Assembly: GCA_016235805.1 (NCBI GenBank)
Contig: JACRIY010000001.1
Span: 1 to 64,000 of the forward strand
DNA from: Rhodocyclales bacterium
Lineage (GTDB): Bacteria > Pseudomonadota > Gammaproteobacteria > Burkholderiales > Rhodocyclaceae
Direction of reading: 5' to 3'
Length of the DNA: 64,000 nt
A program made the translations under genes and the position numbers. Below are positions 1-64,000 of the stretch, one piece after another. Every line of letters begins with the position of its first letter. Positions within the stretch are counted from its first letter, which is position 1. The notes under the pieces are model-generated. The model was given only the letters and a program-made list of their open reading frames with translations. It was not told where the DNA came from and did not search any database.

Positions 1-1
1 C

Positions 2-77
2 TGGCGTCCCCACGGGGATTCGAACCCCGGTTCATACCGTGAAAGGGTATTGTCCTAGGCCTCTAGACGATAGGGAC
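2..77 (-). tRNA. tRNA-Glu (anticodon TTC)
   Basis: The reverse complement folds as a complete tRNA: acceptor GTCCCTA, D-arm with TCTAGAGGCC, anticodon loop CTTTCAC, T-loop GGTTCGAATCC and an encoded CCA end. It closely resembles bacterial tRNA-Glu(UUC). It lies 8 nt downstream of tRNA-Ala, so both probably come from one transcript. Confidence 0.97.
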
Positions 78-85
78 TTATCGTT

Positions 86-161
<76 letters not shown>

Positions 162-220
162 ACAAGAGAGCGCGCATTATAGGGAGGCGCCGGCCATGTG
201 TAAAGCCCCGGAATCGAAAA

Positions 221-1618
221 CTACAGCAGTTTTCCGGGATTCATCAGGCCGCGCGGATCGAGGGCCTGCTTGACGGCGCGCATCATGTCCATTTCGAGCG
301 GGCTCTTGTAGCGCAGGATCTCGGCACGCTTGAGTTGGCCCAAACCGTGCTCGGCCGAAATCGAGCCACCCAGTTCATGCACCAGGTCATGCACCACGCG
401 ATTTACGGCGTCAGTGCGGGCGATGAAATCGGCATTGGATTCGGCATCGGCGCGGGACTGGTTGTAATGCAGGTTGCCGTCGCCGATGTGGCCGAAGCAG
501 ACGATGCGGACCGCCGGGAAGGCCGAACGCAGCGCGGCATCGGCGCGGGCGATGAACTCGGCGATGCGCGACACGGGCACCGCGATGTCGTGCTTGATCG
601 AGATGCCCTCGATCTTCTGCGCTTCGGAAACATTCTCGCGCAGGGCCCACAGCGCGGCGGTCTGCGCCTCGCTGCTGGCTACCACGGCGTCGGCGACCAG
701 GCCCGCCTCGGCGGCCTCCTCGAGCGCAGATTCCAGCATTGCCGCGAGATCCGCGCGCGCGCCGGAAAGCTCTACCAACAGCTGCCACTCGGGTTTGCCG
801 AGCAGGGGGTCACGGGCATTGGGTATGTGCCTGAGCACCAGCTCCAGCGCCGGGCGGCCGACGATCTCGAAGGCCGTTACGTTGTCTCCGGCGACATCGC
901 GCAATCGCCCGAGCAGCGCCACGGCGGCAGCCGGATCGGCGACCGCGACCCAGGCCGTGGCCTGTGCCCGAGGCCGCGGAAACAGCTTCAGCGTTGCGGC
1001 CGTGATCAAGCCCAAGGTGCCCTCGGCGCCGATGAACAGGTGCTTGAGGTCGTAGCCCGTATTGTCCTTGCGCAGGCCGCGCAGGCCGTTCCAGACGCGG
1101 CCGTCGGCCAGCACCACTTCCAGGCCCAGGGTCAGGTCGCGCGCGTTGCCGTAACGCAGCACCTGAACCCCTCCGGCATTGGTCGACAGGTTGCCGCCGA
1201 TGGTGGCGCTGCCCTCCGCCGCGAGCGACAGCGGGAACAGGCGCCCGGCCTCGCGCGCGGCTTCCTGCACGGCATGCAGCGTGCAGCCAGCCTCGACGGT
1301 GATGGAGTTGTTGTCCGGGTCAATGGCGCGAATCCGGTTAAGGCGCGTCAGCACGATCACCACTTCGTCGCCGGTCGGCGTAGCACCGCCGCACAGGCCG
1401 GTGTTGCCGCCCTGGGGAACGATGGCCACGCCAGTCTCGGCGCAGGCGCGGACCACGGCAGCGACTTCATCGGTGTTGCCCGGCAATACCACGCAGCGCG
1501 CATTACCTGTATAGCGGCCGCGCCAGTCGGTACAGAAGGGTGCGACGTCGTTCGCGTCGGTCAGTACGCGCGTTGCGCCGACGATGGCGCGCAGGCTCTC
1601 CTGAAAGTCGGCGCTCAC
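221..1618 (-). CDS. FAD-linked oxidase, GlcD / D-2-hydroxyacid dehydrogenase family
   Basis: A 465-residue flavoprotein expected to oxidise a D-2-hydroxy acid (glycolate, D-lactate or D-2-hydroxyglutarate) and pass electrons to a quinone or ETF. The PCMH-type FAD site shows [11 protein letters not shown] at residues 68-78. The C-terminal oxidase domain carries [11 protein letters not shown] from residue 376 and AEHGLGQ nearby, typical of GlcD/D2HGDH proteins. The start is GTG and overlaps the rimO stop in a GTGA tetranucleotide, so translation is probably coupled. No glcE or glcF lies nearby, so this is a single-subunit type whose exact substrate cannot be read from sequence. The start lies inside a copy of the dispersed 24-nt repeat. 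Confidence 0.88.
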
Positions 1619-1627
1619 GGCACGGCG
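1604..1627 (+). repeat. 24-nt dispersed element, copy 1
   Basis: Reads AGTCGGCG, 8 nt, ACGGCG on the plus strand. It spans the overlapping rimO stop and oxidase start on the minus strand. Confidence 0.75.
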
Positions 1628-2973
1628 ATGGTGGCGCTCAGTTGCGCATAAAGGTCATGCACGTCGCAATCGATCACGCTCACTTCGGCGAATTCGCCGA
1701 CCTCAAGGTCGTGGCCATCGGCGATATAGACCAGTCCATCGACATCCGGCGCATCGCCCTGCGAACGGGCGATGGCGCCGTCCTCGTCGATCTCGTCGAC
1801 CAGCACCTGGATGCGGCGCCCGATCATGCGCTCGAGGCGCTGGGTGGAGATGTCCTCCTGATGGCGCAGCAAGCGCGCCTTGCGTTCCTCGCGTACCTCG
1901 TCGGGCAGCGCACCGGCCAATGCGTTGGCGCTGGCGCCCTCGACCGGCGAGTAGGAAAAGGCACCGACGCGGTCGAGTTGAGCTTCGTCGAGGAAGTCGA
2001 GCAGTTCGTTGAACTCGGCCTCGGTCTCGCCCGGGAAGCCGGTGATGAAGGTGGAACGGATCGCCAGGTCCGGCACTTCGCGACGCCAGGCGGCGATGCG
2101 GTCAAGCACCTTCTCGCTCGATGCGGGACGCTTCATCAGCTTGAGTATGCGCGGGCTGGCATGCTGGAAGGGTACGTCAAGGTAGGGCAGGATCTTGCCT
2201 TCCGCCATCAGCGGGATCAGGTCATCGACGCTGGGATACGGATACACGTAATGCAGGCGCACCCAGAGGCCGAGCTCGCCCAGTTCCTTGCACAGTTCGA
2301 ACAGCCGCGTCTTGACCGGGCGGCCGCCGTGGAAGCCGGTGCGGTACTTGACGTCGACACCATAGGCGCTGGTGTCCTGCGAGATCACGAGCAGTTCCTT
2401 GACCCCGGCCGCGGCCAGCACCTCGGCTTCGTGCAGCACGTCGCCGATCGGCCGCGACACGAGGTCGCCGCGCAGCGAGGGAATGATGCAGAAGCTGCAG
2501 CGGTGGTTGCAGCCTTCGGAAATCTTCAGGTAGGCGTAGTGGTCCGGCGTCAGGCGTATGCCCTGCGGCGGCACCAGGTCAATGAAGGGATCGTGCAGCG
2601 GGGGCAGGTGCCGATGCACCGCCTCCATGACTTCCTGTGTGGCATGCGGCCCGGTGACCGCCAGCACCTTCGGATGCACGCTCTTGACGATGTCGTTGCC
2701 GGCGGCGTCCTTCTTGGCGCCGAGGCAACCGGTGACGATCACCTTGCCGTTTTCCGCCAGCGCCTCGCCGATGGCGTCGAGCGATTCCTCGACCGCGGCG
2801 TCGATGAAGCCGCAGGTATTCACCACCACGAGGTCGGCACCGTCATAGCTGCCGGAAATCGCGTAGCCCTCGGCGCGCAGCCGGGTCAGAATCTGTTCGG
2901 CGTCGGAGGCCGCCTTGGGGCAGCCGAGCGAGACAAAGCCGACCGTGGGCGCGCGGGCCTTGCGCTTTGTCAC
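1615..2973 (-). CDS. rimO: Ribosomal protein S12 methylthiotransferase RimO
   Basis: Radical-SAM enzyme that methylthiolates the conserved aspartate of ribosomal protein S12. The N-terminal UPF0004 domain has [19 protein letters not shown] and TGCLGA (three cluster cysteines). The radical-SAM motif CNHRCSFC sits near residue 155, and a TRAM-like tail ends the protein. The ORF track begins far upstream inside phaR. The family length (about 440 aa) and the start of homology instead point to the GTG at 2973 (452 aa), whose G is the last base of the phaR stop (TAGTG). It is tightly coupled to phaR upstream and to the FAD oxidase downstream. Confidence 0.95.
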
Positions 2974-3524
2974 TACTTCTTTTCGGACTTCTCGTCCGGC
3001 TTGACGTAGATGCCGGGGAAGATCTTGCGCGTCTGTTCCTGCATGGTGTCCTGCATTTGCTGGAACATCTTCTGGCTCTGCTCGACGTAGGCGCCCATCA
3101 TGTGCTGCATGGCCGGTCCCTGGAACTTGAGGAACTGCGCCCACAGGTCCTGGCTGTCGCCGCCGGTTTCGCCGTAGAGCGACTTGGCCTGCTCCTTCAG
3201 TTTGGCCTGGACCTCGGTGAAGGACTTGATGTTGTTTTCGATGTAGTTGCCCATCATGCCCTGCATCGCGTTGCCGTAGAAACGGATCATCTGCGACAGC
3301 AGGTCGGACGAAAACATCGGTGCGCCGCCGGCTTCCTCTTCGAGGATGATCTGCAGCAGAATGGCCCGCGTCAGGTCGTCGCCGGACTTGGCGTCGACCA
3401 CCTGGAATGACTCATGCGCCAGGACCAGTTCCTTGACATCGGCCAGCGTGATGTAGGTGCTGGTGCGCGTGTCGTAAAGGCGGCGATTCGGGTATTTCTT
3501 TATAAGTCGGCTCTGTGTGGCCAT
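2973..3524 (-). CDS. phaR: Polyhydroxyalkanoate synthesis regulator PhaR
   Basis: DNA-binding and PHA-granule-sensing repressor of phasin and PHA genes. The N-terminus [14 protein letters not shown] is the hallmark of the PHB/PHA accumulation regulator DNA-binding domain. The middle contains the repeated accumulation domain ([17 protein letters not shown]), followed by a Met/Gln-rich tail. I chose the internal ATG at 3524 (183 aa) because GGAGGGGAGAG lies just upstream and homology begins there; the track starts 8 codons earlier. A terminator-like hairpin separates it from phaB, so phaR may have its own promoter and be only partly read through from phaC. Confidence 0.95.
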
Positions 3525-3572
3525 TTCTCTCCCCTCCGGTAATTGCATTTTAAAACTTTGGTGCTAAAACCC

Positions 3573-3597
3573 GGACTCCCCGCGACGCAGGGAGTCC
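3573..3597 (-). terminator. Terminator-like hairpin between phaB and phaR
   Basis: Perfect 8-bp arms GGACTCCC/GGGAGTCC around a 9-nt loop. On the minus strand it is followed by GGGTTTT. It probably attenuates read-through from the phaB genes into phaR. Confidence 0.65.
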
Positions 3598-3620
3598 AAG
3601 CCTGCCATGCTTCGGCAGTA

Positions 3621-4361
3621 TCAGCTGTAGTGCAGGCCGCCGTTGATGTTCAGCGTGGCGCCCGTCATGAAGCCGGCGAGATCCGACACCAGATAGGAGC
3701 ATAGCGCGCCGATTTCTTCCGGCTTGCCGAGGCGGCCGACGGGAATGGTGGCCACGATGGAATCGCGGACTTCCTGCTTGATCGCCATGACCATGTCGGT
3801 CCCAATGTAGCCCGGAGCGATGGCATTGACCGTGACACCCTTCTTCGCCACCTCGGACGCGATGGCCTTGGTGAAGCCGAGGATGCCGGCCTTGGCCGCC
3901 GAGTAGTTGGCCTGGCCGAACTGGCCCTTGACGCCATTCACCGAAGACATGTTGATGATCCGGCCCCAGCCGCGGTCGGCCATGCCAGGCAACACCTGGT
4001 GCGTGACGTTGAACACGGAATCGAGGTTGGTGGTCAGGACCGCATCCCACTGGCCCTTGTCCATCTTCTTGAACACGGAGTCGCGCGTGATGCCGGCGTT
4101 GTTGACCAGGACGTCGATCGGGCCGATTTCGCTTTCGACCTTCTTCACCATCGCGGCGCAGGCGTCGAAATCCGTCACGTCCGCTTCGGCGACCGTGACT
4201 TCGAAACCATCGGCCTTCATCTTCGCCAGCCACTCATCCTTCGGCGGGAAATTCGGGAGGCAGTTCGCAACGACGTTGAACCCGCTTTGCGACAGCGACT
4301 TGCAGATTGCCGTGCCGAGTCCACCCATCGCGCCTGTTACCAATGCTGTACGTTTTGCCAT
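3621..4361 (-). CDS. phaB: Acetoacetyl-CoA reductase, first copy
   Basis: NADPH-dependent SDR that reduces acetoacetyl-CoA to (R)-3-hydroxybutyryl-CoA, the monomer used by PhaC. 246 aa, the usual PhaB length. It shows TGAMGGLG (cofactor loop), NNAGITRD, the catalytic SSVNG...YSAAKAG (Ser, Tyr-x3-Lys) and NINGG at the C-terminus. AGGAAG precedes the ATG. It follows a close paralogue at 78-nt spacing, and the intergenic space contains a strong hairpin. No phaA thiolase lies in the cluster, so thiolase must be supplied from elsewhere. Confidence 0.94.
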   Translation of the reverse strand: MAKRTALVTGAMGGLGTAICKSLSQSGFNVVANCLPNFPPKDEWLAKMKADGFEVTVAEADVTDFDACAAMVKKVESEIGPIDVLVNNAGITRDSVFKKMDKGQWDAVLTTNLDSVFNVTHQVLPGMADRGWGRIINMSSVNGVKGQFGQANYSAAKAGILGFTKAIASEVAKKGVTVNAIAPGYIGTDMVMAIKQEVRDSIVATIPVGRLGKPEEIGALCSYLVSDLAGFMTGATLNINGGLHYS

Positions 4362-4397
4362 TTTTGAAACTTCCTATACGACTATAAAATCTTTAGC

Positions 4398-4433
4398 CGG
4401 GCAGCGCCGCGCTGCAAGTCGCGCCGCTGCCCG
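4398..4433 (-). other. Intercistronic hairpin between the two phaB genes
   Basis: Nine-bp arms CGGGCAGCG/CGCTGCCCG around an 18-nt loop. On the minus strand a short T-containing stretch (AAAGATTTTATAG) follows. It could act as a partial terminator or as an mRNA stabiliser at the 3' end of the upstream phaB message. Confidence 0.6.
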
Positions 4434-4439
4434 TGGCGA

Positions 4440-5180
4440 TCAGAACATGTGCTGGCCGCCGTTGATGGAGATGTTGCCGCCGGTGACGAAGGCCGCTTCC
4501 TCGGACGCCAGGTAGGCGACCAGGCCGGCGACTTCTTCGGGCTTGCCCAGGCGGGTTTGCGGAATCTGCGGCAGGATCTTGCTGTCCAGCACTTCCTGCG
4601 GAATCGCCATGACCATCTTGGTGCCGATGTAGCCCGGGGAAATCGTGTTCACGGTGACGCCCTTCTTCGCGACTTCCAGCGCCAGCGCCTTGGTGAAGCC
4701 GTGCATGCCGGCCTTGGCGGCGGCATAGTTGGTCTGTCCGAAGGCACCCTTCTGGCCGTTCACCGAAGAGATGTTGATGACGCGACCCCAGCCGCGATCC
4801 ATCATGCCGTCCATCACCTGCTTGGTCATGTTGAAGGCGGAATCCAGGTTGGTGTGGATCACCGCGTCCCAGTCGGCCTTGGTCATCTTCTTGAACGTCA
4901 TGTCGCGCGTGATGCCGGCGTTGTTCACCAGCACTTCGACCGGTCCGACGTCGGCGGTCACCTGGGCCACGCAGGCCTTGCAGGAGTCGTAATCGGCGAC
5001 GTCGCAGGGATAGGCCTTGAAGCCATAGCCCATGTCATTCATGGTGCGCAGCCATTCCTGCGCCTTGGTGTTGCTGGGGCTGTAGGTGGTCACCACCTTG
5101 TAGCCAAGCGCGGCCAGCTTGATGCAGATTGCTTCACCAAGACCGCCCATTCCTCCCGTTACCAGAGCAACTCGCAGCAT
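4440..5180 (-). CDS. phaB: Acetoacetyl-CoA reductase, second copy
   Basis: Second NADPH-dependent acetoacetyl-CoA reductase of 246 aa, immediately downstream of phaC. It shares with the first copy TGGMGGLGEAIC, NNAGITRD, SSVNGQKG with YAAAKAG, and the SINGG tail. The two are clearly paralogous but not identical, for example an N-terminus of MLRVALVTGG against MAKRTALVTGA. They may differ in expression or chain-length preference. A strong GAGAGGAG Shine-Dalgarno precedes the ATG. Confidence 0.93.
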   Translation of the reverse strand: MLRVALVTGGMGGLGEAICIKLAALGYKVVTTYSPSNTKAQEWLRTMNDMGYGFKAYPCDVADYDSCKACVAQVTADVGPVEVLVNNAGITRDMTFKKMTKADWDAVIHTNLDSAFNMTKQVMDGMMDRGWGRVINISSVNGQKGAFGQTNYAAAKAGMHGFTKALALEVAKKGVTVNTISPGYIGTKMVMAIPQEVLDSKILPQIPQTRLGKPEEVAGLVAYLASEEAAFVTGGNISINGGQHMF

Positions 5181-5228
5181 TTTTACTACTCCTCTCGATT
5201 ATTGTTGGGTCGGGGCTGGTATTGCCAA

Positions 5229-5260
5229 CGCGAAAGCCGTGCCCCGGATGGGCTTTCGCG
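5229..5260 (-). other. Intercistronic hairpin between phaC and phaB
   Basis: Ten-bp perfect arms CGCGAAAGCC/GGCTTTCGCG with a 12-nt loop and no T-tract. More likely an mRNA processing or stability structure than a terminator. Confidence 0.55.
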
Positions 5261-5266
5261 CACGCA

Positions 5267-7003
5267 TTATGCCTTTTCCTTGACGTAGCTTCCCGGCGCC
5301 GGTTCGCCCGGCGGATGGGCCTTGCTGCCCAGGCGCACGCGCGCCGGAACCTGCCCGCCGGCCTGCTGCGCCAGCCAGTCGGCCCACACCGGCCACCAAC
5401 TGCCCTTGGTCTCGGTCGCGGTGTCGAACCACTCGTCGGCGTTCGCCGTGGTGCTGTCGTTCAACCAGTGGCTGCGCTTGTTCTTGGTCGCCGGATTGAT
5501 CACGCCGGCGATATGGCCCGAGGCGCCGAGCACGAAGGTCGTGTCGCCGCCGAGCAGGCCGCGGCTCTGGTAGGCCGATTTCCACGGCACGATGTGGTCC
5601 TCGCGGCTGGCATAGACGAAGGCCGGCATGTCCACGCGCCCCAGGTCTGCCTTGACGCCGCACATCTGCAGCTTGCCCGGCACGCGCAGGTTGTTCTCCA
5701 GGTACATGTTGCGCAGGTACCAGGCGAGGAAGGGACCGGGCAGGTTGGTCGCGTCGGCGTTCCAGTAGAGCAGGTCGAAGGCCGGCGGCTTGTTGCCCTT
5801 CAGGTAATTGCCCACCACGTACTGCCAGATCAGGTCGTTGGCGCGCAGCGAGGAAAACACCGAGGCCAGTTCGCTGCCGCGCAGCAGGCCGCCCTTGCCG
5901 ATGGTCGCTTCGCGTGCCTGCACCGCGGTCTCGTCGACCAGGCAGCCGATCTCGCCGGAATCGGCGAAATCGAGCAACGTGGTGAGCAGGGTCAGCGATG
6001 CCACGGGATTCTCGCCGCGGATGCGCGCCACGGACAACGCCGAGCCGAGGATGGTGCCGCCGACGCAGAAGCCCAGCGCATTGATCTGCTCGACCTGGCA
6101 GATGTCCTGCACCACCTTGATCGCCTCCAGCGCGCCGCGCTCGATGTAGTCGTCCCAGGTCAGATGGCCGAGGTCGGCTTGCACGTTCTTCCAGGAAATC
6201 AGGAACACCGTGTTGCCCTGCTCGACGGCGTAGCGCACCACGGAGTTCTCCGGCTGCAGGTCGAGGATGTAGTACTTGTTGATGCAGGGCGGCACCATCA
6301 GGAAGGGCCTTGCCGCGACCTTGTCGGTAGTCGGCGAATACTGCAGCAACTGCATCAAATCGTTTTCGTACACCACCGCGCCCGGCGTGATCGCCAGATT
6401 GCGACCGACCTCGAAGGCGGTGTCGTCGGTCATCGAGATGCGGCCCTTGCGCATGTCTTCCAGCAGGTTCTGGATGCCGCGCTGGATGCTCTCGCCCTTG
6501 GTTTCGAGGGCGGTCTTGATGAATTCCGGATTGGTGGCGAGGTAGTTGGACGGCGCCATCGCGTCGACCATCTGCCGGGTCATGAAGCGCATGCGGTCCT
6601 TGGCCTGGCCGTCGGCCACGGGCGCGGCATCGGCCATGCGCTTCATGTATTCGGCATTGATCAGGTAGGCCTGGCGCAGGTAGTCGTAGATCGGGCTTTC
6701 GGTCCATGCCGGATGGTCGAAACGCTTGTCTCCGGCCGGTGCGCTTGCGACCTGCGGCGCCGATTGGCCCGGGGCCTTGCCCAGCATGGCCTGCCAGAGC
6801 TGGGCATGGCGCCCCATCCATTCCTGCTGCAGGCTCTTGAGCGCTTCCGATTCGGCGGCCCAGGCCGTGGGATTCACTCCCTGTTGCGTCGCCGCCATTT
6901 TTTGCTGCTGGTCCGCCAGAAACTGGCTGAAGCCCTGGGCCATGGAATTTCCGGCCTGGAACATGGCCTGGAACGCAGCATTCGGATCGGGGGGAAGCGA
7001 CAT
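5267..7003 (-). CDS. phaC: Class I poly(3-hydroxyalkanoate) synthase
   Basis: Polymerises (R)-3-hydroxyacyl-CoA into PHA at the granule surface. 578 aa, typical of class I synthases. The lipase-box-like nucleophile motif is GFCVGG, with catalytic Cys313. A conserved Asp lies in YASREDHIVPW and the general-base His in GASGHIAGVINP. The N-terminal 90 residues are Gln/Ala-rich, as in other class I enzymes. CAGGAG precedes the ATG. It is the first gene of phaC-phaB-phaB-phaR-rimO-oxidase, transcribed from the promoter at 7099-7127. Confidence 0.97.
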   Translation of the reverse strand: MSLPPDPNAAFQAMFQAGNSMAQGFSQFLADQQQKMAATQQGVNPTAWAAESEALKSLQQEWMGRHAQLWQAMLGKAPGQSAPQVASAPAGDKRFDHPAWTESPIYDYLRQAYLINAEYMKRMADAAPVADGQAKDRMRFMTRQMVDAMAPSNYLATNPEFIKTALETKGESIQRGIQNLLEDMRKGRISMTDDTAFEVGRNLAITPGAVVYENDLMQLLQYSPTTDKVAARPFLMVPPCINKYYILDLQPENSVVRYAVEQGNTVFLISWKNVQADLGHLTWDDYIERGALEAIKVVQDICQVEQINALGFCVGGTILGSALSVARIRGENPVASLTLLTTLLDFADSGEIGCLVDETAVQAREATIGKGGLLRGSELASVFSSLRANDLIWQYVVGNYLKGNKPPAFDLLYWNADATNLPGPFLAWYLRNMYLENNLRVPGKLQMCGVKADLGRVDMPAFVYASREDHIVPWKSAYQSRGLLGGDTTFVLGASGHIAGVINPATKNKRSHWLNDSTTANADEWFDTATETKGSWWPVWADWLAQQAGGQVPARVRLGSKAHPPGEPAPGSYVKEKA

Positions 7004-7096
7004 TCGGGGCTCCTGAAAACAGCGGTGGTTTCAGCGGAGGCCGGCGGCCGCCAAGTCGGCGTCACGCATAGCGGCCACAACCAAAAAAATCGGTGT

Positions 7097-7127
7097 TTAT
7101 TTTGCACTGCACAATAACCGCTGTCAA
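7097..7127 (-). promoter_or_regulatory. phaC promoter with overlapping inverted repeat
   Basis: On the minus strand a perfect -35 TTGACA (7127-7122), a 17-nt spacer and a -10 CAAAAT (7104-7099). A 21-nt imperfect palindrome (10-nt arms, one mismatch, centred on TGCAGTGCA) covers the -10 at 7097-7117. TGC-N-GCA symmetry is the type of site bound by PhaR, so this is a good candidate PhaR operator (inference). Confidence 0.72.
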
Positions 7128-7163
7128 GCCGAATGCGCCCGCCGTCTGCCCTAGAATCGATAC

Positions 7164-7376
7164 ATGTACGTAGTCGCGATCGGGTGGCTCTATGTCACCC
7201 TGCTGATGGCCGCCACCGAGCCTAACCTGACCGCCGGAGTGCTCACCTTTGCCTTTTATGGCCTGGCGCCGCTGGCGCTGCTGCTGTGGCTGTTCGGTAC
7301 GCCGCAGCGCCGGCGCAACCTGCACCAAAAGGAAACCGAAGCGGCTGACGCTCCGCCCAGGCCGGTTGACGAGTAA
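7164..7376 (+). CDS. Small two-helix membrane protein
   Basis: A 70-residue protein with two predicted transmembrane segments (about residues 3-17 and 23-44) and a charged, proline-containing cytoplasmic tail (RRRNLHQKETEAADAPPRP). It is transcribed divergently from phaC and converges on pgeF with a 5-nt gap. A TAGAAT box lies only about 7 nt before the ATG, so a very short leader is possible. Function is not recognisable. A real gene is likely because the hydrophobicity pattern is clean and the reading frame fills the gap. Confidence 0.6.
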   Translation: MYVVAIGWLYVTLLMAATEPNLTAGVLTFAFYGLAPLALLLWLFGTPQRRRNLHQKETEAADAPPRPVDE

Positions 7377-7381
7377 TTGCC

Positions 7382-8107
7382 TTATTCCAGCCAGACCAGG
7401 CTGGCCATGCGCCCGGTGACGCCGTCGCGCCGGTAGGAAAAAAAACGGGTCGCATCGCTCGCGGCGCAAGAGTCGGCGCTGGCGATACGGCGAATTCCCA
7501 GCGCCGCCAGCCGTTGCCGCGCCAAAAGAGCGATGTCGCATAGCCATTTGCCGCCCGGCGCGGCGATGAAGGCCGCCGCCGCCGCCGCATCGACCGCCAG
7601 GAAGCACTCGCGCACCTCGCCGCCGACCTCGAAGGCCCGCGGCCCGATGGCGGGGCCGAGCCAGGCCATGAGGCGCTCGCCGGGCAGCGCCATGGCGCCC
7701 ACCGTCGCTTCGACCACGCCCGCCGCCAGGCCGCGCCAGCCGGCATGGGCGACGCCGACCACGGTCGCCTCGTCATCGCACAGCAGCACCGGCAGGCAAT
7801 CGGCGACCAGCACGGCGCAGACCACGCCGCGCTCGCGGGTGAAGCTGGCATCGGCTTCCGTGCCGGGCGCCGCCTGCGCCGCATCGACGCAGCGCGTGCC
7901 ATGCACCTGCGTCAGCCACAGCGGATCGGAGGGCAGTTCGCGACGCAACAACGCGCGGTTGCCGGCCACCGCCAGCGGGTCGTCACCGACATGGTCGCCG
8001 AGGTTGAAGCCCTGCCATGGCGCTGCGCTTACGCCCCCCGCGCGCGTGGTCGACAGCGCGCGCACGCCGCGCGGCGCCGGCCAGTCGGGAAAAATGAACT
8101 CAGTCAC
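7382..8107 (-). CDS. pgeF: Peptidoglycan editing factor PgeF (YfiH/laccase-domain family)
   Basis: Cytoplasmic metal-dependent enzyme of the YfiH family (multicopper polyphenol oxidase fold). In E. coli it removes wrongly incorporated amino acids from UDP-MurNAc precursors. 241 aa. Metal-site residues are visible in TQVHGT, VADCLP and AHAGWRG. The start is GTG, overlapping the rluD stop in a GTGA tetranucleotide, so the two are translationally coupled. Near the C-terminus the peptide RRIASADS is encoded by a copy of the 24-nt dispersed repeat in a region of low family conservation. Confidence 0.93.
   Translation of the reverse strand: MTEFIFPDWPAPRGVRALSTTRAGGVSAAPWQGFNLGDHVGDDPLAVAGNRALLRRELPSDPLWLTQVHGTRCVDAAQAAPGTEADASFTRERGVVCAVLVADCLPVLLCDDEATVVGVAHAGWRGLAAGVVEATVGAMALPGERLMAWLGPAIGPRAFEVGGEVRECFLAVDAAAAAAFIAAPGGKWLCDIALLARQRLAALGIRRIASADSCAASDATRFFSYRRDGVTGRMASLVWLE
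7469..7492 (+). repeat. 24-nt dispersed element, copy 2
   Basis: Lies inside pgeF; plus-strand orientation, antisense to the gene. Confidence 0.75.
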
Positions 8108-9012
8108 GGCGCCGGGTCACGACGCAAGTCGTCCAGCAAAACCGCGAAATCTTCCGGCAGCGGCGCTTCCCAGGCCATCTCCGCGCCGCCGTCCGGGTGA
8201 CGCAAGGCGAGCCGCCAGGCATGCAGCGCCTGGCGCGGAAAGGCGTCGAGCCGCGCATCGCCGCACTTGTTGCCGCGATACACGGTGTCGCCGGCCAGCG
8301 GATGCTTGATCGAGGCGAGATGGACGCGGATCTGGTGCGTGCGTCCGGTTTCCAGCCGGCATTCGAGCAGGGTGGCGCGGCCGAAGCGCTCCAGCACCGA
8401 GTAGTGCGTGCGCGCCTCCTTGCCGCCGGCACGCACGATGGCCATCTTGGTGCGGTGGATCGCATGCCGCCCGAGCGGTGCATCGACGATGCCGTCGCGC
8501 TCGACCTTGCCCAGCGCCAGGGCAAGGTAGTGCCGGCTGACGGTGCGCGCCTGCAACTGGCGCACCAGGTCGGTCTGCGCGGTCAGCGTCTTCGCCACCA
8601 CCAGCAGGCCGCTGGTGTCCTTGTCGAGGCGATGCACGATGCCGGCGCGCGGTATCCCGGCCAGTTGCGGGGCGTGGTGCAGCAGCGCGTTCATCAGCGT
8701 GCCCGAGGCGTTGCCGTTGCCCGGATGCACTACCAGCCCGGCGGGCTTGTCGATGACGATCAGTTGCTCGTCCTCGAACACCACCTTGAGCGGAATGTCC
8801 TCGGCGGATTCGGCAAGAGTCGGCGCTGGCGGTACGGCGTCGCCGATGTCGAATTCGATGCGTTCGCCGCCGTACACCTTGCGCTTGCCTTCCGCAGTGC
8901 CGCCGTCGAGGCGGATCAGGCCATCCTTGAGCCAACCCTGCAGGCGGCTGCGCGAGTGTTCGGGAAACAGCTTGGCCAGCGTCGCGTCGAGCCGCCAGCC
9001 GGCGCACTCCAT
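8104..9012 (-). CDS. rluD: 23S rRNA pseudouridine synthase RluD
   Basis: Makes pseudouridines 1911/1915/1917 in helix 69 of 23S rRNA. An N-terminal S4 domain (GWRLDATLAKLFPEHSRSRLQ) precedes the RsuA/RluA catalytic domain with AGIVHRLDKDTSG, the Asp near residue 130 being catalytic. GRTHQIRVHL follows. The track's 374-aa version runs back into bamD and is not credible. I use the ATG at 9012 (302 aa); a TTG at 9039 and the ATG at 9096, which overlaps the bamD start, are alternatives and the choice is uncertain. It is coupled to pgeF and divergent from bamD, a common betaproteobacterial arrangement. Confidence 0.92.
   Translation of the reverse strand: MECAGWRLDATLAKLFPEHSRSRLQGWLKDGLIRLDGGTAEGKRKVYGGERIEFDIGDAVPPAPTLAESAEDIPLKVVFEDEQLIVIDKPAGLVVHPGNGNASGTLMNALLHHAPQLAGIPRAGIVHRLDKDTSGLLVVAKTLTAQTDLVRQLQARTVSRHYLALALGKVERDGIVDAPLGRHAIHRTKMAIVRAGGKEARTHYSVLERFGRATLLECRLETGRTHQIRVHLASIKHPLAGDTVYRGNKCGDARLDAFPRQALHAWRLALRHPDGGAEMAWEAPLPEDFAVLLDDLRRDPAP
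8816..8839 (+). repeat. 24-nt dispersed element, copy 3
   Basis: Inside rluD, in the linker after the S4 domain (encodes VPPAPTLAES on the minus strand). Confidence 0.75.
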
Positions 9013-9059
9013 GGGCACGTCGAGGGCCGCGCAGGACAAGGGCGGGGCGGGGCTTCGGC

Positions 9060-9065
9060 TATAAT
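9060..9065 (+). promoter_or_regulatory. Candidate -10 box for bamD
   Basis: A perfect TATAAT lies 29 nt before the bamD ATG, with GAGG as ribosome binding site in between. No good -35 at 17 nt is visible, so the promoter may be activator-dependent or weak. Confidence 0.45.
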
Positions 9066-9094
9066 CGGCCGGAAATTCATGCGAGGTTTTCACC

Positions 9095-9919
9095 ATGCGT
9101 AGTGTAGCGGCATTCCTGCGGGCGCTCGCCCCCATCGTGTTTCTGGGCGCGGCTGCCGGCACCAGCCTGCTCGGTGGTTGCGGCCTCCTGCCCGACGTGG
9201 TCGACGAAACCGCGAGCTGGTCCGCCAACCGGCTCTACAGCGAAGCCAAGAGCGCGATGGCCGACGGCTCCTACGACAAGGCGATCAAGTATTTCGAAAA
9301 GCTCGAGGCCCGCTTCCCCTACGGCCGCTATGCGCAGCAGGCGCAGCTCGAGGTCGCCTACGCCTACTACCGCCAGGCCGAACCGGCCTCCGCCATCGCC
9401 GCCTGCGACCGCTTCATCCGCCTCCATCCGAACCACCCCAACGTCGACTACGCCTATTACCTGAAGGGCCTGGCCAACTTCAACGAGGATCTCGGCCTGC
9501 TCGGCCACATCAGCATGCAGGACCTGACCGAGCGTGACCCGAAGGCGGCGCGCGATTCCTTCGATGCCTTCAAGGCGCTGGTCGCCAAGTATCCCGAAAG
9601 CCGCTACACGCCCGACGCCACGGCGCGCATGAAGTACCTGGTCAATGCGCTGGCCTCGCACGAGGTCCACGTCGCCCGCTACTACATGAAACGCGAGGCC
9701 TACATCGCCGCGATCAACCGCGCGCAGACCGCGATCAAGACCTATCCCGATGCGCCGGCCAACGAGGAGGCCCTGTTCGTCATGGTCAAGGCCTACGACC
9801 TGCTCGGCATGAACGACTTGCGCGACGATGCCGAACGCGTGATGCGCAAGAACTTCCCCAAGAGCGAGTACTACGAACGCGGCCTCGACAAGGCCGTGCC
9901 GTGGTGGAAGCTCTGGTGA
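9095..9919 (+). CDS. bamD: Outer membrane assembly lipoprotein BamD (ComL)
   Basis: Essential lipoprotein of the BAM complex that inserts beta-barrel proteins in the outer membrane. 274 aa. The signal peptide ends in the lipobox LLGGC (Cys29). The mature part has tetratricopeptide repeats; YSEAKSAMADGSYDKAIKYFEKLEARFPYG and the repeated FxLHPNHP-type segments are characteristic. It ends with WWKLW. It is monocistronic, divergent from rluD, and followed by a GC-rich hairpin (7-bp arms GCCGGCG/CGCCGGC near 9928-9950) without a T-tract. Confidence 0.96.
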   Translation: MRSVAAFLRALAPIVFLGAAAGTSLLGGCGLLPDVVDETASWSANRLYSEAKSAMADGSYDKAIKYFEKLEARFPYGRYAQQAQLEVAYAYYRQAEPASAIAACDRFIRLHPNHPNVDYAYYLKGLANFNEDLGLLGHISMQDLTERDPKAARDSFDAFKALVAKYPESRYTPDATARMKYLVNALASHEVHVARYYMKREAYIAAINRAQTAIKTYPDAPANEEALFVMVKAYDLLGMNDLRDDAERVMRKNFPKSEYYERGLDKAVPWWKLW

Positions 9920-10018
9920 TCCCGGCCGCCGGCGTCGCCTGAGCGCCGGCCGTCCCGCCCGCGGCGCGCGGCGCCGATCGACGCGGGACATCCTCCCCCG
10001 CCCTCCCCGAGGAAACCC

Positions 10019-11554
10019 ATGTCCCCAGATATCCAGTCCCCCGATCTTTGCATCGGTATCGTCGGCACCGGCGCCATGGGCCGCGGCATCGCCCAGATCG
10101 CGGCGCAGGCCGGCATCCGCGTGCTGCTCTACGACGCGCTGCACGGCGCCGCCGCCAGCGCCCGCGAAACCGTGGTCGGCACCCTGGCCAAGCTCGCGGA
10201 GAAGGGCAAGATCACCCAGGCGGCACTGGACGCCGCAGCGGCCAAGCTGGAAGTCGTGGCGCGCCTCGACGGCCTCGCCTCGGCGCAGGTCATCGTCGAA
10301 GCCATCGTCGAGAACCTCGACGTCAAGAAGCAGCTGTTCCAGCAACTGGAGGACATCGTCGCCGCCGACTGCATCCTCGCCACCAACACCTCCTCGCTGT
10401 CGGTGACCTCGATCGCCGCCGCCTGCCAGCGCCCCGAGCGCGTCGTCGGCTTCCACTTCTTCAATCCCGTGCCGCTGATGAAGATCGTCGAGGTGATCGA
10501 CGGCCTGCTAACCGCCCCCTGGGCCTGCGAGGCGCTGCTCGGCCTCGGCCGGCGCATGGGCCACACCGCGGTGCGCGCCAAGGACACGCCGGGCTTCATT
10601 GTGAATCACGCCGGGCGCGGCTTCGTCACCGAGGCCCTGCGCACGCTGGGCGAAGGTGTCGCCGACTTCCGCAGCATCGACCGCATCATGCGCGAGCTGG
10701 CGGGCTTTCGCATGGGGCCCTTCGAACTGCTTGACCTGACCGGGCTCGACGTGTCGCACCCGGTGATGGAATCGATCTACAACCAGTACTACCAGGAGCC
10801 GCGCTACCGGCCATCGCCGCTCGCCGCGCAGCGGCTGGCCGGCGGCGTGCTCGGGCGCAAGACCGGGCGCGGCTTCTATGACTACGGCAAGGATGCCGCA
10901 GTGGTTGCGGAAGCCGCAGCACCGACCGCCCTGCCGGCGCGCGTCTGGGTCAGCCAGACCCATCCGGAATGGGCCGACGTGCTGCGCGAAATTGTCGCCG
11001 CCGCCGGCGTCGAGGTCGAGACCGACTACCTGCCCGGCCCCGATGCGCTGTGCATCGTCACGCCGCTGGGCGGCGACGCCACCAGTTCCTGCGTCGAGCA
11101 GGGCCTCGACCCCAGACGCTGCGTCGCCATCGACTGCCTGTTCGGTATTGACGTCGGCAAGAGCGCGCGGCGCAACCTGATGACCACGCCGCTCACCAGC
11201 GCCGCGATGCGCGATGCCGCGCACGCCCTGTTCGCCGCCGACGGCACGCCGGTCAGCGTGATTGCCGACAGCGCCGGCTTCGTCGCCCAGCGCATCGTCG
11301 CCTGCATCGTGAACATCGGCTGCGACATCGCCCAGCAGGGCGTCGCCAGCCCGGCCGACATCGACCGCGCGGTGACCCTCGGCCTGGGCTACCCGAAAGG
11401 CCCGCTGGCCTTTGGCGACGCGCTGAAGCCGAAGCTGGTGCTCGACCTGCTGGAAGCGATGCAGAAGTTCTACGGCGACCCGCGCTACCGCCCCAGCCCC
11501 TGGCTCAAGCGCCGCGCCCTGCTCGGCGTCTCGCTGCTGACCGAAGCCACGTGA
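10019..11554 (+). CDS. 3-hydroxyacyl-CoA dehydrogenase, PaaH/PaaC-like
   Basis: Oxidises an (S)-3-hydroxyacyl-CoA with NAD+. 511 aa, in the range of 3-hydroxyadipyl-CoA dehydrogenases (PaaH) of the phenylacetate pathway, which carry duplicated C-terminal domains. The N-terminal Rossmann motif is [18 protein letters not shown] and the catalytic [16 protein letters not shown] follow. Two C-terminal 3HCDH domains are visible ([11 protein letters not shown] and [10 protein letters not shown]). It is preceded by GAGGAAACCC and translationally coupled to a thioesterase. No other paa genes are in the window, so the role could equally be general beta-oxidation. Confidence 0.88.
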
Positions 11555-12000
11555 AACCTCCCGAGCCCTCGCCGCTGGCTGCCTTCCGCCTGCGCCACCC
11601 GCTGCGCGTGCGCTGGGCCGAAATCGACGCGCAGGGCATCGTCTTCAACGGCCACTACCTGACCTGGTTCGACATCGGCATCACCGAATACTGGCGCGCC
11701 ATCGGCCTGCCCTACCCGGAGGGCATCGCCGGCACCGGCGGCGACCTGTTCGCGGTGCGGAGCGTGATCAACTACCACGCCTCGGCGCGCTTCGACGAAC
11801 TGCTGGACATCTGCGTGCGCGCCGCCCGGCTCGGCAATTCGAGCATGACATTCGAAATGGCCGTCTTTCGCGGCGACGAACGCCTGGTCAGCGGCGAAAT
11901 GGTCTACGTCAACGCCGACCCGAAAAGCCGGACCTCGCGCGCGTTGCCGGAAAAGCTGCGCGCGGCGATCGAGGCCTGGGAAGCGGGCGGCGAAATTTAG
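11551..12000 (+). CDS. Acyl-CoA thioesterase, 4-hydroxybenzoyl-CoA thioesterase (YbgC-like) family
   Basis: 149-aa hot-dog-fold thioesterase. [23 protein letters not shown] matches the hallmark segment of the family, with Asp as the catalytic residue. The GTG start overlaps the dehydrogenase stop (GTGA), so both are expected to be produced together. It may release CoA from a 3-hydroxy- or 3-oxoacyl intermediate made by the upstream enzyme (inference). Just after the stop lies a copy of the 24-nt dispersed repeat. Confidence 0.85.
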
Positions 12001-12008
12001 GAATCCCG

Positions 12009-12032
12009 AAAGTCGGCGCTGGCGACACGGCG
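12009..12032 (+). repeat. 24-nt dispersed element, copy 4
   Basis: Intergenic, 8 nt after the thioesterase stop codon. It equals the majority sequence of the family. Confidence 0.8.
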
Positions 12033-12092
12033 TCGATGGCTGTCAAGCGCGCCGCCCAAGCGCCGCTTCGGTAAGCACGGCGGAATCAATGA

Positions 12093-12118
12093 AAAACGGG
12101 AGCCGCAGCCCCCGTTTT
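12093..12118 (-). terminator. Terminator of PEP-CTERM gene 1
   Basis: Inverted repeat AAAACGGGAGC/GCCCCCGTTTT (one mismatch) around CGCA. The outer A/T runs make it usable in both directions, so it may also end the thioesterase transcript. It is nearly identical to the terminator of PEP-CTERM gene 2. Confidence 0.8.
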
Positions 12119-12175
12119 CGCGTCGGATCACTTCGCCTCAGGCAAATTGCTGCAGCTTCCTGCGACGTGCCGCAA
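12093..12175 (-). repeat. PEP-CTERM 3' cassette, copy 1
   Basis: 83 nt covering the last codons of the sorting tail, the stop codon, the spacer and the terminator. It aligns without gaps to 15905-15987 with 78 of 83 positions identical. Confidence 0.85.
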
Positions 12176-12683
12176 TACCAACCAGACCAAGACCCGCCAG
12201 CAACATCGCGTAGGTTTCGGGTTCGGGGACGGGAGCCAGGTTGCCTTGTGCCGTGAGCGTCAACTCGTAGCTGCCGGTGGCAGCGTCCATCGGCTCGCCC
12301 CATCCATACACGTCGACCTGATAGTTGCGACCTACGACAAGACCGGTAACGGTGCGGGTGCTGAAGTAACTGGTGCCCCAATCCGGCGTCTCGTAAGCGG
12401 CCCACAAGCCCACATTGCCGAAGGTCTCGGTGTCGCGCAGGAAGAATTCGAGCTGGGAATAGCCCTCGCCGGGTTGCGGCATGCCCTGGAAATCCACCGT
12501 GACCCAGTCACCGTTGGCAATGGTGAAATTGAAGGTGTCCCGGATCGCAGCCTGTCCGGGTACTTCCGGGTAAGACACCAGTCGCGATGCGACGGGGTTG
12601 ACCACGCCCATGTTGAAAGTGTTGGCCCAGACCGGACTGGCAAGCGACGCCAGGACAGCCACCAGCGCAATGATCTGTTTCAT
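12138..12683 (-). CDS. PEP-CTERM sorting domain protein 1
   Basis: Predicted secreted protein of 181 aa, processed and anchored or released by an exosortase. It has an N-terminal signal peptide (MKQIIALVAVLASLASPVWA) and a FxF-type adhesin-like beta domain. The C-terminal sorting signal is VPEPETYAMLLAGLGLVGIAARRRK: PEP motif, hydrophobic helix, Arg cluster. The track ORF starts almost 300 nt too early; AAGGAG before the ATG at 12683 decides the start. The mature function is unknown. No exosortase or EPS genes are in the window, so the processing enzyme must be encoded elsewhere. Confidence 0.9.
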   Translation of the reverse strand: MKQIIALVAVLASLASPVWANTFNMGVVNPVASRLVSYPEVPGQAAIRDTFNFTIANGDWVTVDFQGMPQPGEGYSQLEFFLRDTETFGNVGLWAAYETPDWGTSYFSTRTVTGLVVGRNYQVDVYGWGEPMDAATGSYELTLTAQGNLAPVPEPETYAMLLAGLGLVGIAARRRKLQQFA

Positions 12684-12760
12684 GTTCGCATTCTCCTTTG
12701 CTTGCGTTGCACGAGAGTTTCTGTGTGGGCATGAGTATACCGAGTCGCAATCAAACTTGA

Positions 12761-12793
12761 ATAGTCCGTTCATACCCTTGCCGAAAGACATAG
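12761..12793 (-). promoter_or_regulatory. Conserved upstream block a of PEP-CTERM gene 1
   Basis: On the minus strand CTATGTCTTTCG, then GAACGGACTAT. The same order and spacing recur at 16817-16850 upstream of PEP-CTERM gene 2. The GAACGGACTAT part recurs at 43303-43325 upstream of gene 3. Probably a promoter or regulator site. Confidence 0.6.
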
Positions 12794-12890
12794 ACATTCG
12801 CACAGGCGACCCCCGCTGTAACGCTCTGCGGCAAGGCTCCGAGAGGAAATCATGTGACATCCAAAGCATTGCAGAAATGCTGATCCCTCT

Positions 12891-12915
12891 ATACCTGAGG
12901 CATCTGGAGTACTCG
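12891..12915 (-). promoter_or_regulatory. Conserved upstream block b of PEP-CTERM gene 1
   Basis: Plus-strand ATACCTGAGGCATCTGGA, matched by ATACCTGAAGCATCTGGA at 16949-16966. It lies about 130 nt further upstream than block a in both loci. Confidence 0.55.
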
Positions 12916-13257
12916 AAATGGCTCCAGGCGGTCGTGACGGAGTCGCCGGCTGACTGACATCCGAAGTGGTTCAGCACCGGGTCTGGGCGGTATTTTCGCT
13001 GTGTCCTGGATCGGATGGGATTGAAGCGCAGATAAGTTGTGACCCGAGACGAATGTCATGTTGGCCCCAATGGCAAACGCATGGTCCGTAAGCTGCCAGG
13101 AGTCGCCAAGCACTGAATCGACGGGCCGGGTATTTGAGCGGCCGCCCGAATTCCTTGACCGGACAACGGATGCATAATCAGCCGGAATCAAAGTAAGCGT
13201 AGACTCCTGGCCTGAAGCAGTATTGGTGAACGATCCGCTCCAACTCGAACCAGACCC

Positions 13258-15843
13258 ATGCTCATTAATCTGGTCAACAACATCGCCTTCCTTATCGCCT
13301 TGATCGCGACGGGGCAAATCGTCCTTTCGCGTTTTCGCAAGGACACGCCGGGTCGCCAGGTGATGCTGGGCCTGCTTTTTGGCAGCGTAGCCCTGCTTGG
13401 CATGATCAATCCCGTCACCTTCTCGCCCGGCCTGATATTCGACGGCCGGTCGATCGTGCTGTCCGTGGCCGGCGTCGTCGGTGGCGGGGTCGCGGCGGCA
13501 ATTGCCGCGGGCATTGCGGGTGTCTATCGCTACCAGATGGGCGGCATCGGGGCAACGGTGGGTGTCCTGGTCGTCCTGCAGTCCGCCCTGCTTGGCGTAT
13601 TGGCACGGCAGTGGCTGCTTCGCCGCTGGAGCCCCCCGCAACCGATGCACTATCTTGCGCTGGGCGTCGTGGTGCAACTGGCGCAACTGGCTGCATTCAC
13701 GCAAATCCCCAATCGGGCCGCCTACGCGTTCATCGAGCAGGCCTGGTGGGTGCTCATGCTGTTCTACCCGCTTGCCACCATGGTGCTGTGCCTGATCTTC
13801 CGCAACTACGAGCAGCAGCTGATCGACCAGGAGTCCCTGCATGCGACCCAGGATGCGGTAATCGCCGCAGAGCGCGCCAGCATGAAGCGCTTTCATGCCT
13901 ACTTCGACCATTCCATCGTCGGTCTTGCCATCACCAGCCTGGAAAAGGGCTGGATCGAGGTGAACGACGCACTGTGCGCGACTCTGGGTTACACGCGGGA
14001 CGAACTGACCCGCATGACCTGGGCCGAGCTGACCTACCCGGACGATCTGGCGCCTGACCTGGCGCAGTTCAACCGCATGCTGGCCGGGGAAATCGAGAGC
14101 TATGCCATGGACAAGCGCTTCATCCACAAGGACGGCCACCTGGTGAATACGCGTCTTGCGGTCAGCCATGTGCGCACGCCGGATGGCAGCCTCGATTACG
14201 TGGTGGCGATGGTGGAGGACATCAGCGAGCGCAAGCAGGCGGAACTGGCCCTGTTGCGGGAGCAGCAGTTCTCCGCCGAGATCATCAATGCCCTTCCCGG
14301 CATTTTCTACATGTTCGATGGCAACGGACGCTTCCTGCGCTGGAACCGCCATTTCCGGGACGTCTCCGGCTACACCGACAGCGAACTGGCGACGATGCGT
14401 GCGCAGGACTTCTTTGCCGACGACGACCATGAGCGCATCGCCGCCGCGATGCAGCAGGTGTTCCGGGACGGACAGGCCAACATCGAAGCGATGTTCCGCG
14501 ATCGGTACGGACGGGACACGCCCTACCATTTCAGCGGTACGCAGGTGAGTCTCGATGGCAAGTCCTATTTGATCGGCGTCGGCCTCGACATCAGCGACCG
14601 CAAGGCCGCCGAAGCCGAACTCGACAAGCACCGCCACCACCTCGAGGAAATCGTCGAGTCACGTACCGCCGAACTCGCGACGGCCAAGGCAGCCGCCGAA
14701 GCCGCCAATGTCGCCAAGAGCGCCTTCCTCGCCAACATGAGCCACGAAATCCGCACGCCGATGAACGGCATCGTCGGCATGGCCAACGTCCTGCGTCGGG
14801 AAGGCGTCACCAGCAGGCAGGCACTGCGCCTCGACGCCATCGACGCCTCGGCCCGGCACCTGTTGTCGGTGATCAACGATGTCCTCGACATCTCGAAGAT
14901 AGAGGCCGGCAAGTTCACGCTGGAGGAAGCGGCGGTCGACGTCGGCGGCCTGCTGGCCAATATCGCTTCCATCCTGTCGGAGCGGGTCAAGGCCAAGGGC
15001 ATTCGCCTGCTGATCGAGGCCGAGCCCCTGCCGCCCGGGCTCGTGGGTGACCCGACGCGGCTGCAACAGGCCTTGCTCAACATCGCGACCAACGCCGTCA
15101 AATTCACCGAGCAAGGCACGGTGACCTTGCGCACCCTCAAGCAGGAAGAAACAGCCGATGCTGCGGTGTTGCGGTTCGAGGTAAGCGATACCGGCATCGG
15201 CATCGCTCCCGAGGTCATGTCGCGCCTCTTCAGCGCCTTCGAGCAGGCCGACAATTCGATGACCCGCAAGTACGGCGGCACCGGCCTCGGACTGGCGATC
15301 ACCCGCCGCCTGGTCGAACTGATGGGCGGGAAAGTCGGCGCCGACAGCACGGCGGGCGTCGGCAGCACCTTCTGGTTTACCGTGAAGCTGATGAAGGGCG
15401 GCGAGGTGGCGACTGCTCCGACGGAAGCCGTGGTCGATGCCGAAGCGCAGATACGTCAATGTTGCGCCGGCCTGCGCATCCTGGTGGTCGATGACGAGCC
15501 GGTCAACAGGGAAGTCGCACTGATGCATCTGGAGGCGGTCGATCTCGTGGCGGACACCGCGGAAGATGGCGCGCAGGCCGTCGCAATGGCCTGCAAGAGC
15601 AGCTACGTGGCCATCCTCATGGATATGCAGATGCCGAAGCTGAGCGGAATCGAGGCAACGCGGGAGATCCGCCAGATTCCCGGATACCGGGACACACCGA
15701 TCATCGCCATGACGGCCAACGCGTTCGTCGAGGACAAGGAGAAGTGCCTTGCGGCGGGTATGAGCGACTTTTTGATCAAGCCTTTCAGCCCCGATCAGTT
15801 GTTTGCGATCCTGCTGCGCGCGCTTAATCGGCGCAATTCGTAG
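13258..15843 (+). CDS. Hybrid sensor histidine kinase 1 (5TM receptor, two PAS, HisKA, HATPase, REC)
   Basis: 861-aa membrane sensor kinase. About 190 N-terminal residues form five or six transmembrane helices resembling the LytS-type 5TMR domain (the NPVTFSPGLIFDGRSIVLSVAG segment). Two PAS domains follow (around 215-330 and 340-450), then a coiled coil. HisKA has [15 protein letters not shown] with phosphoacceptor His496. The ATPase shows NAVKF, DTGIGI and GGTGLGL, and a receiver carries Asp789 in LMDMQMP. No HPt domain or cognate regulator adjoins, so it is an orphan hybrid kinase. It sits between two PEP-CTERM genes. The ATPase G2 region overlaps a copy of the 24-nt repeat. Confidence 0.92.
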   Translation: MLINLVNNIAFLIALIATGQIVLSRFRKDTPGRQVMLGLLFGSVALLGMINPVTFSPGLIFDGRSIVLSVAGVVGGGVAAAIAAGIAGVYRYQMGGIGATVGVLVVLQSALLGVLARQWLLRRWSPPQPMHYLALGVVVQLAQLAAFTQIPNRAAYAFIEQAWWVLMLFYPLATMVLCLIFRNYEQQLIDQESLHATQDAVIAAERASMKRFHAYFDHSIVGLAITSLEKGWIEVNDALCATLGYTRDELTRMTWAELTYPDDLAPDLAQFNRMLAGEIESYAMDKRFIHKDGHLVNTRLAVSHVRTPDGSLDYVVAMVEDISERKQAELALLREQQFSAEIINALPGIFYMFDGNGRFLRWNRHFRDVSGYTDSELATMRAQDFFADDDHERIAAAMQQVFRDGQANIEAMFRDRYGRDTPYHFSGTQVSLDGKSYLIGVGLDISDRKAAEAELDKHRHHLEEIVESRTAELATAKAAAEAANVAKSAFLANMSHEIRTPMNGIVGMANVLRREGVTSRQALRLDAIDASARHLLSVINDVLDISKIEAGKFTLEEAAVDVGGLLANIASILSERVKAKGIRLLIEAEPLPPGLVGDPTRLQQALLNIATNAVKFTEQGTVTLRTLKQEETADAAVLRFEVSDTGIGIAPEVMSRLFSAFEQADNSMTRKYGGTGLGLAITRRLVELMGGKVGADSTAGVGSTFWFTVKLMKGGEVATAPTEAVVDAEAQIRQCCAGLRILVVDDEPVNREVALMHLEAVDLVADTAEDGAQAVAMACKSSYVAILMDMQMPKLSGIEATREIRQIPGYRDTPIIAMTANAFVEDKEKCLAAGMSDFLIKPFSPDQLFAILLRALNRRNS
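15331..15354 (+). repeat. 24-nt dispersed element, copy 17
   Basis: Inside hybrid kinase 1, encoding KVGADSTAG in the G2 region. Because this segment is conserved in the protein family, part of the match could be coincidental. Confidence 0.55.
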
Positions 15844-15904
15844 CCGCGAGCCGGCTTGACCCGAGTCACCGCGGTCGACGTCCGCAGCAGCCATCCATGA
15901 ATGC

Positions 15905-15930
15905 AAAACGGGAGCCGCAGCTCCCGTTTT
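15905..15930 (-). terminator. Terminator of PEP-CTERM gene 2
   Basis: Perfect 11-bp stem AAAACGGGAGC/GCTCCCGTTTT with CGCA loop. It lies between the convergent hybrid kinase 1 and PEP-CTERM gene 2, so it can serve both. Confidence 0.88.
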
Positions 15931-15987
15931 CGCGTCGGATCGCTTCGCCTCAGGCAGATTGCTGATGCTTCCTGCGACGTGCCGCAA
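15905..15987 (-). repeat. PEP-CTERM 3' cassette, copy 2
   Basis: Second copy of the 83-nt tail, stop and terminator cassette (see 12093-12175). Confidence 0.85.
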
Positions 15988-16666
15988 GGCCCACCAGACC
16001 CAAACCAGCCAGCATCATGGCGTAGGTTTCGGGTTCGGGAACCGGAGCGGTTTGCTGATCCAGGGTCAGCGAAACCTCGCGCCAGCCCACCCCTCTCGTG
16101 GCGGGACCGCCATCCCACGAGCTGACTCCCAGGAGGAAACTGCCGGTGTAACTGCTCGTCGGCACTCCCAGGGCGGCGGCATACCCGGCGTGCAGAGTGC
16201 TCACGGTGAAGCTGGCGCTGATGTCGAAGTCTGAGCCGATGCACATGGGGTTGCACTCGATGGCGCTGCGGTCGCGAACCGTGGTCGCCCCGAGAACGCC
16301 GGTAAAGATGGTCGTACCGGCCGCGATGTCAATTACGAAATCGTGGTCTATGTCGATGCCGCCGCTGAACCCATTGGCCACCACCATGGATACCGTGCCG
16401 CCGGGTGCGAATGTCCAGCCATCGGCAGTGGCGCCAGTCTGAAACGAAAAATTGAAATTGTTGCCCCAGAAATTCGAGCTATCGAAGAGGTCGAGGGGCG
16501 TCCCCGTCTGCAGGCTTGCGGCTCCGCCGGCGTAACTCACGTTGCCCGGATAACCTCCGGGAGAGTTGCCGTACTTGATGGTCTGGGCAGCTGCCATGCC
16601 GGTCGCGGAGGCGATGGCAAGCGGCAGGGCGAAGCGGGCGATTCTGGCGACGAAACTGTGGATCAT
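15950..16666 (-). CDS. PEP-CTERM sorting domain protein 2
   Basis: 238-aa predicted exported protein. A signal peptide (residues 1-28, ending MAAAQ) is followed by a Gly/Asn/Ser-rich beta-structured domain. The C-terminal signal is VPEPETYAMMLAGLGLVGLAARRRK. Two cysteines (IECNPMCIG) could form a disulfide. The start at 16666 is supported by GGGAGA. The mature part is not related to PEP-CTERM protein 1, yet the 3' end and terminator are nearly identical in DNA, suggesting exchange of the tail as a module. Function unknown; exosortase substrate by family knowledge. Confidence 0.9.
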   Translation of the reverse strand: MIHSFVARIARFALPLAIASATGMAAAQTIKYGNSPGGYPGNVSYAGGAASLQTGTPLDLFDSSNFWGNNFNFSFQTGATADGWTFAPGGTVSMVVANGFSGGIDIDHDFVIDIAAGTTIFTGVLGATTVRDRSAIECNPMCIGSDFDISASFTVSTLHAGYAAALGVPTSSYTGSFLLGVSSWDGGPATRGVGWREVSLTLDQQTAPVPEPETYAMMLAGLGLVGLAARRRKHQQSA

Positions 16667-16816
16667 GGCATTCTCCCAATGGCAGTTGCATTCCCGACCT
16701 CGGAATCCACGCACTAGCAAAAGCGCCGTCGCGAATGAATCAGGAGTTGCCGCGACGCGTTCCGATCTGGACGACGAAATTGGACATGACATTACCGCAT
16801 GTGCGGGAAATATTCC

Positions 16817-16850
16817 ATTAGCCCGTTCGGGCCCTGAACGAAAGACATAG
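16817..16850 (-). promoter_or_regulatory. Conserved upstream block a of PEP-CTERM gene 2
   Basis: Minus strand CTATGTCTTTCG, then CCGAACGGGCTAAT. The CCCGTTCGGG core is self-complementary. Confidence 0.6.
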
Positions 16851-16948
16851 GCGAACCCAAGGGCGAGCTGCCCGCCAATCCTCTTCAGCTGCGGGTTCAC
16901 TGGCAATTTGGATCAAACCTGAAGCAACGGAGGAATGCGAATTTCATC

Positions 16949-16966
16949 ATACCTGAAGCATCTGGA
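16949..16966 (-). promoter_or_regulatory. Conserved upstream block b of PEP-CTERM gene 2
   Basis: ATACCTGAAGCATCTGGA, 17 of 18 positions identical to 12891-12908. A degenerate direct repeat lies about 33 nt away, as expected for a site bound by paired subunits (inference). Confidence 0.55.
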
Positions 16967-17019
16967 ATGGCCGGAAGCGCTTTCATTTGGCCGCTTCGTA
17001 TCCCCGCCCTGCCCCCGCC

Positions 17020-18330
17020 TCAGGCAAACACCCCATGCAGAAACCATCCGCCCGGCGGGCGCGGGTCGCGGAAAATCCATAGCCAGCGACCGGCGCCGTC
17101 GATGGCAATGAAGTAGTCGCGGCGCGCGTCGGCGCCGTCCCACCAGCCGGACTCGATGCGTTCCGGACCGGCGGCCAGCCGCAGCGGGCCGGCGCGTTGC
17201 GGGCGGCCGCGGCTTTCGCGCAGCACCTCGGGGGGATCGAGCAGCCACAGCGGGCGCGGCAGCGTCGTCGCCGGCGCGCCGGCCGGGTTGGCGGGATGCG
17301 CGCGGCTGGCGTGTTCCGGGCGATGGTCGGCGTGGCAGGCCAGGCCCTGCACGGCCGGCGCACCGAGGCGCGCGGCGAGGCGGTCCAGCAGTTCGGCCAG
17401 CGCTTCCTGGCGTTGCCCGGCACCGTCGAAGAGGACGAGACTGCCCGCCTCGCGCACCACCGTTTGCGGCGCGCACAGGCGCAAGGCCAGCGCCGGGGCC
17501 GGCAGGCGCAGGGCGTCGAGGCTTTCCTTGAGTACGCGTTCGATGCGCGCCGCCTCGTGCACCGGCGCGCTGAAGGCCAGCGGCAGCGCGGTGACCTGGC
17601 CGTGGCCGTGCTCGATCAGACAGTCGATCGCGCGCACGGCGCCGTTCCTCGCCGCCAGCCAGCCGGCGAGTGCCGCCACCAGGCGGCGCGCGGCGAACAG
17701 CAGCACCGGCGCGGCTTCCACCGGCGCCGGCAGTTCCAGCGCCTGCTCGAAGCGTTCGGGAAAGGCGAAGCAGGCCTGCGGATCGGGCAGTTCGCCCAGG
17801 GCACGCGCCAGGTCGACGACGAATGGCTTGCCCAGGCGCGCGCCGAGGCTGGCGCGCGGCAGCGCCAGCACGTCGCCGAGGCGGCGCAGGCCGAAACCCT
17901 CGATGCGCCGCGCCAGCGGGGGCGCCAGGCGCAGCGCGTCCATCGGCACGCTGGCGAGTGCGGCGCGCGTCGCCGCCAGGTCGGTGCAGACCGCGCCATC
18001 GCCAGCGCGCACCAGCCACAGCGCGGCCAGCGGCGTCGCCGCCACCGCCAGGCGGGCAGGAAGATCCATCGCGGCGAGGTCGTCACGCACCTGTTGCAGT
18101 AGGGCCGGCAGGCCGCCGAAGAGGCGCAGGCTGGCGCCGATGTCGAGCCGCAGCGCGTCCGGCGCGAGATTCACCCGCGGCGTGTAGCGGCCCGCCCAGC
18201 AGGCCAGCGCCGGGGTGATCGCCTCGCCTTGCGCGACGGGGATTCCCCTGCGGGGGCCGTCGTCAGGCGGCGGCGCGGCTGCGGCGTCGGCTGCCGGATG
18301 CGGCGGGCAGTGCAGCGCCAGCCAGAGCAT
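17020..18330 (-). CDS. imuB: Y-family polymerase-like protein ImuB
   Basis: Catalytically inactive Y-family polymerase paralogue that works with ImuA and ImuC/DnaE2 in SOS mutagenesis as the beta-clamp-binding hub. 436 aa from the ATG at 18330 (MLWLALHCP). The polymerase acidic residues expected near the N-terminus are absent, as is usual in ImuB. The fold is recognisable in TPRVNLAPDALRLDIGASLRLFGG and in the HhH-like LRRLGDVLALPR. The C-terminal part ends DYFIAIDGAGRWLWIFRD, typical for ImuB. It overlaps imuA by 68 nt. No imuC/dnaE2 follows; the next gene is PEP-CTERM 2. Confidence 0.9.
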   Translation of the reverse strand: MLWLALHCPPHPAADAAAAPPPDDGPRRGIPVAQGEAITPALACWAGRYTPRVNLAPDALRLDIGASLRLFGGLPALLQQVRDDLAAMDLPARLAVAATPLAALWLVRAGDGAVCTDLAATRAALASVPMDALRLAPPLARRIEGFGLRRLGDVLALPRASLGARLGKPFVVDLARALGELPDPQACFAFPERFEQALELPAPVEAAPVLLFAARRLVAALAGWLAARNGAVRAIDCLIEHGHGQVTALPLAFSAPVHEAARIERVLKESLDALRLPAPALALRLCAPQTVVREAGSLVLFDGAGQRQEALAELLDRLAARLGAPAVQGLACHADHRPEHASRAHPANPAGAPATTLPRPLWLLDPPEVLRESRGRPQRAGPLRLAAGPERIESGWWDGADARRDYFIAIDGAGRWLWIFRDPRPPGGWFLHGVFA

Positions 18331-18991
18331 GGGGAAAGGCCTGTGACAAAAGCGCCGGGCGGCGCACGTCGAGCAGGATGTCGTGGCGCGCCGGCGGCCC
18401 GCGCCGCTTGAGCAGTTGCACGCGCAGGCGGCCTTCCGCCGCGTGCAGTTGCAGGCGCAGCGGCGCCGGCGAGGCCGGCGCGGCGAAGCGCGCCGGGCGC
18501 AGGAGGAAAGCCGCGCCTCCGCCCTCGCCGGCGGCGACCTGCAGGCGGCGCAGGCTGTTGGCCGGCAGGCCGTCGCGCAACATCGCGTCCGGCCACAGCA
18601 GCGTGGCCGCCACGCCGCCGCAGCGCAGCGCCTCGACGCCGGCCCACAGGGCGTCGCGCGGGCGGCGCGGAAACACCAGGCGCAAGCAGTCAAGGCGCAC
18701 CCCGGCGGCGGCCCAGGCCGGCGCATGCGCGGCATGCGGCGGCGCCACCAGCAACACGGCGCGGCCGGCGGCGGTCAGCGTCGCCAGCGCGGGCAGCAGC
18801 AGGCCGAGTTCGCCGATGCCTTCATGTTCGGCCAGCAGTTCCGTCAGCGCCCCGCGCGGCCAGCCGCCACCGGGCAGCTCGGCATCGAGGAGGGGGAAGC
18901 CGCTGCCAAGAGTCGGCGCCGGCGCCACGGCGAAGGCATCGCCGCGACGGATGTCGCCACGCTGCAGCGCCCCTGCGAGGGCGGGATTCAT
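18263..18991 (-). CDS. imuA: SOS mutagenesis protein ImuA
   Basis: RecA/SulA-related partner in the ImuABC translesion system. 242 aa from the ATG at 18991. FPLLDAELPGGGWPRGALTELLAEHEGIGELGLLLPAL is the diagnostic N-terminal region; the rest resembles a RecA core lacking a full Walker A. The longer track start at 19102 adds residues without family similarity. It lies 156 nt after lexA and overlaps imuB. I see no LexA box in the lexA-imuA gap, so it is probably read from the lexA promoter. A 24-nt repeat copy encodes VAPAPTLGS near the N-terminus. Confidence 0.9.
   Translation of the reverse strand: MNPALAGALQRGDIRRGDAFAVAPAPTLGSGFPLLDAELPGGGWPRGALTELLAEHEGIGELGLLLPALATLTAAGRAVLLVAPPHAAHAPAWAAAGVRLDCLRLVFPRRPRDALWAGVEALRCGGVAATLLWPDAMLRDGLPANSLRRLQVAAGEGGGAAFLLRPARFAAPASPAPLRLQLHAAEGRLRVQLLKRRGPPARHDILLDVRRPALLSQAFPHALAGAALPAASGSRRRSRAAA
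18909..18932 (+). repeat. 24-nt dispersed element, copy 5
   Basis: In the N-terminal part of imuA, antisense to the gene. Confidence 0.75.
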
Positions 18992-19147
18992 GGCGATCGG
19001 CGTCAGAACTTGTGAAGAAATCGTCGCGAGCAGGCCGCAGCGGGGTGCGGCCGGAGCACAGCTACCGGAATGCACGCGGTTGTGCATGAGGATAGCGAGC
19101 ACCGCCCAAGCCCCGATCCGGCATGCGCAGTAGATTTATTCACAAGT

Positions 19148-19753
19148 TCAAAGTGCGTGGCCGCCGCGGATGAGGCCAACGGCCACGCCTTCGATCTCCA
19201 GCGGCTCCTTGCGCGTATTGATCAGAATGGGCGCGAAATCCCGGTTTTCGGCGATCAGCTCGACCATGGTGCCGCGCCGCTTGTAGCGCTTGACGGTGAC
19301 CTCGTCGCCGAGCCGGGCGACGACGATCTGGCCGTTGCTGGCTTCGGTGGTGCGATGCACGGCGAGCAGGTCGCCGTCCAGTATCCCGGCCTCGATCATC
19401 GACAGACCGCGCACGCGCAGCAGGTAATCGGCATGCGGCTGGAACAGCGCCGGATCGATGCGGAAATTGCCGAGGCGGTTTTCAATGGCCAGCAGCGGGC
19501 TGCCGGCGGCGACCGTGCCGATCAGCGGCAGGCCGAGCTGCTCGACCAGGCGGATGCCGCGCGCGGAGCCGGGTTCCAGCGTGATCACGCCTTTCTTCGC
19601 CAGCGCCCGCAGGTGGTCCTCGGCGGCATTGGCCGAGGCGAAGCCGAAGGCGCCGGCGATCTCTGCGCGCGTCGGCGGCATGCTGAAGACTTCCATGTTG
19701 CTGCGGATGAAATCGAGGATTTCCTGCTGGCGGGGGGTCAGATCGTGGGCCAT
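19148..19753 (-). CDS. lexA: SOS repressor LexA
   Basis: 201-aa repressor that self-cleaves when stimulated by RecA filaments. The N-terminal winged helix begins [17 protein letters not shown]. The cleavage site VAAGSP gives Ala83-Gly84. The catalytic dyad is Ser118 ([14 protein letters not shown]) and Lys155 ([10 protein letters not shown]). The ATG at 19753 gives the family length; the track start adds 23 residues that overlap the operator. It is the first gene of lexA-imuA-imuB and is autoregulated by the SOS box at 19769-19784. Confidence 0.97.
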
Positions 19754-19768
19754 GGCATGCTCCGGTAA

Positions 19769-19784
19769 CTGGTGTTGCATACAG
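19769..19784 (-). promoter_or_regulatory. LexA (SOS) box upstream of lexA
   Basis: CTG-N10-CAG, in the context AACTGGTGTTGCATACAGTA. It starts 16 nt upstream of the lexA start codon, the standard geometry for autoregulation of the lexA-imuA-imuB operon. Confidence 0.85.
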
Positions 19785-19866
19785 TACATGAAACCGGGGC
19801 CGCGGTAAACAGCGCGATGCATTCGGCGAACCGCACGCGGGGGCTTTGTAGGATAATCCGCGCCTG

Positions 19867-20040
19867 GTCGTCGGGAGAGAGTGACGCGTTTCCCGCCTGC
19901 ACCGCCGAAGGCGCAACCCCCAGGAACCGCTCAGGCAAAAGGACCGACGACGCACGGAAAATCTGGAGAGCGGCAGCTCACGGCAGCATCGTGAAGCCTG
20001 CCCGCCGACGGAGTAAATCTCTCAGGCGCCAAGGACAGAT
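19867..20040 (+). ncRNA. Tandem glycine riboswitch
   Basis: Two consecutive glycine aptamers in the gcvT leader. Aptamer 1 (19867-19951) is closed by P1 GTCGTCGG/CCGACGAC and contains GGGAGAG, CACCGCCGAAGG and CTCAGGCAAAAGGACC. Aptamer 2 (19961-20040) is closed by ATCTG/CAGAT and contains GGAGAGCGGC, GCCCGCCGACGGAG and CTCTCAGGCGCCAAGGACAG. These are the conserved signatures of the family. A GACGGGGCCCCGTC palindrome follows at 20049-20062 before the gcvT Shine-Dalgarno and may belong to the expression platform. Confidence 0.96.
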
Positions 20041-20095
20041 GGGGACGTGACGGGGCCCCGTCGCGCCTCTTGCCGCATCTTTTCCGAGGACCGCC

Positions 20096-21184
20096 ATGCC
20101 GCTACGCACCCCCCTTTACGAATCGCACCTCGCCGCGGGCGCGAAGATGGTCGATTTCGCCGGCTGGGACATGCCCATCCACTACGGTTCGCAGATCGAG
20201 GAGCACCACGCCGTGCGGCGCGATGCCGGCATGTTCGACGTCTCCCACATGTGCGCGCTGGACCTGGCCGGCGCCGATGCCACGCGCTGGCTTCGCCGCC
20301 TGCTGGCCAACGATGTGGCCAAGCTGGCCGTGCCGGGCAAGGCGCTGTATTCCTGCATGCTGGACGAATCGGCCGGCGTGATCGACGACCTGATCGTCTA
20401 CTTCTTCACGCCCGAGCACTACCGCATCGTGGTCAATGCCGGCACGGCGGAGAAGGACATCGCCTGGATGCACGCGCAACTGGCGGGCTTCGCCGCCACG
20501 CTGACGCAGCGCCGCAGCGGCCCCGATGCCCTGGCCATGATCGCGGTGCAGGGTCCCAAGGCCCGCGAGAATTTCTGGACTGCCTTCCCCGCCACCCGTG
20601 CCGCGACCGAGCCGCTTGGCCTTTTTCAGGCCGCCGAGACAGGCGGTTGGCTGGTCGCCCGCACCGGCTACACCGGCGAGGACGGCTTCGAGATCAGCCT
20701 GCCGGCCGCCGCCGTCGGCACCGCCTGGCAGCGCTTGCTGGAAGCCGGCGTCAAACCCTGCGGCCTCGGCGCACGCGACACCCTGCGCCTCGAAGCCGGC
20801 ATGAACCTCTACGGCCAGGACATGGACGAGAAGATCACCCCCTACGAGGCCGGCCTGCGCTGGACGGTCGACCTGAAGGACCCGGCGCGCGACTTCATCG
20901 GAAAGTCGGCGCTGACGACACGGCAACCGCGCAACCAGTTTCAGGGCCTGCTGCTGCTCGACCGCGGCGTGCTGCGCGCCCACCAGAAAGTCATCACGCC
21001 GCTGGGCGAGGGCGAAACCACCAGCGGCAGTTTCTCGCCCAGCCTCAACCAGTCCATCGCGCTGGCGCGCCTGCCCGAAGGCATCGCACCCGGCAGCGAA
21101 GTCGAAGTCGAAATCCGCGACAAGCGCCTCAAGGCGCGCGTCGTCAAACCCAGTTTTGTCCGTAACGGCAAACCCCTTCTTTGA
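20096..21184 (+). CDS. gcvT: Aminomethyltransferase, glycine cleavage T protein
   Basis: Transfers the methylene group from aminomethyl-lipoyl-GcvH to tetrahydrofolate and releases ammonia. 362 aa. N-terminal [28 protein letters not shown] and [17 protein letters not shown] are family signatures. Folate-site residues appear in [10 protein letters not shown] and [23 protein letters not shown] precedes the ATG. It is the first gene after the tandem glycine riboswitch and heads gcvT-gcvH-gcvP-gcvR-like. A 24-nt repeat copy encodes GKSALTTRQ. Confidence 0.97.
20902..20925 (+). repeat. 24-nt dispersed element, copy 6
   Basis: Inside gcvT, sense orientation; the last base deviates (ACGGCA). Confidence 0.7.
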
Positions 21185-21194
21185 GGAGCACGAC

Positions 21195-21581
21195 ATGAAT
21201 ACACCGACCAACCTGAAATACGCCGCCTCCCACGAATGGGCCCGCCTCGAAGCCGACGGCACCGTCACCATCGGCATCACCGACCACGCCCAGGAAGCGC
21301 TGGGCGACATCGTCTTCCTCGAACTGCCGGCGGTCGGCCGCGTGGTCAAGGCCGGCGAGGAATGCGCGGTGGTCGAATCGGTGAAGGCCGCCTCCGACAT
21401 CTATTCGCCGGTCTCCGGCGAAGTGGTGGAGGCCAACCAGGCCGCCGCCGACGCGCCGGAATCGGTCAATGCCGATGCCTACGCCACCTGGCTGTTCCGC
21501 ATCAAGCCGGCCGCTGCCGCCGCCTGCGCCACCGAACTGGGCGGCCTGCTCGGCGCCGACGCCTACGCCGCGACGCTCTGA
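21195..21581 (+). CDS. gcvH: Glycine cleavage H protein
   Basis: 128-aa lipoyl carrier that shuttles the aminomethyl intermediate between GcvP, GcvT and Lpd. The lipoylated lysine is Lys64 in [37 protein letters not shown] is the family N-terminus. The track starts 13 codons too early; GAGGAGCACGAC before the ATG at 21195 fixes the start. It is separated from gcvT by 10 nt and from gcvP by 1 nt. Confidence 0.97.
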
Positions 21582-21582
21582 C

Positions 21583-24440
<2,858 letters not shown>

Positions 24441-24444
<4 letters not shown>

Positions 24445-24974
24445 CCGTATCCTCCGTGTCCCTGATTCTCACCGTGATCGGCGACGACCGCCCCGGCCTC
24501 GTCGGTGAGCTTTCCGCCGTGATCAGCGCCCACCAGGGCAACTGGCTGGAATCCTCGATGGCGCAACTGGCGGGCAAGTTCGCCGGCATCGTCGAGGTCG
24601 GTGTCGATGCCGCGCAGGCCGATGCATTACGCAATGCGCTCAGTCAGCTCAGGGGACTGAAAGTCGCCGTGGAGTCAGCGGCGCCGCAGAAGTCGGCGCT
24701 GACCGGACGGCGACTGAAGCTCGCGCTGGTCGGCCACGACCGCATCGGCATCGTGCGCGAGGTGTCCATGGTGCTGGCCAACCACGCCGTCAACGTGGAA
24801 AGCCTGGCCACCCATACCTCCAGCGCACCGATGTCGGCCGCCGTGCTGTTCCATGCCGTGGCCGAACTGACCGCCGCGCCCGAGCTCGATGTCGGCGCCC
24901 TGACCGGGGAACTGGAACGTATCTCGAACGATCTGATGGTGGATATCACGCTGGACGAAACCATCCGGGCATAA
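24441..24974 (+). CDS. GcvR-like tandem ACT-domain protein
   Basis: 177 aa with two ACT domains, [28 protein letters not shown] and [27 protein letters not shown]. This is the architecture of GcvR, which in E. coli binds glycine and antagonises GcvA. Here it is the last gene of the glycine-cleavage operon, coupled to gcvP by ATGA. It may fine-tune glycine catabolism on top of the riboswitch. No gcvA is in the window, so the partner is unknown. A 24-nt repeat copy lies in the linker between the two ACT domains. Confidence 0.85.
24690..24713 (+). repeat. 24-nt dispersed element, copy 8
   Basis: Inside the GcvR-like gene, in the inter-ACT linker (QKSALTGRR). Confidence 0.7.
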
Positions 24975-24979
24975 CGCTA

Positions 24980-25094
24980 ATGGCACCGAGCGCCACCCGC
25001 CGAGGACGAAATACGCGAAAGGCGAATTGAAGGCCCCCCACCCCCATCCCCGCCCCAGGGCGGGGCTACCATTCCGCTCGCTTCGCTCGGTCAT
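24980..25094 (+). repeat. Intergenic repeat family II, copy A
   Basis: Begins ATGGCACCGAGCGCCA and continues GCGAATTGAAGGCCC. It contains a GC hairpin (CCCGCCCC/GGGCGGGG) and ends with CTCGCTTCGCTCG. It lies in the leader of the GST gene. Confidence 0.8.
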
Positions 25095-25136
25095 CACCAG
25101 TGACTTCGCAAGCGGCGGTTTTTCACGGTAAGCCTC

Positions 25137-25835
25137 ATGTACACACTGCACATCACCAACAAGAACTATTCCTCGTGGTCGCTGCGGCCCTGGGTGCTGA
25201 TGCGCGCGTTGGGCATCGCCTTCGACGAGGTGCTGCACCCCTTCACCCCAGGCAGTGCACCCGATTTCCGGAAGCTTTCGCCGGCGGGCAAGGTGCCCTG
25301 GCTGGTCGATGGCGACACCGTGGTGTGGGATTCGCTGGCGATCGCCGAATACCTCGCCGAGCGCCATCCCGGCGTCTGGCCGGCCGATGCCGCCGCCCGC
25401 GCCTGGGCTCGATGCGCTGCCGCCGAGATGCATTCCGGATTCACCACGCTGCGCCGATTGCATGGCATGAACATCGGCGTGCGCGTGGCGGTGAAGCAGC
25501 GTTCGCCCGCACTGCTGGCCGACATCGCCCGCATCGAACGCCTGTGGAACGAAGGGCTGGCGCGCTTCGGCGGGCCCTTCCTGGCCGGCGCCGCGTTCAC
25601 CGCGGCCGATGCCTTCTTCGCCCCGGTCGCCTTCCGCTTCCGCAGCTACGGCGTCGCGCCGGGCGGTGCCGCCGGCGACTATGCGGCCCGCCTGCTGGAC
25701 CACCCGGCGCTGCGCGAATGGGAAGCCGCCGCCCTGGCGGAAGATTTCCGCGATCCGTCGCATGAAGACGAACTGGCGCGGATCGGCACCGTGACCGCCG
25801 ACCTGCGCGCCGTACCGCCGACGCCGACTCCTTGA
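25137..25835 (+). CDS. Glutathione S-transferase family protein
   Basis: 232 aa with an N-terminal thioredoxin-like GST domain (YTLHITNKNYSSWSLRPWVLMRALGI). The likely catalytic serines are in NYSSWS, and the GSH-site motif is VWDSLAIAEYL. An all-helical C-terminal domain follows with FLAGAAFTAADAFFAPV. Substrate is unknown. It overlaps trhP by one base (TGATG). The extreme C-terminus (AVPPTPTP) is encoded by a reversed 24-nt repeat, which looks like a late extension of the protein. Upstream lies repeat family II. Confidence 0.9.
   Translation: MYTLHITNKNYSSWSLRPWVLMRALGIAFDEVLHPFTPGSAPDFRKLSPAGKVPWLVDGDTVVWDSLAIAEYLAERHPGVWPADAAARAWARCAAAEMHSGFTTLRRLHGMNIGVRVAVKQRSPALLADIARIERLWNEGLARFGGPFLAGAAFTAADAFFAPVAFRFRSYGVAPGGAAGDYAARLLDHPALREWEAAALAEDFRDPSHEDELARIGTVTADLRAVPPTPTP
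25808..25831 (-). repeat. 24-nt dispersed element, copy 9
   Basis: Reverse orientation at the very end of the GST gene; the most diverged of the accepted copies together with copy 8. Confidence 0.6.
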
Positions 25836-27175
25836 TGAAGACTCCCGAACTGCTGGCCCCGGCCGGCTCGCTGTTGATGGCGCGCACCGCGCTGGATTTC
25901 GGCGCCACGGCGATCTACGCCGGCCAGCCGCGTTACAGCCTGCGGGTGCGCAATAACGATTTCGGCAGCCTGGACAAGCTTGCCGAGGGCATCGCGCTGA
26001 CCCACGCGCGCGGCGGCAGCTTCTACCTCGTCAGCAACATCCTGCCGCACAACGCCAAGCTCAAGACCTACCTCGACGACATGGCGCCGGTCATGGATCT
26101 CAAGCCCGACGCGCTGATCATGGCCGACCCCGGCCTGATGATGATGATCCGCGAGCGCTGGCCGCAGATGCCGATCCACCTCTCGGTGCAGGCCAACACG
26201 GTTAACCACGCCGCAGTGAAGTTCTGGCGCAGTGCCGGCGTCACGCGCGTAATCCTGTCGCGCGAACTCTCGCTCGACGAAGTCGCCGAGATCCGCCAGG
26301 AATGCCCCGACACCGAGCTTGAAGTCTTCGTCCATGGCGCGCTGTGCATCGCCTATTCGGGGCGCTGCCTGCTCTCCGGCTACTTCAACCACCGCGATCC
26401 CAACCAGGGCAGCTGCACCAATTCCTGCCGCTGGGACTACAAAGTCCATGAGGGAAGCGAAGACGACTCGGGCGACGTTTCACTCGCCGTACCGCGAGCG
26501 CCGACTCTTGCCGCCGCACCGTCGACGCTGCGCCGCCCCGGCGCCTGGCTGATCGAGGAGCGCGAGCGCCCCGGCGAGTACATGCCGATCGAGGAAGACG
26601 AGCACGGCAGCTACATCCTCAACTCCAAGGACCTGCGCGCCATCGAGTACGTGGCGAAGCTGGCCGAGATCGGCGTCGACTCGCTGAAGATCGAGGGCCG
26701 CACCAAGTCGCCCTACTACGTCGCGCGCTCCTGCCAGAGCTACCGCCAGGCGATCGACGATGCCGTCGCCGGGCGGCCCTTCGATTCGCGGCTGGTCGGC
26801 CAGCTCGACGGCCTGGCCAATCGCGGCTACACCGCCGGCTTCTACGAGCGCCGCCCCGACCGCGACTACCAGAACTACCTGCGCGGCAGTTCCGAATCCA
26901 GCCGCAGCCAGTACGTCGGCGACGTCACCGGCTACGGCGCCGACGGCCTGGCCGAGATCGCGGTGAAGAACCATTTCGAGGTGGGCGACCGCATCGAGAT
27001 CATCCGTCCCGCCGGCAACCTCGAACTCGTCATCGACGCCATGCTGGATCGCGAAGGCGCGCCGGCCACGGTCGCCGCGGGCAGCGGCCACGTGGTGCGC
27101 ATCGCCCTGCCGGCGGGCTGCGAAGGCGCCTTCGTGGCGAAGTACCTCGCGCCGGCGCAGGGCGCCGCGGCATGA
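25835..27175 (+). CDS. trhP: tRNA uridine-34 hydroxylase TrhP (YegQ), peptidase U32 family
   Basis: Prephenate-dependent enzyme that hydroxylates U34 of certain tRNAs on the way to cmo5U. It belongs to the U32 peptidase-like family and carries an iron-sulfur cluster. 446 aa, matching YegQ. PELLAPAGSL starts the U32 barrel. Cluster cysteines are visible in VHGALCIAYSGRCLLSGYFNHRDPNQGSCTNSC. The ATG at 25835 is preferred over the TTG one codon upstream. Between the barrel halves, SLAVPRAPTLAA is encoded by a reversed 24-nt repeat in a poorly conserved linker. It overlaps the lipoyl-domain gene (ATGA). Confidence 0.94.
   Translation: MKTPELLAPAGSLLMARTALDFGATAIYAGQPRYSLRVRNNDFGSLDKLAEGIALTHARGGSFYLVSNILPHNAKLKTYLDDMAPVMDLKPDALIMADPGLMMMIRERWPQMPIHLSVQANTVNHAAVKFWRSAGVTRVILSRELSLDEVAEIRQECPDTELEVFVHGALCIAYSGRCLLSGYFNHRDPNQGSCTNSCRWDYKVHEGSEDDSGDVSLAVPRAPTLAAAPSTLRRPGAWLIEERERPGEYMPIEEDEHGSYILNSKDLRAIEYVAKLAEIGVDSLKIEGRTKSPYYVARSCQSYRQAIDDAVAGRPFDSRLVGQLDGLANRGYTAGFYERRPDRDYQNYLRGSSESSRSQYVGDVTGYGADGLAEIAVKNHFEVGDRIEIIRPAGNLELVIDAMLDREGAPATVAAGSGHVVRIALPAGCEGAFVAKYLAPAQGAAA
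26485..26508 (-). repeat. 24-nt dispersed element, copy 10
   Basis: Reverse orientation inside trhP, in a variable linker. Confidence 0.72.
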
Positions 27176-27441
27176 GCAAGCTGCTCGAAGTCCGCATCCC
27201 GATCTACCCCGACTGCTGGGAAACCTGCGGCAGCTGCGCCCAGGGCGACGTCACGGTGGAGGAAGTGCTGGTCAAGCCCGGCGACATGGTGCAGTTCGAC
27301 GACAACGTCATTACCCTGGAAACCGGAAAGGTCGCGCTCGACATCCAGTCACCCCATGCCGGGCGCGTGGTCGAGGTGTTCGTCGAGGCCGGGCAGGAAG
27401 TCGCAGAAGGGGCGCTGATCCTTACGCTGGAAACTGCCTAG
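27172..27441 (+). CDS. Stand-alone biotin/lipoyl-attachment domain protein
   Basis: 89 aa, essentially only a biotinyl/lipoyl domain. The modifiable Lys53 lies in LETGKVALDI, and VKPGDMV and SPHAGRVVEVFVEAGQEVAEGALI match the hammerhead fold. TGK, rather than MKM, favours lipoylation. Unusual for the family is the insert CWETCGSC near the N-terminus (Cys15, Cys19, Cys22), which could bind metal or form disulfides. It is translationally coupled to trhP by ATGA. No 2-oxoacid dehydrogenase or carboxylase is nearby, so the partner enzyme is unknown. Confidence 0.85.
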   Translation: MSKLLEVRIPIYPDCWETCGSCAQGDVTVEEVLVKPGDMVQFDDNVITLETGKVALDIQSPHAGRVVEVFVEAGQEVAEGALILTLETA

Positions 27442-27630
27442 CGGCGGGCGCCGGATCAGATCGGAGGATAGCGCTTCTGCGAAGGAGCATTCGTCGCACG
27501 CCAGGTCCGACCCCGTGGAGCCTGTCGGCCGGCAGGGATTGCAGAGCCTCCGCACCAACAGCTGACTGCAATTCGCCGCGCCGGGGCGGGCGCTAACCCG
27601 CGTGAGTTCCCGGTCTGACAGAAACTGTTG

Positions 27631-27644
27631 AGGTTGGTCAACCT
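27631..27644. promoter_or_regulatory. Palindrome upstream of hybrid kinase 2
   Basis: AGGTTG-GT-CAACCT, a perfect inverted repeat 78 nt before the kinase ATG. Possibly a regulator site; no promoter boxes are clear. Confidence 0.4.
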
Positions 27645-27721
27645 ACGGGTCGAATGAAGGCTGATAATCGTTTCAGGTATATCGACGTCCAAGGATATAC
27701 AGCGAAGCGGTAGCCAAGACC

Positions 27722-29992
27722 ATGAACCTGATCGATCCACGCACGGCAATAGTCCTGGCCTGCTGCATATGCGCCCTGATGAGCCTGCTGTTCTTCTCCT
27801 TGCGGCGCAGGTACCCTTCAACCATCCACGGTCTGGGTGAATGGTCGTTGGCAATGCTGATGTTTTTTGCCGGCGGCATCCTGTTTGCCGGCTATGGCAT
27901 CTTTCCTGATTACGTCGCCACGCTGGCCATCCTGATGATACTGTCAGGCCTGACAATCGCCTACATGGGTACCCAAAGGTTTTTTGGCGTCGTCCCCAAT
28001 ACTTCCCTCTATGTCTTCCTGCTGGGGATCGTGCTGGGCGCGCTGACCTGGTTCCTGCTGCTCGATCCAAATCCCTTCGCCCGACTGCGCATTTCCAATA
28101 CGGCAATGAGCTGGCTGTTCATTGCGCATGCCTATCTGATTCACCGACAGCCGGAAAGGACATTCGCCAGACTGTTTGCCTCGGGCGTGCTGGTCATGAT
28201 GGCGCTCACCCAGGTTCTTCGCTTCGTCACCTCATTCACGGCGCCGGAGAGCACTTATCTGTTCGACAAGTCGCTGGAGAACCTGATCTACATCACCAGC
28301 TTTGCCTTCGGTGCGCTGCTGTTCTCCACCAGCGCGGTGCTACTGGTCTCCGAACGCGTGCTGGACGAACTCGAAACCCATCGCCGGCACCTGGAAGAAC
28401 TGGTGGAAAAGCGCACGTCGGAGTTGCTCGCCACCGAGGCCAAGGCGAGCCGGATACTGGAGTCGGCTGCCGACGGCCTGTTTGGCGTCGATCGCGAGGG
28501 CTTCATTACCTTCATCAATCCGGCTGGCTGCAGGACGCTGGGATATAGCGCGGACCAGGCCATCGGCCGCTCCGCACATGCCCTGTTCCATCACAGCAGG
28601 CCCGACGGCAGCCCGTACCCGGCGATTGAGTGCCCCAGCCACAACGCCGTATGCACGGGGAAAGAAATCCGTGTCGAGCACGAGACTCTCTGGCACGCTG
28701 ACGGGCACGCCGTACCGGTAATGCTCGCCATTCACCCCCTGCTCCAGAATGACGAGATCACCGGGGCCGTGACCAGCTTTGTCGACATGAGCGCGCAGGA
28801 CGCCGCGGCAAAGGCGCGCGAAATTGCCCTCACGGCGGCGGAGAGTCTGGCGCGCGCGAAAAGCGAGTTTCTGGCCAACATGAGCCATGAGATCCGGACC
28901 CCGATGAATGGCGTTCTGGGTTTCGCCGAAATCGGTTTGCGCAACCACCACGACAGCGAGAAGGCGCGCAATGCATTTGAAAAGATACTGACGTCCGGCA
29001 AACGTCTGCTCGCAGTTGTCAGCGAGATCCTCGACTATTCGAAGATCGAGGCCGGCAAGCTTCGCGTTCAACCGGTCGACATGTCTATCTCTGAAACAGT
29101 TCAGGGCGCGCTTGAAACCGTCGCCGAACTGGCGCGAGCCAAGAAGCTGGAGCTGCGGCTCGAGCTGGCTCCCGATTTGCCCCAGAGATGTATCAGCGAT
29201 CCCGCGCGCGTCGGCCAGGTGCTTCTCAACCTGTTGTCCAATGCAGTGAAGTTCACTGAAACAGGCCACGTTGCACTGTCGGCGTCGCGCGAGGGGACCC
29301 AACTCGTAATTCGAGTCACGGATACCGGCATCGGCATCGACGAAACCAAGCATGAGGAAATCTTCAATCCCTTCCAGCAGGCCGATAGCTCGAGTACCCG
29401 CCAGTTCGGCGGAACCGGACTGGGGCTGGCCATCTGCAAGCGCATTGCCGACTTGCTGCAAGGTGACTTGAGCGTCGAAAGCAAAATCGGGACGGGTAGC
29501 ACATTCACATTTCGCCTGCCTTTGGTCGAGGCCCCTGCCGCTGCAGATGGGCCCGTCGGGGACGGCCTGGGCGACGAAGTCGCCCCCGACCATCCGCTGA
29601 CCGGCATTTCCATCCTGGTGGCCGAGGATGACGAGATCAACCAGATGCTGCTGGAGGCTAACCTGACCGCGGACGGAGCGCAGGTGGCAATGGTGGGCAA
29701 CGGCCGGGAAGCTGTCGAGCGCGTCGTTCGCGAGGGACCGGAGGCCTACGACATCGTGCTGATGGACATCCAGATGCCGGAAATGGACGGCTACGAAGCG
29801 ACACGCCTGATAAGGGAACTGGCACCCAGGCTGCCGATCGTCGGCCAGACCGCCCACGCTCTGGGTGAGGATCGCACCAAATGCCTCGCGGCCGGCATGG
29901 TTGCGCATATCGCAAAGCCCTTCTTGTCGACTGAACTGGCGAAGCTGGTAAAGCAGGTAGTCTCAGCCGCACGGGACAAAGAGCAAGGTTGA
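27722..29992 (+). CDS. Hybrid sensor histidine kinase 2 (membrane sensor, PAS, HisKA, HATPase, REC)
   Basis: 756 aa. The N-terminal 210 residues form about seven transmembrane helices with little periplasmic sequence, so it probably senses within or near the membrane. A coiled coil and one PAS domain follow (ILESAADGLFGVDREGFITFINPAG). HisKA has [15 protein letters not shown] (His389), and the ATPase shows NAVKFTE, DTGIGID and [10 protein letters not shown]. The C-terminal receiver carries Asp682 (LMDIQMPEMDG). It is an orphan: no adjacent regulator or HPt. The upstream 280 nt contain one palindrome. Confidence 0.92.
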   Translation: MNLIDPRTAIVLACCICALMSLLFFSLRRRYPSTIHGLGEWSLAMLMFFAGGILFAGYGIFPDYVATLAILMILSGLTIAYMGTQRFFGVVPNTSLYVFLLGIVLGALTWFLLLDPNPFARLRISNTAMSWLFIAHAYLIHRQPERTFARLFASGVLVMMALTQVLRFVTSFTAPESTYLFDKSLENLIYITSFAFGALLFSTSAVLLVSERVLDELETHRRHLEELVEKRTSELLATEAKASRILESAADGLFGVDREGFITFINPAGCRTLGYSADQAIGRSAHALFHHSRPDGSPYPAIECPSHNAVCTGKEIRVEHETLWHADGHAVPVMLAIHPLLQNDEITGAVTSFVDMSAQDAAAKAREIALTAAESLARAKSEFLANMSHEIRTPMNGVLGFAEIGLRNHHDSEKARNAFEKILTSGKRLLAVVSEILDYSKIEAGKLRVQPVDMSISETVQGALETVAELARAKKLELRLELAPDLPQRCISDPARVGQVLLNLLSNAVKFTETGHVALSASREGTQLVIRVTDTGIGIDETKHEEIFNPFQQADSSSTRQFGGTGLGLAICKRIADLLQGDLSVESKIGTGSTFTFRLPLVEAPAAADGPVGDGLGDEVAPDHPLTGISILVAEDDEINQMLLEANLTADGAQVAMVGNGREAVERVVREGPEAYDIVLMDIQMPEMDGYEATRLIRELAPRLPIVGQTAHALGEDRTKCLAAGMVAHIAKPFLSTELAKLVKQVVSAARDKEQG

Positions 29993-30070
29993 TGCACGGG
30001 CGGTGCGGGCATACCCAGGACGCACCATTGAGACCCCGATCCCGCCCTGTCGACAGGTCGAATCCATCGA

Positions 30071-31012
30071 TCAGATCAGCAGATAGCGGTTGGCCTGCTC
30101 GCGGCGCTCCAGGGCGGCGCGCGCGTCGTCGCGGCGGATCCTCGCCACCAGCACGATCCAGTGGCGGCGGTCGCGGCCGACAAGTTCCGGAAAGCAGAGC
30201 GTGTTCGCATCGCCGCCGGTCGCCGCCGCAGGGGCGATCACCCCCATGCGGTCCACCCGCACTTCGTTCGGCTTCAGGTAAAGCCGCTCTTCGGCCGTCG
30301 CCAGCCACTTGCCGAACTCGTCGAGCAGGTGCTCCGGAGCGAGCGCCGCGATGGCCTTTTGCTGGCGCGCCTCGAGCAAGTGGCGCCTGGCGCCGTCGGC
30401 CGCGCGCTCGGCCTGCCAGGCGCTGCGCGCCTCGTGCTGCTCGCGGCGCAGTTCCTCGACGCGGGCGGCGAAGCCGCGCGCCAGGCCATCGAAGGCCGCC
30501 GCCTGCAGGCGCTGGCGGGTGGCCTCGTGCCCGGTGCCGAGCTCGGCCAGGGTGTGGTCAGCGAAATACAGCAGGCGCTGGGCCACGCCGTGCTGCACCA
30601 CGTCACCATTCACGGCCATGCCGCTGGTCGCCTTTTCGCGCCGGCGCATGCCGAGCAGGGCGAAGAATTCATCGTGCATGGCATGCGCGGGGTCGGCAAG
30701 GAACTCGCGCAGTTCGCGGCTCTTGCCCAGCATGTCGGCGATGTCGTTCGGCGTCGCGAACAGCGCATGCACCAGCGGATCGGCGGCAAAGGCGCGCGTA
30801 TCGATGTCAATCGGCCCGGGGACCTGCTCCGCCAGCGCCGCGCAATGGCCCAGCGCATGGCCGACCGCCGGCGCCAGGCGTCGCTCGTAATCCGACACGG
30901 CCTTGAGCCGCGGATCGACGGCCTCCACCGCGTGCTCGATGGCCAGGCGCAACGACTTTTCCGGCGGCGGTTTCGACCCCAGCAAATGGCCGAGGCCGGA
31001 TAGAATTTCCAT
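30071..31012 (-). CDS. Conserved hypothetical protein
   Basis: 313 aa, not recognised. It is soluble, with no signal peptide or transmembrane segment, and mostly helical by composition. A His/Ala-rich N-terminal half (HAVEAVDPRLKAVSDYERRLAPAVGHALGHCAALAEQVP) is followed by a charged helical stretch (RVEELRREQHEARSAWQAERAADGARRHLLEARQQ). The C-terminus is more beta-like, including LYLKPNEVRVDRMGVI. The ATG at 31012 has GGAGAG in front and is preferred to the track start 7 codons earlier. It is divergent from ccdAB and converges on hybrid kinase 2. Confidence 0.75.
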   Translation of the reverse strand: MEILSGLGHLLGSKPPPEKSLRLAIEHAVEAVDPRLKAVSDYERRLAPAVGHALGHCAALAEQVPGPIDIDTRAFAADPLVHALFATPNDIADMLGKSRELREFLADPAHAMHDEFFALLGMRRREKATSGMAVNGDVVQHGVAQRLLYFADHTLAELGTGHEATRQRLQAAAFDGLARGFAARVEELRREQHEARSAWQAERAADGARRHLLEARQQKAIAALAPEHLLDEFGKWLATAEERLYLKPNEVRVDRMGVIAPAAATGGDANTLCFPELVGRDRRHWIVLVARIRRDDARAALERREQANRYLLI

Positions 31013-31101
31013 GCGTTGCTCTCCGAATGTCATGTGTGTAGGCGTTGCGAATGCGCAAGTGTCTCACGCTGCCGACGTCATCGCACCGGCGACAATCCGG
31101 A

Positions 31102-31130
31102 TTGACGCGCATTATCGATGCGCGTAATCT
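31102..31130 (+). promoter_or_regulatory. ccdAB promoter with embedded operator
   Basis: -35 TTGACG (31102-31107), 17-nt spacer, -10 TAATCT (31125-31130). The spacer contains a perfect inverted repeat ACGCGCA-N7-TGCGCGT (31105-31125). This layout is typical of an autoregulated toxin-antitoxin operon. Confidence 0.75.
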
Positions 31131-31157
31131 GCGCGCATCGAACACGCGGAGCAGAAC

Positions 31158-31400
31158 ATGAGCACCCAGCCCAAGAAAGCCGCCAACCTGACGGTCCGCG
31201 CCGACCTGCTGGAAGAAGCCCGTGCGCGCAAGATCAACCTCTCGCAGACGCTGGAAGTGGCGCTTTCCGCCGAATTGAAGCGACAGCGCGAGGCCGAGTG
31301 GCTGGAGCAGAACAAGGAAGCGATCGAGGCGTACAACCGGCATATCGAACGGGATGGCCTGTTCTCCGACCGATTCCGCAACTTCATGCGCGAGGATTGA
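31158..31400 (+). CDS. ccdA: Type II antitoxin CcdA
   Basis: 80-aa antitoxin. The N-terminal ribbon-helix-helix part (AANLTVRADLLEEARARKINLSQTLEVALSAEL) binds the operator. The acidic C-terminal tail (WLEQNKEAIEAYNRHIERDGLFSDRFRNFMRED) is the CcdA toxin-binding segment, with the family pattern AxxNRxxExxGxFxDxxR. Its stop overlaps the ccdB start (TGATG). It is autoregulated by the operator at 31105-31125 (inference). Confidence 0.9.
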   Translation: MSTQPKKAANLTVRADLLEEARARKINLSQTLEVALSAELKRQREAEWLEQNKEAIEAYNRHIERDGLFSDRFRNFMRED

Positions 31401-31717
31401 TGGCCCACCTTGACGTTTATCGCAACCCGGACCGCAAGAGCGCGGCGATCATCCCTTTCGTGCTTGACATCCAGAGCAACCTTCTTGACGCGCTGCCAAC
31501 CTGCGTAGTGGTTCCATTGGCCCGTCCGGAGACCGTCGAGACACTTCCGATCCTGCGACTCAATCCGAAGGTCAGTGTCGACAAGACCCGACTTATCGCG
31601 CTGACCCAGGAGCTCGCGACGGTGCCGCGCCGCCTGCTGAAGAAGCCCGTCACCAACCTTTCCCCCCAGCGCGACGAAATCCTCGCCGCGCTGGACCTTC
31701 TTTTCACCGGTCTATAA
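31400..31717 (+). CDS. ccdB: Type II toxin CcdB
   Basis: 105-aa gyrase-targeting toxin of the CcdB/MazF fold. LDVYRNPDRKSAAIIPFVLDIQSNLLDALPTCVVVPLA fits the family N-terminus, and ATVPRRLL and NLSPQRDEILAALDLLFTGL the C-terminus. The plasmid-F toxin ends in Trp-Gly-Ile, with the Trp needed for gyrase poisoning; here the tail is Thr-Gly-Leu. Activity may therefore be altered, although many chromosomal homologues also lack the Trp. It lies 10 nt before ettA. Confidence 0.88.
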   Translation: MAHLDVYRNPDRKSAAIIPFVLDIQSNLLDALPTCVVVPLARPETVETLPILRLNPKVSVDKTRLIALTQELATVPRRLLKKPVTNLSPQRDEILAALDLLFTGL

Positions 31718-31727
31718 AGCGAACACA

Positions 31728-33392
<1,665 letters not shown>

Positions 33393-33428
33393 CGCGATCC
33401 GGGACGCAAGGCGAAGCCGCCAGGGAAC

Positions 33429-33683
33429 ATGCCCATGCTCGATGCCAATACCATCGCCGTGCTCGGCCAATTCGGCATCAGCGCCGCGTCGGCCGAAGCG
33501 GCGCTGTCGGCGCTGGCCGTGCTCACCGTGGTGACTCTCGTCGCCGCCATCCCGACCGCGATCCTCGCGCGCAGGAAGGGGCGCTCCTTCGCTTTCTGGC
33601 TGGTCCTCGGCCTGTCGATTCCCGTCCTGCCGCTGCTGCTGGTCTGGCTGCTGCCGAAGCGGGCGGAGCCGCCGTCCGCCTAG
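33429..33683 (+). CDS. Small membrane protein
   Basis: 84 aa with two predicted transmembrane segments: AALSALAVLTVVTLVAAIPTAIL, then a positive loop ARRKGR, then SFAFWLVLGLSIPVLPLLLVWLLP. Function unknown. It follows ettA by 36 nt and precedes another small gene by 17 nt, so the three may be co-transcribed. A near match to the 24-nt repeat core in this gene was examined and rejected. Confidence 0.65.
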   Translation: MPMLDANTIAVLGQFGISAASAEAALSALAVLTVVTLVAAIPTAILARRKGRSFAFWLVLGLSIPVLPLLLVWLLPKRAEPPSA

Positions 33684-33700
33684 CGCCACGGCCCGGACGC

Positions 33701-34051
33701 ATGGACCTCGACAAGCCCGGCCGCGACGACGCGGACAGTACCGGCGACATCCCCAGCCGCTACGAAACCCTGGAAGTGATGCGGCTGATGGGCCGCTACG
33801 TGCCCATCCTGATGCTAGGCGGCGATGCCGATGGCTACGGCGCGCGCTGGACCATACACGGCACCCAGGTGCAACCGGGCATCGCCGGCTACCTCATGCA
33901 ACAGGGCTACCTGGTCGATTCCGGCCCGACCGAAATGGGCGCGCGCAAGCTGGTCTTGACGGAAGCAGGCATTCGCTTCCGCGACGAAGGCATCGCCTGG
34001 TGGAACAGCCTCGGCATCCTGCAAAAGCTGAAGATCCGCCTCTTCGGCTAG
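33701..34051 (+). CDS. Hypothetical protein
   Basis: 116 aa, not recognised. The track frame runs back through the previous gene; I take the ATG at 33701 (MDLDKPGRDDADS). The middle section RYETLEVMRLMGRYVPILMLGGDADGYGARWTIHGTQVQPGIAGYLMQQGYLVDSG, followed by GARKLVLTEAGIRFRDEGIAWW, resembles a small winged-helix-like fold with a C-terminal helix. This is only a visual impression. It converges on the Rieske gene, 24 nt away. Confidence 0.6.
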   Translation: MDLDKPGRDDADSTGDIPSRYETLEVMRLMGRYVPILMLGGDADGYGARWTIHGTQVQPGIAGYLMQQGYLVDSGPTEMGARKLVLTEAGIRFRDEGIAWWNSLGILQKLKIRLFG

Positions 34052-34075
34052 GCTACCGCCGCGGTACCCGACGCC

Positions 34076-34612
34076 TCAACTCTCGCCGATGACGACGCGG
34101 TCGGCGCCCTCCAGGCGGTATTCCGGAATCACCAGGTTGGCCGGCGCCGGCCCGGAGCGGAACACGCGACCGGCCAGGTCGAACTTCGAGGTGTGGCAGG
34201 GACAGAGGAACTCATTGCGATTGCCAGCGCCGGCGCGCAGGGCGGGCGGGCAACCCTGGTGCGTGCATTGGCCGACGGCGACGAACAGCTCGGGACGCAG
34301 CGATCGATGCGGATTGCGGCAGGCCTCGGGCTGCAGCGAATGCAGGGACGCGGGGTCGAGCAGTTCGCTCTCGTAACCGGCCAGCCCGGCGATCTCGTCG
34401 GCGCCGCGGCGCAGGATCCACACCGCGCGCCCCTTCCATTCGACCGTGCGCAGGCGGCCCGGCGCCAGGTCGCCGACCTCGACCGGCAAAGGATTTCCCG
34501 CCGGCGGCTGCGGCCGCGTGGTGACGTACCAGGCCGTGCCGAAGCCGGCGCCCGCCACGCAAATCCCGCCGGCGAGAAGGAGGCGGCGGCGGTCGACGCG
34601 ATCGGCGCTCAC
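34076..34612 (-). CDS. Rieske [2Fe-2S] protein, PetA-like, unaccompanied
   Basis: 178 aa resembling the iron-sulfur subunit of the cytochrome bc1 complex. A Tat-like N-terminus (DRRRLLLAGG) with one transmembrane helix is followed by a periplasmic Rieske domain. The cluster motifs CTHQGC and CPCHTSKFD are intact (two Cys, two His), followed by GPAPANLVIPEY. It begins with GTG. No cytochrome b or c1 gene adjoins, so it is a solitary Rieske protein. It may serve another complex or be a duplicate of a petABC operon elsewhere. It follows an NrfJ-like gene on the same strand. Confidence 0.88.
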   Translation of the reverse strand: MSADRVDRRRLLLAGGICVAGAGFGTAWYVTTRPQPPAGNPLPVEVGDLAPGRLRTVEWKGRAVWILRRGADEIAGLAGYESELLDPASLHSLQPEACRNPHRSLRPELFVAVGQCTHQGCPPALRAGAGNRNEFLCPCHTSKFDLAGRVFRSGPAPANLVIPEYRLEGADRVVIGES

Positions 34613-34655
34613 GGCGCGAACCTCAAAGGCCAGCGTGCCGTGCCACCGGCGACCA

Positions 34656-34686
34656 AAGGAAGTCCCTGTGGGGCGCCGGCTTTGCG
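34656..34686 (+). repeat. Repeat family III, copy 1
   Basis: Shares AGGAAGTCCCTG and CGCCGGCTTT, with near-identical spacing, with 56012-56043. Intergenic. Confidence 0.6.
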
Positions 34687-34711
34687 GCCGCGCGCGGCGC
34701 TTGCGCCGTCG

Positions 34712-35077
34712 CTATTGACCGACCACCGCGACATGACCGACGAACATGACAGTGGCAAAGGTACGCTGCAGCAGCTTGCTGTAAAAATTGGCCATCACCG
34801 AGCCCTCTTCGTAGCGAATCATGCTGCCCGGCTTGATGGCCATCTTCGGCGCGGCAATCCATTCGCGGGCGCCGCGATACTCGACTTCGATGTAGGTGAA
34901 GTCGTTGGCGTCGATCGCCGTCAGCACCTTGCCCTGGTTCGGCAGTTCGGACGGCGCCGGCGGCTTGTCCGGCATCAGCATGTCGCGCGCCTGCTCGGGC
35001 GAAGGATGGCCGGGCGGAGGCGCCGCCAGCGTCGCGGTCGCGGCGGAAAGCGCCAGCAGGAAAATGATCTGTTTCAT
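34712..35077 (-). CDS. NrfJ-like periplasmic protein
   Basis: 121 aa with a signal peptide (residues 1-18, cleavage after TLAA). The body GKVLTAIDANDFTYIEVEYRGAREWIAAPKMAIKPGSMIRYEEGSVMANFYSKLLQRTF has the pattern I associate with NrfJ and related small beta-barrel proteins found beside multihaem cytochromes. Here no cytochrome c gene is nearby, but the next gene is a Rieske protein. A periplasmic redox-assembly role is possible but unproven. The NrfJ assignment rests on pattern memory only. Confidence 0.65.
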   Translation of the reverse strand: MKQIIFLLALSAATATLAAPPPGHPSPEQARDMLMPDKPPAPSELPNQGKVLTAIDANDFTYIEVEYRGAREWIAAPKMAIKPGSMIRYEEGSVMANFYSKLLQRTFATVMFVGHVAVVGQ

Positions 35078-35114
35078 GGAAGGTCCGATCGGGTTGTGGA
35101 ATTCGAAGCGCCGT

Positions 35115-35624
35115 TCACAGGCAGCGCCAGAACGGCGAGCCGGGCGACAGCGGAAAGCAGTTGATCATGGGGAAGGGATAGGGGCCCGGCATCAGCATCG
35201 GCCCCATCACCTGGTTGCGGCAATGGCGCAGATTCTGCTCGATGCGCTCGTTGCAGGCCGCGTCGCGCCGGTTGGCCTCGGCCGCCATGTCGTCGAAGAT
35301 CTGGTGGCGCTCGGCGGAGACCATGTGGTCCAGCACCTCGCGCGGCACGCCCTGCGCCGCCAGTTCAAGGATCTGTCCCGCCGACAGGCGATAGCGCGAG
35401 GCCGAGGCCACCATGCGCGAAATGATCTCCCCGGCCGCAATGCCCTGCCGCGCCAGCGCGACCACCTGCTCCAGCGGCAGCGCGGCCACCGGCTGCGGCA
35501 GCCGTGCTTCGAGCTGTTCGGCGCTGATGCGATCGATCTTCGGCGGTGCCAATGGCGTGTCGGCGCAGCCCGGCAACAACACGGTCAGTATGGCGGCAAG
35601 CAGCAGGCTGGATATGAAGCGCAT
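35115..35624 (-). CDS. Predicted lipoprotein
   Basis: 169 aa from the ATG at 35624 (MRFISSLLLAAILTVLLPGC), with lipobox LLPGC making Cys20 the lipidated residue. The track's longer version lacks a signal peptide. The mature part has helical segments (SAEQLEARLPQPVAALPLEQVVALARQGIAAGEIISRMVASASRYRLSAGQILELAAQGVPREVLDHM). This resembles short repeats found in other small lipoproteins. It ends with a Pro/Met-rich tail containing Cys residues. Function unknown. It lies 37 nt before the NrfJ-like gene, so co-transcription is likely. Confidence 0.72.
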   Translation of the reverse strand: MRFISSLLLAAILTVLLPGCADTPLAPPKIDRISAEQLEARLPQPVAALPLEQVVALARQGIAAGEIISRMVASASRYRLSAGQILELAAQGVPREVLDHMVSAERHQIFDDMAAEANRRDAACNERIEQNLRHCRNQVMGPMLMPGPYPFPMINCFPLSPGSPFWRCL

Positions 35625-35924
35625 CGGCGTAACTGGATCGTCATCGGCTATCCACAATACGCAATGATAGGCGACCCGGCGCCTCTGCGGCAGGCCACGA
35701 CGAGGCCCGGCAATCCACCATTTGTCGCCGGGCCGCGGTGGGCGTAACATCGAATACATAGGCATGTCTGCCGGAACCGGGTGATTCTCGTGGCAAACAG
35801 AACCAGAGATTTGAAGAACGGGATCGGGTGCGCTGTCCAAACCTTAATGGCATGCCTGCTACGTTCCGGCGATGTTCTGTCCCCGATGTCGGCGCATCGG
35901 ATCGGCTTCGCCTGAATTTCCGCC
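35625..35924. other. Intergenic region between lipoprotein and hybrid kinase 3
   Basis: 300 nt, divergent promoters expected. One inverted repeat is visible (GGCCCGGC/GCCGGGCC, 35704-35734, 15-nt loop, no T-tract). Otherwise only an AT-richer stretch near 35740-35830; no gene. Confidence 0.5.
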
Positions 35925-38900
35925 ATGATTCCCAATCTCTTCAGTTGGCGATCGCTCAAGGCCCGCGTGACCTTATTCACGCTGGGGATCCTGGTGGCCA
36001 GCATCTCCGCGCTGGCGTTCTACACCAGCTGGATGCTGCAGGGGGACATGCAGCGCGCTCTCGGCGAGCAGCAGTTCGCGACAACGACGCTGGTCGCGAA
36101 AGGGATCGATGACGAGTTGAGGTCAAGGATCAATGCCCTGGAACAATATGCCAAGGGCAGGCTGGATCCATCCCTGCTGGCGAGCGCGGTCGCGTTGCAG
36201 GAGCGACTGGAAGGCAGCCCGGCGATTCTGAGCATGTTCAACGCGGGCATCTTCGTCACCGGGATCGATGGCGTGGCGATAGCTTCGGCACCGTCGTCCC
36301 TCGGACGTACCGGCACCGATTACAAAGACAGGGACTTCATAGCCGCCGCGATCGGGCAAGGCCTATCGAACATCGGCAAGCCGGTCATGGGCAAGAACCT
36401 GCGGGCGCCAACCGTTTCGATTGCGGTGCCCGTTCATGACGCCCAAGGCAAGGTGCTGGGCGCACTCGTCGGGGCGACCAACCTGGACAAGCCCAATTTC
36501 CTGGACAAGGTCACGCAGAGCCACTATGGCAAGAGTGGCGGCTACCTGCTGGCCGCCCCGCAGCACAAACTGTTCGTCACGGCCACCGAAAAGAGCAGGG
36601 CCATGCAGCCCCTGCCCGCGCTTGGCCTCAACGCCATGCACGATCGCTACATGGCGGGTTACGAAGGCTTCGGCGTGGCGGTCAACTCGCGCGGAGTTTC
36701 CGAACTTTCGGCGGCCAAGGGCATTCCGTCAGCGGGCTGGTTCGTGGTTGCCACCCTGCCGACCGAAGAAGCCTTTGCGCCGATAGACGCCATGACGCGA
36801 CGCGTGCTGCTGAGCACCCTGGTGTTCAGCCTGCTTGCCGGCGCACTGACCTGGTGGCTGATCACCCGGATGCTGCAACAGCGCTTCGCCCCGATGCTCA
36901 GTGCCAGCAGGGCACTGAGCACCCTGGCGGCGAACGATCAGCCCCTGCAAGCCCTGCCGGTCACCAGCCAGGACGAAGTCGGAGAACTGATCGGCGGCTT
37001 CAACCATTTGCTGCAAAACCTGCAGCAACGCGACCAGTACCAGCGGGCGCTGCTCGACAACTTCCCCTTCGCGGTGTGGCTGAAGGACACCGAGGGACGC
37101 TTCCTCGCCGTGAATGCCGGGTTCGTGAAGCTCTTCGGCGCGCGCAGCGTGGCTGAACTCGCCGGCAAAACGGACTTCGATATCGCGCCGCGCGAACTCG
37201 CGGAAAGCTATCGCGCCGACGACCGCGAAATCCTGGCGTCGCGGCAGAAGAAGAACGTCGAGGAAGAAATCCTCGTCGGCGGCACGCGCAGGTGGTTCGA
37301 AACCTACAAGGCTCCGGTGATCGACAGCAACGGCGCGCTGCTCGGCACGGTCGGATTCGCACGGGACATTACCGACCGCAGGGAGGCGGAGGCCGCCCTG
37401 GCACAGGAACGTGCGGTCCTGCGCGCGCTGATCGATGCCCTCCCGGATCTGGTGTGGCTGAAGAACGCGGACGGAATCTATCTCGGCTGCAATCGTCGCT
37501 TCGAAGAATTCTTCGGCGCCCGCGAGGCGGAGATCCTCGGCAAGACCGACTACGATTTCGTATCCGGGGAACTTGCGGATTTCTTCCGCGAGCACGATCG
37601 CCTCGCCATGGAAAAGAACGGTCCGTCGATCAACGAGGAAGAGGTGACATTCGCCTCCGACGGCCACCGCGAACTGCTCGAAACCACGAAGGTGCCCATG
37701 CGTGATGCCGAGGGCAAGCTGGTGGGTATCCTGGGCATCGGTCACGACATCACCCAGCGCAAGGCCACCGACCAGGAACTCGAACAGCACCGGCGGCATC
37801 TGCAGCAACTGGTCGATGTGCGCACCGCCGCGCTTTCCGTGGCCAAGGAAGCCGCCGAAGCCGCCAGCCGCGCCAAGAGCACCTTCCTTGCCAACATGAG
37901 CCACGAGTTGCGCACGCCGATGAACGGCATCATGGGCATGCTGACCCTGGCCCGACGCCACATGCGGGATGAAACCGGCCTCGCCCAGCTGGACAAGGCG
38001 AAAGACGCCGCCGACCACCTGCTGGCGGTGCTGAACGACATCCTCGACATCTCCAAGATCGAAGCGGAACGCATGGTGCTGGAAGACGTGCCGCTGCAAC
38101 TCGATCGTGTCCTGGAAAGGCTGGTCGGCGTGATCGGCAACAAGGCCGCGGAAAAGGGCTTGCAGCTCCAGGTCGACCTGCCGGAGGAACTGGCACGGCA
38201 GGCGCTGGAAGGCGACCCGCTGCGCCTTGAACAAATCCTGCTGAACCTTACCTCCAACGCCGTCAAATTCACCACCCGGGGCGGCATCACGGTGAGCGTC
38301 AGGCAGGTGGATGCCACCCCGGAGCGGGTCCAGGTTCGATTCGAAATCACGGATACCGGCATCGGCATCGAAGCGGCCGCCCAGGCCAGGCTCTTTACCG
38401 CCTTCGAGCAGGCCGACAGCTCGATGACACGCAGATACGGCGGCACCGGGCTGGGACTCGCGATCAGCAGGCGCCTGGTCGAGATGATGGGCGGCACGAT
38501 CGGGGCCGACAGTAGCGTCGGCCATGGCAGCACCTTCTGGTTTGCCGTGCCACTGAAAAAGGGGGCCTCGCGCGCCATTGCGTCGGCGGCGACTTCCGCG
38601 GCCCCATCGGACGAGGCGCAGCTCAGGGCCCGTTATTCCGGCGCGCGCATCCTCCTGGCGGAAGACGAGCCGATCAACCAGGAAGTTTCGCGCGGAGCGC
38701 TGGAGTACGTCGGATTGAGCGTGGACCTGGCTGAAGACGGACGGGCTGCGGTCGCCATGGCGCAACGCATGCACTACGATCTGATCCTGATGGACATGCA
38801 GATGCCGCTGATGAACGGCGAAGAAGCCACGCGGGCGATCCGCGCCCTGCCCGGCTACGCGACCACGCCGATCCTGGCAATGACGGCGAACGCCTTCGAC

Positions 38901-39014
38901 GAGGATCGCAAGCTGTGCATCGTCGCCGGCATGGACGACCACATCGGCAAGCCTGTGGCGCCCGACGTGCTCTACGGCATCCTGTTGAAGTGGCTGTCTC
39001 GGCCCGGCAGTTGA
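35925..39014 (+). CDS. Hybrid sensor histidine kinase 3 (Cache, HAMP, two PAS, HisKA, HATPase, REC)
   Basis: 1029 aa. An N-terminal helix (residues 15-35) anchors a large periplasmic double-Cache domain, with [31 protein letters not shown] and [23 protein letters not shown] as the classic segments. A second helix, HAMP and two closely similar PAS domains follow ([24 protein letters not shown] and [24 protein letters not shown]). HisKA has His660 ([15 protein letters not shown]). The ATPase shows [10 protein letters not shown] and GGTGLGLAI, and the receiver carries Asp957. Orphan. It probably senses a small extracellular ligand. Confidence 0.94.
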
Positions 39015-39058
39015 CCGCAGCAAGCCGGCAGCCGGCGCTCCGGTACAATTCCGCCCCC

Positions 39059-40975
39059 ATGCCCGCCACCCTTGAACTCCTCGCCCCCGCCAGGAATGCC
39101 GACATCGGCATCGAAGCGATCAGGCACGGCGCCGACGCCGTGTATGTCGGCGGACCGGCCTTCGGCGCGCGCTATGGCGCGGGCAACACGGTCGCCGACA
39201 TCGAGCGCCTGGCGGCCTTCGCGCACCGCTTCCACGCGAAGATCTTCGTCACGCTCAACACCATCCTGCGCGACGACGAGCTCGACGAGGCGCGGCGCAT
39301 GGCCTGGCAGATGTTCGAGGCCGGCGTCGATGCACTGATCGTGCAGGACATGGGCCTGCTGGAACTCGACCTGCCGCCGATCCAGCTCCACGCTTCGACC
39401 CAGACCGACATCCGCACGCCGGAGAAGGCGAAGTTCCTCGCCGATGTCGGCTTCTCGCAGATGGTGCTGGCGCGCGAACTGTCGCTGCCGGAGATCGGCG
39501 CGATCCGCACAAAAGTCGGCGCTGGCGGCACGGCGCCCATCCTCGAATTCTTCATCCACGGCGCGCTCTGCGTGGCGTTTTCCGGGCAGTGCTACATCAG
39601 CCATGCCCACACCGGGCGCAGCGCCAACCGCGGCGAGTGCTCGCAGGCCTGCCGCCTGCCCTACAACCTCGAAGATAAGCAGGGCCGCATCGTGGCCTTC
39701 GACAAGCACCTGCTGTCGATGAAGGACAACGACCAGAGCGCCAACCTGCGGCTGCTGGCCGATGCCGGCATCCGCTCGTTCAAGGTCGAGGGCCGGCTGA
39801 AGGATGCCGCCTACGTCAAGAACACCACCGCGCACTACCGGCAACTGCTCGACCGCATCATCGAGGACGCGCCGGACCTGTATTCGCGCGCCTCGTCCGG
39901 GCATTGCAGCTTCACCTTCACGCCGCGCCCGGAGAAGACCTTCAACCGCGGCGCCACCGACTATTTCGTCAACGGCCGCCAGCCCGACATCGGCGCCTTC
40001 GACACGCCGAGCTTCGCCGGCGAGGCCAGCGGCACCATCACGCGCATAGGCCCCGACTGGTTCGAGGTCGACAGCAAGGAACAGTTCGCCAATGGCGACG
40101 GCATTTCCTACATGTCGCGCGGACGCAAGCTCGCCGGCCTGCGCATCAACGTCGCCAAACGCGTCGGCCAATCCCAGCGCCTGTTTCCCAACGAAATGCC
40201 CGAGGATCCCGAAGGCTTCAAGGTCGGCGTCGAAATCCTGCGCAATCGCGACCAGGCCTTCGAGCGCCTGCTGGAAAAGGAATCCGCCGAGCGCCGCATC
40301 ATGGTCAGCGTGGAACTGACCGAGACCGCCGACGGCTTCGCCCTCGCCCTGCGCGACGAGGACGGCATCGAGGGTCGCGCCGCCATCGTCCATGCCAGGG
40401 AAGCGGCAAAGAATCCGCAGCGCGCGCTGGTCGGCCTCGGCGAAAACCTGGGCAAGCTGGGCGCCACGGATTTCAAGGCGAGCGAGGTCAAGGTGGTGCT
40501 CGGCGAGCCCTGGTTCCTGCCCCCCTCGGCGATCAATGCCCTGCGCCGCGACGCCGTCGATGCGCTGGTCATTGCACGGGCGGCGGCGCGCCCGCGCCTG
40601 CCGCGCGCGGCCGCCGTCGAACCGCCGGCACTCTATCCAGAGCGCGAACTGAGCTACCTCGGCAACGTGCTCAACGGCGCCGCGCGCGCCTTCTACCGTC
40701 GCCACGGCGTGGCCCTGATCGCCGACGCCTACGAGGCCGACACCACGCCCGGCGACGTCTCGCTGATGATCACCAAGCACTGCCTGCGCTACAGCCACAG
40801 CCTGTGCCCGAAGGAAGCCAAGGGCTGGGTCACCGGCGTCAATGCCGAACCGATGACCCTGGTCAATGGCAAGGATAGGCTGACGCTGCGCTTCGACTGC
40901 AAGAAGTGCGAAATGCACGTCGTCGGCAGGATGAAGAAGGGCCGTACCATCAGCATCCTGCCGGTCGCGCACTGA
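39059..40975 (+). CDS. rlhA: 23S rRNA 5-hydroxycytidine-2501 synthase RlhA (YdcP), peptidase U32 family
   Basis: Hydroxylates C2501 of 23S rRNA using prephenate-linked chemistry. It is an iron-sulfur U32 family member. 638 aa, the long RlhA type with the extra C-terminal domain. It begins LELLAPARNADIGIEAIRHGADAVYVGGPAFGAR. Cluster cysteines lie in FIHGALCVAFSGQCYISHAHTGRSANRGECSQAC, and a further cysteine motif near the end is RFDCKKCEMH. A TACAAT box ends 9 nt before the ATG. It contains a 24-nt repeat copy encoding TKVGAGGTAP. This is the second U32 hydroxylase in the window, after trhP. Confidence 0.92.
   Translation: MPATLELLAPARNADIGIEAIRHGADAVYVGGPAFGARYGAGNTVADIERLAAFAHRFHAKIFVTLNTILRDDELDEARRMAWQMFEAGVDALIVQDMGLLELDLPPIQLHASTQTDIRTPEKAKFLADVGFSQMVLARELSLPEIGAIRTKVGAGGTAPILEFFIHGALCVAFSGQCYISHAHTGRSANRGECSQACRLPYNLEDKQGRIVAFDKHLLSMKDNDQSANLRLLADAGIRSFKVEGRLKDAAYVKNTTAHYRQLLDRIIEDAPDLYSRASSGHCSFTFTPRPEKTFNRGATDYFVNGRQPDIGAFDTPSFAGEASGTITRIGPDWFEVDSKEQFANGDGISYMSRGRKLAGLRINVAKRVGQSQRLFPNEMPEDPEGFKVGVEILRNRDQAFERLLEKESAERRIMVSVELTETADGFALALRDEDGIEGRAAIVHAREAAKNPQRALVGLGENLGKLGATDFKASEVKVVLGEPWFLPPSAINALRRDAVDALVIARAAARPRLPRAAAVEPPALYPERELSYLGNVLNGAARAFYRRHGVALIADAYEADTTPGDVSLMITKHCLRYSHSLCPKEAKGWVTGVNAEPMTLVNGKDRLTLRFDCKKCEMHVVGRMKKGRTISILPVAH
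39512..39535 (+). repeat. 24-nt dispersed element, copy 11
   Basis: Inside rlhA, sense orientation. Confidence 0.77.
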
Positions 40976-40979
40976 GCTC

Positions 40980-41264
40980 ATGGTCAAGGCCCTGCTTGCC
41001 GCGCAGCAGCGCGAACGCGACCAGCTGCTGGCCGAACTGGTCAGGATCAAGGGTTTCATGCCGCTGTTGATGAAGCCCCGCAACGGCATGAAATGGACGC
41101 CGGAGGACCGCATCGAACTCGCCATGCAACTCAGGGCGGCCGCCCACCTGTCGCCTTATCTCGCCGTACTGATCCTGCCCGGTTCCTTCCTGCTGTTGCC
41201 GCTGCTGGCCTGGTGGCTGGATCGGCGGCGGCACAAGCGCGATGACGCGGTCCCCCACGCCTGA
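40980..41264 (+). CDS. Small membrane protein, possibly LETM1-like tail
   Basis: 94 aa. A charged N-terminal helix (VKALLAAQQRERDQLLAELVRIKG) is followed by PRNGMKWTPEDRIELAMQLRAAAHL. One strong hydrophobic segment (SPYLAVLILPGSFLLLPLLAWWLD) comes next, with an RRRHKRD anchor. The hydrophobic segment vaguely recalls the LETM1 membrane motif; this is tentative. It lies 4 nt after rlhA, so it is almost certainly in the same operon. Confidence 0.62.
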   Translation: MVKALLAAQQRERDQLLAELVRIKGFMPLLMKPRNGMKWTPEDRIELAMQLRAAAHLSPYLAVLILPGSFLLLPLLAWWLDRRRHKRDDAVPHA

Positions 41265-41326
41265 ATTGCGGCTACCGCGAAGTATCCGCATTGGGTCCGG
41301 GCCGCGGCTGCCATGAAGCAGTTTCA

Positions 41327-41350
41327 AAAGTCGGCGCTGACGACACGGCG
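41327..41350 (+). repeat. 24-nt dispersed element, copy 12
   Basis: Intergenic, 26 nt before the dusC start codon. Confidence 0.8.
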
Positions 41351-41376
41351 CTTCCGGTAGCGAACGCGCCTTCGAC

Positions 41377-42369
41377 ATGAGCCGGATCGTCCTCGCCCCG
41401 ATGGAAGGCCTCGCCGACGACGTGCTGCGCGCCGTGCTGACCGCCGCCGGCGGTTACGACTGGTGCGTCACCGAGTTCGTCCGCGTCACTACCACCTTGC
41501 TGCCGCATTCCTGCTTCACGCGCCTCTCGCCCGAGCTGAAGACCGGCTCGCGCACCGCCAGCGGCACGCCGGTGCGCATCCAGTTGCTCGGTTCCGATCC
41601 GGCGCGCATGGCGGCCAACGCCGCCCACCTGGCGCAGCTCGATCCATTCGGCATCGACCTCAATTTCGGCTGCCCGACGCCGCTGGTGAACCGCAATCGC
41701 GGCGGCGCCGCCCTGCTCGACGAACCGGAACTGCTGCAGCGCATCGCCGGCGCGGTGCGCGCCGCCGTGCCGCCGGCGATCCCGGTCACCGCCAAGATGC
41801 GGCTGGGCATCGAAGACACCGGCCGCGCGCTGGACTGCGCGCTGGCGCTGGAAGCCGGCGGCGTGCAGGAACTGGTGGTGCATGCGCGCACCAAGGCCGA
41901 CGGCTACCGCCCGCTGGTGCGCTGGGAATGGATCGCGCGCATCGGCGAGGTGGTCCGACTGCCGCTGATCGCCAACGGCGAAGTGTGGACCGTCGCCGAC
42001 TACCATCGCATCCGCGCCGCCACCGGCTGCGACGACGTCATGCTGGGGCGCGGCGCGGTGGCCGACCCGCTGCTGGCGCGGCGCATCCGCACCGGCGGCG
42101 ATCCCGAACCGAGCGATGCCGACTGGGAAGAGATCCGCGCCATGATCGAGACCTTCTGGATCCGCGTGCAGGCGAAGGTGACGCCGACCCAATCGCCGGG
42201 CCGCATCAAGCAGTGGCTGGGCATGATGCAGCGCAATTACCCGCAGGCGGAAAGGCTGTTTCGCGCAATCCGCGAAGCGCGGCGCGCGGAGGAGGTCAGC
42301 GCCGGGCTGGCGCGAACTGGACTTAGCCCCAGCCATCCTCGCGCGGCCATGTCGGAGCCGACACCGTAG
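41377..42369 (+). CDS. dusC: tRNA-dihydrouridine(16) synthase DusC
   Basis: FMN/NADPH enzyme that reduces U16 in the tRNA D-loop. 330 aa, slightly longer than typical because of a C-terminal extension. It begins RIVLAPMEGLADDVLRAVLTAAGGYDWCVTEFVRV, the DusC version of the N-terminus. The catalytic Cys is in LNFGCPTPLVNRNRGG. Downstream are AKMRLGI, HARTKADGY, NGEVW and the C-terminal recognition domain IKQWLGMMQRNYPQAE. A 24-nt repeat follows directly after the stop. Confidence 0.95.
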   Translation: MSRIVLAPMEGLADDVLRAVLTAAGGYDWCVTEFVRVTTTLLPHSCFTRLSPELKTGSRTASGTPVRIQLLGSDPARMAANAAHLAQLDPFGIDLNFGCPTPLVNRNRGGAALLDEPELLQRIAGAVRAAVPPAIPVTAKMRLGIEDTGRALDCALALEAGGVQELVVHARTKADGYRPLVRWEWIARIGEVVRLPLIANGEVWTVADYHRIRAATGCDDVMLGRGAVADPLLARRIRTGGDPEPSDADWEEIRAMIETFWIRVQAKVTPTQSPGRIKQWLGMMQRNYPQAERLFRAIREARRAEEVSAGLARTGLSPSHPRAAMSEPTP

Positions 42370-42372
42370 GGG

Positions 42373-42396
42373 AAAGTCGGCGCTGGCGCGACGGCG
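42373..42396 (+). repeat. 24-nt dispersed element, copy 13
   Basis: Intergenic, 3 nt after the dusC stop codon. Confidence 0.78.
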
Positions 42397-42429
42397 TAGA
42401 GAACTGCGACCGCCGCCACCCGAATGAAA

Positions 42430-42449
42430 ACGGGGGCAAGAGCCCCCGT
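42430..42449 (-). terminator. Terminator of PEP-CTERM gene 3
   Basis: Perfect 8-bp stem ACGGGGGC/GCCCCCGT with a 4-nt loop, followed on the minus strand by TTTTCATT. Confidence 0.82.
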
Positions 42450-42473
42450 GCACACCGGCCATTGAAGCTTGTG

Positions 42474-43199
42474 TCAGACGGCCGGTTTCTGCTTGCGGCG
42501 CCGGGCCACAACGCTTAGCAGCCCCAGGCCGGCAAGCATCATGGCGTAGGTTTCGGGTTCGGGGACGGGCGCCGCCGCAGCCAGCGTAACCTCAACGTTG
42601 TCGAGCGCCATCCCGGCATTGCCGGTGATCGTACTGGCGAAGCTGATCCGGGTCGAGCTTTCCGTCGCGATGAAATCAAAGCCGCGCGATTCCCAGCCCA
42701 TGTTGGTTGCAGACTTCCCGGTCACATCGAAGGTGTAGTGATTGGAAACGATCGCCGCATTCGGCAGCGTCACGCCCGCCACCTTGGCGTCCATGTGTTT
42801 CGTCACGGGTGCCCCCGCATAGTTGCCGGCGATGTCGAACGAGACGTGATACAGCGCTCCGACTGCCGTGGCGAAGACCTGAGAGATCCCGCCGCCAAGC
42901 GAGCCGTTCATATCCACGCTGGCATCATTCCTGAGCGTGTCCGCGTCGCTGCCATCCCATAGCGTGTTGATGATGTCCACCTGGCCGAAATCGATCTTCC
43001 AGTAGGCGAAGTGTCCCGTCGCGCTCGGCGAGTATGCCGGGGTATACGTCTGCCAGGGCACTCCGCTATACCCGGCCTCGAAACTGCCGTTCTGCAGCAG
43101 GTTGGCGGCATGGACGGGTGTCGTCGCGCCGAGCGCGAAACCCAACGCCGCGCAGGCGGACACGGACTTGCGAAACAGACCCCCAATTGAAATTTTCAT
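42474..43199 (-). CDS. PEP-CTERM protein 3, choice-of-anchor C type
   Basis: 241 aa. A signal peptide (residues 1-32, ending TPVHAA) precedes a choice-of-anchor C / DUF642-like beta-sandwich domain: NLLQNGSFEAG, VDIINTLWDGSDADTLRNDASVDMNGSLGGGISQVF and YHVSFDIAGN are its signatures. The C-terminal exosortase signal is VPEPETYAMMLAGLGLLSVVARRRK. The ATG at 43199 is preceded by GGGGAGAG; the track starts 83 codons upstream in non-coding DNA. Probable surface or matrix protein. It shares only the PEP motif and an upstream motif with the other two PEP-CTERM genes. Confidence 0.92.
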   Translation of the reverse strand: MKISIGGLFRKSVSACAALGFALGATTPVHAANLLQNGSFEAGYSGVPWQTYTPAYSPSATGHFAYWKIDFGQVDIINTLWDGSDADTLRNDASVDMNGSLGGGISQVFATAVGALYHVSFDIAGNYAGAPVTKHMDAKVAGVTLPNAAIVSNHYTFDVTGKSATNMGWESRGFDFIATESSTRISFASTITGNAGMALDNVEVTLAAAAPVPEPETYAMMLAGLGLLSVVARRRKQKPAV

Positions 43200-43302
43200 T
43201 GCATCTCTCCCCAGGATTCGCCGGCCAGCCGATTGTGTTCCAAGGCCGATGTGAACGCGCACGCGACGCATTTGAAGAGCATACGGTCGGGCAATGCCGC
43301 CG

Positions 43303-43325
43303 ACAAATAGTCCGTTCGGACTAAG
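43303..43325 (-). promoter_or_regulatory. Conserved upstream motif of PEP-CTERM gene 3
   Basis: Minus strand AGTCCGAACGGACTATT. The GAACGGACTAT part is identical to block a of PEP-CTERM gene 1, and AGTCCG/CGGACT makes it fully palindromic here. Confidence 0.55.
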
Positions 43326-43463
43326 CGGCCGGCAATCCGGCGCGCGATTCGGCGGCACGAAATTCCGGCGGGAAATTCGATTCTCAAGCCGGGTAAGGCA
43401 TTCACGACCGGCCGGTGAATCGGATCTATCACCAACGCAATATTTCAACGGAATTGCCCGTTA

Positions 43464-43479
43464 GTTGACCCAGGTCAAC
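43464..43479. promoter_or_regulatory. FNR/CRP-type palindrome
   Basis: GTTGACC-CA-GGTCAAC, perfect 7-nt arms. The core TTGAC-N4-GTCAA resembles FNR/DNR-class sites. It lies about 265 nt upstream of PEP-CTERM gene 3 and 65 nt past the MFS stop. Confidence 0.5.
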
Positions 43480-43543
43480 ACTGGTACGGATAGTCGCTGA
43501 GCCTGGCCGAAAAGGTGGCCTCAGGAAGGCGAATGTCGCCTGC

Positions 43544-44722
43544 TCAGGCCTGGACCGGCGCGCGAAAGCGCAACACCAGCCACAGCAGCAACAGACCCGC
43601 TGCAAGCCACGCCACTCCCGGCACCCAGACCAGCAGCGCGCTGATCGCGGGATCCTTGTTCACCTGTGCCGCGACCAGGCCCATGCGGACGAAGGTGGCG
43701 AGCGCCAGCAGGGCGAACAGGCCACCGGTCGCCGCGCCCTCGCGGCCGACATGGCCGATGGCGATGGCCGCCGTCATCGCGCTCATCAGCACCGCCGCCC
43801 AGGCCCCGCCGGCGAGAAATTGCAGCACCAGCAGGCTCTCCAGCGAGGGCGCCACCGCCGCCAGCGCCGAGGCGAGCGCGCCGAGCACGGCGCCCACCGC
43901 CATGACCCCGCCGCCGCCGAAGCGCTCGTTGGCGCGGCAGGCGGGGAAGATCAGCAGGTTGAAGCCGACCCAGAACACAGGCATCAGCAGGTCGAGTTGC
44001 TCCGGCCTGGCGAAACGCAGGTAGAGCGGCGCCGAATTGAGCGCGAAATGCGCCTGGAAGCCAAAGCCGAGCATGGCCACCGCAGCGAAGAACAGCACGA
44101 CGCCGACGCCCACGGGCTTCTTCGCCGCCGGTTCCGGGGCAGCGGCCGCCGTGCCGGCCAGGTGCTTCTCGGCCCAGAGCATGCCGCTGACGGCGGCCAC
44201 CAGGGCGATCGACGACAGCGCGAAAGGCAGGCGCGGATCGACACCGCGCAGACTCACCGTCAGGTAGGGGGCGACGGCGCCGGCGACGCCCAGGCCGACC
44301 AGGCTCAGGGTCGACACCCAGGGCAGTTTCGGCGTCGGCACATATTTGCCCAGCATCATCATGGGCGGCGCGCGGAGTGCCGACGAGGTCATGGCCCAGA
44401 TCGCGATCAAGCCGAGGAACAACAGCGGCGAAGCCGAGGGCGCGGCGATCGGCAGCAGAAGGAAGGCGACGCAGGATATCGCGGTGAGCACCAGCAGCAG
44501 GCGACCAAGGCGGCCCAGTGTGCGCGACACCTTGTCGGCAGCGACGCCAATGGAAAAGTCCATCAGCGTGAAGATGGCCTGGTCCGCCATCAGGATGTAG
44601 ATCACCCATTTCTTCTCGATGCCGGCCTGCGCGGCGAGATGCGGCAGGTAGATGACGTAGACCGTCCAGCAGGTGACGAAGAGGAACTGGACCGCGGCGA
44701 AATAGAGGCCGACGCGCGTCAC
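43544..44722 (-). CDS. Major facilitator superfamily transporter
   Basis: Twelve predicted transmembrane helices and a central cytoplasmic loop (AGTAAAAPEPAAKKP). Charged loop motifs such as DKVSRTLGRLGR follow helix 2. The track starts at a TTG inside the previous gene; I prefer the GTG at 44722 (about 392 aa), 4 nt after the hydrolase stop, though neither start has a clear ribosome site. Substrate unknown. As last gene of the acyltransferase/hydrolase operon it could move a lipid, a fatty acid or a precursor (inference). Confidence 0.82.
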   Translation of the reverse strand: MTRVGLYFAAVQFLFVTCWTVYVIYLPHLAAQAGIEKKWVIYILMADQAIFTLMDFSIGVAADKVSRTLGRLGRLLLVLTAISCVAFLLLPIAAPSASPLLFLGLIAIWAMTSSALRAPPMMMLGKYVPTPKLPWVSTLSLVGLGVAGAVAPYLTVSLRGVDPRLPFALSSIALVAAVSGMLWAEKHLAGTAAAAPEPAAKKPVGVGVVLFFAAVAMLGFGFQAHFALNSAPLYLRFARPEQLDLLMPVFWVGFNLLIFPACRANERFGGGGVMAVGAVLGALASALAAVAPSLESLLVLQFLAGGAWAAVLMSAMTAAIAIGHVGREGAATGGLFALLALATFVRMGLVAAQVNKDPAISALLVWVPGVAWLAAGLLLLWLVLRFRAPVQA

Positions 44723-44726
44723 GACA

Positions 44727-45614
44727 CTAACTGCCCGCGCTCTGGTCGCAATGGTCGGCGATGACGCCGGCAATGTGCGAGAGCAATGCCTCGGGAAAAT
44801 CGTGGCCCATGCCGTCGATCACCAGCAGCTTCGCGCCGGGAATGTGTTGCGCCGTGTCGCGGCCGGCGGCGAGCGGCACCAGCGGATCGGCCGCGCCGTG
44901 GATCACCAGGGTCGGCGCCGTGATCGTGGCCAGCAGCTTGCGCCGGTCGCCGGAGGCGATCACCGCCAGCAACTGGCGCGCGACGCCGGCCGGGTCGTAG
45001 GACCGGCGCACGCTGCGGCCGATGCGGCTGCGCAGTTCCTCGCGCGGCGTCGGGTAGCCGGGACTGCCGATCACGCCGAAGGTATTCACCAGGTGCTCGA
45101 TCACGATGTCCGGATTCTTCGGATCGGACGGCCGCGCCAGCAGCGCCTTGCCGGCCGCCTTGGTCGGCTTGGAAAGCTTGCGGTTGCCGGAGGTGGACAT
45201 GATCGAGGTCAGCGAGAGCACGCGCCGCGGATATTTCGCCGCCAGCACCTGGGCGATCATGCCGCCCATCGAGGCGCCGACGATGTGGGCGCGCTCGATG
45301 CCGAGGCGATCCATCAGGCCGATGGTGTCGTCCGCCATGTCGCCCAGCGTATAGGGCGTGCGCACCGGCAGCCCCAGCGCGGCGGCGGCCATTGCCAGCA
45401 CCAGGTTGGCGCGCTTCTTCGCCGGCGCGCGGCCGGAAAGGCCGCAGTCGCGATTGTCGAAGCGGATCACACGGTAACCGCGCGCGACCAGCGCCTGGCA
45501 GAAGGCATCGGGCCAGCCCAGCAACTGCATGCCGAGGCCCATGATCAGCACGATGGCCGGGTGCGAGGGGTCGCCGAGCGACTCGTATTCGATGTGCATG
45601 GGAGCGTTGCTCAT
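44727..45614 (-). CDS. Alpha/beta hydrolase (second of the lipid operon)
   Basis: 295 aa. The nucleophile elbow is GASMGG, with an oxyanion-hole region IVLIMGLGMQLLGWPDAFC. The acid is in HGAADPLVPL and the histidine in DGMGHDFP. The segment RFDNRDCGLSGRAP is typical of HGE/aclacinomycin-methylesterase-like hydrolases and esterases. Its ATG lies 2 nt after the WS/DGAT-B stop. Likely a lipase or esterase acting on products of the acyltransferases, or a thioesterase. Confidence 0.88.
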   Translation of the reverse strand: MSNAPMHIEYESLGDPSHPAIVLIMGLGMQLLGWPDAFCQALVARGYRVIRFDNRDCGLSGRAPAKKRANLVLAMAAAALGLPVRTPYTLGDMADDTIGLMDRLGIERAHIVGASMGGMIAQVLAAKYPRRVLSLTSIMSTSGNRKLSKPTKAAGKALLARPSDPKNPDIVIEHLVNTFGVIGSPGYPTPREELRSRIGRSVRRSYDPAGVARQLLAVIASGDRRKLLATITAPTLVIHGAADPLVPLAAGRDTAQHIPGAKLLVIDGMGHDFPEALLSHIAGVIADHCDQSAGS

Positions 45615-45616
45615 GT

Positions 45617-47143
45617 TCAATGCACCGCCGCGCGCGCGACTGCCTTGCGGCGCGGGACCTTGCCGGCGACGGGCAGACGCTTGCCGGACGGCGCCTTGGT
45701 GGGTGGCAGCTTGGCGGCGGACGCACGCGGCTTGCGCCGCGCGGCCGGACGCACCAGCGCCTGGTATTCCTGGAAGCTGTCGCGCAGGCATTGCGCCAGC
45801 AGTTCCGGATCGGGCAACTGCTCGTAGCAGGCGGTGAAGGAGACGATGACCATGTCGCTGTAGCTGGTCACCGAGAACACCAGGCCCATGCCGTCGGCCA
45901 CCGGCATGATCGCCGAAAGATAGCTCAGCCGCGCGCCCTGCAGGTAGAGCGGCAGTTGCGGCCCGGGCACGTTGGCGATCGCGCAATTGGCCAGCGGCGT
46001 CCAGTTGCCGAGCAGGGCCGAAGCGGAACGCAGCATCTTGCTGGTGGCAGCGATCGCGGCCGACGGCGCCTGCCGTGCCAGCTCCGCCAGTTCGCGGGCG
46101 CTCACGGCCTGCGCCATCACCTCGGAGGAGGAACTCATGGCCTGGATCGCGGCGAGGCGCGCCACCGGATCGGCGATGTCGGTACCCAGTTCCAGGCGCA
46201 CCCAGGAGAACACCGCGTCGTCCTCGCCGCGCAGGGCGATGGGCACCGCCGCGACCAGGCTTTCCTCGGGCAATTCGCCCTGCAGGTCGAGGTAGCGGCG
46301 CAGGCCGCCGGCGCACACCGCCAGCACCACGTCATTGACCGACGCGCCATCGACCAGACCGCGCAAGACCTTGAAGTCGGCCAGCGGGAAGCGCCGCGTG
46401 TCGAACACGCGATGCGGCGAAACCTCGCTGTTGAAGCGCGTCATGGGAAATTCCTGCGGCCGGCCGAGGAACTCGCCGAGGAAGGTCGACGTCGCCGCCT
46501 TCAGCGTGGTCCAGCTTTTCGCCAGCGGCTGGGCCATGCGCAGCGGCAGGGTCACGGCGCGAAAGCCGGCGCGCCAGAGCAGGCCGAAATTGCCCGGCGC
46601 ATTCTCGGGAAACCAGGGCTCCGGGGGCGCCGGCGGCGGCGAGTCGGGCGACACGTCGTGCAGCAGCGCGGTGATCTCGTTGCGCTTGGAGACGTCGATC
46701 GCCGAGTGGTGCACCTTCAGCAGCACGGCGAAGCTGCCCACCGGCAGGTCGAGGAAGCTGTCGAGGCCCTCGATCACGTACATCTCCCACAGCGGCCGCT
46801 GCTGGTCCAGCGGACGGGCGTGGATGCGCGCGGCCTGGATGCAGAACTGCCGCCAGTCGCCGGGCTTGGGCAGGGCGATGTGGCGCACGTGGTATTCGAT
46901 GTCGAAGCTCTCGTCCTCGATCCAGTAGGGATAGTCGAGGTCGAGCGGCACGCGCAGCAGCTTCTGGCGGAACACCGGCAGGCGGCCCAGCCGGCTTTCG
47001 ACATGGCTCAGGATCTGCTTGAAGCGCACCATGCCGCCCTTTGCCGTCGACTGGTCGTAGATGTGCAGCAGCGTGACGTTGGAATTGGCGTGGGCGCTGT
47101 CGGAGTAGATGTAGGCGGCGTCGTTTTCGCTGAGCTGGCGCAT
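45617..47143 (-). CDS. Wax ester synthase/diacylglycerol acyltransferase-like protein B
   Basis: 508 aa from the ATG at 47143; the track uses a TTG 7 codons upstream. WS/DGAT family signatures include RPLWEMYVIEG, SVNDVVLAVCAGGLRRYL and ANVPGPQLPLYLQGARL. The catalytic HHxxxDG motif is altered to HHSAIDV (His145-Val151). The catalytic histidines and aspartate remain but the glycine is lost, so activity may be changed. A Lys/Arg/Pro-rich tail of about 45 residues (RKPRASAAKLPPTKAPSGKRLP) ends it, possibly for membrane or granule binding. Located between two hydrolases. Confidence 0.88.
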   Translation of the reverse strand: MRQLSENDAAYIYSDSAHANSNVTLLHIYDQSTAKGGMVRFKQILSHVESRLGRLPVFRQKLLRVPLDLDYPYWIEDESFDIEYHVRHIALPKPGDWRQFCIQAARIHARPLDQQRPLWEMYVIEGLDSFLDLPVGSFAVLLKVHHSAIDVSKRNEITALLHDVSPDSPPPAPPEPWFPENAPGNFGLLWRAGFRAVTLPLRMAQPLAKSWTTLKAATSTFLGEFLGRPQEFPMTRFNSEVSPHRVFDTRRFPLADFKVLRGLVDGASVNDVVLAVCAGGLRRYLDLQGELPEESLVAAVPIALRGEDDAVFSWVRLELGTDIADPVARLAAIQAMSSSSEVMAQAVSARELAELARQAPSAAIAATSKMLRSASALLGNWTPLANCAIANVPGPQLPLYLQGARLSYLSAIMPVADGMGLVFSVTSYSDMVIVSFTACYEQLPDPELLAQCLRDSFQEYQALVRPAARRKPRASAAKLPPTKAPSGKRLPVAGKVPRRKAVARAAVH

Positions 47144-47160
47144 GTGCGGTCTTCTTTCGT

Positions 47161-48006
47161 TCAAACGGCGGCGGAATGCAGATCCTGCCGGCCGCCGCCG
47201 GCGGTGGCGCGCCAGACGCGGCCGAGCAGGCCCTGCGGCTGGAAGGGCTTCCAGGCGCCCTCGGGCTGCGCCAGGCGGTCGGCGACGATGGCCAGCACGA
47301 TGCCGTTGAAGCCGAGGCCGAGGTGGCTGCCCGGCACGCGGATGTTTTCGTGCAGCGCCGGGTCGCCGTCGATGGTGGCTTCCTGCGGCGGCACCACGCC
47401 GTCGCCCAGTGAATACAGGCAGCTGGTCGGGATCGCCAGCCGCCGGTGTTCGCGCAGGGTCTTCGCGCGCGGCTGCATGACGTGAGCCGTCGGGCCGAGG
47501 CGGTGCGAGACCAGCCGGTAGAGCGCGCGCACCGCGGGCGGCGACTGGCTACCGGCGGCATCGACGCTGACCGGGCTGCCCAGGGTGATGACGTTGCGCA
47601 CGCATTCCAGGGTGTTCTGCGCGCCGTAGAGCGAGAACACACCGCCCAGGCTCCAGCCCACCAGGCTGACCTTGCGACCGGTGACGTGGTGCAGGTAGCG
47701 GATCTTCTGCGGCAGCGCGCTGGCGTGCTTGCTGCGGAAACCCAGGTTGCGGCCCAGGCCCCAGGTATGCACGTCGTAGCCTTTCCTGCGCAGAAAGAGC
47801 TTAAGCGCGATCAGCGATTTTTCGTCGGCCATGAACCCGGGCATCAGCAGCACCGGATGGCCGTCGCCGCGCGGCGCAGCGGATAGCAGCGGCAGCGAGG
47901 CCGGCAGCAGCGCCATTTCCAGCAGCGCGCGCGGCTCGAGCAGCGAAGCCAGCGCGTGCGGGCGGCCGACATGGTCGTGGCGGAGGACGGGGCCGCGATC
48001 GGGCAT
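47161..48006 (-). CDS. Alpha/beta hydrolase (first of the lipid operon)
   Basis: 281 aa. Lipase-like: HPVLLMPGFMADEKSLIALKLFLRRKGYDVHTWGLGRNLG near the N-terminus, nucleophile GWSLGG, then the acid region GDGVVPPQEA and the histidine in VPGSHLGLGFN. It resembles bacterial triacylglycerol lipase/PGAP1-type hydrolases. It starts 3 nt after WS/DGAT-A and ends 17 nt before the WS/DGAT-B ATG, so it is clearly part of the operon. A role in releasing acyl chains or remodelling stored lipid is inferred. Confidence 0.87.
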   Translation of the reverse strand: MPDRGPVLRHDHVGRPHALASLLEPRALLEMALLPASLPLLSAAPRGDGHPVLLMPGFMADEKSLIALKLFLRRKGYDVHTWGLGRNLGFRSKHASALPQKIRYLHHVTGRKVSLVGWSLGGVFSLYGAQNTLECVRNVITLGSPVSVDAAGSQSPPAVRALYRLVSHRLGPTAHVMQPRAKTLREHRRLAIPTSCLYSLGDGVVPPQEATIDGDPALHENIRVPGSHLGLGFNGIVLAIVADRLAQPEGAWKPFQPQGLLGRVWRATAGGGRQDLHSAAV

Positions 48007-48009
48007 CGC

Positions 48010-49524
48010 TCAGGCCTCCTGCGCCACGCGCTTGCGGCGCTTCGGCGCCGGTGCGGAAGTCGGCGCCGACGCCACGGCGTTCTTGAGTTCGGCATGAGCC
48101 GCCATGAAATCCTCCGCCAGTTCGGACGCCTCCGGCACGGCGTTCTTCGCCACGACGAAGCCGAAGCAGAGGCTTCCCGAATAGCTCAGCAGCGTGATGT
48201 TGATGCCGACGCCATGCTCGACGATGGACAGTGGCCAGTAGCCGGTCATGCGCAGGCCATCGACATAGAGCGGCACCGGCGGCCCCGGCACGTTCGAGAT
48301 CAGCACGTTGGCCAGTATCGGCAGCTTGTCCACCACGCTGCTGCGGCCGTAGAGCGCGGCCAGGGCGCCGAGCAGCCAGGGCACGCCGAGCAGCGGGATG
48401 TCGGTCGGGATCACCGACCTGGCCTGGCGCGCCACCGCCTTGGTGGCGCCCGCCGAATCGCGGATCGCCGCCAGGCGCTTCACCGGATCGGCGATGTTGG
48501 ACGCCAGGTTCACCAGGCTCAGCGTGGCCTGGGTGCGCATCTCGGTGTTGCCCTGCTCGCGCAATGAAATCGGCATCGAGGCGATCAGCGGCTTCCTCGG
48601 CACGCTGCCGTGGCGCTTGAGGTAGCGTCGCAGCGCGCCGCTGCACAGCGTCATCACCACGTCATTGACCGTGGCCTCGGCGGCGGCGGCGATGGCCTTG
48701 AGCTCGGCGCGCGGGATCGAGGCCGTGGCGAAGCCGCGCTCGCGCGTGATGGCGACGTTGAACACGGTGCGCGGGCCGAAGGAGGCGCTGCGCTTCAGTT
48801 CGCCGAAGCTGGCTGCATCGGCGGCATGGGCGGCGCCGCGCGCCTTGGCGGCCGAGCCCTTCACGATCCCGGTCAGCGTGCGGACCAAGCCAGGCAGTTC
48901 GCGCACCAGCTTGACGTACTGCGCGGCATCGTGGCGGAAGGCCGCGGCCGCCAGCGCCAGCGTACCCGGCTGCTCGGCCGGCGCGGCCTTCTTGCGTGGG
49001 TTGCGCTTGGCCGCCGGCAGCGGTTCGGGCGAGGCGCTGAACAAGGCGCCGGCCAGCGCGACGCCGGCCTGGCCGTCGAGCATGGCGTGATGCACCTTGA
49101 AGTAGTAGGCCTTCTCGCCACTGGCGAGGCCTTCGAGAACGTAAAGCATCCACAGCGGGCGCGAACGGTCGAGCAGTTCGGCGTGCAGATCGGCCACCGC
49201 GGCTTCGAGTTGCGCCCAGGTACCGGGCTTGGGCAGCCTGACGCGACGGACGTGGTGGTCGAAATCGATCGGATCCTGCACCCAGACCGGATTGGCCAGT
49301 TGCAGGGGCAAGGCCGCGAGGCGGCGCTGCAGCACCGGCACCATGCGGCTTTGCATCATGTGCCGCACCGACTTGTAGAAATCGCCTTGGTAACCCGGCG
49401 GCGTCTCGAACAGGTGCAGCGAGCCGACATGCATCGGCGTCGCTTCGGTTTCAAGATTGAGGAAGGCGCCATCGACCCCGCTCAGGGTTTCGATCCCGGC
49501 ATCCTTGCTGCGAACTCGGCCCAT
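48010..49524 (-). CDS. Wax ester synthase/diacylglycerol acyltransferase A
   Basis: 504 aa. Makes wax esters or triacylglycerol from acyl-CoA and an alcohol or diacylglycerol. The catalytic motif is intact, HHAMLDG (145-151). Others are RPLWMLYVLEG, TVNDVVMTLCSGALRRYL and SNVPGPPVPLYVDGLRM. The ATG at 49524, with AGGGAGAG upstream, is preferred; the track adds 32 residues. First gene of A-hydrolase-B-hydrolase-MFS. A copy of the 24-nt repeat encodes NAVASAPTSAP at the C-terminus. Divergent from a TetR gene with a perfect operator palindrome between. Confidence 0.92.
   Translation of the reverse strand: MGRVRSKDAGIETLSGVDGAFLNLETEATPMHVGSLHLFETPPGYQGDFYKSVRHMMQSRMVPVLQRRLAALPLQLANPVWVQDPIDFDHHVRRVRLPKPGTWAQLEAAVADLHAELLDRSRPLWMLYVLEGLASGEKAYYFKVHHAMLDGQAGVALAGALFSASPEPLPAAKRNPRKKAAPAEQPGTLALAAAAFRHDAAQYVKLVRELPGLVRTLTGIVKGSAAKARGAAHAADAASFGELKRSASFGPRTVFNVAITRERGFATASIPRAELKAIAAAAEATVNDVVMTLCSGALRRYLKRHGSVPRKPLIASMPISLREQGNTEMRTQATLSLVNLASNIADPVKRLAAIRDSAGATKAVARQARSVIPTDIPLLGVPWLLGALAALYGRSSVVDKLPILANVLISNVPGPPVPLYVDGLRMTGYWPLSIVEHGVGINITLLSYSGSLCFGFVVAKNAVPEASELAEDFMAAHAELKNAVASAPTSAPAPKRRKRVAQEA
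48056..48079 (+). repeat. 24-nt dispersed element, copy 14
   Basis: In the low-complexity C-terminal tail of WS/DGAT-A, antisense to the gene. Confidence 0.72.
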
Positions 49525-49590
49525 CTCTCTCCCTAAGTCGGCCAAACCGAAACCAAACGGGGAAGACTTCGAACCTCGATGCTTGGCCGG

Positions 49591-49663
49591 AAAGGCGAAT
49601 TGAAGGCCCGCCCCTCCCATCCTCCCCTCGCGGGGAGGCTACTGATTGGCTCGCTTCGCTCGA
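49591..49663 (+). repeat. Intergenic repeat family II, copy D (truncated)
   Basis: Starts AAAGGCGAATTGAAGGCCCG and lacks the ATGGCACCGAGCG part. It keeps a GC hairpin (CCTCCCCTCG/CGGGGAGG) and ends with CTCGCTTCGCTCG. Confidence 0.75.
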
Positions 49664-49720
49664 AATACTCCGCAGGTTTCGTCATGAATTGGCCGCTAAG
49701 TAACTACCGACGCCATGGTT

Positions 49721-49762
49721 TTCATACCGACGGGTATGAATCTTTCTACCAATCAGTATAAT
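49721..49762 (+). promoter_or_regulatory. TetR operator and -10 box
   Basis: TTCATACC-GACG-GGTATGAA, a perfect 8-nt inverted repeat (49721-49740), followed 16 nt later by TATAAT (49757-49762). The operator covers the -35 region of the tetR-side promoter. It lies between the divergent operons, so one repressor could control both. Confidence 0.78.
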
Positions 49763-49841
49763 CGGTTTCCATCCCGCAGCATCCTGTCGCCCCGACACCA
49801 CTGCCATGCCTCTCGCCCGAACCGTCCGCCAGGTTTACCCA

Positions 49842-50480
49842 ATGCCATCGCCGCCTGCCGCGATGACGGCCGGCATCGACAAGCGCGAGCGCATCCTGCT
49901 GGCGGCCGAAGACCTGTTCTACCGCAACGGCTTCGCCGGCACCACGATGGACATGATCTGCGGCGAACTCGGCGTCACCAAGCCCTTCGTCTATTACTAC
50001 TTCAAGGACAAGCACGAAATCGTCGAGACCCTGGCCTGGCGCGCCTCCGTTGCCTGCCTGACGACGATGAAGTTCGCCGCCGACGATGAGCGCCCGGCCC
50101 ATCTCAAGCTGGCCGAGGGCCTGCAGCGCTGGGTCGCGGCCTGCGTCACGCACTTTCGCGCCAGCGCCCTGGCCTTCCGCGTCACCGCCTCGCTGCGCCC
50201 CGAGTTCCGCGCCGAACTGCGCACCCTGGCCAACGACTTCTATGCCGACCTCGCCGCTCTGATGGATGAAGGGCGCGTCCAGGGCAAGCTGTCCTTCGAT
50301 GACGCCACGGTCACCGCCCGGGCCATGGGCGGCGCGGTCGGCTTCATGTACACCTGGTACCGGCCCGAAGGCCGCCTGCCGCCCGAGGAACTCGTCGCTC
50401 GCCTCACCGCCACGCTGTACAAGATGATCGGCCTGCGCGTCGCGACGCCGCGCCGGACCGCGACGCGCAAAGACGCTTAG
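49842..50480 (+). CDS. TetR family transcriptional regulator
   Basis: About 212 aa. The N-terminal helix-turn-helix is KRERILLAAEDLFYRNGFAGTTMDMICGELGVTKPFVYYYFKDKHEIVETLA. The C-terminal ligand domain is helical and includes TVTARAMGGAVGFMYTWYRPEGRLPPEELVARLTATLYKMIGL. Three in-frame starts compete (49806, 49842, 49863). I chose 49842 because of CCAGG upstream, with moderate certainty. The ligand is likely an acyl-CoA or lipid-related molecule given the neighbours (inference). Probably binds the palindrome at 49721-49740. Confidence 0.88.
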   Translation: MPSPPAAMTAGIDKRERILLAAEDLFYRNGFAGTTMDMICGELGVTKPFVYYYFKDKHEIVETLAWRASVACLTTMKFAADDERPAHLKLAEGLQRWVAACVTHFRASALAFRVTASLRPEFRAELRTLANDFYADLAALMDEGRVQGKLSFDDATVTARAMGGAVGFMYTWYRPEGRLPPEELVARLTATLYKMIGLRVATPRRTATRKDA

Positions 50481-50527
50481 ACCCGCACCGAAGCCGCCAC
50501 CCGCAACCATCCACAGGGGATCCGCCC

Positions 50528-51367
50528 ATGAAGCAATTTCGCGACCGCACCGCGGTCATCACCGGCGCCGCCAGCGGCATCGGCCTCGAACTGGCGCGCC
50601 GCGCCGCCGCCGAGGGCATGAACCTGGTGCTGGCCGACATCGAGTCCGCCAAGCTCGACGCCGCCGCCGCCAGCCTCGGCATCGATGCCGGCCGCATCCT
50701 GGCGCGGCGCACCGACGTCAGCCGCGAGGACGAGATCGCGGCGCTGGCCGATGCCGCGTTCACCCGCTTCGGCGGCGTGCATCTGCTGTGCAACAACGCC
50801 GGCGTCGGCCTCACCCGCGTCAGCTGGGAGCTCAGCACGGCCGACTGGAACTGGGTGCTCGGCGTCGACCTGTGGAGCGTGATCCACGGCATCCAGCACT
50901 TCCTGCCGCGCATGCTGGAGCAGGGCGAAGGCGGCCACGTGGTGAACACCTCCTCGGTCGCCGGATTGCTATCCACGCCCGGCATGGCCGCCTACAACGT
51001 CGCCAAGCACGGCGTCGTGACGCTGTCGGAAACGCTCTACGGCGAACTGCTGGCGGCCAAAGCAAGGGTCGGCGTCTCGCTGCTGTGCCCGGCCTGGGTG
51101 CCGACGGCGATCCACGAATCGGGGCGCAACCGGCAGGATCGCTTCGGCGCGGCCAAGCCGGCCGAAGGGCTCTCCGCAAGCTACGAGCAGCGCATGGCGA
51201 GCGCCGTGAAGTCGGGCCGCCTCACAGCCGCTGACATGGCCAGCGAAGTGTTCGCCGCGGTCAGCGAAGACCGCTTCTACGTGATCCCCCACCGCAAGAT
51301 CAACAATGCCATCCAGTTGCGCATGGACGACATCATGCAGTTGCGGAACCCGACGCAGTTGCCTTGA
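50528..51367 (+). CDS. Short-chain dehydrogenase/reductase
   Basis: 279 aa classical SDR. It has TGAASGIG for cofactor binding, NNAGV, SSVAG and the catalytic YNVAK. NTSSVAGLLSTPGMAAYNVAKHGVVTLSETLYGEL is the usual active-site region. Insert AWVPTAIHESGRNRQDR follows. Substrate unknown; it could be a fatty alcohol/aldehyde or a steroid-like ring. It lies 47 nt after tetR and is probably co-transcribed. Downstream is family II repeat copy B. Confidence 0.88.
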   Translation: MKQFRDRTAVITGAASGIGLELARRAAAEGMNLVLADIESAKLDAAAASLGIDAGRILARRTDVSREDEIAALADAAFTRFGGVHLLCNNAGVGLTRVSWELSTADWNWVLGVDLWSVIHGIQHFLPRMLEQGEGGHVVNTSSVAGLLSTPGMAAYNVAKHGVVTLSETLYGELLAAKARVGVSLLCPAWVPTAIHESGRNRQDRFGAAKPAEGLSASYEQRMASAVKSGRLTAADMASEVFAAVSEDRFYVIPHRKINNAIQLRMDDIMQLRNPTQLP

Positions 51368-51409
51368 TGCGATGCATGAACGCAACTGCGCATATCGGCT
51401 AGCGCCCAT

Positions 51410-51524
51410 GGCACCGAGCGCCAGCCGTTGAGGATGAAACAAGGGAAAGGCGAATTGAAGGCCCCCCACCCCCATCCCCGCCCCAGGGCGGGGCTACTGA
51501 TTGGCTCGCTGCGCTCGACCATGA
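51410..51524 (+). repeat. Intergenic repeat family II, copy B
   Basis: Full-length: ATGGCACCGAGCGCCA, GCGAATTGAAGGCCCC, CCCGCCCC/GGGCGGGG hairpin, GGCTCGCTGCGCTCG. Positioned in the leader of the quinone oxidoreductase gene. Confidence 0.82.
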
Positions 51525-51560
51525 ATGCAGGCGGCAGTTATTCACAATAAGGACATCCCA

Positions 51561-52541
51561 ATGAAAGCACTCGTCTGCGAAGCCTATGGTCCGATCGACA
51601 CCCTCGTCGTCAAGGACATCCCCTCTCCCGTCCCAGGTCCGAAGCAGGTGCTGATCGAAGTAAAGGCCGCGGCCGTCAACTTCCCCGATGCGCTGATGGT
51701 GCAGGGCCTCTACCAGGTCAAGCCGCCGTTGCCCTTCACTCCCGGCGCCGAGATCGCCGGCATCGTCACCGCCGTCGGCGCCGAGGCAAAGCATTTCAAG
51801 CCCGGCGACAGGGTGATCGCGCTGACCAGCACCGGCGGCTTCGCCGAGGAATGCCTGGCCGACGTGCATCGCGTGATGCCGCTGCCGAAGACCATGGATT
51901 TTGACTCCGGCGCGGCGCTGGTGCTGACCTATTGCACCTCGCTGCACGCGCTGAAAGATTGCGGCCACCTGCAGCCCGGCGAGACCCTGGTGGTGCTGGG
52001 CGCCGCGGGCGGCGTCGGCATCTCGGCGATCGAGATCGGCAAGGCCATGGGCGCGCGCGTGATCGCTGCCGCATCCTCCGAGGACAAGCTGGACCTGTGC
52101 CGAAAAGTCGGCGCTGACGAGACGGTGAATTACAGCACCGAAAACCTCAAGGACCGCATCAACGAACTGACCGCGGGCAAGGGCGCAGACGTCGTGTATG
52201 ACCCGGTCGGCGGCCCCTACACCGAGCCGGCGGTACGCGCGCTGGCCTGGCGCGGGCGGCTCCTGATCATCGGCTTCGCCGCCGGCGAGATCCCGAAGAT
52301 TCCGCTCAACCTCGCGCTGCTCAAGGAGCGCTCGCTGGTCGGCGTATATTGGGGCGATTCGACCAAGCATGATCCGGGCGGCCACCTCGCCAACCTGCAC
52401 CAGCTCAACGATTGGTTCGCCGCCGGTAAGATTCGTCCCGTAGTGAGCGAACGCTTTTCGCTCGCCGCCGCCGGAGATGCCATCGCGAAAATCGCCAACC
52501 GCCAGGTCAAGGGCAAGATCGTCGTCAATCCAACTGCCTAA
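51561..52541 (+). CDS. NADPH:quinone oxidoreductase family protein (zinc-independent MDR)
   Basis: 326 aa medium-chain dehydrogenase/reductase. It begins MKALVCEAYGPIDTLVVKDIPSP. It has PFTPGAEIAGIVTAVG, the cofactor motif GAAGGVG and an acryloyl-CoA reductase/QOR-like core; zinc ligands are not evident. AAGGA precedes the ATG at 51561; the track starts 12 codons early. The KVGADETVNY segment, standard in this family, overlaps a 24-nt repeat copy. Possible roles are enoyl-CoA or quinone reduction. Flanked on both sides by family II repeats. Confidence 0.9.
   Translation: MKALVCEAYGPIDTLVVKDIPSPVPGPKQVLIEVKAAAVNFPDALMVQGLYQVKPPLPFTPGAEIAGIVTAVGAEAKHFKPGDRVIALTSTGGFAEECLADVHRVMPLPKTMDFDSGAALVLTYCTSLHALKDCGHLQPGETLVVLGAAGGVGISAIEIGKAMGARVIAAASSEDKLDLCRKVGADETVNYSTENLKDRINELTAGKGADVVYDPVGGPYTEPAVRALAWRGRLLIIGFAAGEIPKIPLNLALLKERSLVGVYWGDSTKHDPGGHLANLHQLNDWFAAGKIRPVVSERFSLAAAGDAIAKIANRQVKGKIVVNPTA
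52104..52127 (+). repeat. 24-nt dispersed element, copy 15
   Basis: Inside the quinone oxidoreductase gene. The encoded KVGADET is family-conserved, so chance similarity cannot be excluded. Confidence 0.5.
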
Positions 52542-52546
52542 CTCGC

Positions 52547-52655
52547 ATGGCACCGAGCGCCACCTGCGGCAGAGCAAACACGTAAAGGGCAAATTGAAGG
52601 CCCGCCCCCCCATCCCCCCTCACGGGGGGCTACTAATCGGCTCGCTTTGCTCGAC
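52547..52655 (+). repeat. Intergenic repeat family II, copy C
   Basis: ATGGCACCGAGCGCCA, CAAATTGAAGGCCCG, CCCCCTCACGGGGGG hairpin, CGGCTCGCTTTGCTCG. Positioned in the leader of the aldehyde dehydrogenase gene. Confidence 0.8.
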
Positions 52656-52700
52656 TCTATCCAGTCGCTTCGAGCGAGTTGTTTGACGTTAAGGAGCAAA

Positions 52701-54140
52701 ATGGAACAGCGCACCCAGTTTTACATCGACGGCCGATGGATCTCCCCGGCCGGCACCGGCAGCATCGAGGTCTTCTCGCCCACCGACGGCGCCCTGCTGG
52801 CGACGATCCCGCAAGGCAATGCGGTCGACGCCGACCAGGCGGTGCTGGCCGCACGCCGCGCCTTCGGTGCCTGGAGCATCACACCTGCCGCCGAGCGCGC
52901 CGCGTATCTGAAGAAAATCCAGGAAGGCCTCAAGGCGCGCACCGACGAGATCGCCAAGGCCATCACGCTCGAAATGGGCATGCCCTACAAGTTTTCGCAG
53001 CGCATCCAGGTCGGTTCGCCTACCGCCAGCTTCGGCATGTACTCGAAAATGCTGGCGGACTTCCCCTTCGAGGAGAAGGTCGGCAATTCGAAAGTGGTGC
53101 GCGAGGCGGTCGGCGTGGTGGTGGCCATCACGCCCTGGAACTACCCGCTGCACCAGATCGCGGCCAAGGTCGCCGCGGCGCTGGCCGCCGGCTGCACGGT
53201 GGTGCTGAAGCCCTCGGAAGTCGCACCGCTCAACGCCTTCCTGCTGGCTGAAATCATCCATGACGCGGGTCTGCCGGCCGGAGTGTTCAACCTGGTCACC
53301 GGCTACGGCCCGGCAATCGGCGAGGCGCTGGTCACGCACAAGGAAGTGGACATGGTGTCCTTCACTGGCTCGACACGCGCCGGTACCCGCGTCTCGGAAC
53401 TGGCCTCGGCCACGGTCAAGCGCGTGGCGCTGGAACTCGGCGGCAAGTCGGCCGCGATCATCCTCGACGATGCAGATTTTGCCGTCGCGGTGAAGGGCGT
53501 GGTCGGCAACTGCTACCTCAACTCGGGGCAAACCTGCACCGCGCACACGCGCATGCTGGTGCCGGCCGCGCGCTACGCCGAAGCGGCGAAGCTCGCCGTC
53601 GAGGCCGCCCAGGCCTACCGCGTCGGCGATCCGCTGGCAGAAGGCGTCACGCTCGGTCCGCTGGCCTCGAAGATGCAGCAGGACCGCGTGCGCGAGTACA
53701 TCGCGAAGGGTATCGCCGAAGGTTGCGAACTGTTGACCGGCGGCGCCGACCTGCCCGAGGGAACGAACCCGAACGGCTATTACGTGAAGCCGACCGTCTT
53801 CGGCAAGGTCAAGCCGGACGCCACCATCGCCCAGGAGGAAATCTTCGGTCCGGTACTTTCGATCATTGCCTACACCGACGAGGACGATGCCGTGCGCATC
53901 GCCAACAACACAGTGTATGGCCTTGCCGGCGGCGTCTGGTCGGGCAGCGACGAACATGCGGAAAAGGTCGCGCGCCGCATCCGCACCGGGCAGGTGGAGA
54001 TCAACGGCGGCAGCTTCAACATGTATGCGCCCTTCGGCGGCTACAAGCAGTCGGGCAATGGCCGCGAACTGGGCAAGTATGGCCTCGAAGACTTCCTGGA
54101 GTTCAAGGCCATGCAGTTTCGGCCGGCGCCGAAGGCCTGA
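52701..54140 (+). CDS. NAD(P)-dependent aldehyde dehydrogenase
   Basis: 479 aa. Oxidises an aldehyde to the acid. It shows [30 protein letters not shown] for cofactor binding and the glutamate in LELGGKS. The catalytic Cys is in [19 protein letters not shown] and [20 protein letters not shown] are C-terminal hallmarks. AAGGAG lies before the ATG at 52701; the track extends 18 codons into the repeat. With the SDR it could oxidise a fatty alcohol to a fatty acid for the adjacent acyltransferases (inference). A rho-independent terminator follows. Confidence 0.93.
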
Positions 54141-54469
54141 TTCCGGGCGCGCGGAAACTTGCGCGGGTCGCCGCTCGGCCCGCGCTTTTCCGGCGATCGC
54201 GGTACTTTAGTTATCAAATTACCGGCATTCCATCGGTATCGATACCTATCCCGTTGTTCGCAGTAGCCTTTCGCTTCATTCCTTTGATTCAGCATTAAGC
54301 CCAAAGCAATAAGAATCGAACATTCCGGCAACGGAAAAAGTTACAATCCGGCCCATGTCGCAGCGTCATTCGGGACCCCGCCTTGCGGGATCGCCTCCCG
54401 ACGACGCACTCATGCAACGACTGAGGCCAGCCGCAGCGCCTGGGTCGATAACGATCGAGGCCGCTCGCA
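54141..54469. other. Intergenic region between aldehyde dehydrogenase and chemoreceptor
   Basis: 329 nt. The first part holds the aldehyde dehydrogenase terminator. An AT-rich stretch (about 54205-54350) is markedly below local G+C and probably contains the chemoreceptor promoter. No sigma-28 consensus was convincing. No gene. Confidence 0.5.
54161..54189 (+). terminator. Terminator after aldehyde dehydrogenase
   Basis: GCGCGGG/CCCGCGC, 11-nt loop, then TTTT. Confidence 0.78.
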
Positions 54470-55978
54470 ATGAACGTACGCAAATCCCTGTTGCTATCCA
54501 TGTTGTTCAGCGTGGGCTTGCTGATGGCCTTGCTGGCGACCGTATGGACAGGTTTCACCCAGAGCATCGAGTCCACCCGGCACGAACACGAAGTGGCGCA
54601 ACCGGCGCTCAACGCCATGCTGGAAGCCAAGTTCAGCGTGGTGCAGATCCAGCAGTTCCTGACCGACGTCTCCGCCACCGGCGACGAGGGCGGGCTGGGG
54701 GAGGCCGAAAAGTATCTCCTGGCGGCACGCGGCAACCTCGACCAGCATGCGGCCCTGCTTCCCGAGAACCAGTCGGACATCGATGCCATCAAGACCCTGC
54801 TGGCGCGCTTTCACGAAGCGGGTGTGGCAATGGCGAAGGCCTACGTGGCCAGTGGCCGCGAGGCCGGCAACGCGCTGATGAAACAGCCGACGACCGGATT
54901 CGACGATCGCGCCCTGGCGCTGACCGAGCAACTGACCATGCTGGAAGCCAAGGTGCGCGCCCGCATTGCGGAAACGGCGAACGATACGGAAAGCGGCATC
55001 GCGCGGGCGCGCCTCATCAGCGTGACCCTGGGGCTGGTCATCGCGCTGCTGCTGCTGGCGTCGGGGATCTGGATGATGCGCAACCTGATGCGCCTGCTCG
55101 GCGGAGAACCGCGCTATGCGGTCGAAATGTCCCGCCAGATTGCCGAAGGAAACCTCGACTGCGAGGTCAGGGTGCATGCGGGAGACAGCACCAGCCTGCT
55201 GGCCCACCTCAACCACATGAAGCAAGAGCTTGCGGACGTCATTTTCCGGGTAGATGATTCGACGACGGCATTGAATGCGTCGACCGGTGAAATCGCCATG
55301 ACCGCGCAATCGCTCTCGCGCTCGTCCTCGGAGCAGGCGGCCGCGCTGGAACAGACCACCGCGTCGATGGATGAAATGTCGTCATCGATCCACCAGAATT
55401 CCGAAAACGCCCGGCTGACCGGAGACATGGCCGTCAGGGCATCGAACGAGGCGGCCGAAGGCGGCGCCGCGGTCGGCAAGACCGTCGATGCCATGAATCA
55501 GATCGCCGGCAAGATAGGCATCATCGACGACATCGCCTACCAGACCAACCTGCTGGCGCTCAATGCCGCGATCGAAGCCGCCCGCGCGGGAGTGCACGGC
55601 AAGGGGTTCTCGGTGGTCGCGGCGGAAGTGCGGAAGCTGGCCGAACGCTCCCAGGTCGCAGCGCAGGAGATCGGCCACCTCGCCGCTACGTCGGTCGAAC
55701 TGGCCGAAACCGCAGGGAAGATGATCGATGCACTGGTGCCGACCATAGGCAAGACTTCCGAACTGGTGCGCGAGATCGTCGAGGCCAGCGAGGCACAGTC
55801 GCAGGGCGCAAGCCAGATCAACCGCGCAATGGGCCAGCTCAACCAGGCCACGCAGCAGAATGCCGCCGCCTCCGAGGAACTGGCTGCGACCGCGCAGCAA
55901 ATGGCCGGCCAGACCGACGGCCTGCGGGAAATCATGGCGTTCTTCAAGGTCGACGGCGGCGCGCGCCGGCGCGGCTAG
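54470..55978 (+). CDS. Methyl-accepting chemotaxis protein
   Basis: 502 aa. A transmembrane helix (residues 7-27), a helical periplasmic sensor of about 160 residues (four-helix-bundle type), then a second helix ([21 protein letters not shown]). A HAMP linker and the long signalling hairpin follow. The hairpin tip [23 protein letters not shown] is the invariant CheA/CheW contact. No C-terminal CheR pentapeptide. It lies alone, without che genes in the window. Confidence 0.95.
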
Positions 55979-56011
55979 CAGGGGCGCGTACGCCCTGGCG
56001 CCAACAACTGC

Positions 56012-56043
56012 AGGAAGTCCCTGCGGGACGCCGGCTTTTGCGC
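56012..56043 (+). repeat. Repeat family III, copy 2
   Basis: AGGAAGTCCCTG and CGCCGGCTTT, as at 34656-34686; intergenic between convergent genes. Confidence 0.6.
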
Positions 56044-56052
56044 GGCGCGCCC

Positions 56053-56496
56053 TCAGCCGCCCAGCAGGGCGACGGCCACGGTCAGCACGCCGAGGTTGAG
56101 ATTGACCAGCACCAGCGGCCGGATCGCGTTCATCGCGGCGCCCCCCGCCGGCCAGTCCTGTACCGCCACGGCCGCCTTCAGGCGCGGATAGTAGTTGAGC
56201 AGGATCACCAGGTAGATCACTATCATCAGCGCACCGATGCCGGCCATCGCATGCCATCGCCATGGTATCGGCAAGCCGGAAAATTCGCCGAAACGCCACA
56301 GTCCGGTAGCGAGAATGGCGACGATCGCGATCGATACCGCATTGAAAAACCGGCCGAGGACGGCCGACAGCAAGGGCAACCGTTGCGGCGGGGGCAACTG
56401 CTCGGCAGCCACCGGACGCAGGCAGACATGGGCGAAAAACATGCCGCCGATCCAGACGATGACGGCCAGCAGGTGGATCAGGACAAGGATGCGCAT
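56053..56496 (-). CDS. CopD-like integral membrane protein
   Basis: 147 aa with four predicted transmembrane helices. It begins RILVLIHLLAVIVWIGGMFFAHVCLRP, with a His in helix 1 and an HVCLRP motif that recall CopD/DUF2269-type membrane proteins. A haem or copper role is possible but not shown. It starts 58 nt after hybrid kinase 4 on the same strand, so it is probably co-transcribed with it, and converges on the chemoreceptor gene. Confidence 0.7.
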   Translation of the reverse strand: MRILVLIHLLAVIVWIGGMFFAHVCLRPVAAEQLPPPQRLPLLSAVLGRFFNAVSIAIVAILATGLWRFGEFSGLPIPWRWHAMAGIGALMIVIYLVILLNYYPRLKAAVAVQDWPAGGAAMNAIRPLVLVNLNLGVLTVAVALLGG

Positions 56497-56554
56497 TCAG
56501 GACACCAGCATGGATTCGGCACCGGGGAATCCGGGCCCGCAGGCGTGCAGCGTA

Positions 56555-59239
56555 TCAGCTTTGCGCCGGCGCGGAATCCGCCTGCAGCCAGTGCAGCAGT
56601 CGCGCATACAGCAACTCGGGTTGCGCGGGCTTGCCGAGGTGGTCGTTCATGCCGGCATCCAGGCTGCGCTTGCGATCCTCGTCGAAGGCGTTGGCGGTCA
56701 TCGCCAGGATCGGTACCTTCGACATTCCGGGCAGCCCGCGTATCACGCGCGCCGCATCGAGCCCGTTCATGACGGGCATTTCGATGTCCATCAGGATCGC
56801 CGCATAGCGGCCCTCGCAGGCCATTTCGATCGCCTCGCGCCCGTTGCCGGCAACCACGGGGACCAGGCCGGCGCCTTCCAGCAGGAAAACGGCAACTTCA
56901 CGGCTCACCGGATCGTCCTCCACCACCAGGATGCGCCGTCCGGCGAAATCCCGCGCCAGGGTTTCGCGCGACGAGCCGAGCGCTACGGACACCTCCGGAT
57001 CGAGGCCGGGAACCGCCCGCCGCAATCGTGCAGTGGCCCAGAAGGTGCTGCCGACCCCTTCCTCGCTGACCACGCCGACGTCGCCGCCCATCAGCAGCGC
57101 AATGCGCTTCGAAATGAACAGGCCGAGGCCGGTGCCGCCGAACTTGCGTGTGGTCGAGTCGTCGCCCTGGCTGAAGGCGTTGAACAGCCTGGGCTGCTGC
57201 TCGGCACTTACGCCGATGCCCTGGTCGCTGACCTCGATCCGCAGCAGCACGCTGTGGCTGTCCTCCGCAGCGACGGTGACGCGCAACACGATCTCGCCGT
57301 GCAGGGAAAACTTGATCGCGTTGCCGACGTAGTTCAGCAACAGTTGCCGCAGGCGCAAGGCATCGCCGCAAAGCTTCGCCGGCACCGCCGGATCGAGTTC
57401 CATGGCGAGGCGCAGGCCCTTGCCGCGCGCCGGATCCTCCTGCATGTGCAGCACATCCTCGACAACCTGCGCGGGCGAAAAATTCCGCTCTTCCAGCGTC
57501 AGCTGGTCGGCCTCGATGCGGGAAATATCGAGCACGTTGTTGATGATCTGCAGAAGGTGCTCGGCGGCGCCGAGGCTCTTGGTGAGGTGATCGACCAGGC
57601 GCGGATCGGCGGCGCGGCGCAGGGCGAGGTTGGTCATGCCCATGATGCCGTTCATCGGCGTGCGCAACTCGTGGCTCATGTGCGCCAGGAACACGCTCTT
57701 GGCCCGGCTCGCCGCTTCGGCGGCGTCCTTGGCCTGCGCCAGTTCGGAGGTACGCGAGTACACGAGTTCTTCGAGCCGGTGCCGATGCTGGTCCAGTTCG
57801 ACTGCCGCCTGCTTACTTTCCGTGATGTCGGTGATGAACCCATGCCAGAGCACCGATCCGTCGGCCTCGCGCTGCGGGATGGCGTTGCCCAGCAACCAGC
57901 GTTCCGGCTCGCCGCTGGCGCCGATGCGGTATTCGTTGTGCCACGGCGTCAGGCTCCTGGCCGACGCGTCCAGCGATGCCAGGTGCTGCGCGCGATCATC
58001 GGGATGGACGGCGGCAAACAGCGGCGAGGCATCGTGGCGGACATCATCCGGGCCGACATGGAAGATATCGCGCAGCGCCTCGCTGGCAAACGGCATGCAG
58101 GATTTTCCGTCGGGGTGGCGGCGCAATTCGTACACCACGCCTGGCACCCGGCTCGCAATCCGCTGCAGGCGGCTGAGCGCCTCGTCGCGCACCGCCGCCA
58201 GCGCTTCCATCGCCGCGATCTTTTCCTGGTGCCACAGCCGTTCGCGCGCCGCGCTCTGCTCCTGGCTGGCGGCCTGGGCATCGATCAGGGTCTGTCCGCG
58301 CTTGACGATCAGCAGCAGCACCACGAACAGCAGGGCGAGCACCACGCCGACGATGCCGAGGAATTCCCAGGACGCGGCGGCGACGATGCCTACATTGCGC
58401 GAGGCCGCGCTTTCCATCATGACCTGGTTTGCGGCGAGGATTTCACCGATCCGGGCGGAACTGGCCTTCACCTGGCGCAGGAAAGGCGTCACGTCGGCAT
58501 AGATCTCGAACACGCCGAGGACTTCGTTGCGCCCGGGGCGGCGCACGGGTATGTAACTCGACAGCAGGTCGCGGTTCTCTACCATGCCTTCGAAGGCGCT
58601 GAACTGGTCGCGATGGGTCAGTTCGCTGACCGGCTTGCCGGCCACCGCCGCGCGCCAGCCGGCATTGCCCGATTTGTCTTCGCCGATCTGCGCGTGCTCG
58701 GAGCTGTAGATGGTCAGGCCGCGCGTGTCATAGACCTTGACCTTGAACACGCTGCTTTCCCGCATCACCGCTACGGTCCGCGCGTCCAGCGCGCCAAAGC
58801 CCGGCAGCGCGCGAATCCTGCGCCCCAGTTCGGCGATGCAATCCTTTTGCGCTTTCTCGCCGGCGGGCGGCGCGCAGGAATTCGCCGGCAACGCCTGGAT
58901 CCGCGCCAGAAAGGGGGCGAAGTCGGAATCCCACAGCACGTTGGCGAACAGCTTGCTCAAGTTGACGTTCGCCGCCTCCTGGGTTTCGACCAGCCCGGCG
59001 CGAGCAGCCTGTTCAGTCTGGCGCAGGAGTTCCGACTGGGCGTCGCGGAAAAATTCGGACTGTCCGCGCTGTACTTCGGAGAAGAAGGTAATTTCGCCGG
59101 CCTGGAGGAAGTAGAGGACGACACCGACGATCAAGAAAGACGACAACCCGGCCACGGAAAAGTAGCGCAGCAGGCGAAAGCGCCCGCCGCCCGGAATCGC
59201 CGGGGGGTTCGGAACCGGATCCTGTTCGACGGCGCTCAT
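56555..59239 (-). CDS. Hybrid sensor histidine kinase 4 (periplasmic sensor, PAS, HisKA, HATPase, REC)
   Basis: About 894 aa from MSAVEQDP; the track adds 16 residues from a TTG. There is a transmembrane helix (LSSFLIVGVVLYFLQAG). A helical/Cache-like periplasmic domain of about 230 residues follows, with SVFKVKVYDTRGLTIYSS and ENRDLLSSYIPVRRPGRNEVLGVFEIYADVT. A second helix and one PAS domain come next. HisKA has His523 ([15 protein letters not shown]), and the ATPase shows GNAIKFS and FGGTGLGLFI. The receiver carries Asp818. Two cysteines (NSCAPP, KDCIAE) in the periplasmic part may form a disulfide. Orphan. Confidence 0.92.
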   Translation of the reverse strand: MSAVEQDPVPNPPAIPGGGRFRLLRYFSVAGLSSFLIVGVVLYFLQAGEITFFSEVQRGQSEFFRDAQSELLRQTEQAARAGLVETQEAANVNLSKLFANVLWDSDFAPFLARIQALPANSCAPPAGEKAQKDCIAELGRRIRALPGFGALDARTVAVMRESSVFKVKVYDTRGLTIYSSEHAQIGEDKSGNAGWRAAVAGKPVSELTHRDQFSAFEGMVENRDLLSSYIPVRRPGRNEVLGVFEIYADVTPFLRQVKASSARIGEILAANQVMMESAASRNVGIVAAASWEFLGIVGVVLALLFVVLLLIVKRGQTLIDAQAASQEQSAARERLWHQEKIAAMEALAAVRDEALSRLQRIASRVPGVVYELRRHPDGKSCMPFASEALRDIFHVGPDDVRHDASPLFAAVHPDDRAQHLASLDASARSLTPWHNEYRIGASGEPERWLLGNAIPQREADGSVLWHGFITDITESKQAAVELDQHRHRLEELVYSRTSELAQAKDAAEAASRAKSVFLAHMSHELRTPMNGIMGMTNLALRRAADPRLVDHLTKSLGAAEHLLQIINNVLDISRIEADQLTLEERNFSPAQVVEDVLHMQEDPARGKGLRLAMELDPAVPAKLCGDALRLRQLLLNYVGNAIKFSLHGEIVLRVTVAAEDSHSVLLRIEVSDQGIGVSAEQQPRLFNAFSQGDDSTTRKFGGTGLGLFISKRIALLMGGDVGVVSEEGVGSTFWATARLRRAVPGLDPEVSVALGSSRETLARDFAGRRILVVEDDPVSREVAVFLLEGAGLVPVVAGNGREAIEMACEGRYAAILMDIEMPVMNGLDAARVIRGLPGMSKVPILAMTANAFDEDRKRSLDAGMNDHLGKPAQPELLYARLLHWLQADSAPAQS

Positions 59240-59491
59240 CGATCGAACCGATGCCCGGCGCAGGCGAAACGTCGCGAGGCCGTGCAACGACCTTCCGCTA
59301 CCCGCGCACGCGATGCCGGGGCGATCATCATCATGATGCCAGTGGAATCCATGTACCCTTGCCTATGATGCCCTCCTCCACGAATCGTCGGGCATGACGC
59401 CTGCGAATACGTTGTCCGCAGTTTCAGGCCGGAGTATCCACCTGCACGGCGCCAAAATCAATCGTCGCCGACCGGCAGAGCACGGACGCAA

Positions 59492-60199
59492 TCAGGCCGG
59501 CGCCGCGCCCTCCAGGTCGCGCCAGAGGCAACGGCCCTTGCTCTCGCGCGCAATTTCGTCCAGTACGCGCTGGTGCTCGGCCTCCTCCTCCGCACTGGCC
59601 GCCAGCACCCGCAGCGAAGCACGCTGGCGCACCGTACCCGGCGCGAGGTCCGCCACCGGGCTGTCGAAGGCAATTTCCAGGGAGTTCTGGCCACGCGTCA
59701 TGGCCAGATAAACCTCGGCCAGCAATTCCGCGTCGAGCAGCGCGCCGTGCAACTGGCGGCCCGAATTGTCCACGCCGAATTCGGAACACAGCGCGTTGAG
59801 GTTGTTCTTCTTGCCCGGACGCATTTCGCGCGCCATGCGCAGAGTGTCGGTCACCGCGCTGCACAGTTGCGCGATGGGTTCGTGTTTCAGCATGCCCAGT
59901 TCGTTGTCGAGGAAGCCGACGTCGAAGGCCGCGTTGTGGATCACCAGTTCGGCGCCGCGAACGAAATTGGCGAATTCGGCGGCGACTTCGGCGAATTTCG
60001 GCTTGTCGGCGAGGAATTCATCCGACAGCCCGTGTATCCGTTCCGAATCGGCCACCGGACGGCCCGGATTGAGGTAGGCGTGAAAGCGCTGGCCGGTGAT
60101 TTGCCGCCCCATCAGCTCGACGCAGCCGATTTCGACCACCCGGTCCCCGGTGCGAAAATCCAGCCCGGTGGTTTCGGTATCTAGGATTACCCGGCGCAA
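59492..60199 (-). CDS. dnaQ: DNA polymerase III epsilon subunit (proofreading exonuclease)
   Basis: 3'-5' exonuclease of the replicative polymerase. Exo motifs: ILDTETTG (Asp/Glu), HNAAFDVGFL and HGALLDAE. The track's start lies inside rnhA. I propose TTG at 60199 (235 aa), one base after the rnhA stop and preceded by AAGGGG, which places VILDTETTG at the usual distance from the N-terminus. The C-terminal part includes RASLRVLAASAEEEAEHQRVLDEI, the alpha-binding tail region. Confidence 0.93.
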   Translation of the reverse strand: MRRVILDTETTGLDFRTGDRVVEIGCVELMGRQITGQRFHAYLNPGRPVADSERIHGLSDEFLADKPKFAEVAAEFANFVRGAELVIHNAAFDVGFLDNELGMLKHEPIAQLCSAVTDTLRMAREMRPGKKNNLNALCSEFGVDNSGRQLHGALLDAELLAEVYLAMTRGQNSLEIAFDSPVADLAPGTVRQRASLRVLAASAEEEAEHQRVLDEIARESKGRCLWRDLEGAAPA

Positions 60200-60200
60200 C

Positions 60201-60638
60201 TCAGTTCCCCTTGCGCGCCAGTTCGACGCCGCGCCGCGCCAGCACGTCGGCGCGTTCATTTTCGACATGGCCGGCATGGCCCTTGACCCAGATCCATTCG
60301 ATGCTGTGCAACGCCGCGAGGCGGTCCAGTTCGCGCCAGAGATCCTCGTTCTTCACCGGTTCCTTGGCTGCGGTCTTCCAGCCACGCCGCTTCCAGCCGT
60401 GGATCCACTCGCTGATGCCCTTCTGCACGTACTGCGAATCGGTATGCACCCGCGCCGTCACGGGTTGCTTGAGCGCGCGCAGGGCTTCGATCACCGCCAT
60501 CATTTCCATGCGGTTGTTGGTGGTCAGCCCTTCGCCGCCGAACAATTCCTTTTCGGTGTCGCCATGGCGCAGGATGGCGCCCCAGCCGCCGGGGCCGGGA
60601 TTGCCGCTGCAGGCGCCGTCGGTGTAGATGTCGATCAT
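60201..60638 (-). CDS. rnhA: Ribonuclease HI
   Basis: 145 aa. Degrades RNA in RNA:DNA hybrids. The active-site carboxylates are in [27 protein letters not shown] and VHTDSQYV, with the fourth in NERADVLA. The basic substrate-binding loop is [10 protein letters not shown]. It is immediately followed by dnaQ (one-base spacing), the common proteobacterial pairing, and preceded by a methyltransferase gene 84 nt upstream. Confidence 0.97.
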
Positions 60639-60722
60639 GGATTTGCCGCCAAATGTGGAAGGCCGAATTCTACCGGCAAGCCGCCTGCGGACTACTGCCT
60701 GACCGCGCAGCGCCGGCTGGCC

Positions 60723-61454
60723 TCATCCGTCCTCCGCCCGCTCGCGCTGCGCGACCGACACCAGTGCCTTGGCCCTCGCCTTGCGGTCGTTCCAGACCGG
60801 AGTGATCAGGCGCATGCCGTGCTGGCGCTTGATCGCCTGCACGACATACACGGCACCGGCGATTGGCCACCAGCGGTCGCCCGCGGTATCCATGAAACGA
60901 AAGCGGCGCAGCCACTTCTCCTGGGTCACGGCCGGCGCGTAGCAGCCGAAGGCACCGGCCTGCATCTCCAGGCCGAGCAGGGAGAACCAGTCCTTCAGGC
61001 GCGGCACGCTGAGATAAGCGCCGCGCCAGGGCGGCAGCGCCTGGCGCCGCGACAACTTGCGCCGCGCGCCCCACAGGCTGAAGGGGTTAAAGCCGGTGAC
61101 GATCACGTGGCCTTCCGGCACCAGCACGCGTTCGACCTCGCGCAGCACCTGGTGCGGGTTCGGATCGAACTCCAGCGTGTGCGGCATCACCACGAGGTCG
61201 ATGCTGTTGTTGGCGAAGGGCAGGAAATGCAGGTCGGAGCGCACCTCGGACACGCCGTCGTAGCGCCCGTCATCACAGCGGAAGCGCAGCGGCATGCGGT
61301 TGGCGCGCAGGAAATCGTGGCCGGGCAGCGACAACTGCACGGCGTTGAAGCCGAAGATGTCGGCCACCAGCAGGTCGTGCTTCTGCTGCTCCCAATCGAG
61401 CACATACTGACCTGCCGGCGTTTTCAGCCAGTCCTCGAATCCCTGAATTGACAT
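60723..61454 (-). CDS. SAM-dependent methyltransferase
   Basis: 243 aa class I methyltransferase of the type regularly found between gloB and rnhA. It begins MSIQGFEDWLKTPAGQYVLDWEQQKHDLLVADIFGFNAVQLSLP. The core is DLHFLPFANNSIDLVVMPHTLEFDPNPHQVLREVERVLVPEGHVIVTGFNPFSLWG. The glycine-rich motif I is weakly formed. Substrate unknown. It is divergent from gloB with 27 nt between start codons. Confidence 0.88.
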   Translation of the reverse strand: MSIQGFEDWLKTPAGQYVLDWEQQKHDLLVADIFGFNAVQLSLPGHDFLRANRMPLRFRCDDGRYDGVSEVRSDLHFLPFANNSIDLVVMPHTLEFDPNPHQVLREVERVLVPEGHVIVTGFNPFSLWGARRKLSRRQALPPWRGAYLSVPRLKDWFSLLGLEMQAGAFGCYAPAVTQEKWLRRFRFMDTAGDRWWPIAGAVYVVQAIKRQHGMRLITPVWNDRKARAKALVSVAQRERAEDG

Positions 61455-61481
61455 TGCGCCCTAATCGGTGAAAATCGCTTG

Positions 61482-62261
61482 ATGATTGAAATACTCGCCC
61501 TGCCCGCCTTCGACGACAACTACATCTGGCTGCTGCGCGCCAACGGCCAGGTCGCGGTTGTCGATCCCGGCGATGCGGCGCCGGTGATCGCGCACCTGGC
61601 GCAAAGCGGCGACCGTCTCTGCGCCATCCTCGCCACCCACCACCACGGCGACCACGTCGGTGGCGTCGCGGACCTGCTGGCACGCAATCCCGTGCCCGTG
61701 TTCGGCCCGGCGCTGGAAAACATCGCCGGGGTAACGAATTCGCTGGCCGGCGGCGAGCATATCGAACTGCCCGAAATCGGCGTCGCGCTTGAGGTCATCG
61801 CCGTGCCCGGCCATACCCGCGGCCACCTCGCCTATTATGGCCCAAACATCGGAACGGCCGGCGCGCTGTTCTGCGGCGACACCCTGTTCGGCGCCGGCTG
61901 CGGGCGCCTGTTCGAGGGCACGCCGGCACAGATGCAAGCCTCGCTGGCATCGCTCGCCGTGCTGCCGGCGCCGACTCTTGTGTACTGTGCCCACGAATAC
62001 ACCCAGAGCAATCTGCGCTTCGCCGCCGCCGTCGAACCCGGCAGCGTGGCCGTACAGCGCCGCATCGAGGCCGTGGCGCGCGAACGCGCCGCCGGACGTG
62101 CGACGGTGCCGACCCGCATCGGGATCGAACTCGACACCAATCCCTTCCTGCGCTGGGACGAGCCCGCCGTGCGCGCCGCCGCCGCGTCACGCCTCGGCCA
62201 CGCGCCGGCCGATCCGATCGAAACCTTCACCGCGATCCGCGAGTGGAAAAACCGTTTCTAA
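61482..62261 (+). CDS. gloB: Hydroxyacylglutathione hydrolase (glyoxalase II)
   Basis: 259 aa metallo-beta-lactamase-fold enzyme that hydrolyses S-D-lactoylglutathione in methylglyoxal detoxification. The metal motif is THHHGDHVGG. Further ligands are in VPGHTRGHLAYY, FCGDTLFGAGCGRLFEGTPAQM and YCAHEYTQSNLRFA, and a C-terminal domain follows. ATG at 61482. A reversed 24-nt repeat encodes AVLPAPTL just before YCAHEYT. Confidence 0.96.
   Translation: MIEILALPAFDDNYIWLLRANGQVAVVDPGDAAPVIAHLAQSGDRLCAILATHHHGDHVGGVADLLARNPVPVFGPALENIAGVTNSLAGGEHIELPEIGVALEVIAVPGHTRGHLAYYGPNIGTAGALFCGDTLFGAGCGRLFEGTPAQMQASLASLAVLPAPTLVYCAHEYTQSNLRFAAAVEPGSVAVQRRIEAVARERAAGRATVPTRIGIELDTNPFLRWDEPAVRAAAASRLGHAPADPIETFTAIREWKNRF
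61955..61978 (-). repeat. 24-nt dispersed element, copy 16
   Basis: Reverse orientation inside gloB. Confidence 0.7.
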
Positions 62262-62324
62262 CGCCCATGGTTTCGACAACCACCCGCTAATCATGGAACG
62301 CTCAAATCCTCACCGAGCCATGGG

Positions 62325-62472
62325 CGAGCAAACTCGGCCCGCCCCCCTTCCCGCCAAGCAGCCCACGGCCGGCTTTGCACAGCCGGCCGGCTGCGGCGGC
62401 GCGACGCATGCGTCGCGAATTCCCGCCTCGCCCCCTCACGGGAGTTCCAAAACGGCTCGCTGCGCTCGATGT
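62325..62472 (+). repeat. Possible diverged family II repeat, copy E, in the leader of the caspase gene
   Basis: Contains GAGCAAACTCGGCCCGCCCC, an internal GGCCGGC/GCCGGCC-rich section and an end CTCACGGGAG, ACGGCTCGCTGCGCTCGATG. It resembles family II only at its two ends, so the assignment is weak. Confidence 0.4.
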
Positions 62473-62510
62473 TACTGGCGGCCCAATCAGCGGTTTCGCG
62501 CTAACTCACT

Positions 62511-64000
62511 ATGACCTCCCGCCGCCGCTTCATCCAGGCCCTCGCCGCAATCCCGCCGGCGCTGTCGTTCCGTCCTGTCTGGGCGGCCAATCCCGCGTCG
62601 CCCGATCCATCGCGCCTGGCGTTGATCATCGGCAACAGCGCCTATCGCGATTCGCCGCTGGTCAATCCGGCCAACGACGCGAAGGCGGTCGGCGGCCTTT
62701 TTGCCCAGGCCGGCTTCACCGTTGACTCGCATCTGAACGCCACGCGGGCCGACATGATGGCGGCCATCGAGCGCTTCGGCGCCGCCGCGAAGCGCCCGGA
62801 CACGAAGCTGGTGGTGTTCTATTACGCTGGCCACGGCGCCCAGCTCGACTGGCGCAACTACCTGCTGCCGGTCGATGCCGTGGTGCAAAAGCAGGACGAC
62901 ATGAAGCAGCGCTGCGTCGACCTCGGCCTGCTGCTCGGCCAGTTGACCGCGGCCAAGGACAAGACCTTTGTCATCATCCTCGACGCCTGCCGCAACAACC
63001 CCTTCGGCAGCGCCTACCGCCCGGAACAAAAAGGCCTCTCGCAGTTCGATGCGCCGGTCGGCAGCCTGCTCGCCTACGCCACCTCGCCGGGCAACGTGGC
63101 CTCCGATGGCGAGGGGCAGAACGGTCTGTACACCGAGCACCTGGTGCGCGAACTGGGCCGCCGCGGCACCCGGGTCGAGGACGCCCTGAAACGCGTGCGC
63201 CTCAATGTCAGGCTGGCCTCGAACGGCGCCCAGATTCCCTGGGAAACCACCTCGCTTGAAGGCGACGTGTTCATTTTCAACGGCGAAACCGGCAAGCTCA
63301 GCGAAGCCGAAATCGAAAAGCAGCTCGAAGCCGATGTGACCGAGTGGACGCGGATCAAATCATCGAAACAAGCCGATGACTGGATCAACTATCTGCGCAA
63401 TTATCCCAACGGCCGCTTCGCCGAAATCGCCCAGATGCGCCTGGCCCGGCTACTGGCCGAGGCCGAACAACTCGCCGCCGAAAAGCGGCTGGAGGAGGAA
63501 CGGCGCGCGCGCGAGGAACAGCAACGACTGGAAAGCGAGCGCCAGGAGCGCGAGCGCGTCGAACGCGAACGGCTGCGCCTGGCCGAAGAACAGCGCCTCG
63601 CCGCCGAGCGCAAGCAGCAGCAGGAACGCGAGTTCCAGGAACTGCGCAAGCGCCAGGCCGAGCAGAAGAATCTCGAAGCCAGGCGCCAGTTGGAGCGCGA
63701 GCACCAGGAGCGCGAACGGCTGAGGATCGCCGAAGAGAAGCGCCTGGCAGAGGAACGCGAACGACAGGAACGGCAGCGCGTCGCCGCGGAGCAACAACGC
63801 GCCGAACAGGAACGCCAGCGTCGCGCGGAGGAAAATAAGCGCCTGGCGGACGAAGAACAGGCCCGCCGGCAAGCCGCAGCCGCCCCGCAATTGGTGCCGG
63901 CCCCGCCGGAACCGGCAGCCACCGCAAGTACGCCAGCGAGCAGACTGCAACAACCCACCGCGCCGAGCGGCGCTTCGCCGATCGAAATCCACGCCGGCGT
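62511..64000 (+). CDS. Caspase-like (peptidase C14) protein with long coiled coil, cut by window end
   Basis: Not in the ORF track because it is still open at 64000; at least 496 residues. An N-terminal twin-arginine-like signal (TSRRRFIQALAAIPPALSF) suggests export. The caspase domain is RLALIIGNSAYRDSPLVNPANDAKAV, then the catalytic His108 in YYAGHGAQ and Cys160 in ILDACRNNPF. A spacer with WTRIKSSKQADDWINYLRNYPNGRFAEIAQ follows. From about residue 320 there is a Glu/Arg/Gln-rich coiled coil of some 130 residues, then an Ala/Pro-rich stretch. Substrate and role unknown. Confidence 0.88.
   Translation, partial: MTSRRRFIQALAAIPPALSFRPVWAANPASPDPSRLALIIGNSAYRDSPLVNPANDAKAVGGLFAQAGFTVDSHLNATRADMMAAIERFGAAAKRPDTKLVVFYYAGHGAQLDWRNYLLPVDAVVQKQDDMKQRCVDLGLLLGQLTAAKDKTFVIILDACRNNPFGSAYRPEQKGLSQFDAPVGSLLAYATSPGNVASDGEGQNGLYTEHLVRELGRRGTRVEDALKRVRLNVRLASNGAQIPWETTSLEGDVFIFNGETGKLSEAEIEKQLEADVTEWTRIKSSKQADDWINYLRNYPNGRFAEIAQMRLARLLAEAEQLAAEKRLEEERRAREEQQRLESERQERERVERERLRLAEEQRLAAERKQQQEREFQELRKRQAEQKNLEARRQLEREHQERERLRIAEEKRLAEERERQERQRVAAEQQRAEQERQRRAEENKRLADEEQARRQAAAAPQLVPAPPEPAATASTPASRLQQPTAPSGASPIEIHAG

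Follow-up and report, generated by a model that had tools for sequence, protein, structure and literature searches.

A dispersed DNA word of 24-28 nt in Sulfuritalea and related bacteria, probably of the uptake-sequence type

Sequence-specific DNA uptake has been described in two bacterial families only, and the words that it recognizes are 9-12 nt long (PMC12616744), with a density in Neisseria of one per 0.4-1.1 kb (PMC7371117). Published uptake words evolve through point mutations in situ (PMC1939737), occupy permissive sites of the core genome (PMC2397512), form dialects (PMC3630211) and accumulate in prophages (PMC7371117). Here we describe a dispersed DNA word of 24-28 nt, found in hundreds of copies per genome in Sulfuritalea and in some of its soil and freshwater relatives, which by analogy is most likely a third, independent uptake-type word beside those of the Neisseriaceae and Pasteurellaceae.

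The analysis started from a stretch of 64,000 nt from a Rhodocyclales bacterium (contig JACRIY010000001.1, positions 1 to 64,000; hereafter the window), in which a first-pass annotation had listed 17 copies of a 24-nt element. The element is real and present at 17 of 17 places, with 16 of the 17 start positions correct (the copy given at 24690 is off by one base, its register starting at 24689), and, as had been noted, all listed copies except two end in ACGGCG. It is somewhat longer than first described, since the full motif of about 28 nt is RARAGTCGGCGCTGGCGRNACGGCGAYY, which is non-palindromic and has unconserved flanks. Three of the listed copies (25808, 26485 and 61955) run on the minus strand, and an 18th, weak copy (38573-38596), absent from the earlier list, may be a chance match (Table 1). 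Window genes bearing copies code mostly for housekeeping-type enzymes. The earlier statement that this is not a described element holds within the literature that could be searched, and Rfam returned only tRNA and glycine riboswitch matches, none of them related to the word.

Table 1. Copies of the word in the window (24 nt each).
Position	Strand	Match	Context
1604..1627	+	1 mismatch	spans end of radical-SAM/TRAM gene and start of glcD-like gene
7469..7492	+	exact	within laccase-domain (Cu-oxidase_4) gene, antisense
8816..8839	+	exact	within pseudouridine synthase gene, antisense
12009..12032	+	exact	intergenic, convergent genes either side
15331..15354	+	1 mismatch	hybrid sensor kinase gene, sense frame KVGADSTA
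18909..18932	+	exact	within uncharacterised called gene without Pfam match
20902..20925	+	1 mismatch	within gcvT
22756..22779	+	exact	gcvP, sense frame KVGAGDTA
24689..24712	+	2 mismatches	within ACT-domain gene
25808..25831	-	2 mismatches	close to 3' end of glutathione S-transferase gene
26485..26508	-	1 mismatch	peptidase U32 gene, stretch of variable length
38573..38596	-	3 mismatches (weak)	hybrid sensor kinase gene
39512..39535	+	exact	U32/DUF3656 peptidase gene, sense frame KVGAGGTA
41327..41350	+	exact	intergenic, upstream of dihydrouridine synthase gene
42373..42396	+	exact	intergenic, convergent genes either side
48056..48079	+	1 mismatch	wax ester synthase gene, antisense
52104..52127	+	1 mismatch	zinc-type alcohol dehydrogenase gene, sense frame KVGADETV
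61955..61978	-	1 mismatch	hydroxyacylglutathione hydrolase-like gene, antisense

The density of copies, claimed at first sight to be far above chance, proved to be so in the window and in the genome: the window has 18 matches with up to three mismatches against a mean of 0.06 expected from 100 dinucleotide-preserving shuffles (largest 2), and the source genome has 171 exact matches to a strict form of the word and 465 with up to one mismatch, against 0 for the reversed-pattern control. The word also survives the codon-preserving shuffle that the first-pass annotation had named as capable of refuting it, with 5 exact sites against 0.00 expected in the genes of the window and 79 against 0.40 in those of the complete relative G002. 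The most over-represented 10-mer in the G002 genome is AGTCGGCGCT (286 observed, 16.9 expected). The word occurs about once per 4-6 kb.

In the window 14 of the 18 copies are on the plus strand, but this bias is local, because the source genome has 247 copies on the forward and 218 on the reverse strand (up to one mismatch). Copies lie inside genes in 69% of cases, in several reading frames, while intergenic copies are enriched 2.4-fold, with the greatest enrichment at convergent 3' ends. They are spread evenly along the chromosome and occur equally on both strands. Replichore polarity, suspected from among the matches listed, was ruled out by mapping 2 Mb of G002, and no replication-linked orientation bias of the KOPS or Chi kind was found on this map. 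A polar segregation or recombination signal, one of three meanings proposed for the element at the outset, is disfavored by this lack of strand or replichore polarity and of regional clustering.

How the copies arose can be seen in alignments of orthologues with G016, a word-less member of the genus. Net length change is zero at 18 of 29 sites, there is no insertion peak at 24-30 nt, and inserted units against empty sites, by which REP or MITE elements are recognized, did not appear in this comparison; the word as an inserted repeat was rejected on these alignments. At the gcvP site (22756), which has up to two mismatches in 11 other genomes of the genus and is degenerate without indel in G016, G021 and G025, the orthologues show substitution in place. 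At 25808 some species have the copy and others are without it, with a change in length. In the G016 alignments of the conservation test a gap falls inside the site in 59%, which, taken with the 18 of 29 sites of unchanged length, indicates that some gains in linkers and intergenic stretches involve indels. Copies therefore arise mainly, not exclusively, by substitution within existing sequence and without an inserted unit. At orthologous places the word is retained in 88% of cases in G002, 80% in the other genomes where it is abundant and 100% in the window, while random 24-mers are retained in 27-41% and the flanks of the word are 79-84% identical; none of 27 places retains it in G016, and none of 17 in outgroups. 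The word is conserved above its flanks, at permissive places of the core genome, and its positions turn over between species. An early orthologue comparison was discarded because its loci had been chosen for bearing the element.

In other lineages one base is changed throughout hundreds of scattered copies, that is, the word has dialects. Of the first 76 single-mismatch sites listed for G027, 72 have AGTTGGCG; G132 has ACGGCA in 47 of 49, G076 has AGTCAGCG and G067 a TTGGTG form. The dialects differ at positions 6-7, which read CG, TG or CA, and at position 24, which is G or A. Counts in G132, G072, G067 and G076 are far above the reversed control, and the low exact counts in G072, G132 and G027, considered as possible loss of the word, turned out to reflect dialects. 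Such lineage-wide change implies a sequence-specific reader. Most genera of the family Rhodocyclaceae lack the word, and in G016 no divergent dialect was found in the 290 kb searched; the protein and the nucleotide tree disagree on whether G016, G021 and G025 branch within the genus or at its base. Phages also bear the word, with sites on phage contigs scattered within and between genes and on both strands.

We consider it probable that the word is of the uptake-sequence type, read by a DNA-recognizing component of the cell, presumably a minor pilin of the competence machinery, and the DNA-uptake-like word is also the one of the three first proposed meanings that these features strongly favor. 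According to this model, which is built from genome sequence, a minor pilin of the type IV pilus would prefer DNA bearing the motif; when relatives die, their word-bearing fragments would be preferentially taken up and recombined, and alleles nearer to the word would spread. Through substitutions instead of insertions the word would thus accumulate on either strand at permissive places, genic as well as intergenic. Drift in the specificity of the recognizer would then be followed by all copies of a lineage, giving dialects, and where the bias is lost the words would decay, as may have happened in G016. The presence of the word in phages counts against the model, as uptake explains it easily for temperate phages only. 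Further points against it are the intact ComEC of the word-less G016, the indels at some sites, the greater length of the word compared with known uptake words and its lower density compared with Neisseria.

The machinery required is present as judged from ComEC and prepilin matches: ComEC matches above the family cut-off occur in 29 of the 31 genomes of the genus, and each genome has 11-19 prepilin matches. A receptor was found neither among the FimT/GspH pilins, the FimT type occurring in word-bearing and word-free genomes alike, nor among all prepilins of G002. One stand-alone prepilin (G002:3148900-3149622) shows 67-71% identity in most word-rich members of the genus and 31-55% in G016, G021, G025 and the dialect genome G027. 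In other genera identity is 42% and 46% in the word-rich G061 and G219 and 57% in the word-free G034, so the correlation exists within the genus only; it also fails in G003, and for these reasons this prepilin is only a lead.

The most novel alternative, which we consider improbable, is a long word common to bacteria and phages and read by some protein of another kind. It would tag DNA as self for a purpose besides uptake (chromosome organization, repair and self-recognition are candidates), yet evolve by drive with dialects. A similarly unlikely reading takes the word for the binding site of a chromosome-organizing, repair or self-recognition protein which benefits any replicon, phages included. 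The even chromosomal spread, the presence in phages and the sequence-specific reader implied by the dialects are in accordance with it, but there is no polarity or regional bias of the kind seen with Chi, KOPS, parS and matS, positions turn over between species, and selection acting site by site would have difficulty in building a non-palindromic sequence of 28 nt at hundreds of permissive positions inside genes. Known proteins with these functions recognize words that are short, or sites that number in the tens.

Slightly less likely is a packaging word, by which a gene transfer agent (GTA) or transducing phage would favor host DNA bearing it, with recombination driving its accumulation. Phages do bear the word, and any bias in transfer combined with recombination would yield an identical genomic pattern; however, the phage sites are dispersed in and between genes on both strands instead of forming one packaging site near the terminase, and we know of no packaging word with hundreds of intragenic copies. 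Very improbable is an origin by insertion, with the word as a mobile element, a REP/MITE-like repeat or what is left of one: copies are dispersed and similar, and length changes occur at some intergenic and linker sites (e.g. 25808 and 26485), but there is no peak of insertion size, neither target sites nor flanks are conserved, and the mostly zero net length change, the location inside genes and the dialect changes common to hundreds of scattered copies also speak against the REP-like remnant, the last of the meanings first proposed. An explanation by chance, by base composition or by frequently used codons, which the high G+C and the common codons of the sense frame KVGAGDTA might suggest, is practically negligible and is refuted by the dinucleotide and synonymous-codon shuffles, which remove the word (0.06 copies expected in the window; 0.4 against 79 exact copies). 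The word also occurs on both strands, in several frames and between genes, and most genera of the family lack it.

If the uptake-type reading is true, independent cases would number three, and the new one would combine a longer word and several dialects with a word-less species and word-bearing phages. Drive and selection for 'safe sex' would become testable by comparison, a route to a new class of DNA-reading pilin would be offered, and these environmental bacteria would be predicted to be naturally competent and transformable by word-tagged DNA.

Compared with known systems, the word shares with REP, MITE and Rickettsia palindromic elements the character of short dispersed repeats, some within genes, but such elements were inserted as units and are for the most part palindromic or intergenic, whereas the present word is non-palindromic and arises mainly by substitution. 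Chi and KOPS are likewise non-palindromic genomic words over-represented within genes, but are 7-8 nt long with a replication strand bias, while the present word is long and unbiased. The uptake signal sequence (USS) of the Pasteurellaceae shows the same genomic behavior, with over-representation in the whole genome and origin by point mutation in place, although its sequence (AAGTGCGGT or ACAAGCGGT) is unrelated, its core is 9 nt and its hosts are gammaproteobacteria. The DNA uptake sequence (DUS) of the Neisseriaceae, which like the present hosts are betaproteobacteria, resembles the word in its hundreds of scattered copies on both strands, genic and intergenic, in being enriched between genes, in occupying permissive sites, in originating without insertion and in having lineage-specific dialects. 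It differs in having ComP as its receptor, none having been found here among the pilins searched, in its unrelated sequence of 10-12 nt against about 24-28 nt, the present word having roughly twice the length of known uptake words, and in a Neisseria density several-fold higher. Set against the published length and core of DUS dialects, the motif is not itself one of these 10-12 nt forms; CTG, the inner core of the DUS, does occur in it, but with a T that is conserved to 80% and not invariant. The word matches the uptake sequences of the Neisseriaceae and Pasteurellaceae rather than REP elements, Chi, KOPS or operator sites.

The 24-nt element was found at all 17 positions where the first-pass annotation had placed it in the window (64 kb, G+C 66%), together with an additional weak copy, the 18th, at 38573. 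That annotation's claim of above-chance density was borne out by 18 sites (at most 3 mismatches) against 0.06 expected from dinucleotide-preserving shuffles. The genome to which the window belongs (G000; 3.83 Mb, 80% complete) holds 465 sites when a single mismatch is allowed, 247 of them forward and 218 reverse; the reversed-pattern control gave none. The window also carries a second family of scattered repeats, roughly 75-150 nt long, mainly intergenic and G+C-rich (GAATTGAAGGCCC...CCCCGCCCC), with many copies of 84-95% identity in other genus genomes and no match in Rfam at the gathering threshold. Three PEP-CTERM genes there have closely similar 3' ends, which suggests gene conversion or a recent duplication of the sorting tail.

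Positions of other repeats and features in the window
Feature	Window position	Remark
Second repeat family	24969-25094	
Second repeat family	49589-49663	
Second repeat family	51397-51522	
Second repeat family	52536-52627	
Repeat	19003-19149	candidate member of second family
Tandem glycine riboswitch	19862-20048	upstream of gcvT-gcvP
PEP-CTERM protein gene	12085-12236	3' end
PEP-CTERM protein gene	15897-16048	3' end
PEP-CTERM protein gene	42490-42572	3' end

Motif anatomy was examined in an evenly stepped 2.0-Mb sample of a complete genus member (G002), with genes called by a simple codon-usage script and gene ends therefore approximate. The 348 sites with at most two mismatches give a non-palindromic logo of about 28 nt, RARAGTCGGCGCTGGCGRNACGGCGAYY, outside which no conserved flank was found, and among the 10-mers of this sample AGTCGGCGCT is the most strongly in excess (286 observed, 16.9 expected). 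Sites are spaced nearly at random, in near-equal numbers on both strands in all chromosome parts, and no association with a GC-skew switch was seen in the sample. Within called genes lie 241 of the 348 sites, in several frames, most commonly the sense frame K-V-G-A-G-D-T-A; the codon-shuffled comparison proposed by the first-pass annotation left 0.4 exact sites after synonymous-codon shuffling against 79 observed. Another 104 sites are intergenic, out of proportion to a non-coding share of just 12.6%; convergent gaps show the strongest enrichment and divergent ones are poor in sites, the reverse of an operator pattern. The same sample (L268-L367) contains another over-represented, REP-like word family, ATTACGCAGAT / AATCTGCGAAAT / TCCGCAGATT.

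At 29 element-bearing sites of word-rich genomes alignable to a word-less genus member (G016), 18 showed zero net length change and the others scattered, with no class of 24-30 nt. The gcvP site is present at no more than two mismatches in 11 other genus genomes, with freely varying N positions; in G016, G021 and G025 it is degenerate yet free of indels. This indicates that the element arises mostly by substitution and not by insertion, with indels seen at some linker or intergenic sites (e.g. window 25808 and 26485). In orthologous pairs, which are partly non-independent as some sites recur across genomes, the element was retained (at most two mismatches) in 88% for G002, 80% for other word-rich genus loci and 100% for the window, compared with flank identity of only 79-84% and 27-41% retention of random 24-mers. 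Retention was 0/27 in G016, at 81% flank identity, and 0/17 in outgroups. The force maintaining the word belongs to the lineage rather than to the individual site. In a gcvT-gcvP nucleotide tree G016 falls within the word-rich species, a position that would imply loss of the word; the protein tree leaves the placement of G016 open, with G021 and G025 basal.

Across the family the exact word is frequent in several genera and close to zero in most, as it is outside the family. A relaxed pattern found 401 sites in G132 (control 7, exact copies 2), 240 in G072 (3 and 1) and 128 in G067 (3 and 0). Among the matches listed, AGTTGGCG accounts for 72 of the 76 single-mismatch copies in G027, and in G132 47 of 49 sites carry ACGGCA; G076 shows a large class with AGTCAGCG, and a TTGGTG form is seen in G067. 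No dialect was found in 290 kb of G016. A single-base change common to hundreds of scattered copies amounts to concerted evolution toward a reader acting in trans, a pattern not produced by codon usage, by mutation bias or by insertion. In word-poor genomes exact copies are few and grouped on single contigs (G109 C104 and C557, G183 C148, G108 C50, G350 C3), which may represent DNA from word-rich donors or bin contamination.

The word also occurs in at least 120 stretches of IMG/VR viral contigs, where a reversed-type control pattern found nothing. None of 135 exact phage copies lay within DNA similar to sampled host genomes, their positions and frames resemble chromosomal ones, and genes for terminase, integrase and tail fibre J are present on sampled contigs. 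Four of the five copies on phage contig L169 take the ACGGCA form; the five are spaced by about 316 nt in a stretch without called genes (883-2239). In the literature, uptake words in prophages are taken to indicate co-evolution with the host (PMC7371117).

ComEC matches above the cut-off were found in 29 of 31 genus genomes, and prepilins are numerous. To our knowledge, biased transfer with recombination is the only established process that builds hundreds of insertion-free word copies at permissive sites. DUS and USS, the uptake words of Neisseriaceae and Pasteurellaceae, have been explained by this same process (PMC1939737, PMC2397512). Taken together, these points make it fairly probable that DNA uptake in natural transformation is biased by the word. 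Less probable alternatives are packaging bias behind the accumulation of the word and, as its reader, a soluble protein acting in self-recognition or on the chromosome. As for candidate pilin readers, a stand-alone G002 prepilin (3148900-3149622) shows higher conservation in word-rich members of the genus than in G016, G021, G025 or G027, the last a dialect genome; this correlation breaks down in other genera. FimT pilins do not discriminate between genomes with and without the word.

No link between Sulfuritalea and a DNA uptake sequence was found in the literature searched, mostly without subscription papers and bioRxiv preprints. Dialects of DUS and USS are lineage-specific (PMC3630211). 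The present word differs from these known words in being unrelated in sequence, longer and sparser, and is grouped with them by like behaviour; on this resemblance it would be a further variant of the uptake-word type.
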